From Oscillospiraceae bacterium (GTDB taxonomy: Bacteria > Bacillota > Clostridia > Oscillospirales > Acutalibacteraceae), in NCBI GenBank assembly GCA_015066105.1, contig SVOY01000001.1:1-64000 (forward strand): a stretch of 64,000 bases of DNA, read 5' to 3'. Each line of letters opens with the position of its first letter. Position 1 is the stretch's first letter. The notes under the pieces were generated by a model. The model had not been told where the DNA came from. It saw only the letters and a program-made list of their open reading frames with translations, and did not search any database. A program made the position numbers and the translations under genes. This document shows positions 1 through 64,000 of the stretch, one piece after another.

Positions 1-354
1 TTTTACGGCTACTCATTATTCATTTGTAAACAGCACGTTGTTGAGCTTTTTGATTTGGATATTGATTTCAGAACAAAATATTTGCTTGAAATGACAATAG
101 TAGCTGAAGCTGTAAAAAATGCTTTCGATGCAGAAAAGATAAACTACGAATGTCTCGGCAATGGCGATATTCATTTACATTGGCATATCTTTCCGAGAAA
201 AGCCGGTGATTTGTTGGATTATGGAAACAAAGGTAAAGGTCCTGTTTGGTGGTTACCAAAGGAGATAATGTGGTCAGAAGATAACAAGCCTTCTCCCGAC
301 GAATTGGAAGATATGAAAACAAAACTTCTCACTGAAATTGAAAAACTCTTATAA
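1..354 (+). CDS. HIT family protein, 5' end outside window
   Basis: The frame is open from base 1, so the gene starts upstream of the window and only its last 117 codons are seen. The histidine triad HLHWHIF lies at about 171-191 and is followed by PR. The upstream residues GYSLFICKQHVVELFDL match the usual HIT fold strand and the loop before the helix. HIT proteins hydrolyse or transfer nucleotides from AMP-type conjugates in the cytoplasm, using the middle histidine of the triad. The TTG at 55 is an internal codon, not the start, because family sequence continues before it. The substrate cannot be told. A strong terminator follows 20 bases after the stop, so it ends its transcription unit. 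Confidence 0.85.
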   Translation, partial: FYGYSLFICKQHVVELFDLDIDFRTKYLLEMTIVAEAVKNAFDAEKINYECLGNGDIHLHWHIFPRKAGDLLDYGNKGKGPVWWLPKEIMWSEDNKPSPDELEDMKTKLLTEIEKLL

Positions 355-374
355 CATAATATTTTATGCTTTTC

Positions 375-404
375 AACTGCTCTCCCCGTGAGAGCAGTTT
401 TCTT
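375..404 (+). terminator. Rho-independent terminator after HIT gene
   Basis: A perfect 10-bp stem (375-384 with 390-399) closes a 5-base loop and is followed by a T-rich run. Confidence 0.85.
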
Positions 405-505
405 TGCCGTTTTGCCTTCCTCTAATGTACTAAAAACTATTTGGTGCGGGCAGTTATTTTAATAATAGAAATGCATTATTTTCAGCATTGGTATATAAGA
501 TAAAT

Positions 506-538
506 CCCCGTTGAGGCAGGTGTACTGCTACAACGGGG
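506..538 (-). terminator. Probable terminator of the XRE/membrane operon
   Basis: CCCCGTTG at 506-513 pairs with CAACGGGG at 531-538, and an inner GCAG/CTGC pair extends the hairpin. It lies 30 bases past the stop of the leftward exported-protein gene. The T-tract on the minus strand is weak, so efficiency is uncertain. Confidence 0.6.
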
Positions 539-566
539 GATGTAAACATTTCTAATTGTTAAAATT

Positions 567-1538
567 TCACCAAACAAGATTTACACTGTGTAGTGAGCAG
601 TATCCGTCATTATCCTCGGCAATAAATTCAGCGTTTTCGCAATTTTTTCCAATTGTGTCGGCAATAGATCCTTCCTCATTTTCCTGAATAACAATCACAT
701 ATTCCGTACCGTTTGGTACAGTAAGCTTTTCAGGGACTCCTTGGGGTTTAAAACTTTCCTCTTTTATAGCTTTATTAGCCTCATTCATAAACACAAATTC
801 AATCTGAAAAGGTACATAAACAGGAATATAGTTGATTGTTACCTTTGACTGATACACTGTTTCCTCACCATTTTCATTAACGGTAATTTTATCGCTGAGA
901 GTCTGACTTCCGCTTGAGGTTCCGTCAATTGAACCCTTGTCTCCTGAAACTGCATAGCCTGTGCCTTCAACACAGTAAATATCTCCGTCGTTTTCCTGAT
1001 AAACGGGATTCATGTAGAAAACAGTACCCCATTTTTCATAGGAGTAATAAATATCGGCTATCAGTTCGATTTCCTGTGCTCCGTTATCCGTATGGTGAAT
1101 CTGTGATTTTACGTTTGAAATTCCGCCTTCAGAACAAAGGCAGGTATAGCTTTCCTCGGTTTCAGTTGAGGGTATCTTTGCATCAAAAATCCAGAATCCG
1201 TCTATGTCATCAAAAACATATTCCTTGTGAGTTATTTTTTTACCGTCTTCAGTTGTATCCTCTTTTGTAACCTGACGGGCATAAATTTTGTTATTATAAT
1301 TCTGCTTATCTCCAATATTTACGGTATGGTTTCCGTCTTTTACAATACTGTCTATGTTTTCGTTAAGGTATGCTTCCATATCAAAAGTGTTCAGACCTTC
1401 CGTTGTGATAACAGTACCGATAAGTATGTCACCGAGTGTGCTTTTGTTTTCACTTTCAGGCTTTTTCAGTTGAGGTCCACTTAGAGCTGCCACAATTACA
1501 CACAAACCCATAAGCAATGAAACAACTTTAATCTTCAT
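567..1538 (-). CDS. Exported or membrane-anchored protein of unknown function
   Basis: I do not recognise this 323-residue protein. The N-terminus (MKIKVVSLLMG followed by about 15 hydrophobic residues) is a signal peptide or single membrane anchor, and the remainder is hydrophilic and acidic, so it probably faces outside. The start at 1538 is chosen over an upstream in-frame codon because it overlaps the end of the XRE regulator gene by 11 bases, implying coupled translation, and gives a proper signal sequence. It is the third gene of an operon with a DUF2975-like membrane protein and the regulator, so it is probably part of the same stress or envelope response. No catalytic motif was seen. 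Confidence 0.75.
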   Translation of the reverse strand: MKIKVVSLLMGLCVIVAALSGPQLKKPESENKSTLGDILIGTVITTEGLNTFDMEAYLNENIDSIVKDGNHTVNIGDKQNYNNKIYARQVTKEDTTEDGKKITHKEYVFDDIDGFWIFDAKIPSTETEESYTCLCSEGGISNVKSQIHHTDNGAQEIELIADIYYSYEKWGTVFYMNPVYQENDGDIYCVEGTGYAVSGDKGSIDGTSSGSQTLSDKITVNENGEETVYQSKVTINYIPVYVPFQIEFVFMNEANKAIKEESFKPQGVPEKLTVPNGTEYVIVIQENEEGSIADTIGKNCENAEFIAEDNDGYCSLHSVNLVW

Positions 1539-1758
1539 TTTCTTCACCGTCCAATTCTCCGTCAAATTTAAGTATATCTCCTACATCACATTCTAAGTAG
1601 TAACAGATTTTATTAATCGTTGAAAAACGTACACCTTTGGCTTTTCCGCTTCTGAGAATAGAGAGATTTGCTTCGGTAATACCGACAAGTGCACACAATT
1701 CCTTTGAGGTCATTTCTTTTTTCTTCAGTACATCTTCAAGATAAACTTTAATAGCCAT
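1528..1758 (-). CDS. Small XRE (Cro/CI-type) transcriptional regulator, YozG-like
   Basis: This 76-residue protein is almost entirely one helix-turn-helix domain. MTSKELCALVGITEANLS forms helices 2 and 3, and the Cys-containing tail YYLECDVGDIL is typical of the small YozG-like group. Members usually sit next to a DUF2975 membrane protein, and here that gene lies immediately upstream with a 9-base gap. It probably binds the operon promoter: two matched 21-bp palindromes lie at 2702-2722 and 2746-2766 around its -10 and -35 boxes. Its end overlaps the exported-protein gene. That it represses its own operon is my inference from the operator positions. Confidence 0.9.
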   Translation of the reverse strand: MAIKVYLEDVLKKKEMTSKELCALVGITEANLSILRSGKAKGVRFSTINKICYYLECDVGDILKFDGELDGEENED

Positions 1759-1767
1759 ATTCTCACC

Positions 1768-2664
1768 TCATATAAAGGAATCGTTATCCTCTTTCAGCGC
1801 CTTGCTGTCTTTAAGAAATCCCGACAGTATAAGCACAAGAAGAATAAAACCAAAGGAAAGAATCGGTATATCAACACTGAATTTTACGTTTGAAAGCTCA
1901 TTTATAAATTTCAGCTGAAGCACAGAAAAGAGAGCAGTAACACTCACGGTAACTCTCAATGCAAGTATGCAAATAGAGGAGAGCTTTTCGATTGCTTTTA
2001 ATGTGCTTTCACTGTATCGGTCAAGTGCAAATTCCGAAAGAACTTCCAAGCAGTAAATTACAATGATAATACCGAAAATTGATGGCGCAATCGAGTTTGC
2101 AAAAGAAAGCAAAGTAACAATGCCGATTTCAGTTTTTACAAGTTCGGCACTGCAAAGATCAAAGACAAAAACGGCACCGGTGATTTTCAGCACGAGAGAA
2201 AGAAGCTTTTCCGTTCTTTTTCCCTCTGCATTCTTAACAGTGTCTGCAAATTTTAGCACTAAATAACCTACAAGAAGGGACCAGAAAGAGAAGGCTACAG
2301 CTGAAGTTCCTTCTCCCAAGCCGTGAAGTCCCATTTCTGAGGGATTGATAAGCAAATATACCACTGCAAAAAGCACAGCGGACACAATCACAAGCAAGCT
2401 GTCGGTTTTTGCGAAGATCTTATTTTTCATTCTGAAAAGCATAACAAAAACAGGAATAAGACAGAAAAGGCAATAAATTGCAATTGACACTGCATTTCCA
2501 ATACTTCCCGAAAGAGACATTGCACCGAGAAAATCAGCTGTCTTCACAAGTGGATACGAAAGCAAATCAAACACACTTTCCGTCTTTACTCCCAAGCCCT
2601 TTGTTATGCCGATAACGCCTACTGCTTCAAGCAAAAGAAACAGCAGATATTTTTTAAATTTCAT
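1768..2664 (-). CDS. Multi-pass membrane protein, DUF2975-like C-terminal half
   Basis: 298 residues with about eight hydrophobic segments. The last four, from about residue 205, and the ending LKEDNDSFI resemble the DUF2975 family that is typically co-encoded with YozG-like XRE regulators. The N-terminal half looks like an extra four-helix block, so the protein is longer than the usual DUF2975 length of about 160 residues and may be a duplication or fusion. It starts at 2664 behind AAGGAGG and is the first gene of the operon. Its biochemical role is unknown; in other genomes such pairs are simply annotated as a membrane protein with its regulator. Confidence 0.75.
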   Translation of the reverse strand: MKFKKYLLFLLLEAVGVIGITKGLGVKTESVFDLLSYPLVKTADFLGAMSLSGSIGNAVSIAIYCLFCLIPVFVMLFRMKNKIFAKTDSLLVIVSAVLFAVVYLLINPSEMGLHGLGEGTSAVAFSFWSLLVGYLVLKFADTVKNAEGKRTEKLLSLVLKITGAVFVFDLCSAELVKTEIGIVTLLSFANSIAPSIFGIIIVIYCLEVLSEFALDRYSESTLKAIEKLSSICILALRVTVSVTALFSVLQLKFINELSNVKFSVDIPILSFGFILLVLILSGFLKDSKALKEDNDSFI

Positions 2665-2701
2665 ATTAATTCCTCCTTAAAGTCCGACTATCTTCATCTA
2701 A

Positions 2702-2722
2702 AATTATCGTTTTGCGATAATT
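2702..2722. promoter_or_regulatory. Operator 1: perfect 8-bp dyad
   Basis: AATTATCG, 5 bases, CGATAATT. It lies just downstream of the -10 box of the leftward promoter, near the expected transcription start. A second, nearly identical dyad sits 44 bp away. It is a likely binding site for the XRE regulator of this operon. Confidence 0.65.
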
Positions 2723-2733
2723 GTTACATCTTC

Positions 2734-2761
2734 ATTATACGCATAAATTATCGTTTGTCAA
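2734..2761 (-). promoter_or_regulatory. Consensus sigma-A promoter of the XRE operon
   Basis: On the minus strand, TTGACA (2756-2761) and TATAAT (2734-2739) are separated by 16 bp, a perfect match in both boxes. The -35 box is inside the second dyad, so a bound repressor would block it. Confidence 0.85.
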
Positions 2762-2766
2762 TAATT
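2746..2766. promoter_or_regulatory. Operator 2: dyad overlapping the -35 box
   Basis: AATTATCG, 5 bases, CAATAATT, one base away from the perfect palindrome of operator 1 and with the same spacing. The centre-to-centre distance to operator 1 is 44 bp, about four helical turns. Confidence 0.6.
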
Positions 2767-2783
2767 TTTATAAAATTAAGTAA

Positions 2784-2818
2784 AAAAATCTCTGTCATAA
2801 CTATAGACAGAGATTTTT
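2784..2818 (-). terminator. Terminator (symmetrical) of the two-component/peptidase operon
   Basis: A 13-bp perfect stem (2784-2796 with 2806-2818) has a 9-base loop and A/T runs on both sides. It lies after the leftward S66 peptidase gene and could stop transcription in either direction. Confidence 0.85.
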
Positions 2819-2862
2819 GTTTTGAGATTTAATTTGAAAGGAATGTAGTTGTTGTTTTAAAA

Positions 2863-3891
2863 TTACAGTACAGTTATTTCTTTCTTCTCTGCATTCATTT
2901 CAATTTCTGCACCAATTGGTAAAGTGATTATCGGAACGGTATGACCACAGTCAACATCAGCCAAAACTGGAAATCTTGGATTGCCTATAATTTCAAACAA
3001 AATATCAATCTCGCTTTTACCACTGCTAAGGTCATTATATCCTTTCGGTTTGCCTAAAATCAGTCCCGATATCTTATCAAATATATCGTGTATATAAAGA
3101 TTGGAAATAGCTCTTTCAAAAAAGTCAGCGTTTTCATTAATGTTCTCAAGAAACAGAATATCACCCTCCTGAATTACAGGAAAATAAGGATTTCCGTAAA
3201 GTAGAGAAAAATTATCGGTATTACCACCAATCAATCTACCTTTTGCAACTCCCGGAACAATAGTTTTCCATTCGTTTGGAATTGTTTTTTCATTTTTTAG
3301 AGTTTGGTTGAAAACCTCTTTAGTTGTGTACCAATCAGTAGCTTCATCTGTATAATATTCAGGCTTTAAAATTGTGTATGGCACTGAATGATTGATAAAC
3401 TTTAGAAAAGTATCAAGTGCATAGTCCTGATAAAACTGTTTATGTGTAAATGAAGTTACAAGATTGGGCCCGTAAAATGTTGGAAAACCACATTTTTCAT
3501 TGATTGCTAACAAAAGCGAAGTAACATCTGAATGACCAACTATAACTTTCGGATGCTTCTTCAGATAATCATAGTCTATGTAAGGCAGCATTGAAATCGA
3601 AACATATCCGCCCGCAGCAGCCATAATGCAATCAACCTCGTCGTTGTGAATCAGCTCATTAAGTTCTTCTGCCCGGTCTTTTATTGAGCCCGAACGATAA
3701 GTTGAATCTATTTTGCCGAACAAACTACCTTTAACAATTTCGAACCCATTTGATTTAAGATAGTTCTCTGCGATCTCTGCAGGGTAAGGTGCATTATATG
3801 TTATAGGGCATGACGGCGACATTATTCCGATTGTGCTGCCTATATCAAGTTTTGGTAGTTTATATTTATCAAAATAATTACCCATAATCAT
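2863..3891 (-). CDS. LD-carboxypeptidase / MccF-like serine peptidase (family S66)
   Basis: 342 residues, the normal length for S66. The N-terminal sheet begins with GSTIGIMSPS. The nucleophile is in GHSDVTS (Ser121), the acid in FLENINE and the histidine in DCGHTVP. S66 enzymes either trim tetrapeptides in murein recycling or, as MccF, cleave microcin C-type toxic nucleotide-peptides; the serine-bearing motif and length do not decide between them. The gene follows an Agr-type histidine kinase gene by 6 bases in the same operon, so self-protection or envelope turnover under peptide control is plausible but inferred. The ribosome site is weak, and an alternative ATG lies two codons later. Confidence 0.85.
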   Translation of the reverse strand: MIMGNYFDKYKLPKLDIGSTIGIMSPSCPITYNAPYPAEIAENYLKSNGFEIVKGSLFGKIDSTYRSGSIKDRAEELNELIHNDEVDCIMAAAGGYVSISMLPYIDYDYLKKHPKVIVGHSDVTSLLLAINEKCGFPTFYGPNLVTSFTHKQFYQDYALDTFLKFINHSVPYTILKPEYYTDEATDWYTTKEVFNQTLKNEKTIPNEWKTIVPGVAKGRLIGGNTDNFSLLYGNPYFPVIQEGDILFLENINENADFFERAISNLYIHDIFDKISGLILGKPKGYNDLSSGKSEIDILFEIIGNPRFPVLADVDCGHTVPIITLPIGAEIEMNAEKKEITVL

Positions 3892-3897
3892 CGTTCT

Positions 3898-5184
3898 TCA
3901 CACTTCAAGAAAAACCGTAACAATGAAGCAACTTTTTTCATCATCATATTCAAAGTCTATGTCACCGTTATATTTTTTTAGGGTTTTCTTTACACTTTTC
4001 AAGCCGAAGCCATGTAATGGCTTGTGTTTTTTAGTTGTAGTAGGTAGCTCAGAGTCGTTGAAATTGGGACTGATATCACAAGAGTTAGATACAATAATGA
4101 CCGAAAAATCGTTTCTGAAATCAGTTTCAACGGCAATATACTTTTCTTTAGAAATCTTTGCCGCATCAACAGCGTTATCTAAAAGGTTGCTCAAAATTGC
4201 AACAATGTCATAGTTCTCTATTCCGGATAAATTGTTGTTTTTTATATCAAATTCAAATGCAATGTTGTTAATATCACATTCTGCAACATACTTATCAATT
4301 ACAACATCAAGGGTATGATTTCCGCTGTGAGACACTTTGCTGTACTCGGTCAGCCGTTCGTACATTTTAGATATATAAGTATCAATTTCCGGATTGGTAT
4401 TAAGATTCTTTATTGCAGACAAATGATTTTTTGCATCATGTGCATAAGCTCTCAGGTTGTTGTTTTGCTTTTCCAATATATCATAATATGTTATGTCGGT
4501 GCTTATTTTATCTTGTTCTTGTTGTAATAATAGCAGTTTGCTTTCTTTCTGAGCATTGCTCTGAAAAGAGAAAAATACAAATAAAGTTGCCAATAGAAGT
4601 AGAACACTAACAACACCAAGGATAATTTGATTTGAAAACTCTAAATACTGATTTAAGCTTATATACCAAAAGCAAATTACAGCTACTAAAGTAATCAAAG
4701 GAAAAATATAAAACGTGGTCGGAATCTTTGTTATAGTATTGTCTTTTTGTGTGAAACGCAGCAGTAACATAGCAATAAAAAAATACAAAACTTTGCTAAT
4801 TATTATTTCAATGACTAATAAAATTGTTTCTGTTTTATATTCTGTTATGTACAAATTAGAGTATGATGATATCAGAAATACCGTTATAAGTTCTATAAAT
4901 GTGGAAGTAAGAACTAAAAGCAGTGAATAGAAAAAGGCTTTTACTGTTTTGATTTTAAAACACAATACAGAAAAAATCAGATTAGCTAATAATGAAAGTA
5001 TTACATTTAGCCACACTGCGCTTATCAGAAATATGTTTATAAAAGCTCCTGCTTCAAAAATAACAGAACCCAACAAAACAATAACATATAATTTTTTCTT
5101 TTTATCAACGATATTGCTGAAAAATATTGTTGATATAAGCATTTCAAACAAAAAAACTAATACATAAAGGATGTTCATTACCAT
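3898..5184 (-). CDS. AgrC/GHKL-type sensor histidine kinase
   Basis: 428 residues: about six membrane helices, then a short dimerisation segment with the phospho-acceptor histidine in YAHDAKNHL, then a GHKL ATPase domain with N-box LLDNAVDAA and G-box HGFGLKS. This is the layout of peptide-sensing AgrC-like kinases. The start at 5184 is preferred because AGGAGA lies 8 bases upstream inside the end of the response regulator gene and the ATG is 2 bases beyond that stop. The partner is the LytTR regulator just upstream. No short agrD-like pheromone gene or agrB was seen nearby, so the signal is unknown. Confidence 0.9.
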   Translation of the reverse strand: MVMNILYVLVFLFEMLISTIFFSNIVDKKKKLYVIVLLGSVIFEAGAFINIFLISAVWLNVILSLLANLIFSVLCFKIKTVKAFFYSLLLVLTSTFIELITVFLISSYSNLYITEYKTETILLVIEIIISKVLYFFIAMLLLRFTQKDNTITKIPTTFYIFPLITLVAVICFWYISLNQYLEFSNQIILGVVSVLLLLATLFVFFSFQSNAQKESKLLLLQQEQDKISTDITYYDILEKQNNNLRAYAHDAKNHLSAIKNLNTNPEIDTYISKMYERLTEYSKVSHSGNHTLDVVIDKYVAECDINNIAFEFDIKNNNLSGIENYDIVAILSNLLDNAVDAAKISKEKYIAVETDFRNDFSVIIVSNSCDISPNFNDSELPTTTKKHKPLHGFGLKSVKKTLKKYNGDIDFEYDDEKSCFIVTVFLEV

Positions 5185-5186
5185 TT

Positions 5187-5885
5187 TTATCGTCTCCTGA
5201 GGTATGAAAACCAAAATTTATGAAAATCAGCCTGTCTTCGAGAAGCTATAGGGATTCGAACATTATTTTGAACAAAAAGCTCAGAATATTTGTAGCCTGT
5301 TACATAATGAAGATTAACTATAAATGATTTATGAACCCTATAGAAAAATGAATTCTGAAGAATTTCACACCATTCATCAAATGATTCGCGAGTAGTAAAA
5401 TTGCCTTGCGTAGTCACAAGGGTAACCTGTCTGTTGCCTCGCTCAACATATATAACCTCGTCTGTTAATAGCTTCTTCTGTTCATTATTTGCATAAACGA
5501 AGAAATCAATATAACTTTCATCAATATATTCCATAGCCTTTTCAAGACCTGAATAAAGCCTATCTGCATTAAATGGCTTTTCAAAAAAACGAAAAGCTCT
5601 CAGATCCATTGCGTCATCTTGATAGTCGTTAAATGAGGTGACAAAAAATATCGCAACTTTACTGTTTCTTTTTTTGAGTATTTTGGCAAGTGAAATTCCG
5701 TCTAAATTATCCATTTGTATGTCCAAAAAAACAAGTTGGTATATTTCGTTGCTTTCTACAACCTCTTGAGGGTTGTTGGCGGTATGTATTACATAATTAA
5801 CAAATCTACATTGCATAAATTTTTCAACATGTGTTTTCAGCTCATCAATATACTGCTGTTCATCATCACAAATAAGTATCTTCAT
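5187..5885 (-). CDS. LytTR-family response regulator (AgrA-like)
   Basis: 232 residues: a receiver domain with acidic pocket CDDE and phospho-acceptor Asp55 in LVFLDIQMD, then a LytTR DNA-binding domain with VERGNRQVTLVT and FYRVHKSFIVNL. The start at 5885 is behind AGGAGG with 6-base spacing; an in-frame codon 18 bases upstream has no such site. LytTR regulators bind direct repeats near promoters and typically control virulence, bacteriocin or competence functions. It heads an operon with its kinase and the S66 peptidase and diverges from the lipoprotein gene at 6044. Confidence 0.92.
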   Translation of the reverse strand: MKILICDDEQQYIDELKTHVEKFMQCRFVNYVIHTANNPQEVVESNEIYQLVFLDIQMDNLDGISLAKILKKRNSKVAIFFVTSFNDYQDDAMDLRAFRFFEKPFNADRLYSGLEKAMEYIDESYIDFFVYANNEQKKLLTDEVIYVERGNRQVTLVTTQGNFTTRESFDEWCEILQNSFFYRVHKSFIVNLHYVTGYKYSELFVQNNVRIPIASRRQADFHKFWFSYLRRR

Positions 5886-6043
5886 CACGAACCTCCTTTT
5901 CACACTATAACATATTATAACATGAGTGTTTTAATATAACAATGGATAAAATCTGCAATACTACATTATTTTTCAGCAGTTCTACACAAGTTGTTGAATT
6001 AATATGACTTGATGGTTATAGTAATCTCAAAGGAGTGATAACT

Positions 6044-7009
6044 ATGAAAAAATGTATAATTTGTTTGATAGCACTAGTTATGTGTATTAGTTTTATTTCT
6101 TGTGATTGTGCAGATAAAGATAAGAAATATTTGGGCTATTTAGAAGAATCAAATCATTTAAATGTTTTCAATGAAACGATTACTAAAAATACTTTTGGGA
6201 GTTTAACATTAAATTGGGTTTTAACAGATGGTATTACTACTCTTGTAAAAATAACGGCAGATGATGAATTAATGAAATACTGTAGTTTAACTAACCTTGA
6301 TAATAATTTGCCTGTTTTATCTGACAAGGATAAACAGTTCATTGAGGAGAATCAAACAGGTATTGTATCTGAATGTAATTGTTTTGCATCAAGACATATA
6401 TCAGAAGCAACATTAAGCGTTAATGATTTGTATCAGTTTAATTATGCATATCAATTTGTTAATAACGGTGGGAATGTAGCTCCGGTTATTAGGCCTTGTT
6501 ATGTTTGTGAAAAAAGAGAAAATGAAAGTATCCTTGTTTTTTATAATACTAAATTTGAAGAATTGGACAAGATAGATCTAATGATTAATGTGAAAGGTAT
6601 AGATGAGGAATTTTTGTTTAAAGATTTAAAATGCAATATATTGCCTATTGTATATAAAAACTATGAAAAATCGCCTTTAATTTATAATTTTGGCGCTGGT
6701 AAAATGAAACTATTATCTATAAAGAGTAGCCTAATCGATACTTATATTAATATTGAGTGGGAAACATATGGAGCTGCAAACAAAGAGGCATTTTTTGATG
6801 AAAATGTAATTGTTTTTGAATGGGGAAAAGAAGAGAACATTTCTTTGCCGATGTTTTTAATGCCAACAACTAACAAAGATAAAGAAAAATACTGTGTTGT
6901 TGGAGAATATAACATAGGTGAACAGCTTCCAATAAATGAAGGAATATCTGTATATGTTCAGAATATTGAAAACGATAATATGAGAATTAGAATGTTCGAA
7001 ATAAATTAA
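6044..7009 (+). CDS. Putative lipoprotein of unknown function
   Basis: 321 residues. MKKCIICLIALVMC is followed by ISFISC, which fits a lipobox with Cys as the lipidated residue, so the mature protein is probably tethered outside the membrane. The start at 6044 is behind AAAGGAG; a GTG nine bases upstream overlaps the ribosome site and is rejected. The mature part is Asn/Glu/Lys rich with no repeat or catalytic motif that I recognise. It diverges from the LytTR regulator and is followed by a GPH-type transporter, so a link to sensing or uptake is possible, but only by position. The very low GC here suggests acquired DNA. Confidence 0.75.
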   Translation: MKKCIICLIALVMCISFISCDCADKDKKYLGYLEESNHLNVFNETITKNTFGSLTLNWVLTDGITTLVKITADDELMKYCSLTNLDNNLPVLSDKDKQFIEENQTGIVSECNCFASRHISEATLSVNDLYQFNYAYQFVNNGGNVAPVIRPCYVCEKRENESILVFYNTKFEELDKIDLMINVKGIDEEFLFKDLKCNILPIVYKNYEKSPLIYNFGAGKMKLLSIKSSLIDTYINIEWETYGAANKEAFFDENVIVFEWGKEENISLPMFLMPTTNKDKEKYCVVGEYNIGEQLPINEGISVYVQNIENDNMRIRMFEIN

Positions 7010-7080
7010 CAAGGTTGATATAAAGAAATTATTGTAGAATAAGTGTGTATACCTATAAAAGAAAGTCTGATCGAAAACAT

Positions 7081-8505
7081 ATGGAAAACTCTTATGAAAA
7101 TAAAAAACATCTTTCAAGACGAGAACAAATAATATATGGCATTTCAAATGGCGGACAAGTATTCGGTTATTCGCTTGTCACATCATATTTAATGTATTTT
7201 TACATTAATGTCTTTTTAATCGATGCAAAGATAATATCTTTAATATTTTTGTTGGGCGGAATATGGGATATAATTAACAATCCATTGATTGGTATTTTCA
7301 TAGACCATAAAGAAAATAAAGCAGGAAAGCTTACCTCAATTATAAGAAAAATTACTCCCATTCAGGCTGTTGCAACCTCTTTGATATTCTTGGGTCCTGT
7401 TTTTATCAAGGACAATTCAAATATATCCGCAACAAAAATAACATATCTTTTGATTACATATTTTTTGTGGGAATTTATGTACTCAATTACTGATGTGGCT
7501 TTTGGCGGCTTAGTTGCTGTAATCACACCTAATCCTATTGAAAGACAAAAAACAATTTCGACAGCAAATATATGCATGCAACTGGCAAGTTCTCTTGTTT
7601 TTGTAGCTGTGCCCTTGTTGATAGATGTTTCCAAATCTGATAAATTCAACATATCGCTTTTATCGGTGTTTGTTGTAATAGGTCTTTCTGCCGGAATTGT
7701 TGGTATAGGTTTGTTTTCTTTATCGGGATATTTTGTTAAAGAGAGAATTCAGCAGACAAAAACAGTCCAACCAATCAAAGAATTATTGATTAGTGTCGCC
7801 AAGAATAAACCGCTCGTACTTTTGCTTCTTTCTAATTTAATTTCAAGTTTTTCCGGAATAGGTTTTGCGTTCTCAACTTATTATTATCTTGATGTTTTGG
7901 GATATGCGAGTATGTCTATATTAGTGGAAACGCCTGCGTTTGTCATTTCTTTGTTTTCGTATTCTTTGATAAAGGTAGCAAAAAAACAACTGAACAATAA
8001 AAAAATAATAATATTAAGTTATTTGTGCATATCAACATTTAGATTTTTAGTGTTTTTTATAGGATTGAAATATTATTCAAATTTAAAAGTGATGGTTCCT
8101 CTATTAATTGGTTCTAATTGTATCGTTGCAATATTTGGTGGTATTAATAATGTTCTACCAATAGAATTATTAACTGAAGCAACAGACTATGCTGAATGGA
8201 AAACAGGCGTCAGAACTGAAGGTATTGCTTTCTCATTAAAAAACAGCGTTGTAAAAGTTTATGGTACATTGGCACAGGGCTTTGCAGCAGTTTTATTAAA
8301 TGTTATCGGATATATACCATCAGCATCAAGTGAGATTACAACTCAGGCAGATGGCGTTCAGAAAAAGATATGGATAATATTTTCTCTTATACCCGCAGTT
8401 ATTGGTATGCTAAGTGTAATTCCGCTTGCTTTTTACAACATTGTTGATAAAGAGAGAAATAATATGTTTGAAGAATTGAAGGAATCAAGAAAAAACATTA
8501 TATAA
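7081..8505 (+). CDS. MFS transporter, GPH (glycoside-pentoside-hexuronide:cation symporter)-like
   Basis: 474 residues with about 12 membrane helices. The first helix region REQIIYGISNGGQVFGYS and the loop WDIINNPLIGIFIDHKENKAGK follow the GPH pattern (GxxxDxxNDPxxG...D). The WKTGVRTEG stretch between helices 10 and 11 is also family-like. It should import a sugar or related solute with a cation across the cytoplasmic membrane; the substrate is unknown. The ATG at 7081 is taken as the start because the family domain begins shortly after it; a GTG at 7045 is possible. It is followed by an unusual sigma factor gene. Confidence 0.85.
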   Translation: MENSYENKKHLSRREQIIYGISNGGQVFGYSLVTSYLMYFYINVFLIDAKIISLIFLLGGIWDIINNPLIGIFIDHKENKAGKLTSIIRKITPIQAVATSLIFLGPVFIKDNSNISATKITYLLITYFLWEFMYSITDVAFGGLVAVITPNPIERQKTISTANICMQLASSLVFVAVPLLIDVSKSDKFNISLLSVFVVIGLSAGIVGIGLFSLSGYFVKERIQQTKTVQPIKELLISVAKNKPLVLLLLSNLISSFSGIGFAFSTYYYLDVLGYASMSILVETPAFVISLFSYSLIKVAKKQLNNKKIIILSYLCISTFRFLVFFIGLKYYSNLKVMVPLLIGSNCIVAIFGGINNVLPIELLTEATDYAEWKTGVRTEGIAFSLKNSVVKVYGTLAQGFAAVLLNVIGYIPSASSEITTQADGVQKKIWIIFSLIPAVIGMLSVIPLAFYNIVDKERNNMFEELKESRKNII

Positions 8506-8573
8506 CAAAAAATCCCAACCTTTTATAATCTTCCGTGTCTATATAAGTGAAAGCAGCTTTCAAGGAGGTCAAA

Positions 8574-10214
8574 ATGAACAGAGCAGATGCTGAAAAATGG
8601 ACAACAGAATATTTAAAATCTGTATTTGGTTTTGCTTTGAAAAAGTGCAGAAGTATAGAAGATGCAGAAGATTTATCTCAGGAAATTATGGCTAAGGTTT
8701 ATGTTGCTTTGCTCAAGCGTGATGATGTTGAAGATGTTTCAAAATTCATCTGGACTATTGCTCATAATTGTCTGAGCAATTATTACCGTGACAATAAGCA
8801 CAGCTTTGCAGGTGTGCCCATTGGTGATATGGAAGATTATCTTTATGATGATAAACCGAGTGTTGAATCATCACTAGTTGAGCGAGAAGAGGTTTCAAAG
8901 CTGTATTCTGAAATTGCCTACCTTTCAAAGTTGCAACGCCGGATAGTAATTATGTATTACTATGAAAACAAAAAGCAGGAACAGATAGCTAAAGGATTAA
9001 ATATTCCTGTCGGCACAGTTAAGTGGCATCTGTTTGAAGCTAAAAAAGAACTGAAAAGAGGTATGGAAATTATGAGGGAACCAAGTGAATTAAAGTTCAA
9101 CCCCAAAAGATTTGATATGTGCAGTTTCAGTGGCAAAATCGGTACAAAGGGAGATATATCTAATTTTTTCCGTAGTGCTATATCACAGAACATTGTTTAC
9201 ACAGTAAGAAATGAAGCAAAAACTATAAACGAAATTGCTGATGAATTAGGCGTGTCACCAGTGTATATTGAAAGCGAAGCTGAATATCTTGAAGAATACG
9301 GATTTTTGCTGAAGCAAAAAGACAAATATCTTTGTAATATTCTTATATCCGAACCGACAGAGGAGCTTAACCGTTTGCACGATGAAATGTATCATAAAGC
9401 GGCAAAGCTTTTTGCAAATGAGTTATACGATGAGCTTGCAAAATCGGATTCGTTAGATGAATGTGCATTAGGTGGTTACAACGATACAAGGGACAAAAAT
9501 TTTCTTATGTGGGCACTTATACCTTTCATTACTGCTTTCAGTGGTGAAAGCACACTCGACAAAAGTATAGATTTTTCAGATATTTATACAATAAGACCTG
9601 ACGGTGGCAAAAATATTTGTTATGCAACTGTTTTTGCCCCTGATGTAAAGCCGCCAATGTATAACGATGAGATAAAAAAATTCAAAGGTCCGTTTTGGAA
9701 TGGTCTTACTAATAAAATAACACTTTGGACTATCGATTCCGAATGGTCAGATAATCGCATTGAAGAAAATTATCAATTGTCAGTTGTCCGTGATTTAACC
9801 TTGCTCAACAATTATCTTAATGATGTAATTCTGAGCGAAGATGACTATGCTTATCTTGCTGAAAAAGGATATATTTCTGTTAGCGGAAAGCCCGATGAAA
9901 TATTCCGTACTGCATTAAGGATTGTTTATATCAAAGATGAACAGTCACGGAAAAAGCTTTTGTCTGTCGGAGATAAAATAAAAGAAAAATATAAGGATGA
10001 ATTCGAAAAACTCAAAGCACCGTATATCAATGCTGTGTTACAGAATACACCCAAACATTTACAGAAAATGAGAATGTTTGGCCTGCAGAACATTTTTTAT
10101 AGCGATGTGTGGTTTATACTTCATTGTCTTAAAGAACTTGTAAATAATGGAAAGTCAACATTGCCAACCAAAAAACAAAAGCAGTCATTGATGACTGTTC
10201 TATTTAAGCAATAA
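8574..10214 (+). CDS. ECF-like sigma factor with a 380-residue C-terminal extension
   Basis: 546 residues. Residues 10-75 form sigma region 2 (AEDLSQEIMAKVY, FIWTIAHNCLSNYYRD). Residues 115-165 form region 4 (LQRRIVIMYYY and the recognition helix IPVGTVKWHLFEAKKEL). Residues about 200-255 look like a winged helix (NEIADELGVSPVYIESEAEYLEEYGFL split over two helices), and the last 290 residues match nothing I know. Ordinary ECF factors are about 180 residues, so the extension probably senses a signal and replaces an anti-sigma factor. The start at 8574 is behind AAGGAGG. No linked anti-sigma gene was seen. Confidence 0.85.
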   Translation: MNRADAEKWTTEYLKSVFGFALKKCRSIEDAEDLSQEIMAKVYVALLKRDDVEDVSKFIWTIAHNCLSNYYRDNKHSFAGVPIGDMEDYLYDDKPSVESSLVEREEVSKLYSEIAYLSKLQRRIVIMYYYENKKQEQIAKGLNIPVGTVKWHLFEAKKELKRGMEIMREPSELKFNPKRFDMCSFSGKIGTKGDISNFFRSAISQNIVYTVRNEAKTINEIADELGVSPVYIESEAEYLEEYGFLLKQKDKYLCNILISEPTEELNRLHDEMYHKAAKLFANELYDELAKSDSLDECALGGYNDTRDKNFLMWALIPFITAFSGESTLDKSIDFSDIYTIRPDGGKNICYATVFAPDVKPPMYNDEIKKFKGPFWNGLTNKITLWTIDSEWSDNRIEENYQLSVVRDLTLLNNYLNDVILSEDDYAYLAEKGYISVSGKPDEIFRTALRIVYIKDEQSRKKLLSVGDKIKEKYKDEFEKLKAPYINAVLQNTPKHLQKMRMFGLQNIFYSDVWFILHCLKELVNNGKSTLPTKKQKQSLMTVLFKQ

Positions 10215-10220
10215 CAAATG

Positions 10221-10258
10221 AATTGGCGACAGAGATTTCAACCTCTGCCGCCAATTTT
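10221..10258 (+). terminator. Terminator of the sigma factor gene
   Basis: AATTGGCG (10221-10228) and CAGAG pair with CTCTG and CGCCAATT (10249-10256), with one mismatch, followed by a short T run. Confidence 0.75.
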
Positions 10259-10259
10259 A

Positions 10260-10457
10260 CTATTTGAATATTATTTTGTTACTAACAACTTCTCTTGCCC
10301 GATGCTGAATATTGCCCATTCTCTGAACCCATTCCCACTGGTCTTGTTCTTTTAATTCTTCGGTAACACCTTCAGCCTCTTTCATCTGTTCAATCAGAAG
10401 GTCGTACATTTCATTTGCTTGCTTTTCGACTTCGGCACAATGTTGACACAGTTTGCT
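10260..10457 (-). pseudogene. TnpV-like transposon protein remnant (C-terminal part)
   Basis: On the minus strand an open stretch ends with TAG at 10260-10262 and reads QANEMYDLLIEQM, EGVTEELKEQDQWEWV, then QRMGNIQHRAREVV. This matches the C-terminal part of the transposon-encoded TnpV family, whose end has EQM...EGVTE.LK...W..RMN.I...A.E.V. The upstream frame is closed by a stop at 10458-10460, so the N-terminal half is missing. No ribosome site precedes an internal ATG. It is a scar of a Tn1549-type element and indicates past transposition between the sigma factor gene and the OmpR system. Confidence 0.65.
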
Positions 10458-10494
10458 TTAATAAGAAGGTTAAACAGTTGCTTCTAAGCGCAAC

Positions 10495-10510
10495 CTTACA
10501 AAATCTTAAG
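10495..10510. promoter_or_regulatory. Putative response-regulator site upstream of the OmpR-type gene
   Basis: CTTACAAAATCTTAAG lies just upstream of the -35 box. The same 16-mer with one change recurs at 12180-12195 in front of the ABC transporter, which suggests binding by the regulator encoded at 10579. Confidence 0.55.
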
Positions 10511-10520
10511 ATTCCTCACA

Positions 10521-10549
10521 TTGAAATTCCCGCCACAATTCTGTATAAT
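10521..10549 (+). promoter_or_regulatory. Promoter of the two-component operon
   Basis: TTGAAA (10521-10526) and TATAAT (10544-10549) with a 17-bp spacer. Confidence 0.75.
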
Positions 10550-10578
10550 ATAATCAGTACAAAACAGGCGGTGAAAAG

Positions 10579-11238
10579 ATGAAAGCAAAAATTCTCCTCG
10601 TTGAAGATGATGTATATCTTCGTGAAGGCTTGTGCGAGCTTCTTTTGAAAGAAGACTACGAGCCTGTTTCTGCGTGCAACTGTAAGGAAGGCAGAAAGCT
10701 TTTCTCCGAAGACAGCTTCGACCTCGTTATCCTTGATGTTATGCTTCCTGATGGAAACGGCCTTGACCTTTGCTCTTTTATTCGCTCTACGGGTGCTGAT
10801 GTACCCATACTTTTCCTTACCGCTTGCGACGAAGAGTTTCAGATTGTCCGCGGGCTCGATGCAGGTGCAGATGATTATGTAACCAAGCCTTTCAGGCTTC
10901 TTGAGCTTCTTTCCCGTATCCGTGCGCTTCTACGCAGAAAGACTGCAACCACAACCTATCAGTTCGGCAATATCTTAGTTGATATTTCAAATATGACCGT
11001 GAAGAAAGACGGAGAAACGCTCTTTCTCACACCTACGGAGTTTCAGATTCTCTCTTCCCTTATTCAGAATAACGGTGTTATCGTAACCCGTGCTTCACTT
11101 CTTCAGCGTATATGGGACAGCGACGGCAACTTTATTGATGATAACACTCTTTCGGTACACATCAGCCGTCTTCGCGACAAGATAGGTGCCAACCATATCG
11201 CAACTATTCGTGGCACCGGTTACAGATGGGAGGAATAA
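10579..11238 (+). CDS. OmpR/PhoB-family response regulator
   Basis: 219 residues: a receiver domain with VEDD, phospho-acceptor Asp53 in VILDVMLPDG and the conserved Lys in VTKPF, then a winged-helix domain (LTPTEFQILSSL, HISRLRDKIG, IRGTGYRWEE). The start at 10579 follows AGGCGGTGA. It is the first gene of an operon with an EnvZ-type kinase 1 base downstream, and the gene set continues with an ABC exporter. Such sets usually respond to cell-envelope-active peptides. Its likely sites are the shared 16-mers before its own promoter and before the transporter promoter. Confidence 0.93.
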   Translation: MKAKILLVEDDVYLREGLCELLLKEDYEPVSACNCKEGRKLFSEDSFDLVILDVMLPDGNGLDLCSFIRSTGADVPILFLTACDEEFQIVRGLDAGADDYVTKPFRLLELLSRIRALLRRKTATTTYQFGNILVDISNMTVKKDGETLFLTPTEFQILSSLIQNNGVIVTRASLLQRIWDSDGNFIDDNTLSVHISRLRDKIGANHIATIRGTGYRWEE

Positions 11239-11239
11239 G

Positions 11240-12139
11240 ATGAAAGATATTTTTCTCATTATCGCTCTTGTTATTTTGACGGTGCTGTGTGCAGTTTTAC
11301 TTGCTCTTTACATCATCAACAAAAAGAAAACCCGTGCTTTAACACAGAGTATAGATAAATTCATCAAAGACGGTACTATGACCGAGCTTTCCACCTCTGA
11401 CGGAGATTTTGCCCACCTGCAGAGTAATGTCTGTGAGCTTGAAACAAGACTCATTCAAGAGCGTGAATACACCAAGCTCGAAGCCAAGAATAACACCGAG
11501 TTCATCTCCGATATTTCGCATCAGCTGAAAACACCTCTTGCAGGGCTTCGCCTTTACTGCGAAATGGAGCATAATACTACACCGAGCAGTCACACCGAAA
11601 AAGAGCTTGTCCTCATCAGCAAAATGGAAAAGCTTATCTACAATGTGCTCAAGCTCGAAAAAATCCGCAGTGATACCTATGTGATGAACTTTGAAGAAAC
11701 AGAGCTTTCCGACCTTTTACTTGACCTTAAATCAGAGTTCTCGACTCTCTTTCCGCAAAAGGAGATTACAGTTACAGGTAAAGGCTCATTCCGTTGTGAT
11801 AAGGCCTGGCTTCGTGAGGCATTGGGTAATGTTATCAAGAATGCCTGCGAGCATACAAAAGCTGACGGCAAGGTTGATATTCTTATTGAACAAGCCGAGA
11901 AAAGTGTCAGTGTGATTATTGAAGATAACGGCGGAGGTGTACCCGAAAAAGAACTGCCTATGCTTTTCAGAAGATTTCACCGTACGGAAAATGCTTCACC
12001 CGACAGTGCCGGCATAGGTCTTTCTATCACCAAAGCAATAGTAGAAAAGCATCACGGCACAATCACTGCAGAGAACAGTGAAAAGGGACTGCGTGTGGCT
12101 ATGTGCTTTCCCATAATCGATGCAAATTTAAAAATATAA
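11240..12139 (+). CDS. EnvZ-type sensor histidine kinase with a short sensor region
   Basis: 299 residues. One membrane helix occupies residues 4-26 and almost nothing projects outside. A HisKA domain follows with His94 in FISDISHQLKTPL, then an ATPase domain with NVIKNACEH, EDNGGGVP and SAGIGLSITKAIV. The lack of an extracellular sensor domain is like intramembrane-sensing BceS kinases, which read the activity of their partner ABC transporter. The start at 11240 is behind GGGAGG. It pairs with the regulator 1 base upstream; the transporter genes begin 123 bases later under their own promoter. Confidence 0.92.
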   Translation: MKDIFLIIALVILTVLCAVLLALYIINKKKTRALTQSIDKFIKDGTMTELSTSDGDFAHLQSNVCELETRLIQEREYTKLEAKNNTEFISDISHQLKTPLAGLRLYCEMEHNTTPSSHTEKELVLISKMEKLIYNVLKLEKIRSDTYVMNFEETELSDLLLDLKSEFSTLFPQKEITVTGKGSFRCDKAWLREALGNVIKNACEHTKADGKVDILIEQAEKSVSVIIEDNGGGVPEKELPMLFRRFHRTENASPDSAGIGLSITKAIVEKHHGTITAENSEKGLRVAMCFPIIDANLKI

Positions 12140-12179
12140 GGCCTTTCGGGTGCAGTTTACCTGTGCCCGATTTTCTTAT

Positions 12180-12195
12180 CTTACGAAATCTTAAG
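12180..12195. promoter_or_regulatory. Putative response-regulator site upstream of the ABC operon
   Basis: CTTACGAAATCTTAAG differs at one base from the site at 10495. TAAGGT recurs at 12192 and 12214, 22 bp or about two helical turns apart. A TATGAT -10-like box follows at 12228 with no good -35 box, as expected for an activator-dependent promoter. Confidence 0.55.
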
Positions 12196-12262
12196 GTAAA
12201 AGTCACCTAATCGTAAGGTTGACCGTGTATGATAGAGTTACAACATCAAAAGGAGTGTTATT

Positions 12263-12952
12263 ATGAACATTATAGAATGCAAAAATCTCACCAAAGAATA
12301 CTTAAGCGGTGAAAACGTTGTCAAAGCCGTTGATGATGTAACTGTCAGCTTTGAGCAGGGAGAATTCTGTGCTATCACGGGTCCCTCAGGCTCAGGTAAG
12401 TCAACCTTTCTTCACGTGCTTTCTTCTCTTGAAAACCCCACAAGCGGTCACGTTTACTACGGTGGGAAGTCACTCTCGTCATATAATGACAATCAGCTGT
12501 CTATTCTTCGACGCCGTCGTTTCGGCTTCGTTTTTCAGGCGTACAATCTTGTTCAGGAGCTGACGGGGTACGAGAACATTCTGCTCCCAGTTATGCTTGA
12601 CGGCAAAAAGCCTGACGAGGAGTACCTCAACAAGGTTATTGATATGCTCGGTATCCGTGACAGATTAGAGCATCTTCCCTCTGCACTTTCAGGCGGTCAG
12701 CAGCAGAGAATCGCTATCGCAAGAGCACTTGCCAACAGACCTGCCATCCTTTTTGCCGATGAGCCTACGGGTAATCTTGACGGCAAGAGTGGTCGAGAGG
12801 TACTGTCACTTCTTAAATATGTCAGTAAGCAGCTTGGCGTTACCCTTATTCTTGTAACCCACGACCTGCACGTTGCAGAGCAGGCGGAGAGAATTCTTAC
12901 CATTGAGGACGGCAAGATAGTTAAAGACACCAAGCCCGCACCCTCCGTATAA
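12263..12952 (+). CDS. ABC transporter ATPase (MacB/BceA-like)
   Basis: 229 residues with Walker A GPSGSGKST, Q-loop FVFQAYNLVQELT, signature LSGGQQQR, Walker B ILFADEP followed by TGNLD, and H-loop LVTHD. The sequence TGNLDGKSG is typical of the LolD/MacB/BceA group that works with FtsX-type permeases. It lies 19 bases before the permease gene and starts 8 bases after AAGGAG. With the permease it should move or extract a peptide, lipid or drug at the membrane, or perform mechanical work on the envelope; the substrate is not deducible. Confidence 0.95.
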   Translation: MNIIECKNLTKEYLSGENVVKAVDDVTVSFEQGEFCAITGPSGSGKSTFLHVLSSLENPTSGHVYYGGKSLSSYNDNQLSILRRRRFGFVFQAYNLVQELTGYENILLPVMLDGKKPDEEYLNKVIDMLGIRDRLEHLPSALSGGQQQRIAIARALANRPAILFADEPTGNLDGKSGREVLSLLKYVSKQLGVTLILVTHDLHVAEQAERILTIEDGKIVKDTKPAPSV

Positions 12953-12971
12953 CTCAGGGAGGTGAACAGCA

Positions 12972-15878
12972 ATGAAAAGAAAACTCACAATTAACACCCT
13001 TGCTATGGGCAATCTGAAGCAAAGGCGAAAGCAATATACAATTCTTATTATCGGCATCATACTTGCTATGGTTTTCTCGTCGGGTACGATGTTCTTTATC
13101 TCCTGCACTAAATCTTCTAACGAAGAATTTAAAAGCCGCACTATGGGTAACTTCTACGGCTACTACTTTGCTTGTGATAACATTGTTGATGCAGAGCAAG
13201 GCGTAAAAGACGGTCTTGTTGAAAGTTACGGCTATGCTCATATTTTAGGGTACGCCTATACCGACGAAGAAAAGATTGACAAGGGTACTCCCGTGGCGTG
13301 GCTTGATGATGATGCAAAAGACCTTTACCATGTGCACTTGGCTGAGGGTAGATATCCTGAAGCAAAGGGTGAAATTGCCATTGAAAAAGATGCCGCTTTA
13401 CGTCTTGGAATAAAACCGGTAGTTGGTGAGGAAATCAGCGTTTCTATACTGACGGCAAATAGCGACAGCTTTCTCACCACATCAACCGACAAGACATATA
13501 CCGTCGTCGGTATACTGACAGATAAACGCAAAAATTATGAGAATTTTTTAGGTGCAGACCGTGTGCCTCAGTTCCCTGCGGCTCTTGTAAGCAGTGAAGA
13601 AACAGTAGACCTTGGTGGCAAAGAAATACCAGCTATATTTTTCACTGCGACTAAAAATTCGCTTAAAGAACAAGTGCCTGATTCTATAACTGGAATGGAC
13701 GGTACGGTATTTTATAGCAGTTCATTCTTTGTGAATTTCATTCAACCAATCTACAATAAAGCTGACGCAATATATAACAACGGTGGCAATAATCCGAATT
13801 TAATGTATGAAGTGAGAGACTTATCCTATAACCATAGCAGCACAGTATACAACTCGTCGCTTTTGAGTATCACCCTTGCCGTTGTGCTTATGCTCGCATC
13901 TTGTATAGGTATTATAAATGCCTTTTCGACTAATCTTAAAGAACGCAAAAAACAGATTGGTATGCTTCGTGCGGTAGGCGCTACAAAACGGCAGATAATA
14001 AATATTTTCGGCAGAGAAGCATTTTTCATATCTTTGATCTGTGCACCTATCGGTGTAGTTGTTTCCTATTTCGGTGTAAAACTCTATGCAAAACTTATGG
14101 GCGACGAATTCATTTTCAGACCCAATTTTAGTGTGTTAATTATCACTGCACTTGTTAGTGTTATTTGTGTTATGTTGGCTGCACTCATTCCTTTGATTTC
14201 AGCTTCAAAGATTTCACCTATGCAGGCAATCAGAAATGTTGAACTCAGCCGTAAAATGAAACGCAAGAGAATTAAGACTCAGAAAAACTTTGTTGTTCCT
14301 AAACTTCTTGCACAGCGTAGTCTGAAATTTTACAGAGGCAGACAAGTTGGCGTTACTCTTATACTTATTATCACCATTTTTGTTTCAAGTCTCGGTTTCG
14401 CATTTATTAAAGATGAGTTTGATGGCTACACATGGGATGAATTTAACACCTCAGACTATGTTATAACACGAAATGATTTCCCTGATACGGTACCATATGT
14501 AAATCTACCGAACATAGATAAAAAAATCAATCCTAATAACATCAGAGATATTCTTGATTATCCTATGTTTAAATCTGCCTATGGTTACAAAGAAGGTACA
14601 ACGTATGTAGTGACCGATGAATACAGTGATTATATGAAACTGCTTCAATTAGGCGGTATGCACAATGTCCGTTACGATGAAAATTCTGATTTTCAGTCAA
14701 GAGCTAACATTAAAGAAGATATGTCTCTTGATGAACTTTTTGAACTTTGGTTTAAAGAAGACACGGAATTTTATTCAAAGCTTAAAATAAACTCTCAACC
14801 CTCTCAGGAACTGTTACTTACAGAAATACAAGGCTATGACTCCGTTGTAATAGAAAACAGTCTTGAGCAGTTTAAAATTGTTGACGGAAAAATCAACATT
14901 GATAAATTAGAATCAGGTGAAGAAATTATACTTGTTGCTTATGAAAACGCAGGTTTTGAGGTGCATTGGGATGAAAAGGGACGTGTTTATTCTTATGGTT
15001 TGGAAGATATGGATAATCCAATAAAACCAGGCATAACAGCAAAGAACTATTATAAAAGAAACAATATTGAATCGGAAATCCTTGCAACCGCAACACTCGG
15101 TTTAAAGGCAGGCGACACTTTGAAGCTTTGCACTGTGTATTCAGATGTGCCTGAGATTGATTTTAAAACAGACAATTATTTAAATAAAGAACACCTTACA
15201 GCATACGAAAAAGAAGTGAGAATCGGTGCAATTGTGAAGCCGTTCTACTTTTCAGAAACTGCGAGCAATCATCAGCATTTCGGCATTGTGACAACTGCCT
15301 CAGGTATGGATATTGTTACAGGTCATCACCACGATTATGAAAATCTCAATATAGATTATGATGGTGAAATGAATGATGATGCAGATTTTGAGGCGACAGA
15401 GTATCTTGGCACTGTTTTTGCAGGTAGTTTTTTCAAAGTATCCTCAGGTTATAGCTTTAATAAAGACAATCAGGAAACGGCAAAAGTGCTTATGATATCT
15501 CTTTTAAGTATTGTTATTCTTATGTTCTCTGTTTGTGCTAGTATGGTTAACAACGCCCTGACAGCTAAAATACGTGAAAGCAAAAAGGAAATAGGCACTC
15601 TTCGTGCTGTTGGCGCTTCCGTGAAAGAGCTTACAAGTGCATATATCAGACAGCTGATTTATATGTTCAGTTGGGGTATGGGCATTGGTCTCGGCGGTTA
15701 TACAGTAGCACACATTGGAGCTAAACTATATCTAAAAGACACTTATACATTGCCGTATTTCATTTGGCCATCAATAGTGATATGCTTGCTTCTGTGCATT
15801 ATCTGCAGTGTAAATCTTTACGCAAAAATCAAACAAGAAATGAAGCACAGCATAGTTGAAAACATCAGAGAACTGTGA
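12972..15878 (+). CDS. ABC transporter permease with two FtsX domains
   Basis: 968 residues. The first membrane helix is at about 22-42, followed by an extracellular region. The first FtsX block is near 290-425 (SITLAVVLMLASCIGIINAF, then KERKKQIGMLRAVGATKRQI). The second is near 835-965 (KIRESKKEIGTLRAVGAS). Both carry the cytoplasmic coupling motif K.IG.LRAVGA that contacts the ATPase. The large loop between about 485 and 835 is acidic and probably extracellular. This is the long twin-FtsX form seen in antimicrobial-peptide resistance and lipoprotein-type exporters. AGGGAGGTGAACAGC precedes the ATG. It belongs to the same operon as the ATPase and the SH3b protein. Confidence 0.92.
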   Translation: MKRKLTINTLAMGNLKQRRKQYTILIIGIILAMVFSSGTMFFISCTKSSNEEFKSRTMGNFYGYYFACDNIVDAEQGVKDGLVESYGYAHILGYAYTDEEKIDKGTPVAWLDDDAKDLYHVHLAEGRYPEAKGEIAIEKDAALRLGIKPVVGEEISVSILTANSDSFLTTSTDKTYTVVGILTDKRKNYENFLGADRVPQFPAALVSSEETVDLGGKEIPAIFFTATKNSLKEQVPDSITGMDGTVFYSSSFFVNFIQPIYNKADAIYNNGGNNPNLMYEVRDLSYNHSSTVYNSSLLSITLAVVLMLASCIGIINAFSTNLKERKKQIGMLRAVGATKRQIINIFGREAFFISLICAPIGVVVSYFGVKLYAKLMGDEFIFRPNFSVLIITALVSVICVMLAALIPLISASKISPMQAIRNVELSRKMKRKRIKTQKNFVVPKLLAQRSLKFYRGRQVGVTLILIITIFVSSLGFAFIKDEFDGYTWDEFNTSDYVITRNDFPDTVPYVNLPNIDKKINPNNIRDILDYPMFKSAYGYKEGTTYVVTDEYSDYMKLLQLGGMHNVRYDENSDFQSRANIKEDMSLDELFELWFKEDTEFYSKLKINSQPSQELLLTEIQGYDSVVIENSLEQFKIVDGKINIDKLESGEEIILVAYENAGFEVHWDEKGRVYSYGLEDMDNPIKPGITAKNYYKRNNIESEILATATLGLKAGDTLKLCTVYSDVPEIDFKTDNYLNKEHLTAYEKEVRIGAIVKPFYFSETASNHQHFGIVTTASGMDIVTGHHHDYENLNIDYDGEMNDDADFEATEYLGTVFAGSFFKVSSGYSFNKDNQETAKVLMISLLSIVILMFSVCASMVNNALTAKIRESKKEIGTLRAVGASVKELTSAYIRQLIYMFSWGMGIGLGGYTVAHIGAKLYLKDTYTLPYFIWPSIVICLLLCIICSVNLYAKIKQEMKHSIVENIREL

Positions 15879-15888
15879 GGTGGCTAAT

Positions 15889-17046
15889 ATGAAAAAATTA
15901 ACAGCGTTTATCCTTTGCTTTCTCCTTTTCTTAACACCCATGCTCGTCTCTGCGGCAGAGTACGAGGAAGAAACTGTCTATGCCACCGAAAATGTAAACA
16001 TTAGAACGAAACCCACCACGGAAAGCGAAAAGGTGGCACTGCTTAAAAAGGGTGAAAGCATCACCCGTATCGGTGAAGCTGACGGTTGGAGCAAGGTAAT
16101 ATATGAGGGTGAGGAAAGGTATATCACAAGTGAATATCTTTCGTTGACACCTCCCGAAGAAAAGCCTGCAGAAGTAACTACAGAAGAGCTTACCACCGAG
16201 GATAACTCAACTCCGAGGTTTATGGTGACGAGTTATGAGCTCAGCGAAAAGAGTCTTTCTCCCGAAAAGTCTGCGGTGCTGAAGGTGACCTTTAAAAATT
16301 ACAGCACCACCAAGGCTCTCTATAACATTAAGTTTTCTCTCACGGACCCCAGCGGTGAGATTCTGACGGTTGGTATGCCCACCAAGTATGTGAAGAGTGT
16401 TTATGCCGGCAGCAGTTACACTTGGGAAATCGAGCTGAAAGCTATCAACACGGCTTCTATCGGTCAGCACGACCTGCAAATCACGGCAGAGTACGAGGAC
16501 AAAAACTTCGGTTCCTACTCTTCGAGCGACACGGTGAGAATTGATGTAAAGCAGAGTGTGAAGCTCTCTTACAGCGGTGCAGTTCTCCCGAAAAAGGTGA
16601 TTCAAGGCGACACACAGACCGTCACCGTTGAGCTGATGAACACGGGCAAGAGTAGGATTTACAACTGCACTCTTGATTTTGACATTGAGGGTATGCAGTC
16701 GGGCGGCAGTGTGTTTGTGGGTAACATTGAGCCGGCAACTAATGCTCAAGGATCGGCAAATCTGCGTGTTGACAGCGACACCCTCGGCGAGGTTACGGGC
16801 AAAATAACTATCACCTACGAGGATGACTACGGCAAGGAATACAAGAAAACCGTAGATGTCAGTACAGTTATCGAAGAAAAGGTTGAACAGGTAGCCACCA
16901 CAACCGAAGACGAAAAGGAGAAGAAAAATCCTCTTTGGTGGCTGTTCATTCTCATAGGTCTTGCTGTCGGCGGCGGTATAGGTTTTGGCATTCCTTGGCT
17001 TATCAATGATAAGAAGCAGAGAAAAGAGGACGATTTGAGGTTATAA
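15889..17046 (+). CDS. Surface SH3b-domain protein with Ig-like repeats and C-terminal anchor
   Basis: 385 residues. There is a signal peptide (MKKLTAFILCFLLFL, cleavage near VSAAE), then an SH3b domain at about 30-85 (YATENVNIRTKPTTESEKVA, GWSKVIYEGEERYI). A Thr/Glu-rich linker and two beta-rich CARDB-like segments at about 110-330 follow. The C-terminal helix WWLFILIGLAVGGGIGFGIPW ends in a basic tail. SH3b domains commonly bind cell wall peptides. It is anchored in the membrane, faces outside and lies 10 bases after the permease gene, so it may be an accessory of the exporter. The start at 15889 has GAGGTGG upstream and is preferred over an earlier in-frame ATG inside the permease gene. 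Confidence 0.85.
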   Translation: MKKLTAFILCFLLFLTPMLVSAAEYEEETVYATENVNIRTKPTTESEKVALLKKGESITRIGEADGWSKVIYEGEERYITSEYLSLTPPEEKPAEVTTEELTTEDNSTPRFMVTSYELSEKSLSPEKSAVLKVTFKNYSTTKALYNIKFSLTDPSGEILTVGMPTKYVKSVYAGSSYTWEIELKAINTASIGQHDLQITAEYEDKNFGSYSSSDTVRIDVKQSVKLSYSGAVLPKKVIQGDTQTVTVELMNTGKSRIYNCTLDFDIEGMQSGGSVFVGNIEPATNAQGSANLRVDSDTLGEVTGKITITYEDDYGKEYKKTVDVSTVIEEKVEQVATTTEDEKEKKNPLWWLFILIGLAVGGGIGFGIPWLINDKKQRKEDDLRL

Positions 17047-17059
17047 CGGAATAAAAGTT

Positions 17060-17096
17060 AAGTGCAGTAGTTTCGGCTACTGCACTTGTTGTTTAT
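17060..17096 (+). terminator. Terminator of the ABC/SH3b operon
   Basis: Perfect 11-bp stem (17060-17070 with 17077-17087), 6-base loop, then a T-rich tail. Confidence 0.85.
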
Positions 17097-17133
17097 TAGA
17101 TATATTTAAATTTGTTAATCGAAACATTATCAA

Positions 17134-18564
17134 TCAAAGATTATTCACCACACCTGTAAAGAGAGGCAAATTACCTTTAGAAATCACAAATACAAATGGT
17201 CTGTCAAGCACAAAATCTATTATTTCTTCAGGGGGCATAGCAGAACCTGCGCCCTGGATTTCTATATATGTTGCAGCCTTTACGCCTTTTTCATCGATTT
17301 CAACTCTTGCGGACTGATTAACTGCAGTAACATACACAGGTAAATCAGAGGTGATTGCCGTAAAATCTGAACTTTCCATATCAAATACTTTGGTTACACC
17401 CATTCTGCCGAGTCCGTCTTTTAAGTTTACTGTGGAAGAAACATCAAATTTTGGAACGGATAAATTGACCTTCATATATTTTTTGTTTTGCCATCCTTCT
17501 TCACCATCACCTGAAGAAATCATTTCTCCGTAAGAGCTGTTATTTAATACATCAGCAGTTGTTTTTTCTTCATCCGGGAGAATAAACCACATAGTGCTTC
17601 CGTTTTTAAGGCTTAATGCTACTGCACTGTAATCATTATGCCAATAATAATACATCTGACAGAGCTTTTTGTTCATATAGATAACATTCGTATCACCATT
17701 AACACCGTGGAAAATGTCGTTAGTATTGTTTTTACTGTTAAACTCATCGCTCCATTTAGCTTGGAAGAAGAGTGTTGAATAGAGAGCAAGAATGGTATCA
17801 GGAGATAAGTCTATTTTATCGGTTCTGTCTTTTAACATTCCGCCTGTGTTTTTATTAAGCCAATTACCTATTTCCTTATTTGCGTTCTTGTTGCCGAGGT
17901 CTGCCTGATACACAGAAGCATAATAGTGATATGCAAGGTTGTTCATAGCATCCTGATTGTAATTAAGACCATCTTCAAGCCAAAGAGAATTGGCCAATGT
18001 GCATATTTCATTTCCGTCATCCTCATAAACGGATTCCCAAATTGCACTGACTTGACTTCGGAGTGTTTCAATATCACTTACACCGAATAAATCTAAAATT
18101 TCCTTTCTGCTGTCACCGTCTGTTATTTCTGCAAGCATTGAAAGTCCAATATATGCATTTATAGGCGACCACAAGGTATTCTCATTGTTCTGTGAAGTGA
18201 GGAATTCAGAAGAGCCTTCTGTGAAAAACTGTGACAGGGAAACAGCGGCATTTTCTCTTGTTGTTCTTCTGTGTTCCGATTCATTTTCCCATACAGCACG
18301 ATCTGCCATACAGCTTTCTCTGTCCTCATAGTCGTCATAACGAGGATACTCCATAATTCGTGCATCTCCCGGAAGAGCAATGGCATTTGCTGTAATTACA
18401 GGTGTATTGAGGAAAGAGCTGATGCAAATTACAACTGCTAAAACAGCAGCAACCGCACCTATCCAATAAGGTCTTTTTCTCATTTTCTTCGGAGCTTTTT
18501 CAGTTTCCGTTACATATCTGTCGTCTATTTTATCCAAAACTTCCAATACGTGCTTACGCTTCAT
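17134..18564 (-). CDS. Membrane-anchored serpin with an anti-sigma-like N-terminus
   Basis: 476 residues. Residues 1-32 are charged and cytoplasmic (KHVLEVLDKIDDRYVTE), as in the small anti-sigma proteins of gut clostridia. A membrane helix is at 33-51. Residues 105-476 form a full serpin fold with TLWSPINAYIGLSMLAEIT near its start and the signature FVLDRPFVFVI near the end. The reactive loop hinge EKGVKAATY has the Gly and small residues of inhibitory serpins; counting from the Gly at P15 puts Ser-Ala at P1-P1', suggesting an elastase- or subtilisin-like target. Its start overlaps the ECF sigma gene by 11 bases. I infer a sigma regulator whose outer part traps or senses proteases. Confidence 0.88.
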   Translation of the reverse strand: MKRKHVLEVLDKIDDRYVTETEKAPKKMRKRPYWIGAVAAVLAVVICISSFLNTPVITANAIALPGDARIMEYPRYDDYEDRESCMADRAVWENESEHRRTTRENAAVSLSQFFTEGSSEFLTSQNNENTLWSPINAYIGLSMLAEITDGDSRKEILDLFGVSDIETLRSQVSAIWESVYEDDGNEICTLANSLWLEDGLNYNQDAMNNLAYHYYASVYQADLGNKNANKEIGNWLNKNTGGMLKDRTDKIDLSPDTILALYSTLFFQAKWSDEFNSKNNTNDIFHGVNGDTNVIYMNKKLCQMYYYWHNDYSAVALSLKNGSTMWFILPDEEKTTADVLNNSSYGEMISSGDGEEGWQNKKYMKVNLSVPKFDVSSTVNLKDGLGRMGVTKVFDMESSDFTAITSDLPVYVTAVNQSARVEIDEKGVKAATYIEIQGAGSAMPPEEIIDFVLDRPFVFVISKGNLPLFTGVVNNL

Positions 18565-19120
18565 AGTAATAACCCTCCTTAATAAGATGTTCTTTTAATT
18601 TTGCTCTGATGCGATTTAATCGTACCGAAACAGCACCGCTTTTTATGTTGACGGATTTTGCTATATCCTCAACTGCATCTCCGTACCAATACCGACGCAT
18701 AAAAATATATCTGTTTATATCGGTGTCTTGTTCTAAAAAGTTATTTATGGAGTCAGCAATTTCCTGAATAATAACAGCCTGTTCAGGGTTAATATCATTA
18801 TCAGGTAAACAAGCACCAAGCTCGTCCAAGGATACATCATAACTGTTGTTTCGTTTTTCTGCTGAAAGAAATTCTAACCGTTTCAGCGCCATATTTCTTC
18901 CTGTACGATATACATAAGGAGCCAAAGGGTCAGGTTCTTTAGGTGGTATTGCATTCCAAATGGCAAGATATGTATCATTTGTTGTTTCTTCTGCATCGTG
19001 ATGATTACCGAGAATGTTCATTGCGATTTTGTATAAGGTGTTACCGAAACTCACCTTCAAAGCCCCGATTGCCTCATCAGCTCTCGCAAAGAAAAGATTT
19101 ATTATTTGTTTGTCTTCCAT
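18554..19120 (-). CDS. ECF RNA polymerase sigma factor
   Basis: 188 residues: region 2 at about 25-95 (MNILGNHHDAEETTNDTYLA, YVYRTGRNMALKRLE) and region 4 at about 130-180 (FMRRYWYGDAVEDIAKSV, SGAVSVRLNRIRAKLKEHL). It starts behind AAAGGAGG. It redirects RNA polymerase to stress-type promoters and is normally held by an anti-sigma partner, which here is probably the serpin protein whose gene overlaps its end. No obvious copy of its own promoter was recognised upstream, so autoregulation is not established. Confidence 0.92.
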   Translation of the reverse strand: MEDKQIINLFFARADEAIGALKVSFGNTLYKIAMNILGNHHDAEETTNDTYLAIWNAIPPKEPDPLAPYVYRTGRNMALKRLEFLSAEKRNNSYDVSLDELGACLPDNDINPEQAVIIQEIADSINNFLEQDTDINRYIFMRRYWYGDAVEDIAKSVNIKSGAVSVRLNRIRAKLKEHLIKEGYYYEA

Positions 19121-19233
19121 CTAATAACCTCCTTTCACTTATATAAACCGATTTTATATGCATCATCTTACATAAATTTTAGCATTATTTTCAGCAAAAT
19201 ACAATAATTCTTATTTAAACGCAATTAGGTTAT

Positions 19234-19261
19234 AAAAAGCAGCCCTCTTATCAGAGAGCTG
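19234..19261 (-). terminator. Minus-strand terminator
   Basis: CAGCCCTCT (19240-19248) pairs with AGAGAGCTG (19253-19261) with one mismatch, followed on the minus strand by a run of five T. It would stop transcription from the leftward genes at 19426-21689. Confidence 0.65.
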
Positions 19262-19264
19262 TTT

Positions 19265-19370
19265 GCCGTTTCAGGGCTTTATATATGTGTTTGATAATGC
19301 AAGGTGCTATGTTGCTTCGAAAATTGCAGGCGAAAGTGCGGACTTCAGCTTTGATTATTCTGCTATTTAA
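19265..19370 (+). pseudogene. Possible 3' remnant of a lost gene
   Basis: A plus-strand frame reads FDNARCYVASKIAGESADFS, then FDYSAI and a stop at 19368-19370, and is followed 15 bases later by a hairpin with a T run. It looks like the last part of a protein with its own terminator, but there is no start codon or ribosome site upstream. I cannot name the family. The remaining bases between 19121 and 19425 hold the sigma gene promoter region and two hairpins. Confidence 0.3.
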
Positions 19371-19384
19371 CTGAACAAAACGTT

Positions 19385-19414
19385 ACCGCCGTGGAGAAAT
19401 CCTCTGCGGTTTTA
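19385..19414 (+). terminator. Possible plus-strand terminator
   Basis: ACCGC...GGAG pairs imperfectly with CCTC...GCGGT (19385-19410), followed by TTTT. It is consistent with the end of the remnant just upstream. Confidence 0.4.
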
Positions 19415-19425
19415 AATTGGATAAT

Positions 19426-19698
19426 TTATTCTAATAAATCCGATGCGGAGCACCCTAATGCAGATGCCAAACCAAGCAATGTCTTCTCGGAAGCCTTATT
19501 TATATCTTTTTCTTTGCATATATAAAGTTCAATTAAATCTCGACTAATCCCTGTGGCTTTGGATAAATCACCTGCAGTCATAGTCTTTTCTCTCATTAAA
19601 CGTGACAATTTGCTCATTGATAGTTGTTCTTTTGTTGCAACTCTGCCGTAAAAGTAACAGTTCATATGGTTTTCAGTGGTATTATTCATAGCTTTCAT
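19426..19698 (-). CDS. Small XRE-type regulator
   Basis: 90 residues. The C-terminal two-thirds is a Cro/CI helix-turn-helix (SKLSRLMREKTMTAGDLSKA, TGISRDLIELYI, LLGLASALGCSASDLLE). The preceding NCYFYGRVATKEQLS is curious because it resembles the first strand of serine recombinases (YxRVSTxxQ) with Ala in place of Ser; this may be chance. The start is uncertain: ATGs at 19698 and 19689 share a weak ribosome site. It lies 35 bases beyond the YolD-like gene and may regulate that polymerase operon or the neighbouring element. Confidence 0.7.
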   Translation of the reverse strand: MKAMNNTTENHMNCYFYGRVATKEQLSMSKLSRLMREKTMTAGDLSKATGISRDLIELYICKEKDINKASEKTLLGLASALGCSASDLLE

Positions 19699-19733
19699 CT
19701 TTCTACTGTTATGATATATTATTTGATATTTTA

Positions 19734-20168
19734 TTATTCAGCAAAATTAAATAATTCGCCTTCAATTTCATAAATGTGCTCTATTGAGATTATCGTGCCG
19801 TCGGTTAAATAAATCTCTTTTTTGAAATCATCAATTTTTTTAACGCTTCCCGTTGTTTTCAAATAAGCACCACCGTCCTTTTTTATATCAAGCTCAAAAT
19901 GAGTGAATGTAACAGTCGGTTTTTCAGAGAGATAGTCTGAAATCATTTGTATTTTTTCATTCAGAATCGACTTAGTTCCTTCATCAAGTTCAATTTTTCT
20001 GTCAGTTAGTCTTGCTGTTTCAATAATGGCATCATTATGACCTGTAAGAGCTGCAAAGGGACTGAATTGTGCGGCACGGTCTATCATGGACATTCTCTGT
20101 CTTCTTCTTGACTGGTGATGCGGAAGGTTAATTATATCTTTATATTTATCATTGCAATCATTATTCAT
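19734..20168 (-). CDS. YolD-like protein, partner of the Y-family polymerase
   Basis: 144 residues. The N-terminal HHQSRRRQRMSMIDRAAQFS followed by PFAALTGH is the conserved opening of YolD-like proteins, which are almost always encoded next to an UvrX/DinB-like polymerase; the rest is beta-rich (GTIISIEHIYEIEGELF). The start at 20168 is chosen because AAGGA lies 8 bases upstream; the ATG three codons earlier abuts that site. It follows the polymerase gene by 15 bases. YolD proteins are thought to assist translesion synthesis, but their biochemistry is not settled. Confidence 0.85.
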   Translation of the reverse strand: MNNDCNDKYKDIINLPHHQSRRRQRMSMIDRAAQFSPFAALTGHNDAIIETARLTDRKIELDEGTKSILNEKIQMISDYLSEKPTVTFTHFELDIKKDGGAYLKTTGSVKKIDDFKKEIYLTDGTIISIEHIYEIEGELFNFAE

Positions 20169-20183
20169 ACGGCACATCCTTTC

Positions 20184-21689
20184 TTATGCTTTATGTCCGC
20201 CGATTTGTTCATTGCGGTCTTTGGCTGTTGCACCTTCCTGAAGATTAAGTCCTTTAAGTATAGCATTTTTACCGAATTTATTCTTTATACCGATAAGAGT
20301 TTCTTGTATTCTTCTCTCTTTTTCAAGTTCAGCATCTTCTTTTGCTTTTTGCTTTTCTGTTTCTTCATAATCTTCAAACAAAGATAATTGATAGGGTGCG
20401 GGTGTTTGAGAAAGAGTTGCTTCAGGTACAACACGGTTGGCTGTAATGTTAATTCGTCTTATTAACAGTTTCTTATCTACATTTTCATCGTATGCCTTTA
20501 AAACAGCATCGGTAATAAGCCGTGTAGAAGCTGTTTTTCTGCCTATATTAGCCGTTCCTCTTGCATGCTTAGGTATTTGTCTGCCGTAGAAATCCGTCTT
20601 TATTTCGCCGTTATAGGCTTCTCTACGCTTGGCATCAGTTAGGTTTTCAATATCATATCCAACAGTCAGAACAATTTGGTCTGTGACAAGTTTCTTTTCT
20701 ACGAGATCAAGAGAAAGAGCTTCTAACATTTCTTTGAGTATAATTTTTGCTTTGTTAAAGTCATAAGGACAGTGAAGCACCTGACCTGAACTTAAACAGT
20801 TTGTGGATGGTTTATAAGCCTTTATGTCGGCTATTGTGCAAGGCTCCCAACCCCAAGCGTGGTCAATTAGCAATTCAGCATTTATACCGAACAGCTTATA
20901 AAGTAAATCTTCATTATAAACAGAGCAACGGGCAACATCACCCATAGTGAACATATAATTCTGTTCTAACTTCTTTGAAATACCTTTACCCACTCGCCAA
21001 AAATCAGTTAAAGGTTTGTGGTCCCAAAGCAATCTGCGGTATGACATTTCATCAAGCTCGGCTATTCTTACACCGTCTTTGTCAGCGGGTATGTGCTTTG
21101 CGGTAATGTCCATAGCAACCTTACATAAATAAAGATTGGTGCCTATACCTGCTGTTGCAGTGACCCCTGTTGTTGCAAGAACATCTTTAATGAGCATTCT
21201 TGTAAAGTCGTGAGCAGACATATTTAGAGTTTTAAGATATGCGGTAGCATCAATAAATACCTCATCTATTGAATAAACATGTATATCTTCAGGTGCAACA
21301 TATTTAAGATAAACATCATAAATACGGGTACTGTATTCGATATATAAAGCCATTCTAGGCACAGCAACAACATAATCTATGGATAAATTAGGATTAGCCT
21401 TAAGCTCGTTATCATCAAAAGATGAGCCTGAAAATTTTCTGCCGGGAGCTTTTCTTAATCTTTCAGCATTTGCGTTTTTTACTTGCTGAATAGCCTCAAA
21501 CATTCTTGCTCTACCTGATATACCGTATGCTTTTAATGACGGCGAAACCGCAAGGCAAATAGTTTTCTCTGTTCGTGAAAGGTCGGCAACAAGGAGGTTT
21601 GTTGTCATTGGGTCCATACCTCTTTCCATTGCCTCAACACTGGCATAGAAAGATTTTAAATCTATGGCAATGTAAGTTTTGTTGTTCAT
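20184..21689 (-). CDS. Y-family DNA polymerase (UmuC/UvrX-like)
   Basis: 501 residues. The catalytic carboxylates lie in IAIDLKSFYASVEAMERGMD and YSIDEVFID, with the TGVTATAGIGTNLYLCKVAMD motif split across the palm, a helix-hairpin-helix region near FWRVGKGISKKLEQ, and the little-finger domain after about residue 290. This is an error-prone translesion polymerase of the ImpB/MucB/SamB group, common on Firmicutes plasmids and integrative elements. The start at 21689 is behind GAGGTG; a GTG 15 bases upstream lies within that site. No LexA-type palindrome was recognised in its promoter region. It is the first gene of an operon with the YolD-like gene. Confidence 0.92.
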   Translation of the reverse strand: MNNKTYIAIDLKSFYASVEAMERGMDPMTTNLLVADLSRTEKTICLAVSPSLKAYGISGRARMFEAIQQVKNANAERLRKAPGRKFSGSSFDDNELKANPNLSIDYVVAVPRMALYIEYSTRIYDVYLKYVAPEDIHVYSIDEVFIDATAYLKTLNMSAHDFTRMLIKDVLATTGVTATAGIGTNLYLCKVAMDITAKHIPADKDGVRIAELDEMSYRRLLWDHKPLTDFWRVGKGISKKLEQNYMFTMGDVARCSVYNEDLLYKLFGINAELLIDHAWGWEPCTIADIKAYKPSTNCLSSGQVLHCPYDFNKAKIILKEMLEALSLDLVEKKLVTDQIVLTVGYDIENLTDAKRREAYNGEIKTDFYGRQIPKHARGTANIGRKTASTRLITDAVLKAYDENVDKKLLIRRINITANRVVPEATLSQTPAPYQLSLFEDYEETEKQKAKEDAELEKERRIQETLIGIKNKFGKNAILKGLNLQEGATAKDRNEQIGGHKA

Positions 21690-21832
21690 CTTTCTACACC
21701 TCACTTTGATATTAGTTTACCACAGAATTTTTATAATAACAATACTGCGATTTCAATGAGTACAATTTTACGGACTGAAATACTATCTTTTTTTAGGTAT
21801 TGATTTTATAGCATATTTTGTGATATACTATC

Positions 21833-21990
21833 GATGCTAAATTTATATCATTTAAATACTATACCTTGGTAGGGCACACTATGTAAAAAGTGTGTCTCCG
21901 TTTCATATTCCTACTTAGGTATAATGATATAAGTTTAGCAGCTTGGAGACGCATTTTTATGTGCGTCTTTATGGCGCACTTTTTTTATTT
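21833..21990 (+). promoter_or_regulatory. Structured leader with nested inverted repeats and an attenuator-like terminator
   Basis: The arms 21833-21872 and 21910-21943 are imperfect inverted repeats (GCTAAATTTATATCATT against AATGATATAAGTTTAGC). Inside them is CACACT/AGTGTG. AGACGCA (21947-21953) pairs with TGCGTCT (21962-21968), whereas GTGCG (21961-21965) can instead pair with CGCAC (21975-21979), which precedes seven T and so makes a terminator. The two hairpins share bases and exclude each other. The leader lies before the 114-residue gene at 22007. No uORF was proved. Confidence 0.5.
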
Positions 21991-22006
21991 TACAGGAGTG
22001 GGATAT

Positions 22007-22351
22007 TTGGAAAAAAAGATAAAAAGGCTAAAGATAGCTTTATTTATTGCAATACTTTTACTTTGTCAATCAGGCTTTTACATTGCGGACTATATTGGAG
22101 TAAGAGATTGGGGACCGCAACTTGATAAAATGACCTTTGGTAATTATGATATTACTATTTATTACGAACTCGAATCAAGATTTATGGTGGATACGAAAGA
22201 GGGAACATTAACTCTTTCTTTTGAAAATGGTGCAAAGGTTGTAAGCAAGGATAATACATTGATATACCAAAAAAATGATGTTACTATTGATTTGTGCGAA
22301 ATCGGTAACAAATCATATACAATAGATGAAGAAGGTAATTTAATAGATTAA
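22007..22351 (+). CDS. Small membrane-anchored or exported protein
   Basis: 114 residues, family not recognised. It begins at TTG 22007, 8 bases after CAGGAG. Basic residues (EKKIKRLK) are followed by a hydrophobic helix ALFIAILLLCQSGFYIADYI, then a hydrophilic beta-rich domain that should lie outside. The longer frame upstream runs through the terminator hairpin of the leader, so it is rejected as a start. It is probably controlled by that leader. A hairpin terminator follows immediately, so it is a single-gene unit in the mobile region. Confidence 0.6.
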   Translation: MEKKIKRLKIALFIAILLLCQSGFYIADYIGVRDWGPQLDKMTFGNYDITIYYELESRFMVDTKEGTLTLSFENGAKVVSKDNTLIYQKNDVTIDLCEIGNKSYTIDEEGNLID

Positions 22352-22375
22352 CACGGCAGAAATGTCGTGTTTTTT
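22351..22375 (+). terminator. Terminator after the small membrane protein
   Basis: ACACGGCA pairs with TGTCGTGT (one G-T pair), then six T. Confidence 0.75.
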
Positions 22376-22544
22376 ATATTTTTAAAAGAATTTCTGTTAC
22401 TTTTTCTTATATATGACACTATACATAGGGAAAGTATGTTCTTTTTTCTTGAATAAGATTATTCGACATATTTTTCGTCAAATATTGAATAATATGGCAA
22501 TATGTCGGCGAATAACAAAGAAGGAATAATACAGGAATTTAAAA

Positions 22545-22658
22545 ATGATTACAAAAACCAGTTTTGTTTTTCAGTGCGAATTTAAAGTTCGTTTTTTTGA
22601 TGAACAACATTATCCCGCATACAGAATAATTAAAGAAGGAACTACGGTAATTGATTAA
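22545..22658 (+). CDS. Short ORF, 37 residues
   Basis: It reads MITKTSFVFQCEFKVRFFDE and ends YRIIKEGTTVID. An AGGA lies about 8 bases upstream of the ATG. The stop codon falls inside the loop of a strong terminator, so translation would melt or overrun the hairpin. The composition is protein-like but no family is recognised. The rest of 22376-22812 holds a bulged 13-bp hairpin (22460-22472 with 22499-22514) and the region before the sigma-like gene. Confidence 0.4.
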   Translation: MITKTSFVFQCEFKVRFFDEQHYPAYRIIKEGTTVID

Positions 22659-22682
22659 GAAATTTACCGTAGTTCTTTTTTT
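22639..22682 (+). terminator. Strong terminator overlapping the short ORF
   Basis: A 12-bp stem (22639-22650 with 22664-22675) is followed by eight T. The stop codon of the 37-residue ORF is in its loop. Confidence 0.85.
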
Positions 22683-22812
22683 GTGTTCGACAAATTCCTG
22701 CATAAAGCATCACTTACCAACAAAAAAATGGCTTTGTTATATCGCTAAATACCCGTAATCTCCGGATTTTTGAAATTCAAACAAATTCAAAAATTCAAAG
22801 GAGATTACTACA

Positions 22813-23310
22813 ATGTTAAATTTAAAAGATTTTGATTATATCTTATGGAAAGACAGTGAGGGAAGATGTTTCGTTAAAGTGAAATTCACTGACGAAGTTA
22901 CCGAGGTGTCAGAACAAGTGTTTAAGGATTTAAGAAACGAGGAAAAGAGGATTTATCGTGAATTGGAATTAAAAGATAAACTCTATTCTGAAAACGAGGA
23001 AGAAAGGGCAAAGGCATCCGTTATGTTTCCTTCATCCTATTTTTGTGAAATTGAAACTGATGAAAATGAGGGTGAATCATTTGTTCTTATGGATATATGC
23101 AAATTTGAAGATGAAGTTATTGCAAAGGATTTGGAAGAAAGATTTGCCAATTTATTAACTGATAATCAAAAAGAGATTTTCTTTTGTGTTATGTTAGGTG
23201 GCGAGAAAATCATTGATTATGCTGAAAGAAAAGGTATTAAACAACCAAGTGTTATTGGAACAATAAAAAAAATTAGGAAAAAAATAAAAAAATTTTATTT
23301 AGGGGGCTAA
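22813..23310 (+). CDS. Sigma-70 region 4-like helix-turn-helix protein
   Basis: 165 residues. The C-terminal third (LLTDNQKEIFFCVMLGGEKI, then IDYAERKGIKQPSVIGTIKK) is a sigma region 4-like helix-turn-helix, preceded by an acidic region without a sigma region 2. Proteins like this are frequent in Firmicutes integrative elements as putative activators. An AAAGGAGATTACTACA sequence precedes the ATG. It stands upstream of the structured RNA region and the recombinase operon and may regulate the element. It cannot by itself act as a normal sigma factor. Confidence 0.75.
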   Translation: MLNLKDFDYILWKDSEGRCFVKVKFTDEVTEVSEQVFKDLRNEEKRIYRELELKDKLYSENEEERAKASVMFPSSYFCEIETDENEGESFVLMDICKFEDEVIAKDLEERFANLLTDNQKEIFFCVMLGGEKIIDYAERKGIKQPSVIGTIKKIRKKIKKFYLGG

Positions 23311-23375
23311 TTTTTAACCAAAAAATGTCCGTAAATAAGTGAAGGGGTAAAAATCCTCTTCAATGAACCTTGAAA

Positions 23376-23795
23376 ATTGAATACCCATTCATCAAATACA
23401 TTCTCCTTTATCCGAGCAGTACAGAGAATACGCCATGACGAAATAAACGAGCGATTATATATCTCTGTGTGAATCAGTTGGTTTCTGATAATGCCACGAC
23501 AGATAAAGAAGGTTAATGATACTCCTGTTCAGTCATGGGCCGAGCGTGAAAAAACCGTCACAGCCAATGAGAGCAGTCGCAGAGAAAGCGAGGGTGAGAT
23601 TCCCGTGGAGCTGATTGACCGTCAGCCGTTTGATGACTTCCCACTTGCACACGGGGTGTCGAGGACAAATGGTGTGCTTTACATAGCAGCGGAAACAAGA
23701 CCACGAGAAAATAATTTAATGCATTTCGCATATGAGTCGTTTGCATCTTGTTCCGCTGTTTATTAAGCACACCCGGGAAGTTACGGGTATTCAAT
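23376..23795 (+). ncRNA. Candidate large structured RNA (~420 nt)
   Basis: ATTGAATACCC at 23376-23386 is perfectly complementary to GGGTATTCAAT at 23785-23795, closing the whole region. Inside, ACAGAGA (23421-23427) pairs with TCTCTGT (23462-23468). A long hairpin pairs 23671-23700 with 23746-23773 through 9 bp (GGTGTGCTT/AAGCACACC) and 13 bp (CAGCGGA, bulged A, ACAAGA). A 91-codon frame from 23491 lies inside but has no ribosome site and runs through the hairpin. I favour a noncoding RNA ahead of the MazF/recombinase operon; the class is not recognised. Orientation is assumed from the neighbours. Confidence 0.55.
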
Positions 23796-23825
23796 AAAAA
23801 GGAATCTTTAAAAAGAGGTGTCAAA

Positions 23826-24416
23826 ATGAATACGGACAAAAAAGAACTGCACAGAGGTGAAATCTACATTTGTGATTTCGTTGATGTAGGCGGCTCAGTG
23901 CAAAACGGACTTCGCCCTGCACTTATCATTCAGAATAGTGCAGGAAACGAACACAGCACTACGGTGATCGTTTCTCCGATAACAACAATCATTAAAAAAG
24001 AAAAACTTCCTACACATGTTTATCTCGGAGCGAAATATGGACTGCCCGAAGAATCAATGGTTATGCTTGAACAAATCTTTACCGTTGATAAAAACTATCA
24101 TATCAGAGATTATGTCGGTTTAATCGAGGATAAAGAAACTTTAAGCAGAATAAACGATGCTTTAAGAATAAGCCTTGCATTGAACAGAATCAGAAAGAAT
24201 CTGTTTAGATGCACAGAAGATGTCTTATCATTTTCAGATGCAGGAGTATTTTACATCGCTCTCTGCGACAAGTGCAGAAAAAAGCTTGCTCAAGATGATA
24301 GGTTTCTGATGGGCAAAGTTAACTTTCCTATACCTTTGAGTAACAGATGCAATTCTTGTGAAAAAAGGGATGGATTCTATTACATCTTGAAAAGAAAAAG
24401 GAGAAATGAAAAATGA
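23826..24416 (+). CDS. MazF/PemK-like protein with a C-terminal zinc-ribbon extension
   Basis: 196 residues. Residues 8-115 follow the MazF fold: LHRGEIYICDFVDVGGSVQN, GLRPALIIQN, TTVIVSPITTI and EESMVMLEQIFTVDK. MazF toxins are sequence-specific endoribonucleases. The C-terminal 70 residues are an addition, with CDKC and CNSC pairs about 30 residues apart, probably binding zinc. No antitoxin gene of usual size lies upstream; the 50-residue ORF overlapping its stop might fill that role but does not look like a known antitoxin. The start at 23826 is behind AAGAGGTG. It precedes the three recombinase genes, so it may be part of element maintenance. Confidence 0.8.
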   Translation: MNTDKKELHRGEIYICDFVDVGGSVQNGLRPALIIQNSAGNEHSTTVIVSPITTIIKKEKLPTHVYLGAKYGLPEESMVMLEQIFTVDKNYHIRDYVGLIEDKETLSRINDALRISLALNRIRKNLFRCTEDVLSFSDAGVFYIALCDKCRKKLAQDDRFLMGKVNFPIPLSNRCNSCEKRDGFYYILKRKRRNEK

Positions 24417-24565
24417 ATGAATCTATAGTTAATGAAGTTACTTATCTCATAATGTACCTAACCATAAAGAAGCTGCATGAGAGAGGATATCTCAGTAAAG
24501 AGTTTTACAAAAGAGTTAATGAGGCCGGTGCCGAACAAACCAATTGCAGACCTATTGAGGTTTAA
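24413..24565 (+). CDS. Small protein, 50 residues, SHOCT-like
   Basis: The ATG overlaps the stop of the MazF-like gene in an ATGA junction, and GGAGAAATGAAA provides a ribosome site. The sequence MYLTIKKLHERGYLSKEFYK resembles the short SHOCT-like helix pair (xLYxxGxISxEEYxK) often found beside recombinases of these elements. It could bind nucleic acid or its neighbour protein, but no function is known. A 68-base gap leads to the first recombinase gene. Confidence 0.65.
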   Translation: MNESIVNEVTYLIMYLTIKKLHERGYLSKEFYKRVNEAGAEQTNCRPIEV

Positions 24566-24633
24566 ATCGCACATTAGGCTTTTTTAAAAAAAGCATATAA
24601 AATGTGCTTGTAAATTCAAGGGAGGTTTGAGCA

Positions 24634-26181
24634 ATGATCGAAAAACAAAAACAAGTCCATATAATTCAACCGACAATCGGTGATAAAGCAAAAGAAATAA
24701 TAAGAGTTGCCGCATATTGCAGAGTGTCAACGGATTCAGAGGACCAAGCAAATTCTTTCATTGCTCAAGTCCAGTATTATACAGATTATATTAAAAGTAA
24801 CAGCCAAATGAAATTGGTTGATATTTATGCCGATGATGGCATAACGGGAACTTCCATAGAAAAAAGAGAAGATTTTAAAAGAATGATAAAGGATTGCAAG
24901 GCAGGTAAGATAGACAGAATTTTAGTAAAGAGTATTTCAAGATTTGCAAGAAATTCTCTTGAATGCCTTGAAACAATCAGACTTTTAAATACGCTTAATG
25001 TTATAGTAGTTTTTGAGAACGACGGAATTGATACGAGAAAACTTAATTCTGAGTTGTTCGTTTATATAAAAAGTGCATTTGCACAGAGTGAAGCTTTGGC
25101 GGGCTCAAAAAGAGTATCAACAGCTATCAGAATGAAAATGGAGAGTGGAGAATTCAAAATATCTACAGCTCCTTATGGATATAAAATAGAAAATAACACA
25201 CTAATACCAATTCCTGAACAAAAGCCTATTGTTCAACGAATGTTCTATGATTTTCTTTCTGGCAAAGGAGTAGGAAAAATTACTGAAGAACTTAACAGAG
25301 AAGAAGCAGGCGACAGAAAATGGAGTGTATCAGGGATTAAATATATATTGACGAATGAAAAATATGTTGGTGATATGCTTATGCAGAAGACCTACACACC
25401 GCAGATTCTTCCTTTTGTCAAAAAGAGAAACAGAGGAGAAGTTGACCAATATTATGTTGCTAATTCTCACGAAGGTATTATTGAAAGAAAGATATTTGAT
25501 GCAGTTCAGGAAATCTTCAAAACATATGAGAAGAACCGGCAGAAATATAATCAAAAAGTAAAGTCTATCTTTTCAAAAAAAGTAAAATGTGGTGATTGCG
25601 GATGCACATATAAGAGAAATACAAAAAAAGGTGTTTTTTATTGGGTGTGCTCCAACAATGGAATTGCCGGGCAGCATTGCAACACAACAAATATAAAAGA
25701 AGATGACCTCAAACAAGCCTTTATACGAATTTTTAACCGTATAAAACGTTATAAGTGTGAGTTGGTTGATTATCCTATAAATCAGTTAGTAGCATTCAAA
25801 GCAAAAATAACGAGACAGAATAGTGATATATCTGAAATAGATTCAGAAATAGCGATGCTATGTAACCGAAACAGTATGTTGAACGAATTAAAATTAAGAG
25901 ATGTTGTTGATGAGGTATCTTACTTGGAGCAATCATCTCAAATCCAAAATAGACTTTCACAACTCAGAAAAAGAAGGATAAATATTCTTGCTGAAGATGA
26001 GGAAGAAGCAGTCATTGAAGAATTCAGAAAACTTAAAAGAATTATTGAGGATGAAAAAGATTATATTTTAACTTTTGATGAAGAAGTGTTTAGTAGAATA
26101 GTAAAAAAAATCATCGTTCTTGAAAATCGGGAGTTAATATTTGAGCTTAATTGCGGGTTGAAACTAAAGGAGGAATTTTAA
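24634..26181 (+). CDS. Large serine recombinase 1
   Basis: 515 residues. The resolvase domain has catalytic Ser32 in AAYCRVSTDSEDQ, with the arginines in SISRFARNSLE. The recombinase domain spans about 165-290 (APYGYKIENN, KYILTNEKYVGDMLMQKTY). A zinc ribbon (CGDCGCTYKR...WVCSN...HC) is at 325-360, followed by a long coiled coil. Such enzymes integrate and excise mobile DNA at short att sites without high-energy cofactors. GGGAGG precedes the ATG. The stop shares one base with the next start, so the three recombinase genes are translated together. Confidence 0.93.
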   Translation: MIEKQKQVHIIQPTIGDKAKEIIRVAAYCRVSTDSEDQANSFIAQVQYYTDYIKSNSQMKLVDIYADDGITGTSIEKREDFKRMIKDCKAGKIDRILVKSISRFARNSLECLETIRLLNTLNVIVVFENDGIDTRKLNSELFVYIKSAFAQSEALAGSKRVSTAIRMKMESGEFKISTAPYGYKIENNTLIPIPEQKPIVQRMFYDFLSGKGVGKITEELNREEAGDRKWSVSGIKYILTNEKYVGDMLMQKTYTPQILPFVKKRNRGEVDQYYVANSHEGIIERKIFDAVQEIFKTYEKNRQKYNQKVKSIFSKKVKCGDCGCTYKRNTKKGVFYWVCSNNGIAGQHCNTTNIKEDDLKQAFIRIFNRIKRYKCELVDYPINQLVAFKAKITRQNSDISEIDSEIAMLCNRNSMLNELKLRDVVDEVSYLEQSSQIQNRLSQLRKRRINILAEDEEEAVIEEFRKLKRIIEDEKDYILTFDEEVFSRIVKKIIVLENRELIFELNCGLKLKEEF

Positions 26182-27056
26182 TGAGTTCAAGATGGGTATT
26201 ATATGGATACATAAAAAGAGAAAACCAATTTTATATTAACATTTCTGAGTCTGAGATTGTAAGAAAAATTTTCAGTTTATATATAAATGGCTCTGCATTG
26301 AAGAAAATAGCTGAAATACTTACGGAACAGGAAGTTGTTTATTACGAAGATAAAAAACAATGGAATAAGAATATGATTGCTCGAATTATTGAAAATCCAC
26401 ATTATGTAGGTGATGAAAAATATCCTTCCATCATTGATGAAGAAACCTTCAAATCAGCATATTCACGAAAAAACGACTTGGGCGGTAAGAGAGAAAAAGA
26501 CACGGACGAAATCAGTTTTATAAAATCTGTTATTATTTGCGGAACCTGCGGAGAAAAAGTGTACAGGTATGGTAGATACAATCGCCGTGAGAAATGGTTT
26601 TGTAATAATAATTGTAAAACAAGGGAATATTTCGATGATTGTTTGTTGTTTAAAAAGATAAGCAAAATTATGGAAAGTGTTATTTCAGATCCTTACGTTA
26701 TTGAATTGGCAGACAACAGTAAAAACTTTGAACCTGATTTAGAATGCAATAGAATGATAAACGATATTAGGTTTATGTTTGAACAACCGCAGATACAATT
26801 TAGCAGGTCTCGAAAAGCGGTGCTTGATTGTGTGAATAAAAAATTCGAATTATGTCCCTTTAATGACGCTTTATATACACAGCCTTTGATAGACTGCATA
26901 TCAACAAATGAGGAGGTAGACCTCAAATTTATGAGTTTGATAATAAGAAAAATAATAATAAATGCAGACGGCTTTATAACAATAGAATTTGTTAATGGTA
27001 AAAGAATTAAAGAAAGGAATATCGATTATGAATACAGCAGTACGAACGGTAACTAA
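26181..27056 (+). CDS. Serine recombinase-like protein lacking the catalytic domain
   Basis: 291 residues. The protein begins directly in the recombinase domain (YGYIKRENQFYINISESEIV, then NPHYVGDEKYPSIIDEETF), continues with a zinc ribbon (CGTCGEKVYRYG...WFCNN...DC) and ends with a short coiled region. The roughly 160-residue resolvase domain with the nucleophilic serine is absent, and a start with AAAGGAGG shows this is the intended N-terminus rather than a frameshift product. It keeps the DNA-binding part, so I infer an accessory factor for synapsis, direction or site choice by the two full enzymes. It overlaps the third gene by 29 bases. Confidence 0.85.
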   Translation: MSSRWVLYGYIKRENQFYINISESEIVRKIFSLYINGSALKKIAEILTEQEVVYYEDKKQWNKNMIARIIENPHYVGDEKYPSIIDEETFKSAYSRKNDLGGKREKDTDEISFIKSVIICGTCGEKVYRYGRYNRREKWFCNNNCKTREYFDDCLLFKKISKIMESVISDPYVIELADNSKNFEPDLECNRMINDIRFMFEQPQIQFSRSRKAVLDCVNKKFELCPFNDALYTQPLIDCISTNEEVDLKFMSLIIRKIIINADGFITIEFVNGKRIKERNIDYEYSSTNGN

Positions 27057-28650
27057 GATAGAAGCAAACCCTATGTTTTCTTCAAAAAAGGATGAATTGC
27101 GGCAACTTAAAGTAGCGGCATACTGCCGTGTTTCAACAGATGATGAAGACCAAATAAATAGCTACAACACACAGGTTGCATTTTACACGGATTATATTTC
27201 AAGTAATCCAAAATGGAAGTTTGCAGGTATTTATGCTGACGAAGGCGTAACCGGAACTATGGTTAGTAAAAGAAAAGGCTTTCAGGATATGATAAAAGAT
27301 TGTGAAAAGCATAAAATTGATTTGATTCTTACGAAATCTATTTCCCGTTTTGCAAGAAATACAGTTGAAAGTCTGACATATGTTCGTAAGCTTAAAGCAA
27401 TGAATATTGGTGTTATGTTTGAGGAACAAAACATAAACTCCCTTACAACAGACAGTGAGATGTTTGTAGGCTTATATAGTGTTATCGCTCAGGCTGAAAG
27501 TGAAAACATAAGTGCCAATGTTCGCTGGGGTATTCAGCAACGAATGAAAAAAGGTTTATACGGCTTCCATTACAAGACATACGGGTATGTCAAAGGCTCT
27601 GAGGGAGAGCCTGAGATTGTGCAGGATGAGGCTGAAGTCGTAAAAAAAGTATTCAAGCTTTATCTGAACGGTTATAGCATATCAGGCATTGAAAAATACC
27701 TTTCTGAAAATGATTTGTTTAATAGAGAAGGTAAACCGTTCAGTAGCTCGGTAATCCGTAGTATGTTAAGTAATGAGAAATATGTAGGTGATTTGTTGCT
27801 GCAGAAAACCTATCGTCTTGATTGCATATCGAAAAAGACAGTTGTAAATAACGGGCAACTTCCTAAATATCTTGTTTCAAATAATCATGCAGCAATCATT
27901 GATAGAGATACATTCAACCTTGTTCAGTTAGAAATTTCAAGACGGAGTTCAAAGAGCAAAAAATCAGATAATTGCATAACCGAACTTGGCAAATACAGTA
28001 GCAAATATGCTTTTTCAGAGATTCTGTTTTGTGGCGAATGTGGAAGTCCGTTTCGCAGGAAAGTTATTACTAGAGCAAACGGGAAGGATGTTTATTGGCG
28101 TTGCATTAACAGAGCTGAGAACGGTAAAAAATATTGCAAAAAATCCGTTAGTATAAAAGAAAAAGATTTACAGAATGCCGTTTGTAGAGCATTAACTAGA
28201 ATATCGCCGGAAAGAGCTGACTTGCTTAATGCAATCAACTCGGCATTAGCCTATGGTATTTCAGGTGATGAAAGCGTATTATCAACATTCAACATTGACC
28301 AAAATATAGCACAACTTAAAGGTCAGATACAAACATTGATGGATACCGCCGGGAAAACAGAAGGTGACAAAGAAAGATATTTTGACGAAATATCTAAGCT
28401 TTATTTACAAATAACTGCTTTGCGAGAAGAAAAGAAAAAAATACAGATACAAATGGATGCACAGGAAGAAACAGAAAAAGAGATAAAAAGGATAAATAAA
28501 CTTCTGGAAGGCTTTGATATTTCTTTCGGAGAGTTTGATGATGTTGTTGTACGAAGAATTATTGATTGTATTAAAGTTGTAAATAATGAAGAGTTACTGA
28601 TTATTGTTAAAGGTGGCTTAGAAATTAAAGAAAAAATACATGCTGCATAA
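27028..28650 (+). CDS. Large serine recombinase 2
   Basis: 540 residues with catalytic Ser36 in AAYCRVSTDDEDQ, SISRFARNTVE, a recombinase domain (YGYVKGSEGEPEIVQDEAEV, SMLSNEKYVGDLLLQKTY), a zinc ribbon (CGECGSPFRR...WRCIN...YC) and a coiled coil at about 430-490. AAAGGA lies upstream of 27028, within the preceding gene. It is related to recombinase 1 but clearly diverged, so the two may act as a heteromeric pair, as CcrA/CcrB do in staphylococci. It closes the recombinase operon. Confidence 0.93.
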   Translation: MNTAVRTVTKIEANPMFSSKKDELRQLKVAAYCRVSTDDEDQINSYNTQVAFYTDYISSNPKWKFAGIYADEGVTGTMVSKRKGFQDMIKDCEKHKIDLILTKSISRFARNTVESLTYVRKLKAMNIGVMFEEQNINSLTTDSEMFVGLYSVIAQAESENISANVRWGIQQRMKKGLYGFHYKTYGYVKGSEGEPEIVQDEAEVVKKVFKLYLNGYSISGIEKYLSENDLFNREGKPFSSSVIRSMLSNEKYVGDLLLQKTYRLDCISKKTVVNNGQLPKYLVSNNHAAIIDRDTFNLVQLEISRRSSKSKKSDNCITELGKYSSKYAFSEILFCGECGSPFRRKVITRANGKDVYWRCINRAENGKKYCKKSVSIKEKDLQNAVCRALTRISPERADLLNAINSALAYGISGDESVLSTFNIDQNIAQLKGQIQTLMDTAGKTEGDKERYFDEISKLYLQITALREEKKKIQIQMDAQEETEKEIKRINKLLEGFDISFGEFDDVVVRRIIDCIKVVNNEELLIIVKGGLEIKEKIHAA

Positions 28651-28652
28651 AC

Positions 28653-28705
28653 ATAAATGACACCATTGGAGCCAAAAAGCATTGGTAAACGATGGTGTTA
28701 TTTAT
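28653..28705 (+). terminator. Long inverted repeat after the recombinase operon
   Basis: The 16-base arms 28653-28668 and 28690-28705 pair at 14 positions. There is no clean T run, so it may be a terminator or a recombinase-related site. Confidence 0.55.
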
Positions 28706-28710
28706 ATGAT

Positions 28711-28742
28711 AAAAAATAACCACCGAGCAAGTCGATGGTTAT
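28711..28742 (-). terminator. Minus-strand terminator of the DUF6809-like operon
   Basis: The 11-bp stem 28716-28726 with 28732-28742 has one mismatch, a 5-base loop, and six T on the minus strand. Confidence 0.75.
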
Positions 28743-28769
28743 AAGCAATAATAAAAAATAATCGAGTTT

Positions 28770-29042
28770 TCACTTTCTTTCAACAAATGTATCGTATGCA
28801 AATCTCGCGCCGAGCCGGAAGCCTGATATGAAGCTGTCCGAATTACTTATACTCGAAAATTCATTGTGAGAATTCACATAATTTGCAAACAACTCTTTTT
28901 CCTTTTCGGGTAGCATAGCTGTTAGTTCTTCTTCTTTCTTTGCAAGTGAGTTCAGTTTCTTTTTGAGCTTGGGTGTTAATTCTGAATTAACTTCCTGTGG
29001 TTCAAGGTTGCCATAGTATAATTCTTCAATAACATTCGACAT
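28770..29042 (-). CDS. DUF6809-like small protein
   Basis: 90 residues starting MSNVIEELYYGNLEPQE, with a charged central helix (KEEELTAMLPEKEKELF) and the conserved ending SFISGFRLGARFAYDTF. This is the pattern of the DUF6809 proteins found in Firmicutes integrative elements; the function is unknown. The start at 29042 is behind AAGGAGG; upstream in-frame ATGs lie in the end of the preceding small gene. The pair is read leftward, convergent with the recombinase operon. Confidence 0.8.
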   Translation of the reverse strand: MSNVIEELYYGNLEPQEVNSELTPKLKKKLNSLAKKEEELTAMLPEKEKELFANYVNSHNEFSSISNSDSFISGFRLGARFAYDTFVERK

Positions 29043-29055
29043 AAATTCAACCTCC

Positions 29056-29220
29056 TTACTTTTCATAAATATCAATGAGTTTTAAAAGTAGTTCATCGAC
29101 ATCCTCTGTAGGCAAATCCTCCGCCAAGAGCATATTACGAAACTCATTCATACCGTTGATAAGTAAGTTGCATTCAAAACCGTCAATTTTAATTTTGATT
29201 TTTTTCTTTCTATTAAACAT
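29056..29220 (-). CDS. Small protein, 54 residues, upstream partner of the DUF6809-like gene
   Basis: It begins MFNRKKKIKIKIDGFECNLL and ends TEDVDELLLKLIDIYEK, with AGGAGGCG 6 bases upstream. Basic N-terminal residues are followed by a beta strand and a helix. I have seen this type of short protein paired with DUF6809 on clostridial elements, but no role is known. Its stop is 13 bases before the start of the DUF6809-like gene, and the two share a ribosome-site region. Confidence 0.65.
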   Translation of the reverse strand: MFNRKKKIKIKIDGFECNLLINGMNEFRNMLLAEDLPTEDVDELLLKLIDIYEK

Positions 29221-29370
29221 AAGATCGCCTCCTCTTTTCTTGGTAATTACATTTTACTTTATTATAAGAGAAAGGTCGAATGTGCGATATTATCATTTGC
29301 TTCAAAAGAAGCGACAAACTCTGGATTTAAAACGGTCATTTGACTTGTTGCTATTTTGAGCTGTAAACAC

Positions 29371-29402
29371 AAAAATCGACAAGTTTCGACTTGTCGATTT
29401 TT
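29371..29402. terminator. Bidirectional terminator
   Basis: A perfect 13-bp stem AAAAATCGACAAG/CTTGTCGATTTTT surrounds the loop TTTCGA. It sits at the edge between the mobile region and the glycosidase gene. Confidence 0.8.
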
Positions 29403-29407
29403 CATTT

Positions 29408-29506
29408 ATGTCCGCAGGACATAACTTCATTCAGCGGCATTTATGACGCTGACTTCATTACGGCTGTTAAGCCGTACTTCATTTTGCAGACATAAACGAA
29501 TGAAGT
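29408..29506. repeat. Array of short hairpins separated by ACTTCATT
   Basis: ATGTCC/GGACAT (29408-29422), CAGCG/CGCTG (29432-29451) and ACGGC/GCCGT (29460-29475) are each followed by ACTTCATT (ends 29431, 29459, 29483). The last ACTTCATT pairs with AATGAAGT at 29499-29506. The spacing is about 24-28 bases. No gene is seen from 29221 to 29632; the rest holds the leftward promoter region and a terminator. Confidence 0.7.
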
Positions 29507-29632
29507 TGCCCTTGACAATATCCTTTATGGAATTGAAGTACACTGCCGCGGCTGTATGCTCTGTTGCAACCTTTTCTACAATTCAGGAAGGCTGTTATAT
29601 TGTAAAAGGACGGGGAACGGTTTAGCTGACGT

Positions 29633-31048
29633 TCAGACCATAAATATCTCAACCTTATGGGGCTTGCTGTCCCATTTTATAAAGGGCACACTCTCTTTGC
29701 CGTCAAGGAAGAATTTATCAATTTTATTTCCGTATCCGTATATCTTAACCGATATATCCTTGCCTCTTATTTTAACGCCCGTAAGGGATGAGTCTCCCAG
29801 GCTTTCAGGAACACAGGGCGCAAAGCGGATGCCCTTTTCCTCTGCCGCAATGCCGAAAATACCGTGAATAAATGCACCTATATAGCAGGTGGCTGACCAG
29901 GTCTGGTCGCGGCAGGAATCCCACACCCTGCCTACCTGCCAACCGCCGAAGGCTTTTTTGGTATAGGGGCTGTAGATTTCGAAAAGTCTGAATTTACTGT
30001 CGCTGAACAGACGGGTTATCCTTTTAAGCTCTTCACCTGCAAAGCCGTAAAGGCCGCATTTTGCCGCCGCCTCAATAATAAGACCGTTAAGGAAGGGCCA
30101 TATAAGATTGTTGTGCCTGCCCGGCTCAGCATCACTGAAAAGCCCCTCAAAGGGCGGCCATATTGAAACCGCTCCGGCATCGGAAACTACAAGGCTTTCA
30201 AAAATTACACGCTTTTTTTCTTCGGGGCATATATTGAAAAGCAGGGCGAGTGCGTGACCGCCGAGCTCCTGAGAATTATCGGTTTTTCCGTCGGGGAAAA
30301 GAATATATCTGTAGCGGTTGAGCTGATTGCTCCAGAAAATACGGTTGATTGTGTCCTTGAGCTCGTTGTGATACAGCTCAGCCATTTCTGCTTTTTCCTC
30401 AAAGCCGAGATGCTTTGAAATTTTTCCGTAAATGCGGTATGCCTCGCAATAAAGGCAGTTTGTGCTCAGACACATTATCGTTCCCACAGCAGGATGCGAC
30501 GGCGCAAAGGAATCCGTAAGTCCCTGCTTGTGGCAGGGCAGGGGATAGCCGGAAATGCCGTCGTTGAAAAATGAGCCGCCGACAAAAAGCCCGTACTCTT
30601 TGTTGAAGCTGTTTTTGCGGTGAGACTCAAGGGCTCTGCCTATTATTCCGTGGGCTATTCTGATAAAATCCTCGTCACCCGTTACAAGATAATAATTATA
30701 GGCCCCTACAGCCCATACTATCTGATCCCAGGTCTGAACATCAGGCTGAATTACAGCCTCGCCCCTTCCGTTGACATCGCATACTGCAAAAAGGGTGGTG
30801 TGAGACACCTCGGGCGCAATGAAATTCATAGCCTGCCGGGTGTTGATTGAAGCATCACGCGTCCAGGGAGTTTTGTAGCATCTGCCTGCACGAAGCATAT
30901 AGCGGTGCTTAAGAAGTCCGGTTTTGTTATATCGGCTGTAACGGCAGCGCACGGTGTTTATTTTTACCGCATTATGTACGGCGGCATCAAAGCAGCGTAC
31001 AATGTCGGGCTCCCGCGTGTTCAGCCTTATAGGTGCTCTTTTTTTCAT
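29633..31048 (-). CDS. (alpha/alpha)6-barrel glycoside hydrolase-like protein
   Basis: 471 residues. Helical-barrel signatures include TPWTRDASINTRQAMNF, DVQTWDQIVWAVGAYNYYLV, GRHNNLIWPFLNGLI and GWQVGRVWDSCRDQTWSAT. A short beta domain at the end has KIRGKDISVKIYGYGN. This arrangement fits the MGH1-like/GH63/GH78-type six-hairpin glycosidases; the acidic residues in WTRD and ELGG are candidates for catalysis. There is no signal peptide, so it probably acts inside on an imported oligosaccharide. The start at 31048 is behind AAGGAGAATTTTT. It is monocistronic and diverges from the esterase gene. Confidence 0.75.
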   Translation of the reverse strand: MKKRAPIRLNTREPDIVRCFDAAVHNAVKINTVRCRYSRYNKTGLLKHRYMLRAGRCYKTPWTRDASINTRQAMNFIAPEVSHTTLFAVCDVNGRGEAVIQPDVQTWDQIVWAVGAYNYYLVTGDEDFIRIAHGIIGRALESHRKNSFNKEYGLFVGGSFFNDGISGYPLPCHKQGLTDSFAPSHPAVGTIMCLSTNCLYCEAYRIYGKISKHLGFEEKAEMAELYHNELKDTINRIFWSNQLNRYRYILFPDGKTDNSQELGGHALALLFNICPEEKKRVIFESLVVSDAGAVSIWPPFEGLFSDAEPGRHNNLIWPFLNGLIIEAAAKCGLYGFAGEELKRITRLFSDSKFRLFEIYSPYTKKAFGGWQVGRVWDSCRDQTWSATCYIGAFIHGIFGIAAEEKGIRFAPCVPESLGDSSLTGVKIRGKDISVKIYGYGNKIDKFFLDGKESVPFIKWDSKPHKVEIFMV

Positions 31049-31199
31049 AAAAATTCTCCTTGAAGCTCAGCTTATTACAGAATATCACAGAACAAATCGC
31101 AAAAACAACCTTCTTGAAAATAAATTAATTTTATGTTAATATAATAGTAGTTATAGGTGACCCGATAACAATACTTGTATTTTGTAAGGAGGAAAAGCT

Positions 31200-32093
31200 A
31201 TGTTCGACAAAATTGTTGCATTTTTTATGGCAATCATCAACTTCTTTTTGGGCCTTTTCGGTCTTGGCGGAGTGGGCGGTCAGGAATATGACTGTCAGAC
31301 CTTTTTCGATATGGCCTACGGCACTCACGAAAGGCAGGTGGTTGACCTTTTTGTGCCCGAGGGTGCTTCGGGAGATTTAGGTCTTGTTCTGTTTATTCAC
31401 GGCGGTGCATGGATAGCCGGCGATAAGGAAAGCTACCTGAGCGGAATGAACTACGGCGCAACAAGCCTCGGCATTGCAACGGCATCGGTTAATTACCGCT
31501 ATATTTCAGAGGATGTTGACCTTCTTGACGTGCTTGACGATATTGACGCGGCTCTTGCCCAAATCAGGAAAAAGGGTGCCGAGGTAGGTGTAAACATCAA
31601 CAGGGTGCTGCTTACTGGCGACAGTGCAGGCGGCCACCTTTCATTGCTTTACGCTTATGCAAGAAAGAACAGTGCTCCCATTGCTCCCGTTGCGGTAATC
31701 AGCAATTCGGGACCCACAGACCTTTATGACGATAACTTTTATCACAACAATGCTCTCGGTAACGAGGCGGTAATCTGCGACCTTATGTCAAAGGCCTGCG
31801 GTCAGAGCTTCACCTACGAAGCCAGGGAGAGCGCAAAGCAGGCTCTTTACAGTGTTTCGCCCGTTTCTTATGTGAGTGCTGACTGTGTGCCCACCGTAAT
31901 CAATCACGGCACGGCAGATACGATTGTTCCCTTCTCAAACGCTGAGACCCTTGACGCTCTGCTTACACAGTACGGCGTTGAGCACGTGCTTAATGTTTAT
32001 GAGGGCTCAGACCACGGCCTTGATAAGGACGAGGATGCAAAGAACAGAGCCGACGAGCTTCTTTTCGGCTATATTGACAGATTTCTTAAATAA
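31200..32093 (+). CDS. Alpha/beta hydrolase (HSL/BD-FAE-like esterase) with Phe-rich N-terminal helix
   Basis: 297 residues. The oxyanion motif is HGGAW (residues 67-71), the nucleophile Ser142 is in GDSAGG, Asp is in HGTADTIVPF and His is in YEGSDHGL. It therefore hydrolyses esters, probably of acylated carbohydrates or lipids. Residues 1-22 form an amphipathic to hydrophobic helix (KIVAFFMAIINFFLGLFG) rather than a classical signal peptide; the same pattern recurs in several proteins of this region and may dock it at the membrane. GGAGGAAAAGCT precedes the ATG. A strong terminator follows. Confidence 0.88.
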   Translation: MFDKIVAFFMAIINFFLGLFGLGGVGGQEYDCQTFFDMAYGTHERQVVDLFVPEGASGDLGLVLFIHGGAWIAGDKESYLSGMNYGATSLGIATASVNYRYISEDVDLLDVLDDIDAALAQIRKKGAEVGVNINRVLLTGDSAGGHLSLLYAYARKNSAPIAPVAVISNSGPTDLYDDNFYHNNALGNEAVICDLMSKACGQSFTYEARESAKQALYSVSPVSYVSADCVPTVINHGTADTIVPFSNAETLDALLTQYGVEHVLNVYEGSDHGLDKDEDAKNRADELLFGYIDRFLK

Positions 32094-32111
32094 TTGCCGC
32101 AGACAAAAGTC

Positions 32112-32149
32112 GGGGCTGTAAAAAAACGGGAGTTTTTTACAGCCCCTTT
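32112..32149 (+). terminator. Terminator of the esterase gene
   Basis: Perfect 14-bp stem (32112-32125 with 32133-32146), then a T run. Confidence 0.85.
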
Positions 32150-32231
32150 GCTGTTTACGGCTTAAATTTATTGCATATGCTTTTGTGTTGTGATACAATA
32201 TACGGGTAGAATACCGCAAGGGGGTGTTACC

Positions 32232-33080
32232 GTGAAAAGAAGGATATCAAATATTGTTTTTATTGTAATTACAATTTTTCTGATTGTGGCAGTTACGGCT
32301 TTTTATTTTTACGATGTTTTATGCCTTAAGCATCCTTATACGGATAATCTGTTTAAGGCATTGTCGGTTGTGTGCCTGCTTATAGGTACACTTATAAGGC
32401 TTTTTAATGTTAAGGGAAGAAAAAGCCTTGAGATATATGAAAAATCCTACGCTGACGAATTAGGCTTTGCCTTTAAAAACAAAGCCTTTCAACGAAAAAA
32501 GCTTTTGTGTGCCTGCCGTTTGTATAACGAAGGAAATTACGATAAAGCACTTAAGTATTTGTTTGCGTTATTAAAGGAGGCGGAATTTGAAAGGGATGCT
32601 GTTCCCGTCTGGCTTTTTATTGCACTGTGTTATACGGATGCAGGTGTTAACGCACAGGCAATCAAAGCTTATTATCAGCTGTTACGGCTTGATCCCAACA
32701 ATGCACAGGTTCACAGCAATTTAGGCAGTCTGTTGGTTGCTGAGGGCGATTTTGAAGCGGCTTTGAAGCATTACAATGAATCTATTGAAATCAGACCCGA
32801 AAATTATTATGCATACATAAACAGAGCAAACTATTATTTCAGAATCAACGACTATGAAAATGCCGTTGCAGATGCCCGTAAGGCACTGAAATATAAAAAC
32901 AACGGTGTTGAGGCTGCTTCTTTGCTGACTGTTATTTATGCCTTGCTTGAAGACGATGAAAATAAAAGGTATTATTATCATCTGTCGATTACATCGGGAA
33001 AAAAGCCAAAGGACCTTGATGATGCCATAGAGTATTTTTTGAGTGAAAAAAACATTATCGAAGAGGAAGAGGAAGCGTGA
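32232..33080 (+). CDS. Membrane-anchored TPR protein
   Basis: 282 residues. Two membrane helices lie at about 10-28 and 40-55. After about residue 85 come TPR units, the clearest being VHSNLGSLLVAEGDFEAALK followed by HYNESIEIRPEN and YAYINRANYYFRINDYENAV. The tail is very acidic. TPR domains bind partner proteins. The start is GTG at 32232 behind AAGGGGGTG; the longer frame begins before this site. The stop overlaps the phosphatase start (GTGA), so TPR protein, phosphatase and hydrolase form a translationally coupled operon. Confidence 0.85.
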   Translation: MKRRISNIVFIVITIFLIVAVTAFYFYDVLCLKHPYTDNLFKALSVVCLLIGTLIRLFNVKGRKSLEIYEKSYADELGFAFKNKAFQRKKLLCACRLYNEGNYDKALKYLFALLKEAEFERDAVPVWLFIALCYTDAGVNAQAIKAYYQLLRLDPNNAQVHSNLGSLLVAEGDFEAALKHYNESIEIRPENYYAYINRANYYFRINDYENAVADARKALKYKNNGVEAASLLTVIYALLEDDENKRYYYHLSITSGKKPKDLDDAIEYFLSEKNIIEEEEEA

Positions 33081-33553
33081 AAAGAATAATGTTCGTCTGC
33101 CACGGCAATATCTGCCGCTCACCTATGGCGGAATTCATTTTAAAAAAAATGATAAATGAAAGCGGCCGGGAGGGGAATTTCTGCGTTGTATCTTCGGCAA
33201 CGAGCACCGAGGAAATATGGAACGGTGTCGGAAATCCCGTTTACCCGCCTGCAAAGGCCGAGCTAATGAAGCATGGTATTTCCTGCGACGGCAAGCGTGC
33301 TGTTCAGCTTAAAAAGAGTGACTATGATAAGTATGATCTTTTTGTTGCAATGGACAGTATGAATGTGCGTAATATTATGCGCATTTTCGGCAAGGATGAA
33401 AAGGGAAAGGTCTGTAAGCTTATGGATTTTACCGACCGCGGAGGCGACGTTGCAGACCCCTGGTACACACGCCGCTTTGATGTTACCTACAGGGACGTTT
33501 ATGACGGCTGTGAAGGACTTCTGAGTTATCTTGTAAAGGAGAATGATATATGA
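33077..33553 (+). CDS. Low-molecular-weight protein tyrosine phosphatase
   Basis: 158 residues with the P-loop CHGNICRS (Cys8 to Ser15) and the general acid in ADPWYT. It should remove phosphate from tyrosine, or arginine in some Firmicutes relatives, in cytoplasmic proteins. The start is GTG, overlapping the TPR gene, and the stop overlaps the hydrolase start, so the three genes are co-translated. No tyrosine kinase gene is nearby. Confidence 0.93.
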   Translation: MKRIMFVCHGNICRSPMAEFILKKMINESGREGNFCVVSSATSTEEIWNGVGNPVYPPAKAELMKHGISCDGKRAVQLKKSDYDKYDLFVAMDSMNVRNIMRIFGKDEKGKVCKLMDFTDRGGDVADPWYTRRFDVTYRDVYDGCEGLLSYLVKENDI

Positions 33554-34506
33554 AAAAAACAGTTAAATTTGCCCTCGGAATGACCGCCTTAGGCGGTGCG
33601 GCTGCTGCGGGCGCTTACGGAATGTGCAGTCTTATTGATGAGCTGCTGTTCAACCGCAATATGGTGCTGCCCGAATCGGTGGGCAGAAAAATTTCCGGCT
33701 GCGATTCAAGCCACCTCGGAGACTTTTTGCAGAATAATTTAAAGTGGCTCGAGGACTACGGCTATGAGAAGCACTACATAATTTCCGACAGCGGCTATAA
33801 GCTGACGGGATATCTTTTTAAGGCAAAGCAGGAAAGCGACCTTTACCTTTTCGGTGCTCACGGCTACAGAAGCTACGGCAAAAAGGAATTTGCAGGCGTT
33901 GCGCAGTATTACCTGAGCAGGGGAGTCAATGTTTTTCTTGTTGACCATGTTGCCTCGGGTGAAAGTGAGGGCACCTACTGCACCTTCGGCTACAACGAGG
34001 TAAGGGACTGTATGAAGTGGCTCGGCTATATGAGGTCGGCCTTCGGCAAGGATATACGCATTATCCTTCACGGTGTTTCAATGGGCTGTGCAACCGTTAC
34101 AATGATGAGCGGCAGAGAGGACTTGCCCGAAAACGTAAGGGCGGTTGTTGCGGATTGCGGCTTTACAACTGCAAAGGCACTTTTCAGATACAAGCTCGGC
34201 GATTTGGGTGTGCCGCCCGAAAGGCTTATCAAAGCCGTTGATTTTGTGCATACGGGAAAAATGGGCTTCAGCTTCGGCGACCTTGAGCCCGTTGAGTGCG
34301 TAAAAAATTCACGCGTGCCCATGCTCTTTATCCACGGGGCAGAGGATAAGCTTGTGCCCTGCTTTATGGTAAAGGAGCTTTATGAGGCCTGCGGCAGTGA
34401 GTATAAGGATTTGCTTATTGTGGAGGGTGCAGACCATGCGCAGTCCTTTAAGGTGAACAGAGAACTGTTTGAGTCTAAGCTTGATGAATTATTGAAAAAG
34501 ATATAA
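33550..34506 (+). CDS. Alpha/beta hydrolase with N-terminal membrane segment
   Basis: 318 residues. A hydrophobic, Ala/Gly-rich N-terminus (ALGMTALGGAAAAGAYGM) probably anchors it. The nucleophile Ser177 is in HGVSMGC, Asp in HGAEDKLVP and His in EGADHAQS, the pattern of BAAT/prolyl-oligopeptidase-like hydrolases often annotated as YqkD-type. The substrate is unknown. The start overlaps the phosphatase stop (ATGA). Its final Ile and stop codons lie inside a 77-base intergenic repeat that also supplies the terminator. Confidence 0.88.
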   Translation: MKKTVKFALGMTALGGAAAAGAYGMCSLIDELLFNRNMVLPESVGRKISGCDSSHLGDFLQNNLKWLEDYGYEKHYIISDSGYKLTGYLFKAKQESDLYLFGAHGYRSYGKKEFAGVAQYYLSRGVNVFLVDHVASGESEGTYCTFGYNEVRDCMKWLGYMRSAFGKDIRIILHGVSMGCATVTMMSGREDLPENVRAVVADCGFTTAKALFRYKLGDLGVPPERLIKAVDFVHTGKMGFSFGDLEPVECVKNSRVPMLFIHGAEDKLVPCFMVKELYEACGSEYKDLLIVEGADHAQSFKVNRELFESKLDELLKKI

Positions 34507-34577
34507 AATTAAAAGTTTTGGTCAAGCTTTTTCAAAAGCTTGCAGGGGTTAAGGGGGCAGAGCCCCCTTAATTGTTT
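34501..34577 (+). repeat. Intergenic repeat copy 1 with terminator
   Basis: The first 42 bases are identical to the copy at 57786. It contains AAGCTTTT/AAAAGCTT (34524-34541) and then AAGGGGGC/GCCCCCTT (34551-34569) with a T tail. It begins at the last codon of the hydrolase gene. Confidence 0.85.
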
Positions 34578-34578
34578 T
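34551..34578 (+). terminator. Terminator within repeat copy 1
   Basis: 8-bp GC-rich stem, 3-base loop, then AATTG and a run of T. Confidence 0.8.
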
Positions 34579-34596
34579 TTTACCGCAATTATATAT

Positions 34597-34626
34597 AAAA
34601 AAGCACCGCCAATCTGACGGTGCTTT
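34597..34626 (-). terminator. Terminator of the secreted lipase-like gene
   Basis: AAAGCACCG pairs with CGGTGCTTT; on the minus strand it is followed by six T. Confidence 0.8.
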
Positions 34627-34646
34627 GTTTGTGGTTTTACTGAATT

Positions 34647-36434
34647 TTACTCTGCCGTAATGAATTTGTCAAAGGCGTAGTTAACCGCCTCGTTTCCTGC
34701 CTTGAGAATAAAGGTAAGAATTTCCTCGATAATTGAGGCGTTGGGGTTTTCAATTACACCTGCGGCATAAAGTGCATCACCGAGCTCTGCCTCTGCGGCT
34801 ACCCAGGCGGCATTGTCAATTACGGTTTCATTTTCAAGTGCCTCAACCTTTGCGATTGCGGCCTCAACGGCATCAATTTTGCTCTGTGAAAGCAGGCTCT
34901 TGTCTGCCGTTGCCCACTGCTCGCGGTAAAGGTTAACGTTTCCGTTGAGTCTGTAGCTGTTGAACTGAGGATATGCCTCGGGGTTGCTGTAAACGTCAAC
35001 CATATTGTTATCGGTCATAAGGCGGATTGAAAGCTTGAGTGCAACATCATTCTGCGGAAGCAGCTCATGAGCCTGACCCTTGAAGTACCAGCTTGTGCAG
35101 GGGAGAAGACCCGTTGTTGCATCAACCACGCCGTCGGGTGAAAGGTGGTTGTGAGTGGGGTCGTTACAGTATGTGCCTGCGGCTACATAATCCTCGCCGA
35201 GGGTTGTGCCCAGGTCTGCAAAGGTTGCGCCGATTGATGTTGAAGCGGCGTGTATAACTCTGTCAGCGTTGGTTGTCTTATAATCCTTGCAAAGGGGGAA
35301 GAGGGGAACATCGTAGCACACAACGTCATAAAGCTGACAGCCGCTGTCTCTGAGTGCAAAGAGGTTATCCTTGAAGTTGGCTCTTGCCTGCATAAACTCG
35401 TCAACCTCTGCGGCAATTTTTGAAAACTCCTCGTCCTCAAGCCAGATTGCGCGTGCTTCTTCATAATAATCATCGGGGCAGAGAGCCCAGAGAATGGTTG
35501 TGGGGCGGATTGCAACCTCGGCAACGCCCTTAACAAGGCTTCTGAGTGCGCCCTTGAGCACGGTTTCGGGGAGAATGCGAAGCACCATATTTACAAGGTA
35601 AGCAACGGGAGTTTCGCCAAGAAGTGTAACCATAAGGTTTTCGTAAAGGTCCTCGTTGTCATAGAAAACGCTGATGTTGCCTACGAGAATATCGCCGATG
35701 ATGTCTGAGCCGTCGAGAGCGGGCTCAACAAAAACAATCTTTTTGATAAGCTCGTAATCCTCGGGGTATTTTTCAAGGTAGTCGATAGCTATTGTGCCGC
35801 CGAGGCTGATGTGGCAAAGCTTAACCTTTGTTGCGCCGGTCTGAGGCATAACAACATCGTGAATGTAGTGGTGAAGCTTTTCCGTTTCCTTATGAACATC
35901 GCCGATTGAGTCATAGCCGAAGTAGTAAACCTTGTCCTCGCCTACGATTTCGCCAAGCTCCTGAACGGGCAGGAATTTATAGTACTCCTCTTTCACATCT
36001 GCAGGCAGTTCGCTCATGGGCATTTCATAGCAGGGCACCTCGATGTTTTTAAGGTAGTTGCCGTTATTGTCCTTGTGGATGTTGGGCAGAGCATCAAAGG
36101 CGGCCTGATAGAGTGCATCGGCAAGGCCTGCATCCTGACGGGTGATAATAGCCTTAAGAAGGGGGCCGATTGCGGTTTTGATAAGAGCCGTAATGTCAAT
36201 GTCAAGGGGCCAGCCGGTATCAAGGTTGCCGTCACTGCCCTTTACTCTTTCACCGTTTTCGTCAAGCACATAGGTGTTGTTCTGGCTCATGCCGTGAACG
36301 AGAATAACGGGAGTTTCCGTGTCATAATCTGCAACATAGGTGCTTTCCTCTGCGGCCGATGAGAAAATAAGGCAGCTGCCCATAATCATAACAACCGAGA
36401 GAAGAAGGCAAAGGGATTTTTTGAGTGTCTTCAT
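34647..36434 (-). CDS. Secreted lipase-like alpha/beta hydrolase
   Basis: 595 residues. A signal peptide (MKTLKKSLCLLLSVVMIMGS, cleavage near SSAAE) is followed by a hydrolase domain with VILVHGMSQNN and the nucleophile elbow LCHISLGGT (Ser210; His replaces the usual first Gly). The central helical region resembles a lid, and the C-terminus is helical, ending IIEEILTFILKAGN. It probably acts on lipids or esters outside the cell. The start at 36434 is behind AAAGGAGA; an open frame continues 83 codons upstream through a palindromic repeat and is rejected. It diverges from the giant repeat-protein gene. Confidence 0.82.
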   Translation of the reverse strand: MKTLKKSLCLLLSVVMIMGSCLIFSSAAEESTYVADYDTETPVILVHGMSQNNTYVLDENGERVKGSDGNLDTGWPLDIDITALIKTAIGPLLKAIITRQDAGLADALYQAAFDALPNIHKDNNGNYLKNIEVPCYEMPMSELPADVKEEYYKFLPVQELGEIVGEDKVYYFGYDSIGDVHKETEKLHHYIHDVVMPQTGATKVKLCHISLGGTIAIDYLEKYPEDYELIKKIVFVEPALDGSDIIGDILVGNISVFYDNEDLYENLMVTLLGETPVAYLVNMVLRILPETVLKGALRSLVKGVAEVAIRPTTILWALCPDDYYEEARAIWLEDEEFSKIAAEVDEFMQARANFKDNLFALRDSGCQLYDVVCYDVPLFPLCKDYKTTNADRVIHAASTSIGATFADLGTTLGEDYVAAGTYCNDPTHNHLSPDGVVDATTGLLPCTSWYFKGQAHELLPQNDVALKLSIRLMTDNNMVDVYSNPEAYPQFNSYRLNGNVNLYREQWATADKSLLSQSKIDAVEAAIAKVEALENETVIDNAAWVAAEAELGDALYAAGVIENPNASIIEEILTFILKAGNEAVNYAFDKFITAE

Positions 36435-36539
36435 ATAAGGTTCTCCTTTTCTATAATATGATGATTTAATTTTATAACAATGTTCAGAATTTATCAATAG
36501 GATACAGGAAAAATTTTCAAGTTTGTTGCGGGGGGGGAC

Positions 36540-36663
36540 TGTAGCACCGCCGCTTCGGCGGCTTTTTTTCGCAAGGCGAAAAAACAAAACAAGCAACAAG
36601 CACCTTTTGCGGGTAGGGTGCGCGGTGTTGCTTTGCAACAGTCGCCCACGGGGCGACGCTACA
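36540..36663. repeat. Composite palindromic element of nested short hairpins
   Basis: Outer TGTAGC (36540) and GCTACA (36658) enclose four adjacent small hairpins: GCCGC/GCGGC, TTTTTTTCGC against GCGAAAAAA-type sequence, TGTTGC/GCAACA and GTCGCCC/GGGCGAC. It is GC-rich compared with its flanks and lies in the 397-base gap between divergent secreted-protein genes, which otherwise holds their promoters. Confidence 0.65.
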
Positions 36664-36739
36664 TTTTTACCCCTAACAAACAAAACGTAACATAAAAAAT
36701 TTACGTTTTATATAAAATTGTAAAAATGCACAAAAATTA

Positions 36740-36769
36740 TTGACTTTTTCCATTCAGGGGGGGTATAAT
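36740..36769 (+). promoter_or_regulatory. Promoter of the giant repeat protein
   Basis: TTGACT (36740-36745) and TATAAT (36764-36769), spacer 18 bp; the start codon is 63 bases downstream behind AAAGGAGG. Confidence 0.75.
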
Positions 36770-36831
36770 GACGATGTGTAACTATATACATTTGTATATA
36801 ACTTCTCTCAAAAGCAAAAGGAGGAAAAACG

Positions 36832-39800
36832 ATGAAAAAAATGTTGAAAACAGGAAAGAAAACCCTGTCCGTCATTATGGCAATAATGATGCTTATGTCG
36901 GCATGGGTCTGGGTCGCACCGACTGAGGCCAGTGCGGCTACGGCGGGCAATTATAAAGTCAGGATTACCTGGTATAATGCTAATGATAAAAAGTATAGCA
37001 ATCACTTTGGAGGTACTGAAACCGAACAGGGTGCCCGTGCAGGTTTTATACTTTATTACAAATCAAACAATGGTACCGGTACCGAGAATAAAGTCTGGTG
37101 GGATTTAGGTTGGAATAACAATAGCGGTAAAGGCGCTATTTACGGTACGTATGTTTCAGGTTCAAAATCAACTGGTTGGACAGGCAGTTCAAAGGGTACA
37201 TATACTTGTGAAGCAACTATTGCCGGTTTCCCGACTGCTATGTTCGGTATGGCGGACAGTGACAACTTTACGAATACGGGTGAATATGATGTTACAAAAC
37301 TAGAGGTATATAGTAATGCTGACAGTTCATGGAAAACCCTTTGGGAAGGTACGGGACACACAAGTACTACTACAGAGTACAAGTATTGGAAACTGACTGC
37401 AACAGGTACTGGTGCAAATGGCTCCGGCGCAACTTCTGAAGCAGGTAACGATAGTAGCCATGGTAAAGTTTCCAGTACAACAGAAAATTGGAAATTCCCG
37501 ACTCCCACAACTGCCACTACTTGGTCAGGTGTATCTGCTATGACTTGTCCTAAAACAGGTACAGCAACTCAGAAGGTTAAGGTAATCGTAAATGACCAGT
37601 ACGGTGTACAGATGTTTACTCCTACCTGGTCAGTTAAGGGTAACGTTTGTGGAACAACAGGTATTTCAGTTGACCCGGCAACAGCAGATGAAACAACAAT
37701 AAAGCTTACAAACGCGGCAAATGTTGCTTCCAATGTTGATACACAGATTGGTACAATTACTGCAACCTGGGGGAATGCCGGTTCTCTTTCCGATACCTTT
37801 ACAATAACTGATACAACCTACGATGTTAAGTTCAGCTATGATGCAGTAAAAAACGAAACAAACGGAGCCGGTACATTCCCGTTCAAGGATTCTGCTAACA
37901 GTCCGACTGTCGAAACCAAGAATCATTTTCACGGTGATGCAGTAACAGGTATCCCTTCTCCCCAGCCTTATTATGACGAAGACAGCTATTATTATACCTT
38001 TAAGGGCTGGTCTGTAGACGGCGGTATAAATTTCCTTTCATCAAGCCAGATTCCTGTAGCTACAGCAGATAAAACATATACAGCTTATTATAACAGTGTA
38101 TATAAGCCTGCTGATTATACTGATCTTGATAAGGCTATAGCTGACGGTAAGACTATTCAGAATGATGCTGAATATACAAGTAAGTATACTGCCGCAAGCA
38201 GAGCAATTCTCAATCAGGCACTTACTGCTTTTCCTGAAAACTATAAAACTAAGTACGGTGTAGTTTCGCAGGATGTTATAGATTCGTTTGCTGATGCAAT
38301 TAATTCAGCTATCAGTGGTCTTACTTTAAATACCTATAATGTTATTTTCCTTGATGAATCAAATGCCATTCTCGAATTTTATACAAATGTGCAATACGAG
38401 GGTAGCGTTTCTGCTCCTCCGGATGAAGACGGTTATTACGACAGTCAGAAGCACTATACCTTTGCAGGCTGGACACTCGATAAAAACACCGATATAATTA
38501 CCGATGCTTACAACTCGGTAAAGCAGGACCTTTTTATTTATCCTATATATACTGCTGAGGCTCATAACTTCACAAAAACAGAAACCGTAACCTCAACCTG
38601 TATCCAGAAGGGTGCAACAAAGTACATCTGTGATTGCGGCTACAGCTATATCGACGGCGAAACGGATTACGGCTCACACGTATGGCCGGAGGATTACAAA
38701 ATAGATATTCAGCCCACATGCTCAACTGCAGGTCAGAAGTCAAAATACTGTACAGAATGCGGTGTTCAGGGTGAAATTGTTGTAATCCCTGCTTTAGGTC
38801 ATCAGTGGGGTACAGTGTCTCCGCTTGCTCCTGCAACCTGTGAAAACAGCGGTATCAATACAAGACTCTGTGATGCTTGCGGCGTTTGTGAGCATACTCT
38901 TGTTCCTGCAACAGGTCACACTTATGAAGTGAAAACTGTTGCTGCAACCTGCACAGTAAAGGGCTATGATGAATACACATGTAAAAACTGCGGTCACTCC
39001 TACAGAGATTACAATGTAGATATGCTTGACCATAATTACAGCACCGAAGAAATTCTCGCAGCTCCTGCTTGTAATATTCCCGGTGTTAAGAAACTCACTT
39101 GCGATTGCGGTCATATTAAAACTGAATCAATCCCTGCACTTGAGCACGATATCGGTGATTGGGTTACCGTTGTTGAGCCTACCTGCACGGGCAAGGGCTA
39201 TCAGACAAAGACCTGCTCACTTTGCGGTAATGTAATTGCAGAAAATACACTCGATGCACTTGACCACAATTATGTAACAAAAACCGTTGTAGCTCCCACT
39301 TGCACAAGCAAGGGCTACACACTTGAAGAATGTGACAGAGACGGTTGCAGCGCACAGAGAGTTGTAGACGAAAAAGAGGCTCTTAACCACGCATGGACTT
39401 CAACCACTCACGAAGCTGACTGTACTCACGGCACCTACATTGAGCACATTTGTGCAAACGACTCTGCCCACAACTATATTGAATATGTAAGCGGCTCAAC
39501 CGTTCTTCCTCACGATTTCACAGGCACAGAAACCGTTATAAGTGCCGCTACCTGTGAGACTGACGGCAAAAAGACCGTTCAGTGTAAGTATTGCGATGCT
39601 ACAACTGAGGTTATCCTTCCCAAGCTCGGCCATGCTTACGGCGATTGGCAGGTTGTGAAAGAAGCAACCAACAGTGAAGACGGTCAGTGGAAGCGCGTTT
39701 GTGCAAACAATGCAGAACACGTTGAATATATCACAATTCCCAAGGGCGGTCATGCATGGGATAGCGGTACAGTTACAGAGGCTGCAAGCTGTGAAGCAAC

Positions 39801-42800
39801 AGGTACAATGGTCTATAAGTGTACTGCACATACCGATTGCGGTGTTACTCTTGAAGTAACAATTCCCGTTACTCAGCACACCGTTGCACAGAAGGTAACA
39901 GCTGCAACCTGTACAGAAAAGGGTAAGGTTGAGGCATACTGCTCAGTGTGCGACGCTGAGTGTGCAAATCCCTTCAGCACAACGGAAACTCCCGTTGTTC
40001 CCCACTCCCTTGATAACGGAACAAAGGTTGAAGCAACCTGCACCACAAGCGGCTATACTCTTTACAAGTGTATTGCTAACGACTGTGGCTTTGAATATAA
40101 AGAATATAATGAGGATGAAAAGGCAAAAGCTCACACCTATGTTGCCACGGAAACAAATGCGGCAACCTGCACAAATGAAGGTCTTATGACCTACACCTGT
40201 GCTTGCGGTGCAAGCTATACCGAAAGAATTCCTGCAACCGGACACAGCTATGTTGAAAATGCAGAGAAAGCAACAGCGGCAACCTGCACGGAGCTTGCTA
40301 CAAAGACCTATGAGTGTTCCTCCTGCGATGAAGCTTATGTTGAACATTACGGTACACTCGCCGCTCACAAATTTGAGACATTGGTAAAAACCGTACCTGC
40401 AACAAATGATTCACTCGGCTACGAGGAAAGAAAATGTGGTTGCGGTCTTACTCAGATTACAATACTTGAAGCAACGGGCACTCACGTTTTCAACGAGAAA
40501 ATTGAAAGCGAATGTGTTGCACCCACTTGTACCGAAAACGGCACAGATGTTTATAAATGTACAGCTCACGATAATTGCGATGCAAAGACAAGTGTTGTTG
40601 TGCCGAGACTCGGTCATACAGTAACTGCTGTTTATAATGCTCCCACCTGCATTGCACAGGGAAGCTCAGAGGCTTACTGTACAAACTGTAAAACTACGGT
40701 TTCTTCAACCGTAATCCCTGCAACAGGTATTCACGATTTCAGCGGCACCGGCGTAAAGGTTGATGCAACCTGTACTGCTGCGGGCACAATGACCTACACC
40801 TGTCTCACCGACGGCTGTAATGAAACCAAGGTTGAAGCAATCCCTGCAAAGGGTCACGACCTTACAACAACCGTAACCGATGCAACCTGCACCGGAAAGG
40901 GCAGTGTTGTAATTACCTGCTCACGCTGTGACGACCCCTCAGTTGAAAAGACTTATGAGCTTGCCGCAAAGAACCACAGCTGGAATAACGGCGAGAAAAC
41001 AGTTGCTCCCACTTGCACAACGGACGGCACAATGACCTACACCTGTACTGCTTGTAACGATACAAAAACAGAGAGTATCCCTGCAAAGGGTCACAGCTGG
41101 GGTGAATGGGTTAAAACTGATGCAACAACCACAGAGGACGGCTCATGGTCACGCACCTGCTCAAACTGTAATGACACTGAAAATCTTGTAATCCCCAGAG
41201 GACATAACCTTGTTAAGGACACTGAAAATAGTAAAGCAGCAAGCTGTAAGCAGGAAGGTAAAGAAATTTACATCTGTGAAAGCCATACTGATTGCGGTGT
41301 TAAGATTGAAGTAACTCTCGATAAGCTTCAGCACACCGTTGCTCAGAGAGAGATTGAAGCAACCTGCGAGGCAGAGGGTAAGGTTGAGGCTTACTGTGCA
41401 GTATGTAACGACGTTCTCAGCACAGAAGAAATCCCCGTTAAGGCACACAACTATGTTGCAGGCGAAGCAGTAGCTCCCTCCTGCACCACAAGCGGATATA
41501 CACCCTACACCTGCTCATGCGGTAAAACATATAATGTATACGATGCTTCCAAGCCTGCAACCGGTCACAGTCTCGTAGAAGGCGCATCAACTGCAAACTG
41601 CACCAAAGCCGGCAAAATGACACTCACCTGCTCTGTATGCAGCAACTACACAACAACCGTAGATGTTCCCGCCCTCGGTCACAATTATGTTGAGGATGCA
41701 TCAGCCGCAACAGAGGCAACCTGCGCCGCACCCGCAACAAAGACCTACAAGTGCTCACGTTGCGCTGATTCCTACACAATTTCAGTAGGCGATAAGACTT
41801 CCGAGCATACCTGGGGTAAAGAGACGGTTGTCGAAGCCGCTACTGCAACCTCACTCGGCTACAAGACGGTTGAATGTAGTGTCTGCGGCCAGATTAAGGC
41901 TGAGACTATTCCTGCAACCGGTGACCATGAATTTACAGTAGAAACAACTGATAAGAAAGACCCGACCTGCACACAGGACGGTTATATCGTATATGCCTGC
42001 GCTACAAATCATAGTTGCGGACTTACTTCAAAGGTAACTGTTCCTGCAACAGGTCATAAGGAGGACCTTGACTACAAGGCAGCTACCTGCGGTGAAGCAG
42101 GCTACGCAAGAATGGTCTGCACCGTTGATGGTTGCAATGAAGTTCTTTCAGAAGAAGTAATTCCTGCCCTCGGTCACCTTTACGGCGAAGGCACGGTTAC
42201 AAATGCAACCTGCACAGCTGAAGGAAAGATAGAATACAGCTGTACACGTACGGGCTGTGGCGCAACTCACGAAGCTGTGATTGCAACCAACTCAAACGCA
42301 CACCGGTATAAAACCGTTGTAACTCCTGCGACCTGCTATAAAGAAGGTTCCGTTGTAACAAAGTGCGCTCTTTGTGATGACGAGATGACAAACGTGGATC
42401 TCCCGATGATTGAGCACACCTGGAATGATGGCGAAATCAAGCAGGGCGATGCCGCAACCTGCACGGCTGACGGTAAAAAGACCTATACCTGTACTGTAGA
42501 AAACTGCGGTGCAACAAAGACAGAAACAATTTCCAAGCTCGGCCACGATTGGGGTGCCTGGACTGTAACAAAGGCATCAACCAACACAGAAAAGGGTGAA
42601 ATGACACGCACCTGTTCGAGAGGCTGTACTGAAAAGGTTGAAATCCCTGCAGGCGGTCATAATCTTGTTGTTTCATCAAGCACAGCTGCAACCTGCACTG
42701 CCGGCGGCTCAATAACCTATACCTGTGATACTGTTCACGAAGGCGGAGTAGCATGCGGAATTACAATTACCGTAACACTCAATAAGCTTCAGCATGAGCT

Positions 42801-45800
42801 TGAAACCACGAAGAAGGATGCAACCTGCACAACTCCCGGTGAGGTTGTAACCAAGTGCACAAAATGTGATACACTCACAATCACAACAGAAATTCCTGCA
42901 ACGGGTCACTCATACACAGGCTCTGTTACAAAGGCCGCAACCTGCACCGAAGAGGGTGTAAAGACCTACACCTGCTCAAAGTGCAGCGACAGCTACACAG
43001 AAGTGCTTCCCAAGCTTCAGCACGTATATATAAAATCAGATGAAACCGCTCCCACCTGTACTGCAAGCGGCTACACGACCTATAAGTGTACCGGCAACAA
43101 CTGCACATCAAGCTATGTTGTTATCACAAGTACTGCAAAGGGCCACAGTTTTGATGAAAGTGTTGCCGCTAATGTAACAACAGTTGCTCCGACCTGCACA
43201 GCCGACGGCTCAAAGACTGTTAAGTGTAAGGATTGCGACGAAAAGAACATTGTAGTTCTTCCCAAGAGCGGACACAGCTATGTAAAGGTTGAGGCAGTAG
43301 CGGCTGATTGCACAACTGCAGGTACAGAGGTTTACACCTGTGCTTGCGGCGAAACCTATACCAAGTACATTGAGGCTGCAAAGGGTCACACCTACGGAGA
43401 GTGGGAAATCGTAACCGCCGCAACGGCAGACAAGAACGGCGTTCAGAAGAGAAGCTGTGCCTGCGGTGATATTGAATACGGTCTTATTTCTCCTATCGGT
43501 AATCATAACTTTGTGGAGGAAATCACCAAAGCCGCAACCTGTACAACAGAAGGCCTTAAGACCTTTACCTGTGATGCTCATACAAATTGCTCGGCAAACT
43601 ACACTGAGACAATTCCTGCAAAGGGTCATAAGGAAACTCTTGTTTACACTGCCGCAACCTGCGAAGCAGCGGGTAGTACAAGGATAACTTGCGATACCTG
43701 TAAGATTACAATCGGTGAGGAAACAACAATTCCCGCACTCGGTCACCTCTTTAACGGCGAGGGCGTGTATAAGGCTGCAACCTGTGTTGAAAAGGGCAGT
43801 ATGACTTATACCTGTCAGCGTGAAAATTGCAACGAAACTCACGTAACAGAAATTGCAGCAGCTCCCACAGCTCATAAGTTCAAGAGAACCGTTGATGATG
43901 CAACCTGTAAGGAAGCAGGCTCAATAACAGTAATCTGTGAAAATGACGGTTGCAATTATGAAGAAGTTACAACCCTTCCCATGCTTCAGCATAACTGGGG
44001 AGCTTGGACGGTAGATACCGCCGCAACAAACAGCACTGACGGTAAGATGAAGCGCGTTTGCTCAAACGGCTGTGAAGAATACTGCGTAATTCCTGCAGGC
44101 GGACATGAATTTGATACAACAAAGCCCGCTTCAACCACAGCCGCAACCTGTAAGCAACAGGGTACGGCAACCTACAGCTGTAGCGCACATACAGACTGCG
44201 GTGTTACAATTACGGTAAATACGGGCTATGCAGAGCACACCTACGAAACAAAGGTTGTTGAAAGCTGCACAGCCAACGGCTCTGTAATCACTTACTGTAC
44301 GGTTTGTGCTAAGGAGTTTGCAAAAATTGAGCTTGGTAAGGCTCAGCATACATATGGCGCCGGTGTGGAGACCGCTCCCACCTGTACTGCAAGCGGCTAC
44401 ACGACCTATACTTGTGAAAAGTGCGGTTATAGCTACAATGAAATAGGCGCAGATGCAAAGGGCCACACCCTTGAAAAGACCGTTATAAACGGCAGCTGCA
44501 CTAAGGACGGCTCAGTGGTTCTTTCCTGTGAGGAATGTGACTATGAGGTTACAGTTGATGTTCCTGCACTCGACCACGATTACACGAAGATAAGCTCAAC
44601 CGACGCAACCTGCGCTGCAGCCGCAACTGAAACCTACAAGTGCTCACGCTGTGATGCAAAGTACACAGTTTCCGTAGGTGATAAGCTCACGGGAGAAAAT
44701 GCTCATACCTGGGGCGCATGGTCAGTTGTTATTGAGGCAACCTATACAACTCTCGGCTGTGAGTCAAGGGTCTGCTCCGTATGTGGCAAGCTTGAGGTAA
44801 GAACAGTTGAAGCAACGGGCGACCACTCCTTTACAAACGGCGAAATTGCCGATTCAAAACAAGCAACCTGCACAAAAAACGGATATATAACCCGCAAGTG
44901 TGCGGTTCATGATGATTGCGGTCTTACCTCAACAGAGATTATTGCCGCAACGGGTCACACTGAAACAGCAATCCCCGCAGTTGAAGCAACCTGCACAGCC
45001 CCCGGCTCATCAGCAGGCTCAAAGTGTACTGTGTGCGATGAGGTTATTGTTGCTCCCGTTACACTTCCCGCTCTCGATCATGCCTGGGGTAATGAAAAGG
45101 TAACTCCTGCAAGCTGTAAGGAAGCAGGTAAGATTGAATATACTTGTACACGTACGGGCTGTACTGCAACACATACAGTTGAAATTCCTGTTGACGGTGA
45201 TGCTCATAATTACATTACAACTGTTCATCAGGCCAACTGCACCGATGACGGCTCAGTTGTAACAAAGTGCTCACTTTGCGGCGATACAACAACTGAGACA
45301 ATCCCTGCAAAGGGTCACACATTCACGGGCGCAGAAACAATAGTAGACAAAGCAACCTGTACTCTTGACGGCTTAAAGACCATCAAATGTGCAAGCTGTG
45401 ATGCAACAACTGAGGTTATCATTCCCAAGCTCGGTCATAAGATGGTAGCAGGCGTTGCAGTTGAAGCAACCTGCACCTCAAGCGGATACACACCCTACAC
45501 CTGTGAAAACGATTGCGGTGAAAGCTATAAGGTATACGATGCCACTGTTAAGGAGCACAGCTATGTTCAGGTTGAGGACTCATCAACCGCAACCTGTACT
45601 GACGGCGGTACCGTTACACTCAAGTGCACCTGCGGTGACACAATCGAGGCAGTAGTTCCTGCTCTCGGTCATAGCTACGGCGAATGGACAGTTATCAATC
45701 CCACAGCCGAAACTGAAGGCTCAAAGACAAGAGAATGCGGCAGATGCCATGTTACCGAAACCGTAATCCTTCCCAAGCTCGGACACGAAATGGTTAAGGA

Positions 45801-47643
45801 TGTCAATGCATCAGCTGCTCCCACATGTACAACAGAGGGTACAGATGTTTATGTATGTACTACTCATACGGGCGATGCCGCCTGCGGCTACACCTATAGC
45901 GTAACAGTTGCCGCAAAGGGTCACTCCTACGGTGAGGGCGTTGTAACAGAACCGGCAACCTGTACAGAAAACGGTGTTAAGACATTCACCTGTACAGCTG
46001 ACGGCTGCGAGGCAAAAACAACAGAGGTTATTCCCAGAACGGGTCACACACTTTCAACAACCGTAAATGAAGCAACCTGTAAGGCTGCAGGTTCAGTTGT
46101 AACCAAGTGTGCAAGCTGTGATTATTCTGTTGAAAAGCCTCTTGAACAGAAGCCTCACACAATCAGCGTTTCCTATGCATACCCGAGCTGCAGCAGTGAA
46201 GGTTATGTTAAGGAAGCATGCGATAAATGCGATTATGAAAAAATCATCAGCACAATTCCTGCACTCGGTCACTCCTACACAGGTGATGAAACAGTAATCA
46301 ATGGTGCAACCTGCCTTGAAAAGGGCGAAAAGACCGTCAAGTGCTCACGCTGTGATGCAACAACAACCGTAGAAATTCCCGCAACAGGACATAACTACGT
46401 TGCAACAGAAACTGTTCCCGCAACCTGCACAGAAAGCGGATATATCCTCCGGGCTTGTGATAACATGGATTGCGAAGCAAGCTACAAGGAGCTTACCTCA
46501 AATCCCAACGGTCACACATGGAAGACAACTGCAGAAAGCGAAACAAAGGCAACCTGCGAGGCTGACGGCGTTGCAGTTTACAAGTGTCAGTTCTGCGAGG
46601 CAACAAATGAGGTTATAACTCCCAAATTCGGTCACTCTTGGGGCGAATGGTCAATAACCAAGGCTCCCACGGCAACCGATGAGGGTGAACAGACAAGAAC
46701 CTGTATTCGCGGCGGATGCAAGGAAACCGTTGCTATTCCCGCTCTCGGCGAAAGCGCAACCTACACCGTAAAATTTGTTGTAAACGGCGAGGTTATCTAT
46801 ACTCAGACGGTCAACTACCTCGGCTCGGCAACGGCTCCCGCTGTAGCCGATAAGGCTCCCGACTCAAAGTATCATTACAGCTTCGGTTGGGACAGAGACT
46901 TCTCAACAGTTACGGGCGACCTTACGGTTAACGGCGTATATACTCCCGTAAGCCACACCTACGGCGAATGGGTGGTTGACAAGACCGCCGATTGCAGGAA
47001 TGAGGGTCTCAGACACAGAGAATGTGACTGCGGCTATGTTCAGCAGGAGACTGTTGCAAAGCTCGCACACGATTTCTCCGAAATTCTTGAAGAGAAGGCC
47101 GCAACCTGTACCGATAACGGCTACAAGGTGGTTGTGTGTAAAAACTGCGGCGATACCGAGACTCAGACAGTCAAGAAGCTCGGCCACTCAATGACCTACT
47201 ATCAGGGCTATGCCGCAACCTGCGACACCGACGGTGTGGCAAGCCACTACAGCTGCTCACGCTGCGGTAAGGACTTTGAAGACAGAGCAGGTAACAAGCA
47301 GCTTACAACTACGGTCATCACAAAGAAATACCATACCTACATTGTTGTTGAGGGCAGTGCCGCCACCTGCACAAATGACGGCGTAACAGATTACAGATAC
47401 TGCACCTCCTGCGGCTACACTCAGCAGCCCCAGACAATTCCTGCAACGGGTCACGCTGACGTGAACAACGATAACTCCTGCGATAAGTGCGGTGCTACCT
47501 ATATGCAGGGCGGTAATATAATATGCTCCTGCAGCTGTCATAAAAACGGCTTCTTCAATGAGCTTATCTATAAGATTCTCTCCTTCTTCTGGCGTCTGTT
47601 CGGTACTAACAAGAGCTGTGAATGCGGAAAGGTTCACTATTGA
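36832..47643 (+). CDS. Giant secreted Cys/His-repeat surface protein (3603 residues)
   Basis: A signal peptide occupies residues 1-36 (ASA cleavage). Residues 38-200 form a beta-rich domain, about 225-320 is Ig-like, and InlB-like blocks lie near 320-400 and 483-572 (YTFKGWSVDGG, YTFAGWTLDKN), with a FIVAR-like helical segment between them. From about 575 come some 72 units of about 40 residues with the pattern ATC..xG...Y.C..C......IPA.GH; the Cys, CxxC and His could form one zinc site or disulfides per unit. Another InlB-like block is near 3300. The tail (3558-3603) has CSCHKNGFF...LFGTNKSCECGKVHY, shared with the 213-residue protein at 52226. Probable role: surface fibre, adhesin or metal-binding scaffold. 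Confidence 0.9.
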   Translation: MKKMLKTGKKTLSVIMAIMMLMSAWVWVAPTEASAATAGNYKVRITWYNANDKKYSNHFGGTETEQGARAGFILYYKSNNGTGTENKVWWDLGWNNNSGKGAIYGTYVSGSKSTGWTGSSKGTYTCEATIAGFPTAMFGMADSDNFTNTGEYDVTKLEVYSNADSSWKTLWEGTGHTSTTTEYKYWKLTATGTGANGSGATSEAGNDSSHGKVSSTTENWKFPTPTTATTWSGVSAMTCPKTGTATQKVKVIVNDQYGVQMFTPTWSVKGNVCGTTGISVDPATADETTIKLTNAANVASNVDTQIGTITATWGNAGSLSDTFTITDTTYDVKFSYDAVKNETNGAGTFPFKDSANSPTVETKNHFHGDAVTGIPSPQPYYDEDSYYYTFKGWSVDGGINFLSSSQIPVATADKTYTAYYNSVYKPADYTDLDKAIADGKTIQNDAEYTSKYTAASRAILNQALTAFPENYKTKYGVVSQDVIDSFADAINSAISGLTLNTYNVIFLDESNAILEFYTNVQYEGSVSAPPDEDGYYDSQKHYTFAGWTLDKNTDIITDAYNSVKQDLFIYPIYTAEAHNFTKTETVTSTCIQKGATKYICDCGYSYIDGETDYGSHVWPEDYKIDIQPTCSTAGQKSKYCTECGVQGEIVVIPALGHQWGTVSPLAPATCENSGINTRLCDACGVCEHTLVPATGHTYEVKTVAATCTVKGYDEYTCKNCGHSYRDYNVDMLDHNYSTEEILAAPACNIPGVKKLTCDCGHIKTESIPALEHDIGDWVTVVEPTCTGKGYQTKTCSLCGNVIAENTLDALDHNYVTKTVVAPTCTSKGYTLEECDRDGCSAQRVVDEKEALNHAWTSTTHEADCTHGTYIEHICANDSAHNYIEYVSGSTVLPHDFTGTETVISAATCETDGKKTVQCKYCDATTEVILPKLGHAYGDWQVVKEATNSEDGQWKRVCANNAEHVEYITIPKGGHAWDSGTVTEAASCEATGTMVYKCTAHTDCGVTLEVTIPVTQHTVAQKVTAATCTEKGKVEAYCSVCDAECANPFSTTETPVVPHSLDNGTKVEATCTTSGYTLYKCIANDCGFEYKEYNEDEKAKAHTYVATETNAATCTNEGLMTYTCACGASYTERIPATGHSYVENAEKATAATCTELATKTYECSSCDEAYVEHYGTLAAHKFETLVKTVPATNDSLGYEERKCGCGLTQITILEATGTHVFNEKIESECVAPTCTENGTDVYKCTAHDNCDAKTSVVVPRLGHTVTAVYNAPTCIAQGSSEAYCTNCKTTVSSTVIPATGIHDFSGTGVKVDATCTAAGTMTYTCLTDGCNETKVEAIPAKGHDLTTTVTDATCTGKGSVVITCSRCDDPSVEKTYELAAKNHSWNNGEKTVAPTCTTDGTMTYTCTACNDTKTESIPAKGHSWGEWVKTDATTTEDGSWSRTCSNCNDTENLVIPRGHNLVKDTENSKAASCKQEGKEIYICESHTDCGVKIEVTLDKLQHTVAQREIEATCEAEGKVEAYCAVCNDVLSTEEIPVKAHNYVAGEAVAPSCTTSGYTPYTCSCGKTYNVYDASKPATGHSLVEGASTANCTKAGKMTLTCSVCSNYTTTVDVPALGHNYVEDASAATEATCAAPATKTYKCSRCADSYTISVGDKTSEHTWGKETVVEAATATSLGYKTVECSVCGQIKAETIPATGDHEFTVETTDKKDPTCTQDGYIVYACATNHSCGLTSKVTVPATGHKEDLDYKAATCGEAGYARMVCTVDGCNEVLSEEVIPALGHLYGEGTVTNATCTAEGKIEYSCTRTGCGATHEAVIATNSNAHRYKTVVTPATCYKEGSVVTKCALCDDEMTNVDLPMIEHTWNDGEIKQGDAATCTADGKKTYTCTVENCGATKTETISKLGHDWGAWTVTKASTNTEKGEMTRTCSRGCTEKVEIPAGGHNLVVSSSTAATCTAGGSITYTCDTVHEGGVACGITITVTLNKLQHELETTKKDATCTTPGEVVTKCTKCDTLTITTEIPATGHSYTGSVTKAATCTEEGVKTYTCSKCSDSYTEVLPKLQHVYIKSDETAPTCTASGYTTYKCTGNNCTSSYVVITSTAKGHSFDESVAANVTTVAPTCTADGSKTVKCKDCDEKNIVVLPKSGHSYVKVEAVAADCTTAGTEVYTCACGETYTKYIEAAKGHTYGEWEIVTAATADKNGVQKRSCACGDIEYGLISPIGNHNFVEEITKAATCTTEGLKTFTCDAHTNCSANYTETIPAKGHKETLVYTAATCEAAGSTRITCDTCKITIGEETTIPALGHLFNGEGVYKAATCVEKGSMTYTCQRENCNETHVTEIAAAPTAHKFKRTVDDATCKEAGSITVICENDGCNYEEVTTLPMLQHNWGAWTVDTAATNSTDGKMKRVCSNGCEEYCVIPAGGHEFDTTKPASTTAATCKQQGTATYSCSAHTDCGVTITVNTGYAEHTYETKVVESCTANGSVITYCTVCAKEFAKIELGKAQHTYGAGVETAPTCTASGYTTYTCEKCGYSYNEIGADAKGHTLEKTVINGSCTKDGSVVLSCEECDYEVTVDVPALDHDYTKISSTDATCAAAATETYKCSRCDAKYTVSVGDKLTGENAHTWGAWSVVIEATYTTLGCESRVCSVCGKLEVRTVEATGDHSFTNGEIADSKQATCTKNGYITRKCAVHDDCGLTSTEIIAATGHTETAIPAVEATCTAPGSSAGSKCTVCDEVIVAPVTLPALDHAWGNEKVTPASCKEAGKIEYTCTRTGCTATHTVEIPVDGDAHNYITTVHQANCTDDGSVVTKCSLCGDTTTETIPAKGHTFTGAETIVDKATCTLDGLKTIKCASCDATTEVIIPKLGHKMVAGVAVEATCTSSGYTPYTCENDCGESYKVYDATVKEHSYVQVEDSSTATCTDGGTVTLKCTCGDTIEAVVPALGHSYGEWTVINPTAETEGSKTRECGRCHVTETVILPKLGHEMVKDVNASAAPTCTTEGTDVYVCTTHTGDAACGYTYSVTVAAKGHSYGEGVVTEPATCTENGVKTFTCTADGCEAKTTEVIPRTGHTLSTTVNEATCKAAGSVVTKCASCDYSVEKPLEQKPHTISVSYAYPSCSSEGYVKEACDKCDYEKIISTIPALGHSYTGDETVINGATCLEKGEKTVKCSRCDATTTVEIPATGHNYVATETVPATCTESGYILRACDNMDCEASYKELTSNPNGHTWKTTAESETKATCEADGVAVYKCQFCEATNEVITPKFGHSWGEWSITKAPTATDEGEQTRTCIRGGCKETVAIPALGESATYTVKFVVNGEVIYTQTVNYLGSATAPAVADKAPDSKYHYSFGWDRDFSTVTGDLTVNGVYTPVSHTYGEWVVDKTADCRNEGLRHRECDCGYVQQETVAKLAHDFSEILEEKAATCTDNGYKVVVCKNCGDTETQTVKKLGHSMTYYQGYAATCDTDGVASHYSCSRCGKDFEDRAGNKQLTTTVITKKYHTYIVVEGSAATCTNDGVTDYRYCTSCGYTQQPQTIPATGHADVNNDNSCDKCGATYMQGGNIICSCSCHKNGFFNELIYKILSFFWRLFGTNKSCECGKVHY
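38560..47520 (+). repeat. About 72 tandem Cys/His units inside the giant gene
   Basis: Counted by eye from the translation. Most units have Cys in ATC; about ten have Thr or another residue there and recur roughly every sixth unit, usually after a WGEW/WGAW/YGDW-type linker. Runs of twelve units recur in the same order (for example units 10-21, 22-33, 34-45, 46-57), giving a higher-order period near 1.4 kb. An InlB-like block interrupts near the end. Confidence 0.8.
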
Positions 47644-47716
47644 TAGCTTAAGAAAAAATCAAAAGCTCTTCGGTTACTTCCTTTGGGGGATGTAACGGTG
47701 GATATCAATTAAAAGT

Positions 47717-47754
47717 AATAAGAGTCCTGTATTATAACGGGACTCTTATTTTAT
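47717..47754 (+). terminator. Terminator of the giant gene
   Basis: AATAAGAGTCC pairs with GGACTCTTATT (47717-47727, 47740-47750), then a T/A run. Confidence 0.85.
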
Positions 47755-47763
47755 ATAATTTAA

Positions 47764-47792
47764 TTGACTTTTTTCTTTTGCAGCTTTATAAT
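47764..47792 (+). promoter_or_regulatory. Promoter of the lipase gene
   Basis: TTGACT, 17 bp, TATAAT. Confidence 0.75.
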
Positions 47793-47824
47793 AAAATCAA
47801 GATATTAATAAAGGAGAAAATATT

Positions 47825-49027
47825 ATGTCAGTTATTTTACAAGGCTTTTTTTACAGAATACTCAGCTTTTTAATGAGTATTGCAATGCTTTTCGGTATTT
47901 CCTGTGACGGCTTCAAGGCTGATTCTTCCGAATGGAATACCAACTATAAATTTGTTTTTGTTCACGGTCTTTCAGGCTGGGGCAGCTATGACTCCGTAAA
48001 TAAGATTATGCCTTATTGGGGTATGTTCGGCGGTGATCTAATGGCTTACCTCAATGATAAGGGCTTCGATTGCTATGCCGCCTCTGTTTCGCCCTCATCA
48101 AGCGCATGGGACAGAGCCTGCGAGCTTTACGCTCAGCTTACGGGTACTGTTGTTGACTACGGCAAGGCACACAGCGAAAGCTGCAACCACGACCGCTACG
48201 GTGAGGATTTCACAGGCAGAGCTCTTATTGACTCCTTCAGCAGTGAGGATAAAATCAACCTTCTCGGTCATTCCTTTGGCGGAGCAACGGTAAGAATTTT
48301 TGCTCACCTTATGGAAAACGGCAGTGCAGAGGAAATTGCTGCTACCGATGCAAATGACCTTTCCGATTTCTTCAAGGGCGGAAAAGGGGACTATATTTAC
48401 AGCGTAACGGCTCTTGCCGCACCCCATAACGGCACTACGGCTTACTGCATTTCTACCGATGATGTGCCTGCCGATGAGGATGCCACGCTTTTTGACACGG
48501 TCAAGGTGAAAATACAGAATTCACTGTCAAATATGATAGGCCCTGCAACTCAGGACAGGGAAGAAAACAAGGCACAGTGGGATAACGCCGCCTACGATAT
48601 GTACATTGACAATGCCCTTGAGCTTAACGGTAAAATCACAACCCTTGAAAATGCTTATTATTTCTCCGTGCCCTGCAGTGCAACGGTGCAGAATGAAAAC
48701 GGCACATATTCACCCGTTGAAAGCAGAATGGAAAGCCTTTTTGTAAGCTCCTCAAAGGCAATGGGTGCCTTCACCGGTGTAACCGAGGGTGGCTTTGTAA
48801 TTGACGAGAGCTGGCAGGAAAATGACGGTCTTGTAAATACAATTTCCGCAAAAGCTCCCTCGTCTTCACCCGTTACAGATTATGACAAGGGCAACGTGCA
48901 AAAGGGTGTGTGGAACATTATGCCCACCTATGACGGCGACCATATGTCACTTCAGGGCGGTATGACAAAGCCCAACGACATAAAAAGCTTTTATCTTGAG
49001 CACCTTTCAATGATAAATTCACTGTAA
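47825..49027 (+). CDS. Family I.5-like lipase with Phe-rich N-terminal helix
   Basis: 400 residues. FVFVHGLSGWG carries the oxyanion residue, GHSFGG holds nucleophile Ser150, and a His near the end (DGDHMS) is likely catalytic. The spacing and the TALAAPHNGTT loop follow the staphylococcal/Geobacillus-type lipases. The N-terminus QGFFYRILSFLMSIAMLFGI is an amphipathic to hydrophobic helix, possibly an uncleaved anchor or unusual signal; ISC at 25-27 is a poor lipobox. AAAGGAGAAAATATT precedes the ATG. It follows the giant gene after a terminator and has its own promoter. Confidence 0.88.
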   Translation: MSVILQGFFYRILSFLMSIAMLFGISCDGFKADSSEWNTNYKFVFVHGLSGWGSYDSVNKIMPYWGMFGGDLMAYLNDKGFDCYAASVSPSSSAWDRACELYAQLTGTVVDYGKAHSESCNHDRYGEDFTGRALIDSFSSEDKINLLGHSFGGATVRIFAHLMENGSAEEIAATDANDLSDFFKGGKGDYIYSVTALAAPHNGTTAYCISTDDVPADEDATLFDTVKVKIQNSLSNMIGPATQDREENKAQWDNAAYDMYIDNALELNGKITTLENAYYFSVPCSATVQNENGTYSPVESRMESLFVSSSKAMGAFTGVTEGGFVIDESWQENDGLVNTISAKAPSSSPVTDYDKGNVQKGVWNIMPTYDGDHMSLQGGMTKPNDIKSFYLEHLSMINSL

Positions 49028-49033
49028 CAGAAG

Positions 49034-49067
49034 CAAGGGCAGGTATTCTGACAGATACTTGCCCTTG
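49034..49067 (+). terminator. Terminator of the lipase gene
   Basis: 13-base arms with one mismatch (49034-49046, 49055-49067). Confidence 0.75.
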
Positions 49068-49115
49068 GAATTTTAAAGAAAAACAAGATTTTGTGAAATA
49101 ATTTTGAATAAACTA

Positions 49116-49144
49116 TTGACAAATTTAATTTTGCAATATATAAT
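49116..49144 (+). promoter_or_regulatory. Perfect consensus promoter of the peptide genes
   Basis: TTGACA (49116-49121), 17 bp, TATAAT (49139-49144): an exact sigma-A consensus, so expression of the two tiny genes downstream should be very high. Confidence 0.88.
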
Positions 49145-49195
49145 TAAGCCATACTGAAGCAATTCGGTAAATAAACAATAAAAGGAGGCGTAATC

Positions 49196-49291
49196 ATGGA
49201 TTGGGATACCATTAAGGCTGTTCTTGCAGAAATCGTTGCTTATTTCAAGAAGGTATTTGAGTACTTCGAATTCATCCCCGCAGAGAAATAA
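49196..49291 (+). CDS. Amphipathic peptide 1, 31 residues
   Basis: MDWDTIKAVLAEIVAYFKKV followed by FEYFEFIPAEK. AAAGGAGG lies 7 bases before the ATG and a perfect promoter is 52 bases upstream. The whole peptide can form one amphipathic helix with aromatic and aliphatic residues on one face; there is no signal sequence. The size and amphipathicity recall phenol-soluble modulins, but the net charge is negative and there is no sequence match. It belongs with the second peptide gene 52 bases downstream. Confidence 0.75.
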   Translation: MDWDTIKAVLAEIVAYFKKVFEYFEFIPAEK

Positions 49292-49343
49292 TTAAGTTAT
49301 CTTAATTAAATTTGAAAATATTTGTAATAAGGAGGATATAGCC

Positions 49344-49460
49344 ATGTTTGAGACATTTGAAGTAATGTATGCTTATCTTTGGGAACTCATCTACAACATT
49401 CTTGCTATCTTCGGTATCGAAAAGGACGAAGAAGGCAACCTTGTAGAAAAGGATGCATAA
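49344..49460 (+). CDS. Amphipathic peptide 2, 38 residues
   Basis: MFETFEVMYAYLWELIYNIL followed by AIFGIEKDEEGNLVEKDA. AAGGAGG lies 8 bases before the ATG. The core LWELIYNILAIFGIEK closely resembles the tail helix of the giant protein (LIYKILSFFWRLFGTNK). It is hydrophobic first and acidic last, with no signal peptide. It is co-transcribed with peptide 1 from the consensus promoter, and a strong terminator ends the unit. The function is unknown; I infer a partner or competitor for the shared helix. Confidence 0.75.
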   Translation: MFETFEVMYAYLWELIYNILAIFGIEKDEEGNLVEKDA

Positions 49461-49493
49461 TTTTACTTAATTTATTAAACAATTGTTTAAAGG

Positions 49494-49528
49494 CACAACC
49501 TGTCCGTAACCGGATGGGTTGTGTTTTT
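49494..49528 (+). terminator. Terminator of the peptide 1-2 operon
   Basis: CACAACC and TCCG pair with CGGA and GGTTGTG (49494-49506, 49511-49523), then seven T. Confidence 0.88.
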
Positions 49529-49541
49529 TTATTTGCAAATA

Positions 49542-49568
49542 TTGACTTTTTTTCAATAATATTATAAA
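49542..49568 (+). promoter_or_regulatory. Probable promoter of peptide 3
   Basis: TTGACT (49542-49547) and TATAAA (49563-49568) with a short 15-bp spacer; an alternative -10 lies a few bases away. Confidence 0.5.
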
Positions 49569-49615
49569 ATTATAAACACACAGCAGTGTGTGAATATTAT
49601 GAGGAGGTAACAGCA

Positions 49616-49726
49616 ATGAACGATTTTTTCGCAATGCTTGAAGAAGCAATCAAAAAGATTTTTGACATTCTTTCCGGTATTTTCAAGATTTTTGAAAACA
49701 ACGAAGAAGGAGAAGCAACAGAATAA
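49616..49726 (+). CDS. Amphipathic peptide 3, 36 residues
   Basis: MNDFFAMLEEAIKKIFDILS followed by GIFKIFENNEEGEATE. GAGGAGG lies 8 bases before the ATG and a terminator follows 18 bases after the stop, so it is a complete, separate unit. Residues 3-26 make an amphipathic helix rich in Phe and Ile, and the tail is acidic. No signal peptide is present. It has the same design as peptides 1 and 2 and resembles the internal helix of the protein at 51063. Confidence 0.75.
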   Translation: MNDFFAMLEEAIKKIFDILSGIFKIFENNEEGEATE

Positions 49727-49743
49727 GTGCTTCTGAAGTGAAG

Positions 49744-49770
49744 CGCCCTCTTGCAGGGCGTTTTCTTTTG
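49744..49770 (+). terminator. Terminator of peptide 3
   Basis: CGCCCT/AGGGCG stem with loop CTTGC and a T-rich tail. Confidence 0.8.
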
Positions 49771-49803
49771 TTGAAAATTTATGAAAAAACTTGCAGAATT
49801 TTA

Positions 49804-49832
49804 TTGACAAAGCTTGATTGTTGTGCTATACT
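49804..49832 (+). promoter_or_regulatory. Promoter of rplU-prp-rpmA
   Basis: TTGACA, 17 bp, TATACT. Confidence 0.85.
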
Positions 49833-49837
49833 CATTC

Positions 49838-49925
49838 ATACCGCATATTACGGGCGGCGTGTTTCAAGTTGCCAACTTGCATGCCACAAGTGATTTATCC
49901 GCCCCACAGTAGCGAGTCCATAATA
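49838..49925 (+). ncRNA. L21 leader (ribosomal protein autoregulatory leader)
   Basis: The untranslated region between the promoter and rplU contains complementary GGGCGG/CCGCCC and the CAAGTTG/CAACTTG hairpin, as in Firmicutes L21 leaders that bind L21 and reduce expression of the operon. Assigned by position and pattern, not by covariance search. Confidence 0.7.
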
Positions 49926-49942
49926 AAGGAAGGAAAGAAACT

Positions 49943-50254
49943 ATGTACGCAATTATCGAAACAGGCGGCAAGCAGTATAAGGTTGAAGCAGGCGACGTTC
50001 TCTTCATTGAAAAGCTTGACGTTGAAGCAGACTCCGAGGTTACCTTTGACAAGGTTATCGCAGTTGGCGCAGAAGACGGCATCAAGGTTGGTGCTCCCTA
50101 CGTTGACGGTGCAACCGTAAGCGCAAAGGCAATTAAGAACGGTAAGGGCAAGAAGATTGTTGTAATGACCTACAAGCCCAAGAAGAACGCAAAGCGTAAG
50201 ATGGGTCACAGACAGCCCTACACTAAGGTTGAAATTTCATCAATCAACGCTTAA
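49943..50254 (+). CDS. rplU: 50S ribosomal protein L21
   Basis: 103 residues, full length. [18 protein letters not shown] and the basic C-terminal RRKxGHRQPYT-type stretch ([15 protein letters not shown]) are diagnostic. It binds 23S rRNA. It is first in the conserved Firmicutes operon with prp and rpmA and stops directly against the prp start. GGAAGGAAAG provides the ribosome site, and expression is probably controlled by the L21 leader upstream. Confidence 0.98.
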
Positions 50255-50575
50255 ATGATTAAGGTCAGCTTTTTTAAAAAAGGCAACGGCATCATCGGCT
50301 TTGAGTCAAAGGGACACAGCGGCTACGCCGAGGAAGGCTCAGATATTATCTGCAGTGCGGTTTCCTCAGCAGCTTATATGATTGCAAACACCCTGACCGA
50401 AATACTTGGTGAACAGGCGGCAATCATCGTTGACGACGGCTATATGAGGCTTGTGGCCGAAAAGGTAACTGAAAAAAATCAGATACTCTTTAAAGGTTTG
50501 GCCCTTCATTTGAATGCCCTGGCACAGCAGTATGAGAGCTTTCTCAGCTGCGAAGAAAAACTGTTTAAAGAATAA
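50255..50575 (+). CDS. prp: Ribosomal-processing cysteine protease Prp
   Basis: 106 residues with catalytic His21 in KGHSGYAE and Cys33 in SDIICSAVS. Prp removes the N-terminal extension of L27 before ribosome assembly in Firmicutes and related phyla. The gene starts at the base after the rplU stop and ends 16 bases before rpmA, and the L27 encoded there has the matching cleavage site, so the pathway is complete. Confidence 0.96.
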   Translation: MIKVSFFKKGNGIIGFESKGHSGYAEEGSDIICSAVSSAAYMIANTLTEILGEQAAIIVDDGYMRLVAEKVTEKNQILFKGLALHLNALAQQYESFLSCEEKLFKE

Positions 50576-50591
50576 TACGGAGGTGTAACAA

Positions 50592-50876
50592 ATGCTTAAG
50601 ATAAACATTCAATTATTCGCTCACAAAAAAGGTATGGGTTCAACCCGTAACGGCCGTGACTCAGAATCAAAGAGACTCGGTGTTAAGCGCGCAGACGGTC
50701 AGTTCGTTCTTGCAGGCAACATCCTTGTAAAGCAGCGCGGTACTCACATCCATCCCGGTAACAACGTTGGCAGAGGCTCAGACGACTCTCTCTTCGCTCT
50801 TATCGACGGTAAGGTTAAGTTCGAGCGCTACGGTAAGGACCGCAAGAAGGTAAGCGTTTACGCTATCGAGCAGTAA
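50592..50876 (+). CDS. rpmA: 50S ribosomal protein L27 with cleavable N-terminus
   Basis: 94 residues. The N-terminus [14 protein letters not shown] contains the Prp site between Phe9 and Ala10, giving mature L27 that begins AHKKG, whose tail reaches the peptidyl transferase centre. The body has [20 protein letters not shown] and [31 protein letters not shown] precedes the ATG. Unlike many Firmicutes, obg does not follow; a terminator and exported-protein genes come next. Confidence 0.98.
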
Positions 50877-50901
50877 TCAGTTTATAAAGTAGATTGCGCA
50901 T

Positions 50902-50936
50902 AAGCACATCGTTTTACGGTGTGCTTTTCCTTTTTA
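50902..50936 (+). terminator. Terminator of the rplU operon
   Basis: AAGCACATCG pairs with CGGTGTGCTT (8 of 10), followed by TTCCTTTTT. Confidence 0.75.
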
Positions 50937-50990
50937 CATAAAAACATTTGTGCAAAATAGCTAATTTTTGTACAAATTATTAAATTTATG

Positions 50991-51019
50991 TTGATTTTTT
51001 TATTTGAAGGTGTTATTAT
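50991..51019 (+). promoter_or_regulatory. Promoter of the exported Tyr/Gly-repeat protein
   Basis: TTGATT, 17 bp, TATTAT. Confidence 0.65.
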
Positions 51020-51062
51020 TCTTTTATGGATTTCCAAATACTAAATTTTAAGGAGAATCATT

Positions 51063-52205
51063 ATGAAAAAGAAAAGAATTATGTCAACAGTAAGCCTTAT
51101 GCTTGCAATTATTATGCTCTTCGGCACGGTTTCCGTTGCCGCCGTTGATGTAACATACACAACTGTACCCCAGACAACAACTGAACCTGTAGTTGAAGAA
51201 GAAAAGTCGGATGATTATTGGGAAGGCTACTATGACGGCTACGATGAAGGCTACAGTGATGCTGAAAGCGAGGACTACGACAGCGGATATGAAGACGGCT
51301 ACTATGACGGTATGGGTGAAGGATATTTAGACGGCTACTATCAGGGTTACTACGACGGTGTGAACGCTTTCAGAGAGCCTTCGGTTTTTGAAAAGGTTGA
51401 AAGCTTTTTCTACGAGCTCAAGTACAGAATTGAAGATTTCTTCTACAGAATTCATAATTTTTTTGAAATGCTTTTCAAAATAGGTGACTATGCACCTGCC
51501 ACGCCAATCGATCCCGAGGCAGACTTCATTCCCGACGGTTCACAGCCTAACCTTGCAGGTGATGAGGCTGCAGCTGCTCTTTGTGAAGAATTTAACGCTC
51601 TCATCGAAGACTTCAAGGAAATTGATGAAGCCGTTGCTATAACAAAAAAGGTTGACGTTGCAATAACGGCAAAAGATCTTCCTTCTGCTGTGCAGGGCAT
51701 TGTAAATGAGGTTATCGAGCAGTTTGTAATTGATGATGCAACAACAAACAATTATGTTGCAGGTGAATATGCATACGAGGTACAGTCAACACAGCTTTAT
51801 CCCGAAGGTCTTGCCGAGGCAACAAAAACCGTAAATGCTGACGGCACAACGGATTACAAGTTTGTTGTTATTGCTGAGGCTGCTTATTTTGACGGACATT
51901 ATACCGAAGGTGTAAAGTATGAAAACGGTCAGTTTTATTCTGGCGTTGGTCTTCAGCACGATCTTGTTGCCGACACTCTTTATATTGAATATGCTGACCT
52001 TGACCCTGTAACAATTACATCTGCTGAAATTTACTATCCCGGTGCAACAATCACTGCAAAGACCGATGCCAATGGCAGACTTATTGCTTATGATGTGGAT
52101 ATGCCCGTAAGCGGCACCGGCGAGGCAAAGATTTCTGTAATTGATATCAAGGCAAGCCTTGAAGGCTACAGGAATGAAGGTATCACAGCTGTATACGCTG
52201 ACTGA
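51063..52205 (+). CDS. Exported protein with Gly-Tyr-Asp repeats and Phe-rich helix
   Basis: 380 residues. A signal peptide (about 1-27, VSVAAV) is followed by a short Thr/Glu linker and residues 50-98 built of GYYDGYDEGYSD-like repeats, which match the DGxxxGYxxGY pattern of Yae1-type repeats. Residues about 106-140 form an amphipathic helix (VESFFYELKYRIEDFFYRI, then HNFFEMLFKIG). The rest, 150-380, is a beta-rich domain of unknown family. The middle helix matches the pattern of the small peptides encoded at 49.2-49.7 kb. The gene is followed after 20 bases by the 213-residue Cys/His protein, so they share an operon. AAGGAGAATCATT is the ribosome site. Confidence 0.8.
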   Translation: MKKKRIMSTVSLMLAIIMLFGTVSVAAVDVTYTTVPQTTTEPVVEEEKSDDYWEGYYDGYDEGYSDAESEDYDSGYEDGYYDGMGEGYLDGYYQGYYDGVNAFREPSVFEKVESFFYELKYRIEDFFYRIHNFFEMLFKIGDYAPATPIDPEADFIPDGSQPNLAGDEAAAALCEEFNALIEDFKEIDEAVAITKKVDVAITAKDLPSAVQGIVNEVIEQFVIDDATTNNYVAGEYAYEVQSTQLYPEGLAEATKTVNADGTTDYKFVVIAEAAYFDGHYTEGVKYENGQFYSGVGLQHDLVADTLYIEYADLDPVTITSAEIYYPGATITAKTDANGRLIAYDVDMPVSGTGEAKISVIDIKASLEGYRNEGITAVYAD

Positions 52206-52225
52206 AATAAAAGGAGAAAAATAAA

Positions 52226-52867
52226 ATGAAGAAAATAGTCAGCTTAGCTCTTGCACTGCTTGTGCTTATGTCAACAGTTGTGCTTACGGCAAGCGCTTCA
52301 ACAATAAAAGATGGCATGAGTAATTGCCCCAGTTGCGGAAAATATTATCCTGTAACCTATGTTGAACCGTCCTGCACAAAAGCTGCTCATTACAGAATCT
52401 TTTGTACTGATTGCAGAGATCACTATGAATTTAAATTTGATGAAACCAAGCCTGCGCTCGGTCATGATGAAGCTGTTGAGGTTGTTAAGGCAACCTGTAT
52501 GGAACGCGGCTATGACAGGCATTACTGCAAAAGATGCGGAGAAACCTTTTATCGGAAAAATGTAGTAGAGCCTTACGGTCACGATTATGTGCAGTATGAA
52601 AGAGATCCTTCATGGGCGAAGGATGAGTGCAGATATAAAAAAATCTGCAAACGTTGCGGAAACGACGGCTCGATGATTTACCCGGGCGGTCACGCTCATA
52701 TAAACGAGGATAACAAGTGTGTTCGATGCAATTTTGATTTCGAAACGGAATGCGGTCATTTTTGTCATAAGGACGGCTTTTTAGGCTTCATATATAAAAT
52801 TGCAAGAGTATTCTGGGCTATATTCAAAACAAACGAGTACTGCGAATGTGGTAAACTTCATTGGTAA
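52226..52867 (+). CDS. Exported Cys/His protein, miniature of the giant repeat protein
   Basis: 213 residues. A signal peptide ends near ASAS (residue 25). About three repeat units follow: VEPSCTKAAHYRIFCTDC...ALGH, VKATCMERGYDRHYCKRC...PYGH, and a variant with CRYKKICKRC...PGGH. The tail CHKDGFLGFIYKIARVFWAI continues FKTNEYCECGKLHW and aligns with the last 39 residues of the 3603-residue protein. The shared tail suggests the same anchoring or binding site at the surface. It lies 20 bases after the Tyr/Gly-repeat gene behind AAAGGAG. Confidence 0.85.
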   Translation: MKKIVSLALALLVLMSTVVLTASASTIKDGMSNCPSCGKYYPVTYVEPSCTKAAHYRIFCTDCRDHYEFKFDETKPALGHDEAVEVVKATCMERGYDRHYCKRCGETFYRKNVVEPYGHDYVQYERDPSWAKDECRYKKICKRCGNDGSMIYPGGHAHINEDNKCVRCNFDFETECGHFCHKDGFLGFIYKIARVFWAIFKTNEYCECGKLHW

Positions 52868-52898
52868 TTAAAAATAATTTACAAAAGGAGGAATAACG

Positions 52899-53057
52899 AT
52901 GTTGGAAAAATTCGCAATTTTTGTACTTGAATGGTTTACTAAGCTTTTATGTACACCGTTTCTTGTATTTTTTGTAATGTTGCCGGCAAGCATAATCAGC
53001 GGTGAAGAAGCAGCACGAGACCTTGCTGAATCATTTTTCGGCTCCTGGTCCGAATGA
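52899..53057 (+). CDS. Small hydrophobic peptide 4, 52 residues
   Basis: MLEKFAIFVLEWFTKLLCTP, then FLVFFVMLPASIISG, then an acidic amphipathic tail EEAARDLAESFFGSWSE. AAAGGAGG lies 8 bases before the ATG. Residues 5-34 could span the membrane. It lies 31 bases after the Cys/His protein gene with no terminator between, so it belongs to that operon, and a strong terminator follows. It shares the Phe-rich helix style of the other small peptides but is more hydrophobic. Confidence 0.7.
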   Translation: MLEKFAIFVLEWFTKLLCTPFLVFFVMLPASIISGEEAARDLAESFFGSWSE

Positions 53058-53063
53058 TAAAAT

Positions 53064-53128
53064 AAAGCGGTAGGATTACGCCGACACCCTTATGGGGTGT
53101 CGGCGCAGACCTGCCGCTTTTCCTTTTT
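53064..53128 (+). terminator. Terminator of the exported-protein operon
   Basis: Inner stem CGCCGACACCC/GGGTGTCGGCG (53079-53105) within outer AAAGCGG/CCGCTTT (53064-53070, 53114-53120), then TTCCTTTTTT. Confidence 0.9.
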
Positions 53129-53213
53129 TACATAATTTCTTGACAGCGCAAATAATTTGTATTATAATGTAAAATGAATAAATACATATTTGATATATTT
53201 AGGAGATGTCGTT

Positions 53214-53963
53214 ATGGAGAATATGATTTGCGCCTGCTGCGGCAAGGAAATTACCATTGACCAATACAGAGTATACTGCCCCGAATGTAAGGCGGATTAT
53301 CACAAGGAATGCTGGATGAAAAACGGCGGCTGTGTAATTGACGGCTGCAAGTATAACCGTAAGCCCGTTGTCGGCATCTGCCCCAACTGTCACACACCCC
53401 TTAAAAAGGAATATGCCTACTGCACAAGGTGCGGCAGACCCACAAATCCTCTTATGAATCTTGTTACATATCCTAACGGCAGCCGCTTCTACGTTCCCAA
53501 TACAGAGGCAGAATGTGCCGAAAAGCTTATCGGCGAAAAGAGCGATGAGTTTATGAAGGACTTTTACGAAATGGAGGTTAAAAAGCTCAAGCCCTCCTGG
53601 AGCTTCCCTGCCTTCCTTTTCAACGGCTTCTGGTATATTTACCGTAAAATGTATAAGCAGGGTATCGCACTTCTTCTTTTTGTTGCTCTTCTTATCAATT
53701 CAATCACCTTCTTCCCCGAGCATCGCTTCCTGAGCATTCCCGTCACGGTGCTTCTGTTTATCGCAAGCGGTATTTTCGGCAACGGCATTTATATGCGTCA
53801 CATCAAAAATGTTGCACGCGGTGCTCTTGAGGCTCCCGCAAACCTTCGTATGGATTATATACATAAGCACGGTGAAACCGACAAAAAGGGCCTTGCAATA
53901 GCAATAGCCGTTTGTGCGGTGCTTCTTGCCGCTTTTGTTTTCCTTGCAAAGAGCGTAATCTGA
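53214..53963 (+). CDS. Membrane protein with prokaryotic RING-type zinc finger and DUF2628-like region
   Basis: 249 residues. Residues 4-45 hold CACCGKEI...CPECKADYHKECW...C, a Prok-RING-like cross-brace. A second zinc ribbon at about 52-78 has CPNCHTPL...CTRCGRP. The region after 125 (PSWSFPAFLFNGFWYIYRKM) and three to four hydrophobic helices match DUF2628-type small membrane proteins. The zinc fingers would lie in the cytoplasm. The function is unknown. The start at 53214 is behind AGGAGATG rather than the ATG 24 bases earlier. Confidence 0.82.
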   Translation: MENMICACCGKEITIDQYRVYCPECKADYHKECWMKNGGCVIDGCKYNRKPVVGICPNCHTPLKKEYAYCTRCGRPTNPLMNLVTYPNGSRFYVPNTEAECAEKLIGEKSDEFMKDFYEMEVKKLKPSWSFPAFLFNGFWYIYRKMYKQGIALLLFVALLINSITFFPEHRFLSIPVTVLLFIASGIFGNGIYMRHIKNVARGALEAPANLRMDYIHKHGETDKKGLAIAIAVCAVLLAAFVFLAKSVI

Positions 53964-53991
53964 GCCTTATAAATTAAAAGAAAAATACCCC

Positions 53992-54020
53992 TTGACTTAT
54001 TTAAAGTTATGGGGTATAAT
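53992..54020 (+). promoter_or_regulatory. Promoter of T-box-pheST
   Basis: TTGACT, 17 bp, TATAAT. Confidence 0.85.
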
Positions 54021-54028
54021 TTTTGCAA

Positions 54029-54267
54029 TATTTTAAAAAAGCTATGACCGGGAACAAGTAAGTGACGGAGAATTTACTTAAAGAGAGCGGCGGTCGGTGT
54101 GAAGCCGCAGTAAACCTGAACCGAATTTCTACCCGTGAGCCGTCTGTGAAAAGCAGGCTGTGGGCATCGCATTAAGGTGCATTAAAGCGGCAGGGGACTT
54201 CCCTTGCAATTTGAGTGGTACCGCGGTTATTTTCCGTCTCATTGTTATGAGGCGGTTTATTTTTTTG
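54029..54267 (+). ncRNA. Phe T-box riboswitch leader
   Basis: The T-box core TGGTACCGCGG is at 54216-54226. A terminator stem follows (54234-54242 with 54247-54255) with a T run. Stem I shows GTGACGGAG and GGTGTGAAGCC elements, and the specifier TTC (phenylalanine) is at 54127-54129. Uncharged tRNA-Phe would favour the antiterminator and allow reading of pheST. Confidence 0.92.
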
Positions 54268-54301
54268 TAAATAATATTTTCAATTTATACGGAGGTTTAA
54301 A

Positions 54302-55351
54302 ATGGAAAGTAAAATCATACTTGTCAGAGATGAATTTACTGCCGAGCTTGAAAAGGCAGAAAATTCAGCCGACCTTGAAGCCATAAGAGTAAAATACTTG
54401 GGCAAAAAGGGTCCCGTAACCGAGCTTATGAAGGGAATGAAGGACCTTACTCCCGATGAGAAAAAGGCTTTCGGTCAGAAGGTTAACGACCTTAAGAGTG
54501 AGCTTACGGAAAAGCTTACCGAAAAGACGAAATTCTTAAAGGAGCAGGAAATTCTTAAGGAAATTGAGTCAATGCCCGAATTTGATATTTCAATGCCCGC
54601 CGCACTCGGCGAGGGCTCATATCATCCCGTAACCCTTGTTCAGCGCGAATGTGAAAGAATTTTCAAAACAATGGGCTTTGCCGTTGAGGATTATTCCGAA
54701 ATTGTAACAGACTACGAGTGCTTTGAGGCTCTTAACATTCCCAAGCACCACCCGGCAAGAGATATGCAGGATACCTATTATCTTGAAAACGGCCAGCTTT
54801 TAAAGAGCCACACCTCAGCCGCACAGAACGCTATTTATAAAAAGTATAAGGATGCGCTTATCAATGACGGTGTGCCCATCAAGGCAATTTTCCCCGGCCG
54901 CTGCTTCCGTAACGAGGCAACCGACGCCTGCCACGAAAACACCTTCTTCCAGATGGAGGGCGTTATGGTTGATAAGGATATTTCGATTTCAAACCTTATC
55001 TATTTTATGAAAACAATGCTCTCAGAGGTATTTCGCAAGGACCTTAAGGTAAGACTGCGTCCCGGCTTCTTCCCCTTTGTTGAGCCCGGCTTTGAGCTTG
55101 ACATCAGCTGCCTTATCTGCGGCGGTGAGGGCTGTCCCTCCTGCAAGCACAGCGGCTGGCTTGAGCTTTGCCCCTGCGGTATGATTCACCCCGAGGTGCT
55201 TAAGGCAGGCGGCATTGACCCCGATGAATACACCGGCTTTGCCTTTGGTCTCGGCCTCACCCGTCTTGTTATGATGAAGTACGGAATCAAGGATATCCGT
55301 GACCTTAATTCAGGCAGCCTTAAAACACTCACACAGTTTATTGACGAATAA
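54302..55351 (+). CDS. pheS: Phenylalanyl-tRNA synthetase alpha subunit
   Basis: 349 residues, usual length. An N-terminal coiled coil is followed by the class II core: HPARDMQDTYY, LLKSHTSAAQ, FRNEATDACHENTFFQMEG (motif 2) and the motif 3 glycines in GFAFGLGLTRLVMMKYGI. A zinc-type insert CLICGGEGCPSCKHSGW precedes motif 3, as in other clostridial PheS. It charges tRNA-Phe as an alpha2-beta2 enzyme with PheT, encoded 18 bases downstream. Transcription is controlled by the T-box leader. ACGGAGG precedes the ATG. Confidence 0.98.
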   Translation: MESKIILVRDEFTAELEKAENSADLEAIRVKYLGKKGPVTELMKGMKDLTPDEKKAFGQKVNDLKSELTEKLTEKTKFLKEQEILKEIESMPEFDISMPAALGEGSYHPVTLVQRECERIFKTMGFAVEDYSEIVTDYECFEALNIPKHHPARDMQDTYYLENGQLLKSHTSAAQNAIYKKYKDALINDGVPIKAIFPGRCFRNEATDACHENTFFQMEGVMVDKDISISNLIYFMKTMLSEVFRKDLKVRLRPGFFPFVEPGFELDISCLICGGEGCPSCKHSGWLELCPCGMIHPEVLKAGGIDPDEYTGFAFGLGLTRLVMMKYGIKDIRDLNSGSLKTLTQFIDE

Positions 55352-55369
55352 GAAGGGAGGAGCAAAGCT

Positions 55370-57730
55370 ATGTTTTTATCAATGAATTGGATTTCAGACT
55401 TTGTTGATTTTGAGGGCCTTGATAAGCTTGAGCTTATCCGTCGCTTTTCTCTTTCAACAGCTGAGGTAGAAAACGAAATTTTCTTCAAGGGCAGTGACAT
55501 CAGCGGTATTGTTGTTGCCGAAATCAAGGAAGTTGCAGACCACCCCGAATCAAAGAAGCTCCACCTTCTCAAGGTTGATGCCGGTGACGGCAAGCTTACA
55601 GACGTTGTCTGCGGTGCACCCAATGTAAGGGTAGGTATGAAAACCGCCTTTGCAAAAATCGGCGCAAAAATCGGTGAGATTGAAATTACTCCCCGTGCCC
55701 TTGCAGGCTATACCTCTTACGGTATGTGCTGCAGCGAAAAGGAAGTCGGCATCAGTGATGACAACTCCGGCATTATGGACCTTCCCTATGAAATTGCAAA
55801 CGGCACCGACATCAAGGACGTTTACGAAATTGACGATATCGTGTTTGAGGTTGACAACAAGTCACTCACAAACCGCCCCGACCTCTGGGGTCACTACGGC
55901 ATTGCAAGAGAGTTTGCGGCACTTTGCGGCAGACCTCTCAAGGCTCTTGACACCATTGACCTTTCTGAGTATAACAGCCTGTCCTCACTTGATATGAAAA
56001 TTGAGGATAAGCTCTGTCAGCGTTATTCCTGCCTTCAGGTTGAAAACATCACAAAAGCCGTCAGCCCGGTGAATATGAGAATCCGCCTTTACTATTGCGG
56101 AATGAGAGGCATCAACCTTCTTGCCGACCTTACAAACTACCTTATGCTTGAAATGGGTCAGCCTATGCACGCCTTTGACTCACGCAAGGTTGAAAAGCTT
56201 CGCATCAAGCGCTTTGATGCTCCCTTTACCTTCACAACCCTTGACGGTGTTGAAAGGAATATTGACGAAAACACCCTTATGATATGTAACGGTGACACAC
56301 CCGTTGCCATTGCAGGTATTATGGGCGGCCTTGACAGTGAAATTGTTGAGGATACAACAAAGCTCACCCTTGAAAGTGCAACCTTCAACGCAGTTTCAAT
56401 CCGCAAGTCAACAGTACGTCTCGGCCACAGAACAGACGCCTCACAGCGTTACGAAAAGTGCCTTGACCCCGAAATGACCGTTCCTGCAATCGCACGCTTT
56501 GTCAAGCTCCTTAAGGATATTGACGGCGGTATTCAGGTTACCTCATCACTTACAGATGAATATGCCGAAAGGTACGACGACGTAACCCTCAGCTTTGACA
56601 AAAAGTTTGTTGACCGCTACACCGGCATTGAAATTGACAACGCTACAATCGTAAAAACTCTCACCTCACTCGGCTTCGGCGTTGAGCTTGAAAACGATGA
56701 GTTCACCGTTGCGGTGCCCTCCTGGAGAGCAACAAAGGATGTTACAATCAAGGCCGATATCATTGAGGAAATCACACGAATTTACGGCTACGACAACTTT
56801 GATATCCATACAACCGCAACCCCTGTTTATCCCGTGCGCCCCGACGAGGAGAAGACCCTTGAGGACAAAATCAAGGATATTCTTGTAAAACGCTTCTCAC
56901 TTCATGAGGAACATTCCTATGTATGGATGTATCACGATGAATGTAAGGCACTCGGCATTGACATTGAGGATAACATAAAGCTTGTAAATGCAACAAATCC
57001 CAATATTGAAACCATCCGCAGGTCAATTGTTCCCACTCAGCTTTGTCAGGTTAAAATCAACACCGGCTTTGCTCCCGATTTCGGCATTTTTGAGGTCGGC
57101 AGAGTTGTAGAGGGCCTTAAGGCTGACGGACTTTGCAACGAGAGAAAGAAGCTTGCCGTTACTCTCTTCTCAAAGACAAAGACCGCTGAGGCACTTTACT
57201 TTGAGCTTCGCGACATTGTTGCAACCGTTGTAGGCGATATCAAGCACTGCGAGCTTTCATACGCCAAGGCTGAGGCCGTTCACTCATATCAGCACCCCAG
57301 AAACCTCAACAAGATTATCTGCAAGGGCGTTGAAATCGGTGAAATCGGTATGATTCATCCCGTAATAAACAAGAAGGTTGATAAAAAAGGCCTTGTTGTT
57401 TACGCTGAAATAGACGTAAAGACTCTTTCTGATATTGAGGCTGATGCAATCAGATATGAGGAGCCCTCAAAGTTCCCCGGCATTGATATCGACATCTCCT
57501 TTGTCAGCGAAAAATTTGCCCCCATCGGTGAGGCAGTTAAGGCAGCGGAATGTCCCCTTATCAAGGGCATGGAGGTTGTTGACACCTACCGTGATGAGGT
57601 CGGCCAGTCAATTACGGTAAGAATTTACTTTGCACACCCCGAAAAGACCCTTACCAAGGACGAGGTTATGGATGTTGTTAACGGCATTATTGATGACCTT
57701 GCTTCAAAGGGCATTGAGATGAAGAAGTGA
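55370..57730 (+). CDS. pheT: Phenylalanyl-tRNA synthetase beta subunit
   Basis: 786 residues. Domains in order: an EMAP/OB tRNA-binding domain at about 40-150 (HPESKKLHLLKVDAGDG), the B3/B4 editing domain at about 210-390, B5 at about 400-475, the class II-like catalytic core fragment, and the anticodon-binding domain at the C-terminus (FPGIDIDISFV, RIYFAHPEKTLT). It edits misacylated Tyr-tRNA-Phe and binds tRNA. It is encoded in the T-box operon directly after pheS. Confidence 0.98.
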   Translation: MFLSMNWISDFVDFEGLDKLELIRRFSLSTAEVENEIFFKGSDISGIVVAEIKEVADHPESKKLHLLKVDAGDGKLTDVVCGAPNVRVGMKTAFAKIGAKIGEIEITPRALAGYTSYGMCCSEKEVGISDDNSGIMDLPYEIANGTDIKDVYEIDDIVFEVDNKSLTNRPDLWGHYGIAREFAALCGRPLKALDTIDLSEYNSLSSLDMKIEDKLCQRYSCLQVENITKAVSPVNMRIRLYYCGMRGINLLADLTNYLMLEMGQPMHAFDSRKVEKLRIKRFDAPFTFTTLDGVERNIDENTLMICNGDTPVAIAGIMGGLDSEIVEDTTKLTLESATFNAVSIRKSTVRLGHRTDASQRYEKCLDPEMTVPAIARFVKLLKDIDGGIQVTSSLTDEYAERYDDVTLSFDKKFVDRYTGIEIDNATIVKTLTSLGFGVELENDEFTVAVPSWRATKDVTIKADIIEEITRIYGYDNFDIHTTATPVYPVRPDEEKTLEDKIKDILVKRFSLHEEHSYVWMYHDECKALGIDIEDNIKLVNATNPNIETIRRSIVPTQLCQVKINTGFAPDFGIFEVGRVVEGLKADGLCNERKKLAVTLFSKTKTAEALYFELRDIVATVVGDIKHCELSYAKAEAVHSYQHPRNLNKIICKGVEIGEIGMIHPVINKKVDKKGLVVYAEIDVKTLSDIEADAIRYEEPSKFPGIDIDISFVSEKFAPIGEAVKAAECPLIKGMEVVDTYRDEVGQSITVRIYFAHPEKTLTKDEVMDVVNGIIDDLASKGIEMKK

Positions 57731-57785
57731 GAAAAGGGCCGAGGGCCAAGCGCCAAGGGCCAAGGGCTGAATAATAGTTGACGAT

Positions 57786-57866
57786 ATATAAAATTAAAAG
57801 TTTTGGTCAAGCTTTTTCAAAAGCTTGTCAGGGGTTTAAGGGGGCGATGCCCCCTTAACTTTTTTA
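57786..57866 (+). repeat. Intergenic repeat copy 2 with terminator
   Basis: It matches the copy at 34501, with 42 identical bases at the start and small indels later. It holds AAGCTTTT/AAAAGCTT and AAGGGGGC/GCCCCCTT and serves as a terminator after pheT. The preceding 57730-57770 is a degenerate GGGCCAAG-type tract. Confidence 0.85.
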
Positions 57867-57867
57867 T
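57838..57867 (+). terminator. Terminator of pheST within repeat copy 2
   Basis: AAGGGGGC/GCCCCCTT with a 3-base loop, then AACTTTTTT. Confidence 0.85.
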
Positions 57868-57883
57868 AATGAATGCAAGAATA

Positions 57884-57920
57884 AAAGCAGGCGTTTATTG
57901 ACAAACACCTGCTTTACTTT
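57884..57920. terminator. Second hairpin terminator between pheT and the DUF4965-type gene
   Basis: AAAGCAGGCGTTT pairs with AAACACCTGCTTT with one mismatch; T-rich on the plus side. It could serve both convergent units. Confidence 0.7.
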
Positions 57921-58022
57921 TTGATGATTTGTTTTATCGCTCGCCGCGGGGCGTTGCTTTTTTGAAAAAAAGCAACCAAAAAACTTTTATTGTTTTTTTG
58001 CTTTTACGTTACTCGGCCCTTA

Positions 58023-59936
58023 TTACTTCATCTTTTCCTTCAGCACGGGCATCCACAGTCCTGCTTGCACCGTTCTGTGGTCAAAGCCCCACTGCCTTGC
58101 CTCCTTGGTGTCAATCCAGTCGCTGAAGCAGGTTCTGTCTCTTGTGAGGGCAAGATAATTGAGTATTTTTTCAGAAAACAGCCCCACGTTCTTTTCCGTT
58201 TCGTCAAGGCAGGCCGCCCAGAGCATCCAGTCGGTTTTGGTGAGTGTTTTTCTGTGGTCAAGGGGAACACCGAAGGCGTTGAGCTCGGCTATGTACTTTT
58301 CGCTCTCACCCTTGAAATACTTTTTGTCAAAAAGGTTAAACTTAAAGATTTCGTCCCAGACGAGGTTATATTTGAGGCTCCAGCTGTTCTTTTTGTCAAG
58401 GCTGAAGGGGAGATAGTCGCCTTCACCGCAAAGTGAAACAAGGTTGTCGGCATAAGCCTTTGCAGTTTTCATATAGTCGTTCCTGACCTGCAGTGTGTCT
58501 GAAATTTTTGCAAAGCAGGCAATGCCCATAATGCCCTTTATTGCAAGGTTAACGTTCTTTTTGCTGTGTCCCGCAAAGTCATCGGTGCAAAGCTGATTGT
58601 CAAGTATAACGCCCTTGTTTACAAGGTATTTTGCCCATTTTGTAAGGGTGTAGTAATAATCCTCAAGGAACTGCTTATCCTTTGAGGCGGTGTAATAGGC
58701 CCAGGAAAGTATGAGCATATTTCCGCATTCCTCAACGGGCATCTGGAAAAGGGGAGTGTAAATTTTAAAGGATTTGCTCTTGTAAATTCGGGGATACGAG
58801 TGCTTCATATCTGCAAGATAAAGGGGGTTTGCAAGGGCGTAAACCTGACCGCAGGCTATGGGGTAGCGGCCGATATCGTGGGGGGCGTAATCTGCCTGCC
58901 AGAGGTCGCTTTGCGCAAAGCGGAAAATACCCGTGAGCATTGCCTTGACAAGCTCGGGAGTGTAAATGAGATACATAGGCACTGCGGGGTAGGAAACGTC
59001 CACGGTGTTGATGCAGCCGTTTGAGTGACATTCCTTTGAAAGATAAAGCAGACCGTCCTTTGCGCTTCTTACAAGCTTGTGGCCTGCAAGCACCTGTCTT
59101 GCGGCGGCTGAAAGCATATCGGTGTATGCCTTGCCGAATTTTTTTGCGTCTGCGATAATCATTTTTTCCTGTGCTCTGATTCTGTCAAAAAGCTCTTTTC
59201 TGTTATCAAGGCAGTATTTCATACCCTTTTCTATTGAGGCAAAGCTCTCTGTCCAGAGACCCTTTAATTTTTCACCGAAGTAGTTGATAGAGTAAACATC
59301 GTCATAAGCGAGAATGCTTGTAAATGAAGCACGCTTTACCTCAAAGGCTGAGTTTGTAACGGTAATGCCTTCTTTGGTTGCTTTTACGTCGCCGCCCATA
59401 AGGCATACATAACCCCAGTCAGCAGCATAGGTGTCGCCTGAATCGTTGAGAGGCTTCTGATTAAGAAGACCCATTTTAACAAGAGGTACACACTCGCATT
59501 TTTCAGTATACTTGTTTACTGTCTTCTTTCTCTTGCCCTGACAAAGCTCGTCAAAGCAGGTGAAGCTTACCTCAACATTGTGAGCCTTATCGTCAAGTGA
59601 GGTTACAAGTGTTTCAAAATATGAAACGGGGAGTGAAAGAAGATTAAAATCGTCAAAAAGGAAGGGTGACCATGTGCGCAGGCGAAGCTTTACCCTTTCA
59701 TTTTCAAAAATGTAATCGCTTACATAGGGGGTGATTACACAGTCTGTCTGAGGAATGCTCGGGTTTTCGTTTTTACCGAGAAAGGTAAAGCTTTCTCCGT
59801 CAACGGTGAGTGTGCCTTCAATCTTTTTTCTTATGCCGCACCAGAGATAGGTGTCGTCCTCGTTGATGCGGTCTGCCTTTGACCAGATGCTGAAATGCGG
59901 GTCAATCGTTGCGATAGGGTATGAGGGTAATTTCAT
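58023..59936 (-). CDS. DUF4965/GtaA-like glycosidase-fold protein
   Basis: 637 residues. The N-terminal KLPSYPIATIDPHFSIWS and a beta domain (DUF5127-like, about 1-220) are followed by an all-helical DUF4965/DUF1793 region (YTDMLSAAARQVLAGHKLV, CHSNGCINTVDVSYPAVPMY, DIGRYP, DDFAGHSKKNVNLAIKGI). The family was named after fungal glutaminase A, but bacterial members lie in sugar loci and resemble (alpha/alpha)6 glycosidases. There is no signal peptide. The start is 2 bases after the transporter stop, with its ribosome site GGGAGG inside that gene, so it probably acts on what the transporter imports. Confidence 0.82.
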   Translation of the reverse strand: MKLPSYPIATIDPHFSIWSKADRINEDDTYLWCGIRKKIEGTLTVDGESFTFLGKNENPSIPQTDCVITPYVSDYIFENERVKLRLRTWSPFLFDDFNLLSLPVSYFETLVTSLDDKAHNVEVSFTCFDELCQGKRKKTVNKYTEKCECVPLVKMGLLNQKPLNDSGDTYAADWGYVCLMGGDVKATKEGITVTNSAFEVKRASFTSILAYDDVYSINYFGEKLKGLWTESFASIEKGMKYCLDNRKELFDRIRAQEKMIIADAKKFGKAYTDMLSAAARQVLAGHKLVRSAKDGLLYLSKECHSNGCINTVDVSYPAVPMYLIYTPELVKAMLTGIFRFAQSDLWQADYAPHDIGRYPIACGQVYALANPLYLADMKHSYPRIYKSKSFKIYTPLFQMPVEECGNMLILSWAYYTASKDKQFLEDYYYTLTKWAKYLVNKGVILDNQLCTDDFAGHSKKNVNLAIKGIMGIACFAKISDTLQVRNDYMKTAKAYADNLVSLCGEGDYLPFSLDKKNSWSLKYNLVWDEIFKFNLFDKKYFKGESEKYIAELNAFGVPLDHRKTLTKTDWMLWAACLDETEKNVGLFSEKILNYLALTRDRTCFSDWIDTKEARQWGFDHRTVQAGLWMPVLKEKMK

Positions 59937-59938
59937 TT

Positions 59939-61471
59939 TTATTCCTCCCTGATAGCTGTAGTGTTGTAGTTTTCGGTTTGATTTTCGGCCGTGCTCTGCT
60001 CAAGCTTAAGGCTTTCACGGTATCTGATAAGCTCGTCGTGCATATCCTCTTTAGCCTTGCCTGTGAGCTTATAGGTGATGAAGGGAAGACCTGCAAGAAG
60101 CATCATAATACCGTGGAAAATTGTATAGAAGAGGAGGAGCTTGATTTTTGTATCGTAGCTCTGTACGGGGTAGGGGTCTGCAGCAGTACCCTGTACATAC
60201 TGGATGATTGAATTTTCACCGTAAAGAATAAGGGGAGCAAGTGTGCTTGCAATTGTACCGCTTATTACGGTGCCGAGACCGATAGCGAAGGGAAGTGACG
60301 CGTCAAGACGTCTGCCGGTTTTTAATTCAAGGTCGTCAAGAGCATCTGCCTGGAACATTGTGGGAAGAAGGTTTGATGCACCGAACTGAAGACCTGTAAG
60401 GAAGAGACATACAACAAAAATGTACTGAAGAATACCGGGATCCTGACCCTTGTTTTCCATAGAGAACTGTGTGTATCCGACAAAGAAGGATACGCAGTTG
60501 ATGCAAAGTGAGTAGATACCTGAAGCAATGTAAAGCTGTCTTGAGTTGAATTTTTTAAGAAGAGTCTTAACAACAATCATACCTACAAATGTGCCGACAC
60601 CGACGGGAAGCACGAATATGATTTTCTTACTTGCGGTACCGAGAACGGCAACAGCCATAAAGGTTTCCATATAGGTTGCGATACCTCTGAAGGATTTGAG
60701 AGTTTCAGAAAGAATAATTGTACGTGCGTGGGGACTCTTGAGAATATCCTTGAAGCCTACAAGAGGATTCTGCTTTGCTTCGCTGTAAACGGTACGCTCC
60801 TTGATTACTCTCATACCGATAAGCATGGTAACGGTACCTACAGCACCGCAAAGGATTGAAGAAATAATATAATTGAGCTCGGGGTCTTCATTTCCCTTTA
60901 TAAGCTTGATGATTGCGCCGATAACAAGAACAACAACCATAGGTGCGGAGTTACCGATTGCTGAAGAAATGCCTCTGTAGGAAAGCACGTTTTCACGTTC
61001 CTTGAGGTTGGGAGACATAACCATTGCCACCATATTGATGGTGTTACCGAAATAGAAGCAGGCGCCCTGAACAAGGCAGAGCATAATCATATATGCAAGA
61101 AGCACTGTGGGGTTATTGCGAAGAAAATCGGGAACAAGGAAAATAAGAACTGTGATAATACCGCAGGGAATTGCAGCGGCAAAGCCGAGAGGCTTGAATT
61201 TTTCGTTGTTCTTGATTTTTTTGTTGTCGAGAATGAGGGCGTAGATGAATGAAAGAACATAACCTGCAATACCTGTTACGGCGTTGAAGGTTGCAACGTG
61301 GCCTTCGGGCATAGACAGAATATTAACCATATAGTCACTTCTGTAGCCGTTGATCATACCGGTCATCATTGTGTAGAAAAATACGGCAAAAATAAATATG
61401 ATAAGCTCTCCGTTACTTACATGCTTATCATTTTGTTTTGCCTCAAGGATGGATGAATTTTTTTTAGACAT
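59939..61471 (-). CDS. MFS transporter, GPH-like
   Basis: 510 residues with about 12 membrane helices (for example ELIIFIFAVFFYTMMTGMIN at the first helix and ILQYIFVVCLFLTGLQFGAS later). The cytoplasmic loop NPLVGFKDILKSPHARTII and the DALDDLELKTGRRLD stretch between late helices match sugar symporters of the GPH type. It is the first gene of a leftward operon with the DUF4965-type protein, suggesting uptake of a glycoside that this protein then processes. The ribosome site AAGGAGAAA precedes the ATG. Confidence 0.85.
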   Translation of the reverse strand: MSKKNSSILEAKQNDKHVSNGELIIFIFAVFFYTMMTGMINGYRSDYMVNILSMPEGHVATFNAVTGIAGYVLSFIYALILDNKKIKNNEKFKPLGFAAAIPCGIITVLIFLVPDFLRNNPTVLLAYMIMLCLVQGACFYFGNTINMVAMVMSPNLKERENVLSYRGISSAIGNSAPMVVVLVIGAIIKLIKGNEDPELNYIISSILCGAVGTVTMLIGMRVIKERTVYSEAKQNPLVGFKDILKSPHARTIILSETLKSFRGIATYMETFMAVAVLGTASKKIIFVLPVGVGTFVGMIVVKTLLKKFNSRQLYIASGIYSLCINCVSFFVGYTQFSMENKGQDPGILQYIFVVCLFLTGLQFGASNLLPTMFQADALDDLELKTGRRLDASLPFAIGLGTVISGTIASTLAPLILYGENSIIQYVQGTAADPYPVQSYDTKIKLLLFYTIFHGIMMLLAGLPFITYKLTGKAKEDMHDELIRYRESLKLEQSTAENQTENYNTTAIREE

Positions 61472-61590
61472 AGTTTTTCTCCTTATTAAGGTATTATATT
61501 TATCATAAATAATATCATAAGGGCATTATCTTTTCAATCTATACATTAAACAAATAAAATCTTAATATTTTGTGGATAATATCTTTTTAC

Positions 61591-61619
61591 TTGCCTGTAG
61601 GGTATGATTATGATATAAT
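61591..61619 (+). promoter_or_regulatory. Promoter of uvrC
   Basis: TTGCCT, 17 bp, TATAAT. Confidence 0.65.
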
Positions 61620-61652
61620 AATAAAAAATTAAAATGAACGGCAGGTGAAATT

Positions 61653-63494
61653 ATGGCTGAAAATCCGATGCTTAAAAATCTCAGAGAAAAGTCGATGAAG
61701 CTCCCTCTTACTCCGGGTGTTTACATTATGAAAAACAAGGACGGCGAAATTATTTATATCGGCAAGGCCAAAAAGCTCAAAAACCGTGTCAGCCAGTATT
61801 TCGCAAGCCGGTCGGGTCACAGCACCAAGGTGCAGAAAATGGTTGAGAATGTACGCGACTTTGATTATATACTCACGGACAGCGAGTTTGAGGCCCTTGT
61901 GCTTGAGTGCAGTCTCATCAAGCAGAATATGCCCAAATATAACATTCTTCTCAAGGATGACAAGGGCTACAGCTATATAAAAATCACAAAAGGTGATTAC
62001 GGCAGAATATCGGCCTGCTTCCGTAAGGATGATGAAAACGCCGAATATTTAGGCCCTTACACGGGCAATTTTTCCGTAACAAACGCAGTTTCTCAGGCCT
62101 CTGAGATTTTTATGCTGCCCACCTGCAGTAAGGTTTTTCCCCGTGACATAGGCAAGGGCAGACCCTGCCTTAATTTTCACATAAACCGTTGCTCGGGCGT
62201 GTGCTGTAAAAAAATAAGCAAGGCCGAATATGACGAAAGCTTCAGGCAGGCCGTTGATTTTTTAAAGGGCGGAAGCGCAAAAACGGTGAGCGGCCTTAAA
62301 AAGCAGATGGAGGAATACTCCGAAAACCTTGAATTTGAAAAGGCGGCAAAAATAAGGGATAAGCTCAAGGCCATTGAAAGGATAATGTCACGGCAGAAGG
62401 TTGTTGTTGACGGCAGTGTTAATGAGGATGTTTTTGCCGTTGCGCAAAGAGGAGAAAAGGCCTGCCTTTCGGTGCTGTGCCTTCGTGACGGGCTGTTATC
62501 CTCAACGGAGCATTTTGTTGTGGATAACAGTGAAAATCTGCCTGAGCTTCGTCGGGAGCTTGTGCTTTCCTTTTATGCAATGGAAAGGCAGCTGCCGCCG
62601 CTTGTTGTGCTTGACGGTGAAATAAGCGACAGTGAGCTTATTGCAAGGCTTCTTTCGGAAAAAAGAGGGAAAAAGGTAACCCTGCTTGTGCCGCAGAAGG
62701 GCGAAAAGGCAAGGGTAATTGCAATGTGCCTTAACAATGCGGCTCAGAAGCTCGGTGAACACCTTGGCAGAAGCGGCAGGGAGACGGCTGTGCTTGACGA
62801 GCTTGCAAAGCTGCTCGGCCTTTCAAAAACCCCCGAATATATTGAGTCCTACGATATTTCTCATACGGGCGGCAGTGACAACGTTGCAGGTATGATTGTT
62901 TTCAAAAACGGTGCACCCTTTAAAAGCGCATACCGCCGCTTTGCCGTGAAAAGCTTTGACGGCCAGGACGATTACGGCTCAATGCGTGAGGTCATTTCAC
63001 GAAGACTCAACCGCTACGTTGAGGAAAAGGATACGGGCGAGGGCTTTGGCAGACTTCCCGACCTTATTTTGCTTGACGGCGGTCAGGGTCAGGTCAATGC
63101 CGTAAAGCCAATAGTTGAAGCCTTTGGCCTCGACATTCCCGTTTTCGGTATGGTCAAGGACGGCAAGCACCGCACAAGGGCAATTTCCGCAGGCGGTCAG
63201 GAAATTTCCGTTTCATCCTCAAGGCGGGTGTTTACTCTGATTTCCGAAATTCAGCAGGAGGTTCACCGCTTTGCAATTACCTACCATAAGCAGAAGCACA
63301 CAAAGCGCAGCATTTCAACCGCCCTTACCGCAATTCCGGGAATAGGTGAAAAAAAGGCAAGGCTGCTGCTTAAGCATTTCAGGAGTCTTAAAGGTGTGGG
63401 CGAAGCCTCTGAAGGGGAGCTTAATGAGGTAAGCGGAATCAGTAAAAGCGATGCACAACGGATTTATGATTACTTTCATAAAATACGTGACTGA
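61653..63494 (+). CDS. uvrC: Excinuclease ABC subunit C
   Basis: 613 residues, usual length. It has a GIY-YIG nuclease domain at about 18-100 (TPGVYIMKNKDGEIIYIGKA), a UvrB-binding UVR motif at about 205-240 (MEEYSENLEFEKAAKIRDKL), an RNase H-like 5' nuclease at about 385-545 (YDISHTGGSDNVAGMIVF, LPDLILLDGGQGQV) and a terminal helix-hairpin-helix pair (ALTAIPGIGEKKARLLLKHF). It makes both incisions around DNA lesions with UvrAB. GGCAGGTGAAATT precedes the ATG. It is followed at 63569 by an XRE regulator gene without an obvious terminator. Confidence 0.97.
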   Translation: MAENPMLKNLREKSMKLPLTPGVYIMKNKDGEIIYIGKAKKLKNRVSQYFASRSGHSTKVQKMVENVRDFDYILTDSEFEALVLECSLIKQNMPKYNILLKDDKGYSYIKITKGDYGRISACFRKDDENAEYLGPYTGNFSVTNAVSQASEIFMLPTCSKVFPRDIGKGRPCLNFHINRCSGVCCKKISKAEYDESFRQAVDFLKGGSAKTVSGLKKQMEEYSENLEFEKAAKIRDKLKAIERIMSRQKVVVDGSVNEDVFAVAQRGEKACLSVLCLRDGLLSSTEHFVVDNSENLPELRRELVLSFYAMERQLPPLVVLDGEISDSELIARLLSEKRGKKVTLLVPQKGEKARVIAMCLNNAAQKLGEHLGRSGRETAVLDELAKLLGLSKTPEYIESYDISHTGGSDNVAGMIVFKNGAPFKSAYRRFAVKSFDGQDDYGSMREVISRRLNRYVEEKDTGEGFGRLPDLILLDGGQGQVNAVKPIVEAFGLDIPVFGMVKDGKHRTRAISAGGQEISVSSSRRVFTLISEIQQEVHRFAITYHKQKHTKRSISTALTAIPGIGEKKARLLLKHFRSLKGVGEASEGELNEVSGISKSDAQRIYDYFHKIRD

Positions 63495-63568
63495 TGATTT
63501 TGGAATGAAATTGTTGCATATAGGTTCTTTTTGTGATATTATGTAAAAAGTTGAAGGGAGTTGAAGGT

Positions 63569-63964
63569 ATGAAGGATTACACTATTGGTATCAGTCTGAG
63601 AAAGGTGCGTGAGGAGCACAATTTTAAGCAAAAGGACGTAGCTGAAGCAATCGGCCTTGACAGAAGCTCCTATTCCTTTTATGAAACGGGCCGCACAAGG
63701 CCTTCTCTTGAAACCCTGTGCACCCTTGCAAGGGTATATAACGTAACAATAGGCTACCTTCTCGGTAAGGAGCCCAATAATCCCGCTCTCAGAGAAAAGG
63801 TGAATGCGGTAAGCTCGGTTGCAGACCCCATAGCAATGCTAAAAAAGGATGAGCAGCTGCTTCTTATGCATTACAGAGTTGCAAGCGATGAGGTTAAAAA
63901 GGTAATTCTTGAAGCTCTTACCGAAAACAGCAAAAAAGTGGCAGGTAAAAAGGCATCTGATTGA
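63569..63964 (+). CDS. XRE-family regulator
   Basis: 131 residues with a Cro/CI helix-turn-helix at about 8-62 (LRKVREEHNFKQKDVAEAIG, LDRSSYSFYETGRTRPSLET) and a charged C-terminal helical tail. The start at 63569 is behind GGGAGTTGAAGG; an ATG 36 bases upstream lacks a ribosome site. It follows uvrC by 74 bases. The target genes are unknown; the promoter just downstream at the window edge could be one target. Confidence 0.88.
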   Translation: MKDYTIGISLRKVREEHNFKQKDVAEAIGLDRSSYSFYETGRTRPSLETLCTLARVYNVTIGYLLGKEPNNPALREKVNAVSSVADPIAMLKKDEQLLLMHYRVASDEVKKVILEALTENSKKVAGKKASD

Positions 63965-63973
63965 TAAAAATAC

Positions 63974-64000
63974 TTGACAAATATTAACGGATTGTATATA
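63974..64000 (+). promoter_or_regulatory. Promoter cut by the window edge
   Basis: TTGACA at 63974-63979 and the beginning of a TATA-type -10 box at 63997, 17 bp apart. The gene it serves is outside the window. Confidence 0.6.

Follow-up and report, generated by a model that had tools for sequence, protein, structure and literature searches.

A Cys/His-bracketed C-terminal module on two predicted secreted proteins of an Oscillospiraceae contig, and a separate cassette of small amphipathic peptides

The window analysed here comprises the first 64,000 nt of contig SVOY01000001.1 (Oscillospiraceae bacterium, GenBank GCA_015066105.1), and all features described lie on its + strand. Two genes encode predicted secreted proteins that share, by profile homology, a ~40-residue C-terminal module: a giant protein of 3603 aa built of repeats (36832–47643), with 219 Cys, 107 His and Cys-rich repeats often ~40 residues apart, and a 213-aa protein, also with Cys-rich repeats (52226–52867). 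No Pfam family above cut-off was found in the giant protein (residues 1–1600 and the last 547 scanned) or in the 213-aa protein. The module consists of C-x-[CH]-x-C-H, a basic amphipathic Phe/Trp helix of 24–25 residues, and C-x-C-G-x-x-H-Y at the stop. The two copies are CSCSCHK..IYKILSFFWRLFGTN..CECGKVHY in the giant protein (47524–47640) and CGHFCHK..FIYKIARVFWAIFKTN..CECGKLHW in the 213-aa protein (52751–52864), each with the stop codon next.

Between these genes lie a lipase gene (47825–49027) and, directly downstream of it, a cassette of three short genes, each with its own ribosome-binding site. The lipase matches Pfam PF24708 and the YSIRK-targeted lipase model NF047351 (1.7e-60; 205 bits, below the cut-off of 650), the latter being its only NCBIfam match at E ≤ 1. 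Peptide A (31 aa; 49196–49291), for which orthologues exist, is preceded by a promoter-like TTGACA-17-TATAAT (12/12; 49116–49144), and peptide B (38 aa; 49344–49460) is followed by a terminator-like hairpin (49489–49528). Peptide C (36 aa; 49616–49726) lies between a second promoter-like sequence, TTGACT-17-TAAAAT (10/12; 49542–49570), and a second hairpin (49740–49764). These signals are to be read against a background of 15 promoter-like and 6 terminator-like sites in the stretch, compared with 6.1 and 1.8, respectively, in shuffles. All three peptides are leaderless, encoded in tandem and predicted to form a short amphipathic helix (moments 0.47, 0.36 and 0.65 for A, B and C; 40, 32 and 0 of 1000 shuffles as high), traits reminiscent of phenol-soluble modulins. 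The peptides are short enough for gene callers to miss.

With profiles of three rows each, A and B are similar (hhalign 95.5%) and B and C weakly so (17%), and B aligns weakly with the tail module (33%; 16 columns, a 4-residue gap). NCBIfam has no model for peptides A and B or for five peptides of relatives, and C gave just an insignificant match (0.04) to another family. Used as sole query against 59 genomes (E ≤ 0.1), peptide C found itself, a counterpart in G002 (1.6e-6) and weak matches in G003 (0.06) and, outside the genus, G058 (0.038). Gene order in the cassette is kept in other species; G002 has the order giant protein, lipase, peptides, as in the window, and in G003 the cassette follows CysX, a secreted Cys-rich protein with a C-terminal Phe-rich amphipathic helix and, as a rule, one strong copy per genome. 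A link to rplU was considered and dropped, the cassette being absent upstream of rplU in the 27 relatives' loci read. The small peptides are best read as a family of their own and as a real cassette, separate from the module. According to excerpts of PMC12607899, LspU of staphylococci traps lipases at the cell surface; like LspU and the phenol-soluble modulins, peptides A–C are small, predicted amphipathic helices whose genes adjoin that of a secreted lipase. Unlike LspU, they match no family and, in 9 of the 30 CysX loci read, have CysX rather than a lipase upstream.

The first-pass annotation had proposed that one Phe-rich helix pattern recurs in at least eight proteins of the region, at N-terminal, internal, C-terminal and stand-alone positions, as a common docking, membrane-binding or polymerising module. 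All seven strings quoted for it do exist on the + strand of the window (giant protein, 47563–47613; 213-aa protein, 52787–52837; esterase, 31230–31262; lipase, 47855–47899; Tyr/Gly-rich protein, 51447–51485; peptide B, 49386–49424; peptide C, 49658–49699); its unquoted ‘peptides 1 and 4’ were taken as peptide A and a 52-aa ORF (52899–53057). When the pattern was put to a profile search, just the two tails stood out. Whole-module and helix-only HMMs were built from the same 26 rows, exclusively from other genomes. The former scored the giant and 213-aa proteins at 67.6 and 64.4 bits, and the other ORFs at 6.9 (Tyr/Gly-rich protein), 5.3 (peptide B), 4.8 (esterase), 4.6 (peptide C), 3.3 (peptide A), 1.2 (lipase) and 0.2 bits (52-aa ORF). 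The latter, which returned scores for 437 of 639 window ORFs of at least 28 aa, gave 35.1 and 26.9 bits for the two tails and 5.0 for the third-ranked ORF. A contig scan with a two-row module query gave two loci.

Some arrangement is nevertheless apparent in other segments: against 2000 composition shuffles for each of the eight segments, none was as good as either tail or the esterase segment, and 3, 14 and 15 were as good as those of peptide B, the Tyr/Gly-rich protein and the lipase, although such counts flatter the segments because these were hand-picked. Residue order was no better than chance in peptides A (1583/2000) and C (277/2000). Taken together, profile scores and shuffle tests therefore indicate a real module in two proteins and general amphipathic or hydrophobic helices elsewhere. 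A bare helix module common to at least eight window proteins is hardly credible, given these scores and the loss of the motif in orthologues of the Tyr/Gly-rich protein, and in its strong form the idea is already refuted. The proposed pattern lacked the Cys/His brackets by which the module is defined. What survives is a shared module for the giant and 213-residue tails, found genus-wide, for which docking, membrane binding or assembly would be conceivable roles.

The remaining segments are the start helix of an esterase family, the start segment of the lipase, an unconserved linker helix and the leaderless three-peptide cassette. The N-terminal hydrophobic helix of the esterase (31200–31271; gene 31200–32093) is kept in the genus' esterase family, to which it belongs, and the N-terminal hydrophobic segment of the lipase is likewise that protein's own; neither was accepted as a module copy. 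In the Tyr/Gly-rich protein (gene 51063–52205) an amphipathic helix lies internally (51447–51485) and is similar by eye (FYRIHNFFEMLFKIG), but the protein's closest orthologues (L100–L103) retain a helix without the Phe motif.

Eight clear copies of the module are present in the genome of origin, and all 34 genomes of the genus carry it, with 1–22 copies each (E ≤ 1e-3). It was found in none of 344 sampled genomes of the order outside the genus (E ≤ 1e-6) and none of 298 of the phylum outside the genus (E ≤ 1e-3). As sampled, the module thus appears restricted to one genus, a restriction stretched by a marginal match in a genome of another family (G038, 5.9e-4), a divergent tail from a genome of the Clostridia (L012) and a phage record that carries the module and may come from a host outside the genus. 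This Oscillospirales phage, one record of 50,697, has the module at the very end of its sequence; plasmids gave no match. Curated models hardly touch it: at E ≤ 0.01 none of 78 distinct modules matches any NCBIfam model, Pfam gives weak matches alone (zf_C2H2_13, two; Trypan_PARP, one; DUF1922, one; best E 0.0022), and in PHROGs a single member was matched (0.0054). Literature searches, which covered open-licence texts and for which the motif is not searchable as words, yielded no paper recognised as describing the module or the cassette, and the absence of both from print is weakly supported.

Across these 78 modules position 3, left free by the collecting pattern, is occupied by Cys (53) or His (25) and nothing else, a Cys/His exchange that is a trait of zinc-binding mini-domains; invariance of the other six ligands was imposed by that pattern. 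The intervening helix has a moment of 0.60, compared with 0.33 in shuffles, peaking at 100 degrees, and a mean net charge of +3.9. One basic stripe (K/R at −15 in 62, −12 in 43, −8 in 64 and −5 in 41 of the 78) is accompanied by a wide Phe/Trp/Tyr/Ile face (aromatics at −16 in 72, −10 in 68, −9 in 68 and −6 in 69), with Phe fixed at two positions (66/78 and 69/78).

The module is confined to protein ends. In 72 of the 78 the protein ends exactly one residue past the last His, the final residue being Y in 62, W in 8, F in 1 and others in 7, within a collection that left out tails preceded in frame by under 25 residues or running on for at least 20 past the last His, as well as eight variant tails with ligands missing or spacing changed (L009, L010, L012, L022, L029, L037, L084 and L100). 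A position-free search of all frames of the collected DNA returned 78 matches, each within 20 residues of a stop. Signal-peptide-like starts were identified by a hydropathy rule in 52 of 55 carriers, the exceptions being two proteins cut at a contig end and one orphan frame, and the carriers look exported via the Sec route. Pfam searches of 39 of the 55 (the two window carriers having been scanned separately, the giant in part) placed 17 as LRR_5/BspA, three as alpha/beta hydrolases, two each as lectins, Flg_new (one also GBS_Bsp-like) and DUF6273, and one each as phosphoesterase and rhamnosidase; one had a below-cut-off match alone and ten had none, the other 16 carriers lying outside this set. 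Several modules are preceded by linkers rich in Pro/Asp/Glu. Judged by their sequences, the carriers are predicted secreted proteins unrelated to each other outside the module.

A tag at the C-terminus of unrelated carriers with signal-peptide-like starts, in as many as 22 copies per genome and with linkers before several of them, would also be expected of a sorting signal in the style of LPXTG, PEP-CTERM, GlyGly-CTERM or MYXO-CTERM, which an enzyme of its own would cleave or attach to the envelope. According to excerpts of the papers cited here, GlyGly-CTERM, which follows the same logic, is a short homology domain at the C-terminus of as many as 13 proteins per genome, usually related there alone, and consists of a motif, a transmembrane helix and a basic cluster (PMC3237569). 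MYXO-CTERM likewise places an invariant Cys in the C-terminal tag of dozens of surface proteins (PMC11980579). The module resembles the GlyGly-CTERM/rhombosortase, LPXTG and PEP-CTERM systems as a short C-terminal domain on many otherwise unrelated exported proteins, but differs from GlyGly-CTERM in its Cys/His brackets, its amphipathic helix, the lack of an enzyme found and its occurrence in one genus as sampled. Its helix is too polar to span a membrane in 76 of 78 cases (two reach a 19-residue Kyte-Doolittle mean of 1.6), and the modules have no basic end; the transmembrane helix and Arg-rich cytoplasmic end of the MYXO-CTERM/myxosortase system (PMC11980579) are thus both missing. Sortase, the one processing enzyme searched for across genomes, does not track the module because it is present in 34/34 genus genomes and in 22/25 others, and all eight LPXTG-like tails in the fetched loci lie at a sortase locus. 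These points make a sorting signal distinctly unlikely. The converse idea, that the module replaces sortase, was rejected, since every genus genome has a sortase. SHOCT, also short, mostly C-terminal and joined to many different domains, is widespread in bacteria according to excerpts of PMC3581485, whereas the module is genus-restricted as sampled, Cys/His-bracketed and found on exported carriers. In the main text of a surface-display review (PMC5817068), neither ‘amphipathic’ nor ‘monotopic’ occurs.

Cys-rich repeats precede the module in both window carriers and in others, as would suit a mere metal-binding folding cap that closes such repeat proteins and has no role in localisation. However, the module also ends LRR, lectin, glycosidase and esterase proteins, several times after a Pro/Asp/Glu linker, and a cap would not need a basic aromatic helix, so this explanation appears very unlikely.

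The Phe positions of the helix are stricter than plain membrane binding needs, and a specific partner or self-packing is therefore favoured. One form that this could take is a dockerin-like docking tag for a specific genus-wide receptor, rather than for membrane or wall, with CysX as candidate. The helix face is indeed conserved at the identity level, and CysX shares the genus span of the module, with full-length matches (E ≤ 4e-19) in 33/34 genus genomes and 0/25 others (one 40-residue match, in G056, 7.8e-4). The same span would, however, also be expected from plain inheritance within the genus, and none of the genes read on the downstream side of CysX is a module carrier. Carrier neighbourhoods (326 ORFs in 237 clusters from 49 loci) did not reveal a receptor or processing enzyme as recurrent neighbour; besides the carriers' own, the clusters present in at least three loci were a regulator read as XRE-type (9) and a lipase-like secreted protein (5). 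We regard a docking tag as rather unlikely.

At about even confidence, we favour a metal-stapled helix tail that would hold its carriers at the cell surface. The Cys/His ligands would bind a metal, most likely zinc, that staples the helix at its two ends. The basic, aromatic helix would rest against the external side of the membrane or an anionic envelope polymer, keeping the carrier at the surface. The strict Phe positions, the ligand invariance built into the collection, the matches that stretch the genus restriction and the 49 loci that showed no recurrent receptor or enzyme weigh against this reading. A wider arrangement can be imagined in which stapled tails, a CysX hub and the three acidic helix peptides, completing or regulating it, form a surface assembly of the genus that holds lipases, glycosidases, lectins and giant proteins together without sortase or cohesin-dockerin pairs, but as a whole this picture is speculative and improbable.

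The tail would make the surface proteome of a genus with at least 34 species accessible from sequence: all its carriers can be read off a genome and predicted to act at the surface. Should the metal staple be true, it would represent a retention tail with neither a membrane-spanning segment nor a sortase motif, small enough to serve as a tag. The peptide cassette would widen the range of small amphipathic proteins associated with lipases to bacteria other than staphylococci.

The tails of the giant protein (36832–47643) and the 213-residue protein (52226–52867) share 47% identity across 62 columns, with matching Cys and His flanking the helix on both sides, and are by sequence homologous beyond the helix alone. 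The first-pass annotation had grouped nine segments, seven of them quoted and two not, as repeats of a single Phe-rich amphipathic helix. The seven quoted segments are all present on the + strand of the window, but homology is supported for these two tails and not for the others: a module HMM of 26 rows, all from other genomes, gives 67.6 bits for the giant protein's tail and 64.4 bits for that of the 213-residue protein, against 0.2–6.9 bits for the seven other ORFs. A helix-only HMM also places two window ORFs far ahead (35.1 and 26.9 bits), the third scoring 5.0. Applied to 1560 ORFs from fetched loci (including 78 carriers, i.e. proteins ending in the module; 811 non-carriers received a score), it ranks three variant tails highest among non-carriers (28.6, 18.5 and 10.7 bits), followed by two esterase starts (9.8 bits each). 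The start of the esterase (31200–32093), MFDKI.AFFM.II.FF..LFG, is conserved within the genus' own esterase family, and the same kind of lipase start is retained in the single orthologue read, from genome G002. In the closest orthologues of the Tyr/Gly protein (51063–52205) the amphipathic character of the helix is conserved and the motif is absent. The giant protein itself (3603 aa, 219 Cys) contains 50 matches to a repeat-start pattern, many spaced ~40 residues apart; no Pfam family above cut-off was found in the stretches scanned, residues 1–1600 and the last 547.

The module, a C-terminal unit of ~40 residues, comprises C-x-[CH]-x-C-H, an amphipathic helix and C-x-C-G-x-x-H-Y. Distinct tails (n = 78) were gathered by the pattern C-x3-C-H, 18–40 residues, C-x-C-x3-H, which requires six fixed ligands, so their invariance is built in; eight variant tails with missing ligands or changed spacing were excluded. 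Position 3, free in this pattern, is C in 53/78 and H in 25/78, with no other residue, and this Cys-His exchange suggests that the module binds a metal, most likely zinc. Gly follows C-x-C in 76/78 tails, and spacing between brackets is 24 (46/78) or 25 (27/78). The module ends exactly one residue past the last His in 72/78 (final residue Y 62, W 8, F 1, others 7), and in an all-frame search of fetched DNA, unrestricted by position, every match lay ≤20 residues from a stop. Two carriers of 806 and 818 aa (L008/L013, G000:C8:29501 in the own genome, and L090) continue for 14 residues beyond the last His, these extensions holding another Phe-rich terminus (FFAKLFGNA, FLGKLFGRG).

The moment of the helix averages 0.60 vs 0.33 when shuffled and peaks at 100 degrees; its net charge averages +3.9. 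Counted before the second bracket, K/R at −15 (62/78), −12 (43), −8 (64) and −5 (41) form a single basic stripe, while the remainder is hydrophobic, with aromatics at −16 (72/78), −10 (68), −9 (68) and −6 (69). Only 2/78 tails reach a 19-residue Kyte-Doolittle mean of 1.6, making the helix unlike a membrane-spanning one. The module may act by binding membrane or polymer, or by docking to a specific partner: the basic stripe, flanked by Trp/Tyr, leans towards an interface, the strict Phe positions towards a partner or self-packing.

Using a two-row profile (E ≤ 1), ten matches were found in the own genome, eight at ≤2.7e-8 and two weak (0.0016 and 0.008). The eight clear copies sit at the ends of very different open frames; one copy (C10:411043) is an orphan frame of 99 codons without a usable start. 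Of 55 carrier frames read, 52 have a signal-peptide-like start as judged by a simple hydropathy criterion rather than SignalP; the remaining three are two frames truncated by contig ends and this orphan frame. Pfam searches of 39 carriers identified BspA-type LRR_5 in 17, alpha/beta hydrolase matches (PETase, dienelactone hydrolase or esterase) in three, C-type lectin, Flg_new (one plus GBS_Bsp-like) and DUF6273 in two each, phosphoesterase and rhamnosidase in one each, a sub-cut-off match only in one and none in ten. Pro/Asp/Glu linkers immediately precede the module in several carriers. For the 78 tails, no NCBIfam model matched, Pfam gave four weak single matches and PHROGs one; the module is represented in none of these three libraries.

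A nine-row query (E ≤ 1e-3) found the module in all 34 genus genomes (own counted; 1–22 copies each) and, marginally, in 1/25 non-genus genomes (G038, 5.9e-4). Among other genomes, it was found in none of 344 sampled from the order (34-row query, E ≤ 1e-6; ≤21 candidates scored per genome) or 298 drawn from the phylum (34-row query, E ≤ 1e-3; ≤24 candidates), and both searches recovered the eight clear own copies. Ruminococcaceae bacterium RUG13155 (L011) has a tail identical to that of G001, another genome of the genus. Divergent tails (C.C.CH-helix-CC..YG or ACDC) occur in one Clostridia genome (L012:638–835) and in the own genome (L010, G000:C17:100062; L009, G000:C21:122206), and perhaps represent a wider superfamily to which the module belongs. 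An Oscillospirales phage record (PV036458.1) encodes, at its extreme end, two proteins (L265:8437–12144 and 1084–7557) whose module tails are identical and finish in HYDAPVFG; these are possibly host genes remaining after loose prophage trimming.

Downstream of the lipase (47825–49027), 49196–49726 encodes a cassette of three very small amphipathic peptides without leaders; gene callers have likely missed this cassette, which is also seen at loci L193, L194, L235–L242 and L249. Peptides A (49196), B (49344) and C (49616), all on the + strand, each have a ribosome-binding site; a promoter-like site (12/12) precedes A, a terminator-like hairpin follows B, and C is flanked by a promoter-like site upstream and a hairpin downstream. 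G002 has A, B and C in identical order downstream of the same giant-lipase pair, and in G003 they follow a secreted Cys-rich protein. Changes across six gene pairs fall mostly at third codon positions, with dN < dS in the four pairs with computable dS. Peptide profile matches (E ≤ 1e-3) occur in 18/34 genus genomes and 0/25 others (best 0.098); in four of the 18 (G001, G010, G012 and G013) the match is one lone 46–49-residue frame, which may lie outside the family. The secreted protein, here named CysX (Cys-rich, mostly 150–180 aa, with a C-terminal amphipathic helix; L235–L264), has full-length matches in 33/34 genus genomes and 0/25 others, although a match of 40 residues occurs in one of the latter; Pfam has no family for the three members scanned. 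A, B and C were read by eye downstream of CysX at 9/30 loci, some shortened by contig ends, and a stricter scripted filter gave three peptides at seven and two or more at nine. The own-genome CysX lies elsewhere (L247, G000:C21:42389–42826), with no peptides read downstream. The peptides look like real genes belonging to another system than the module. Among described cases, the nearest that was found is LspU of staphylococci, a small amphipathic protein whose gene neighbours that of a lipase and which holds lipases trapped at the cell surface (PMC12607899); the resemblance lies in layout and is not one of homology. The sole NCBIfam match (E ≤ 1) of the window lipase is the YSIRK-targeted lipase model, under cut-off. 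Also in this region, a hydrophobic 52-aa ORF without NCBIfam match (52899–53057) lies immediately 3′ of the 213-residue protein, and ~2.5 kb upstream of the region the translation of 26989–28650, read by eye, resembles a large serine recombinase.

Tails that sort surface proteins are already known as a kind, and the module differs from those compared: GlyGly-CTERM, LPXTG, PEP-CTERM and MYXO-CTERM are described as having a membrane-spanning helix and a basic end (PMC3237569, PMC11980579), and the module has neither. No publication on module or cassette was recognised in the open-licence full-text literature, a weakly supported negative since the motif is not searchable as words. Read from sequence, the carriers are proteins of exported appearance that share, at the C-terminus, a basic amphipathic helix bracketed by Cys/His and confined to the genus as sampled; the position of the module, its carriers and its helix suggest that it would retain the carrier at the cell surface.
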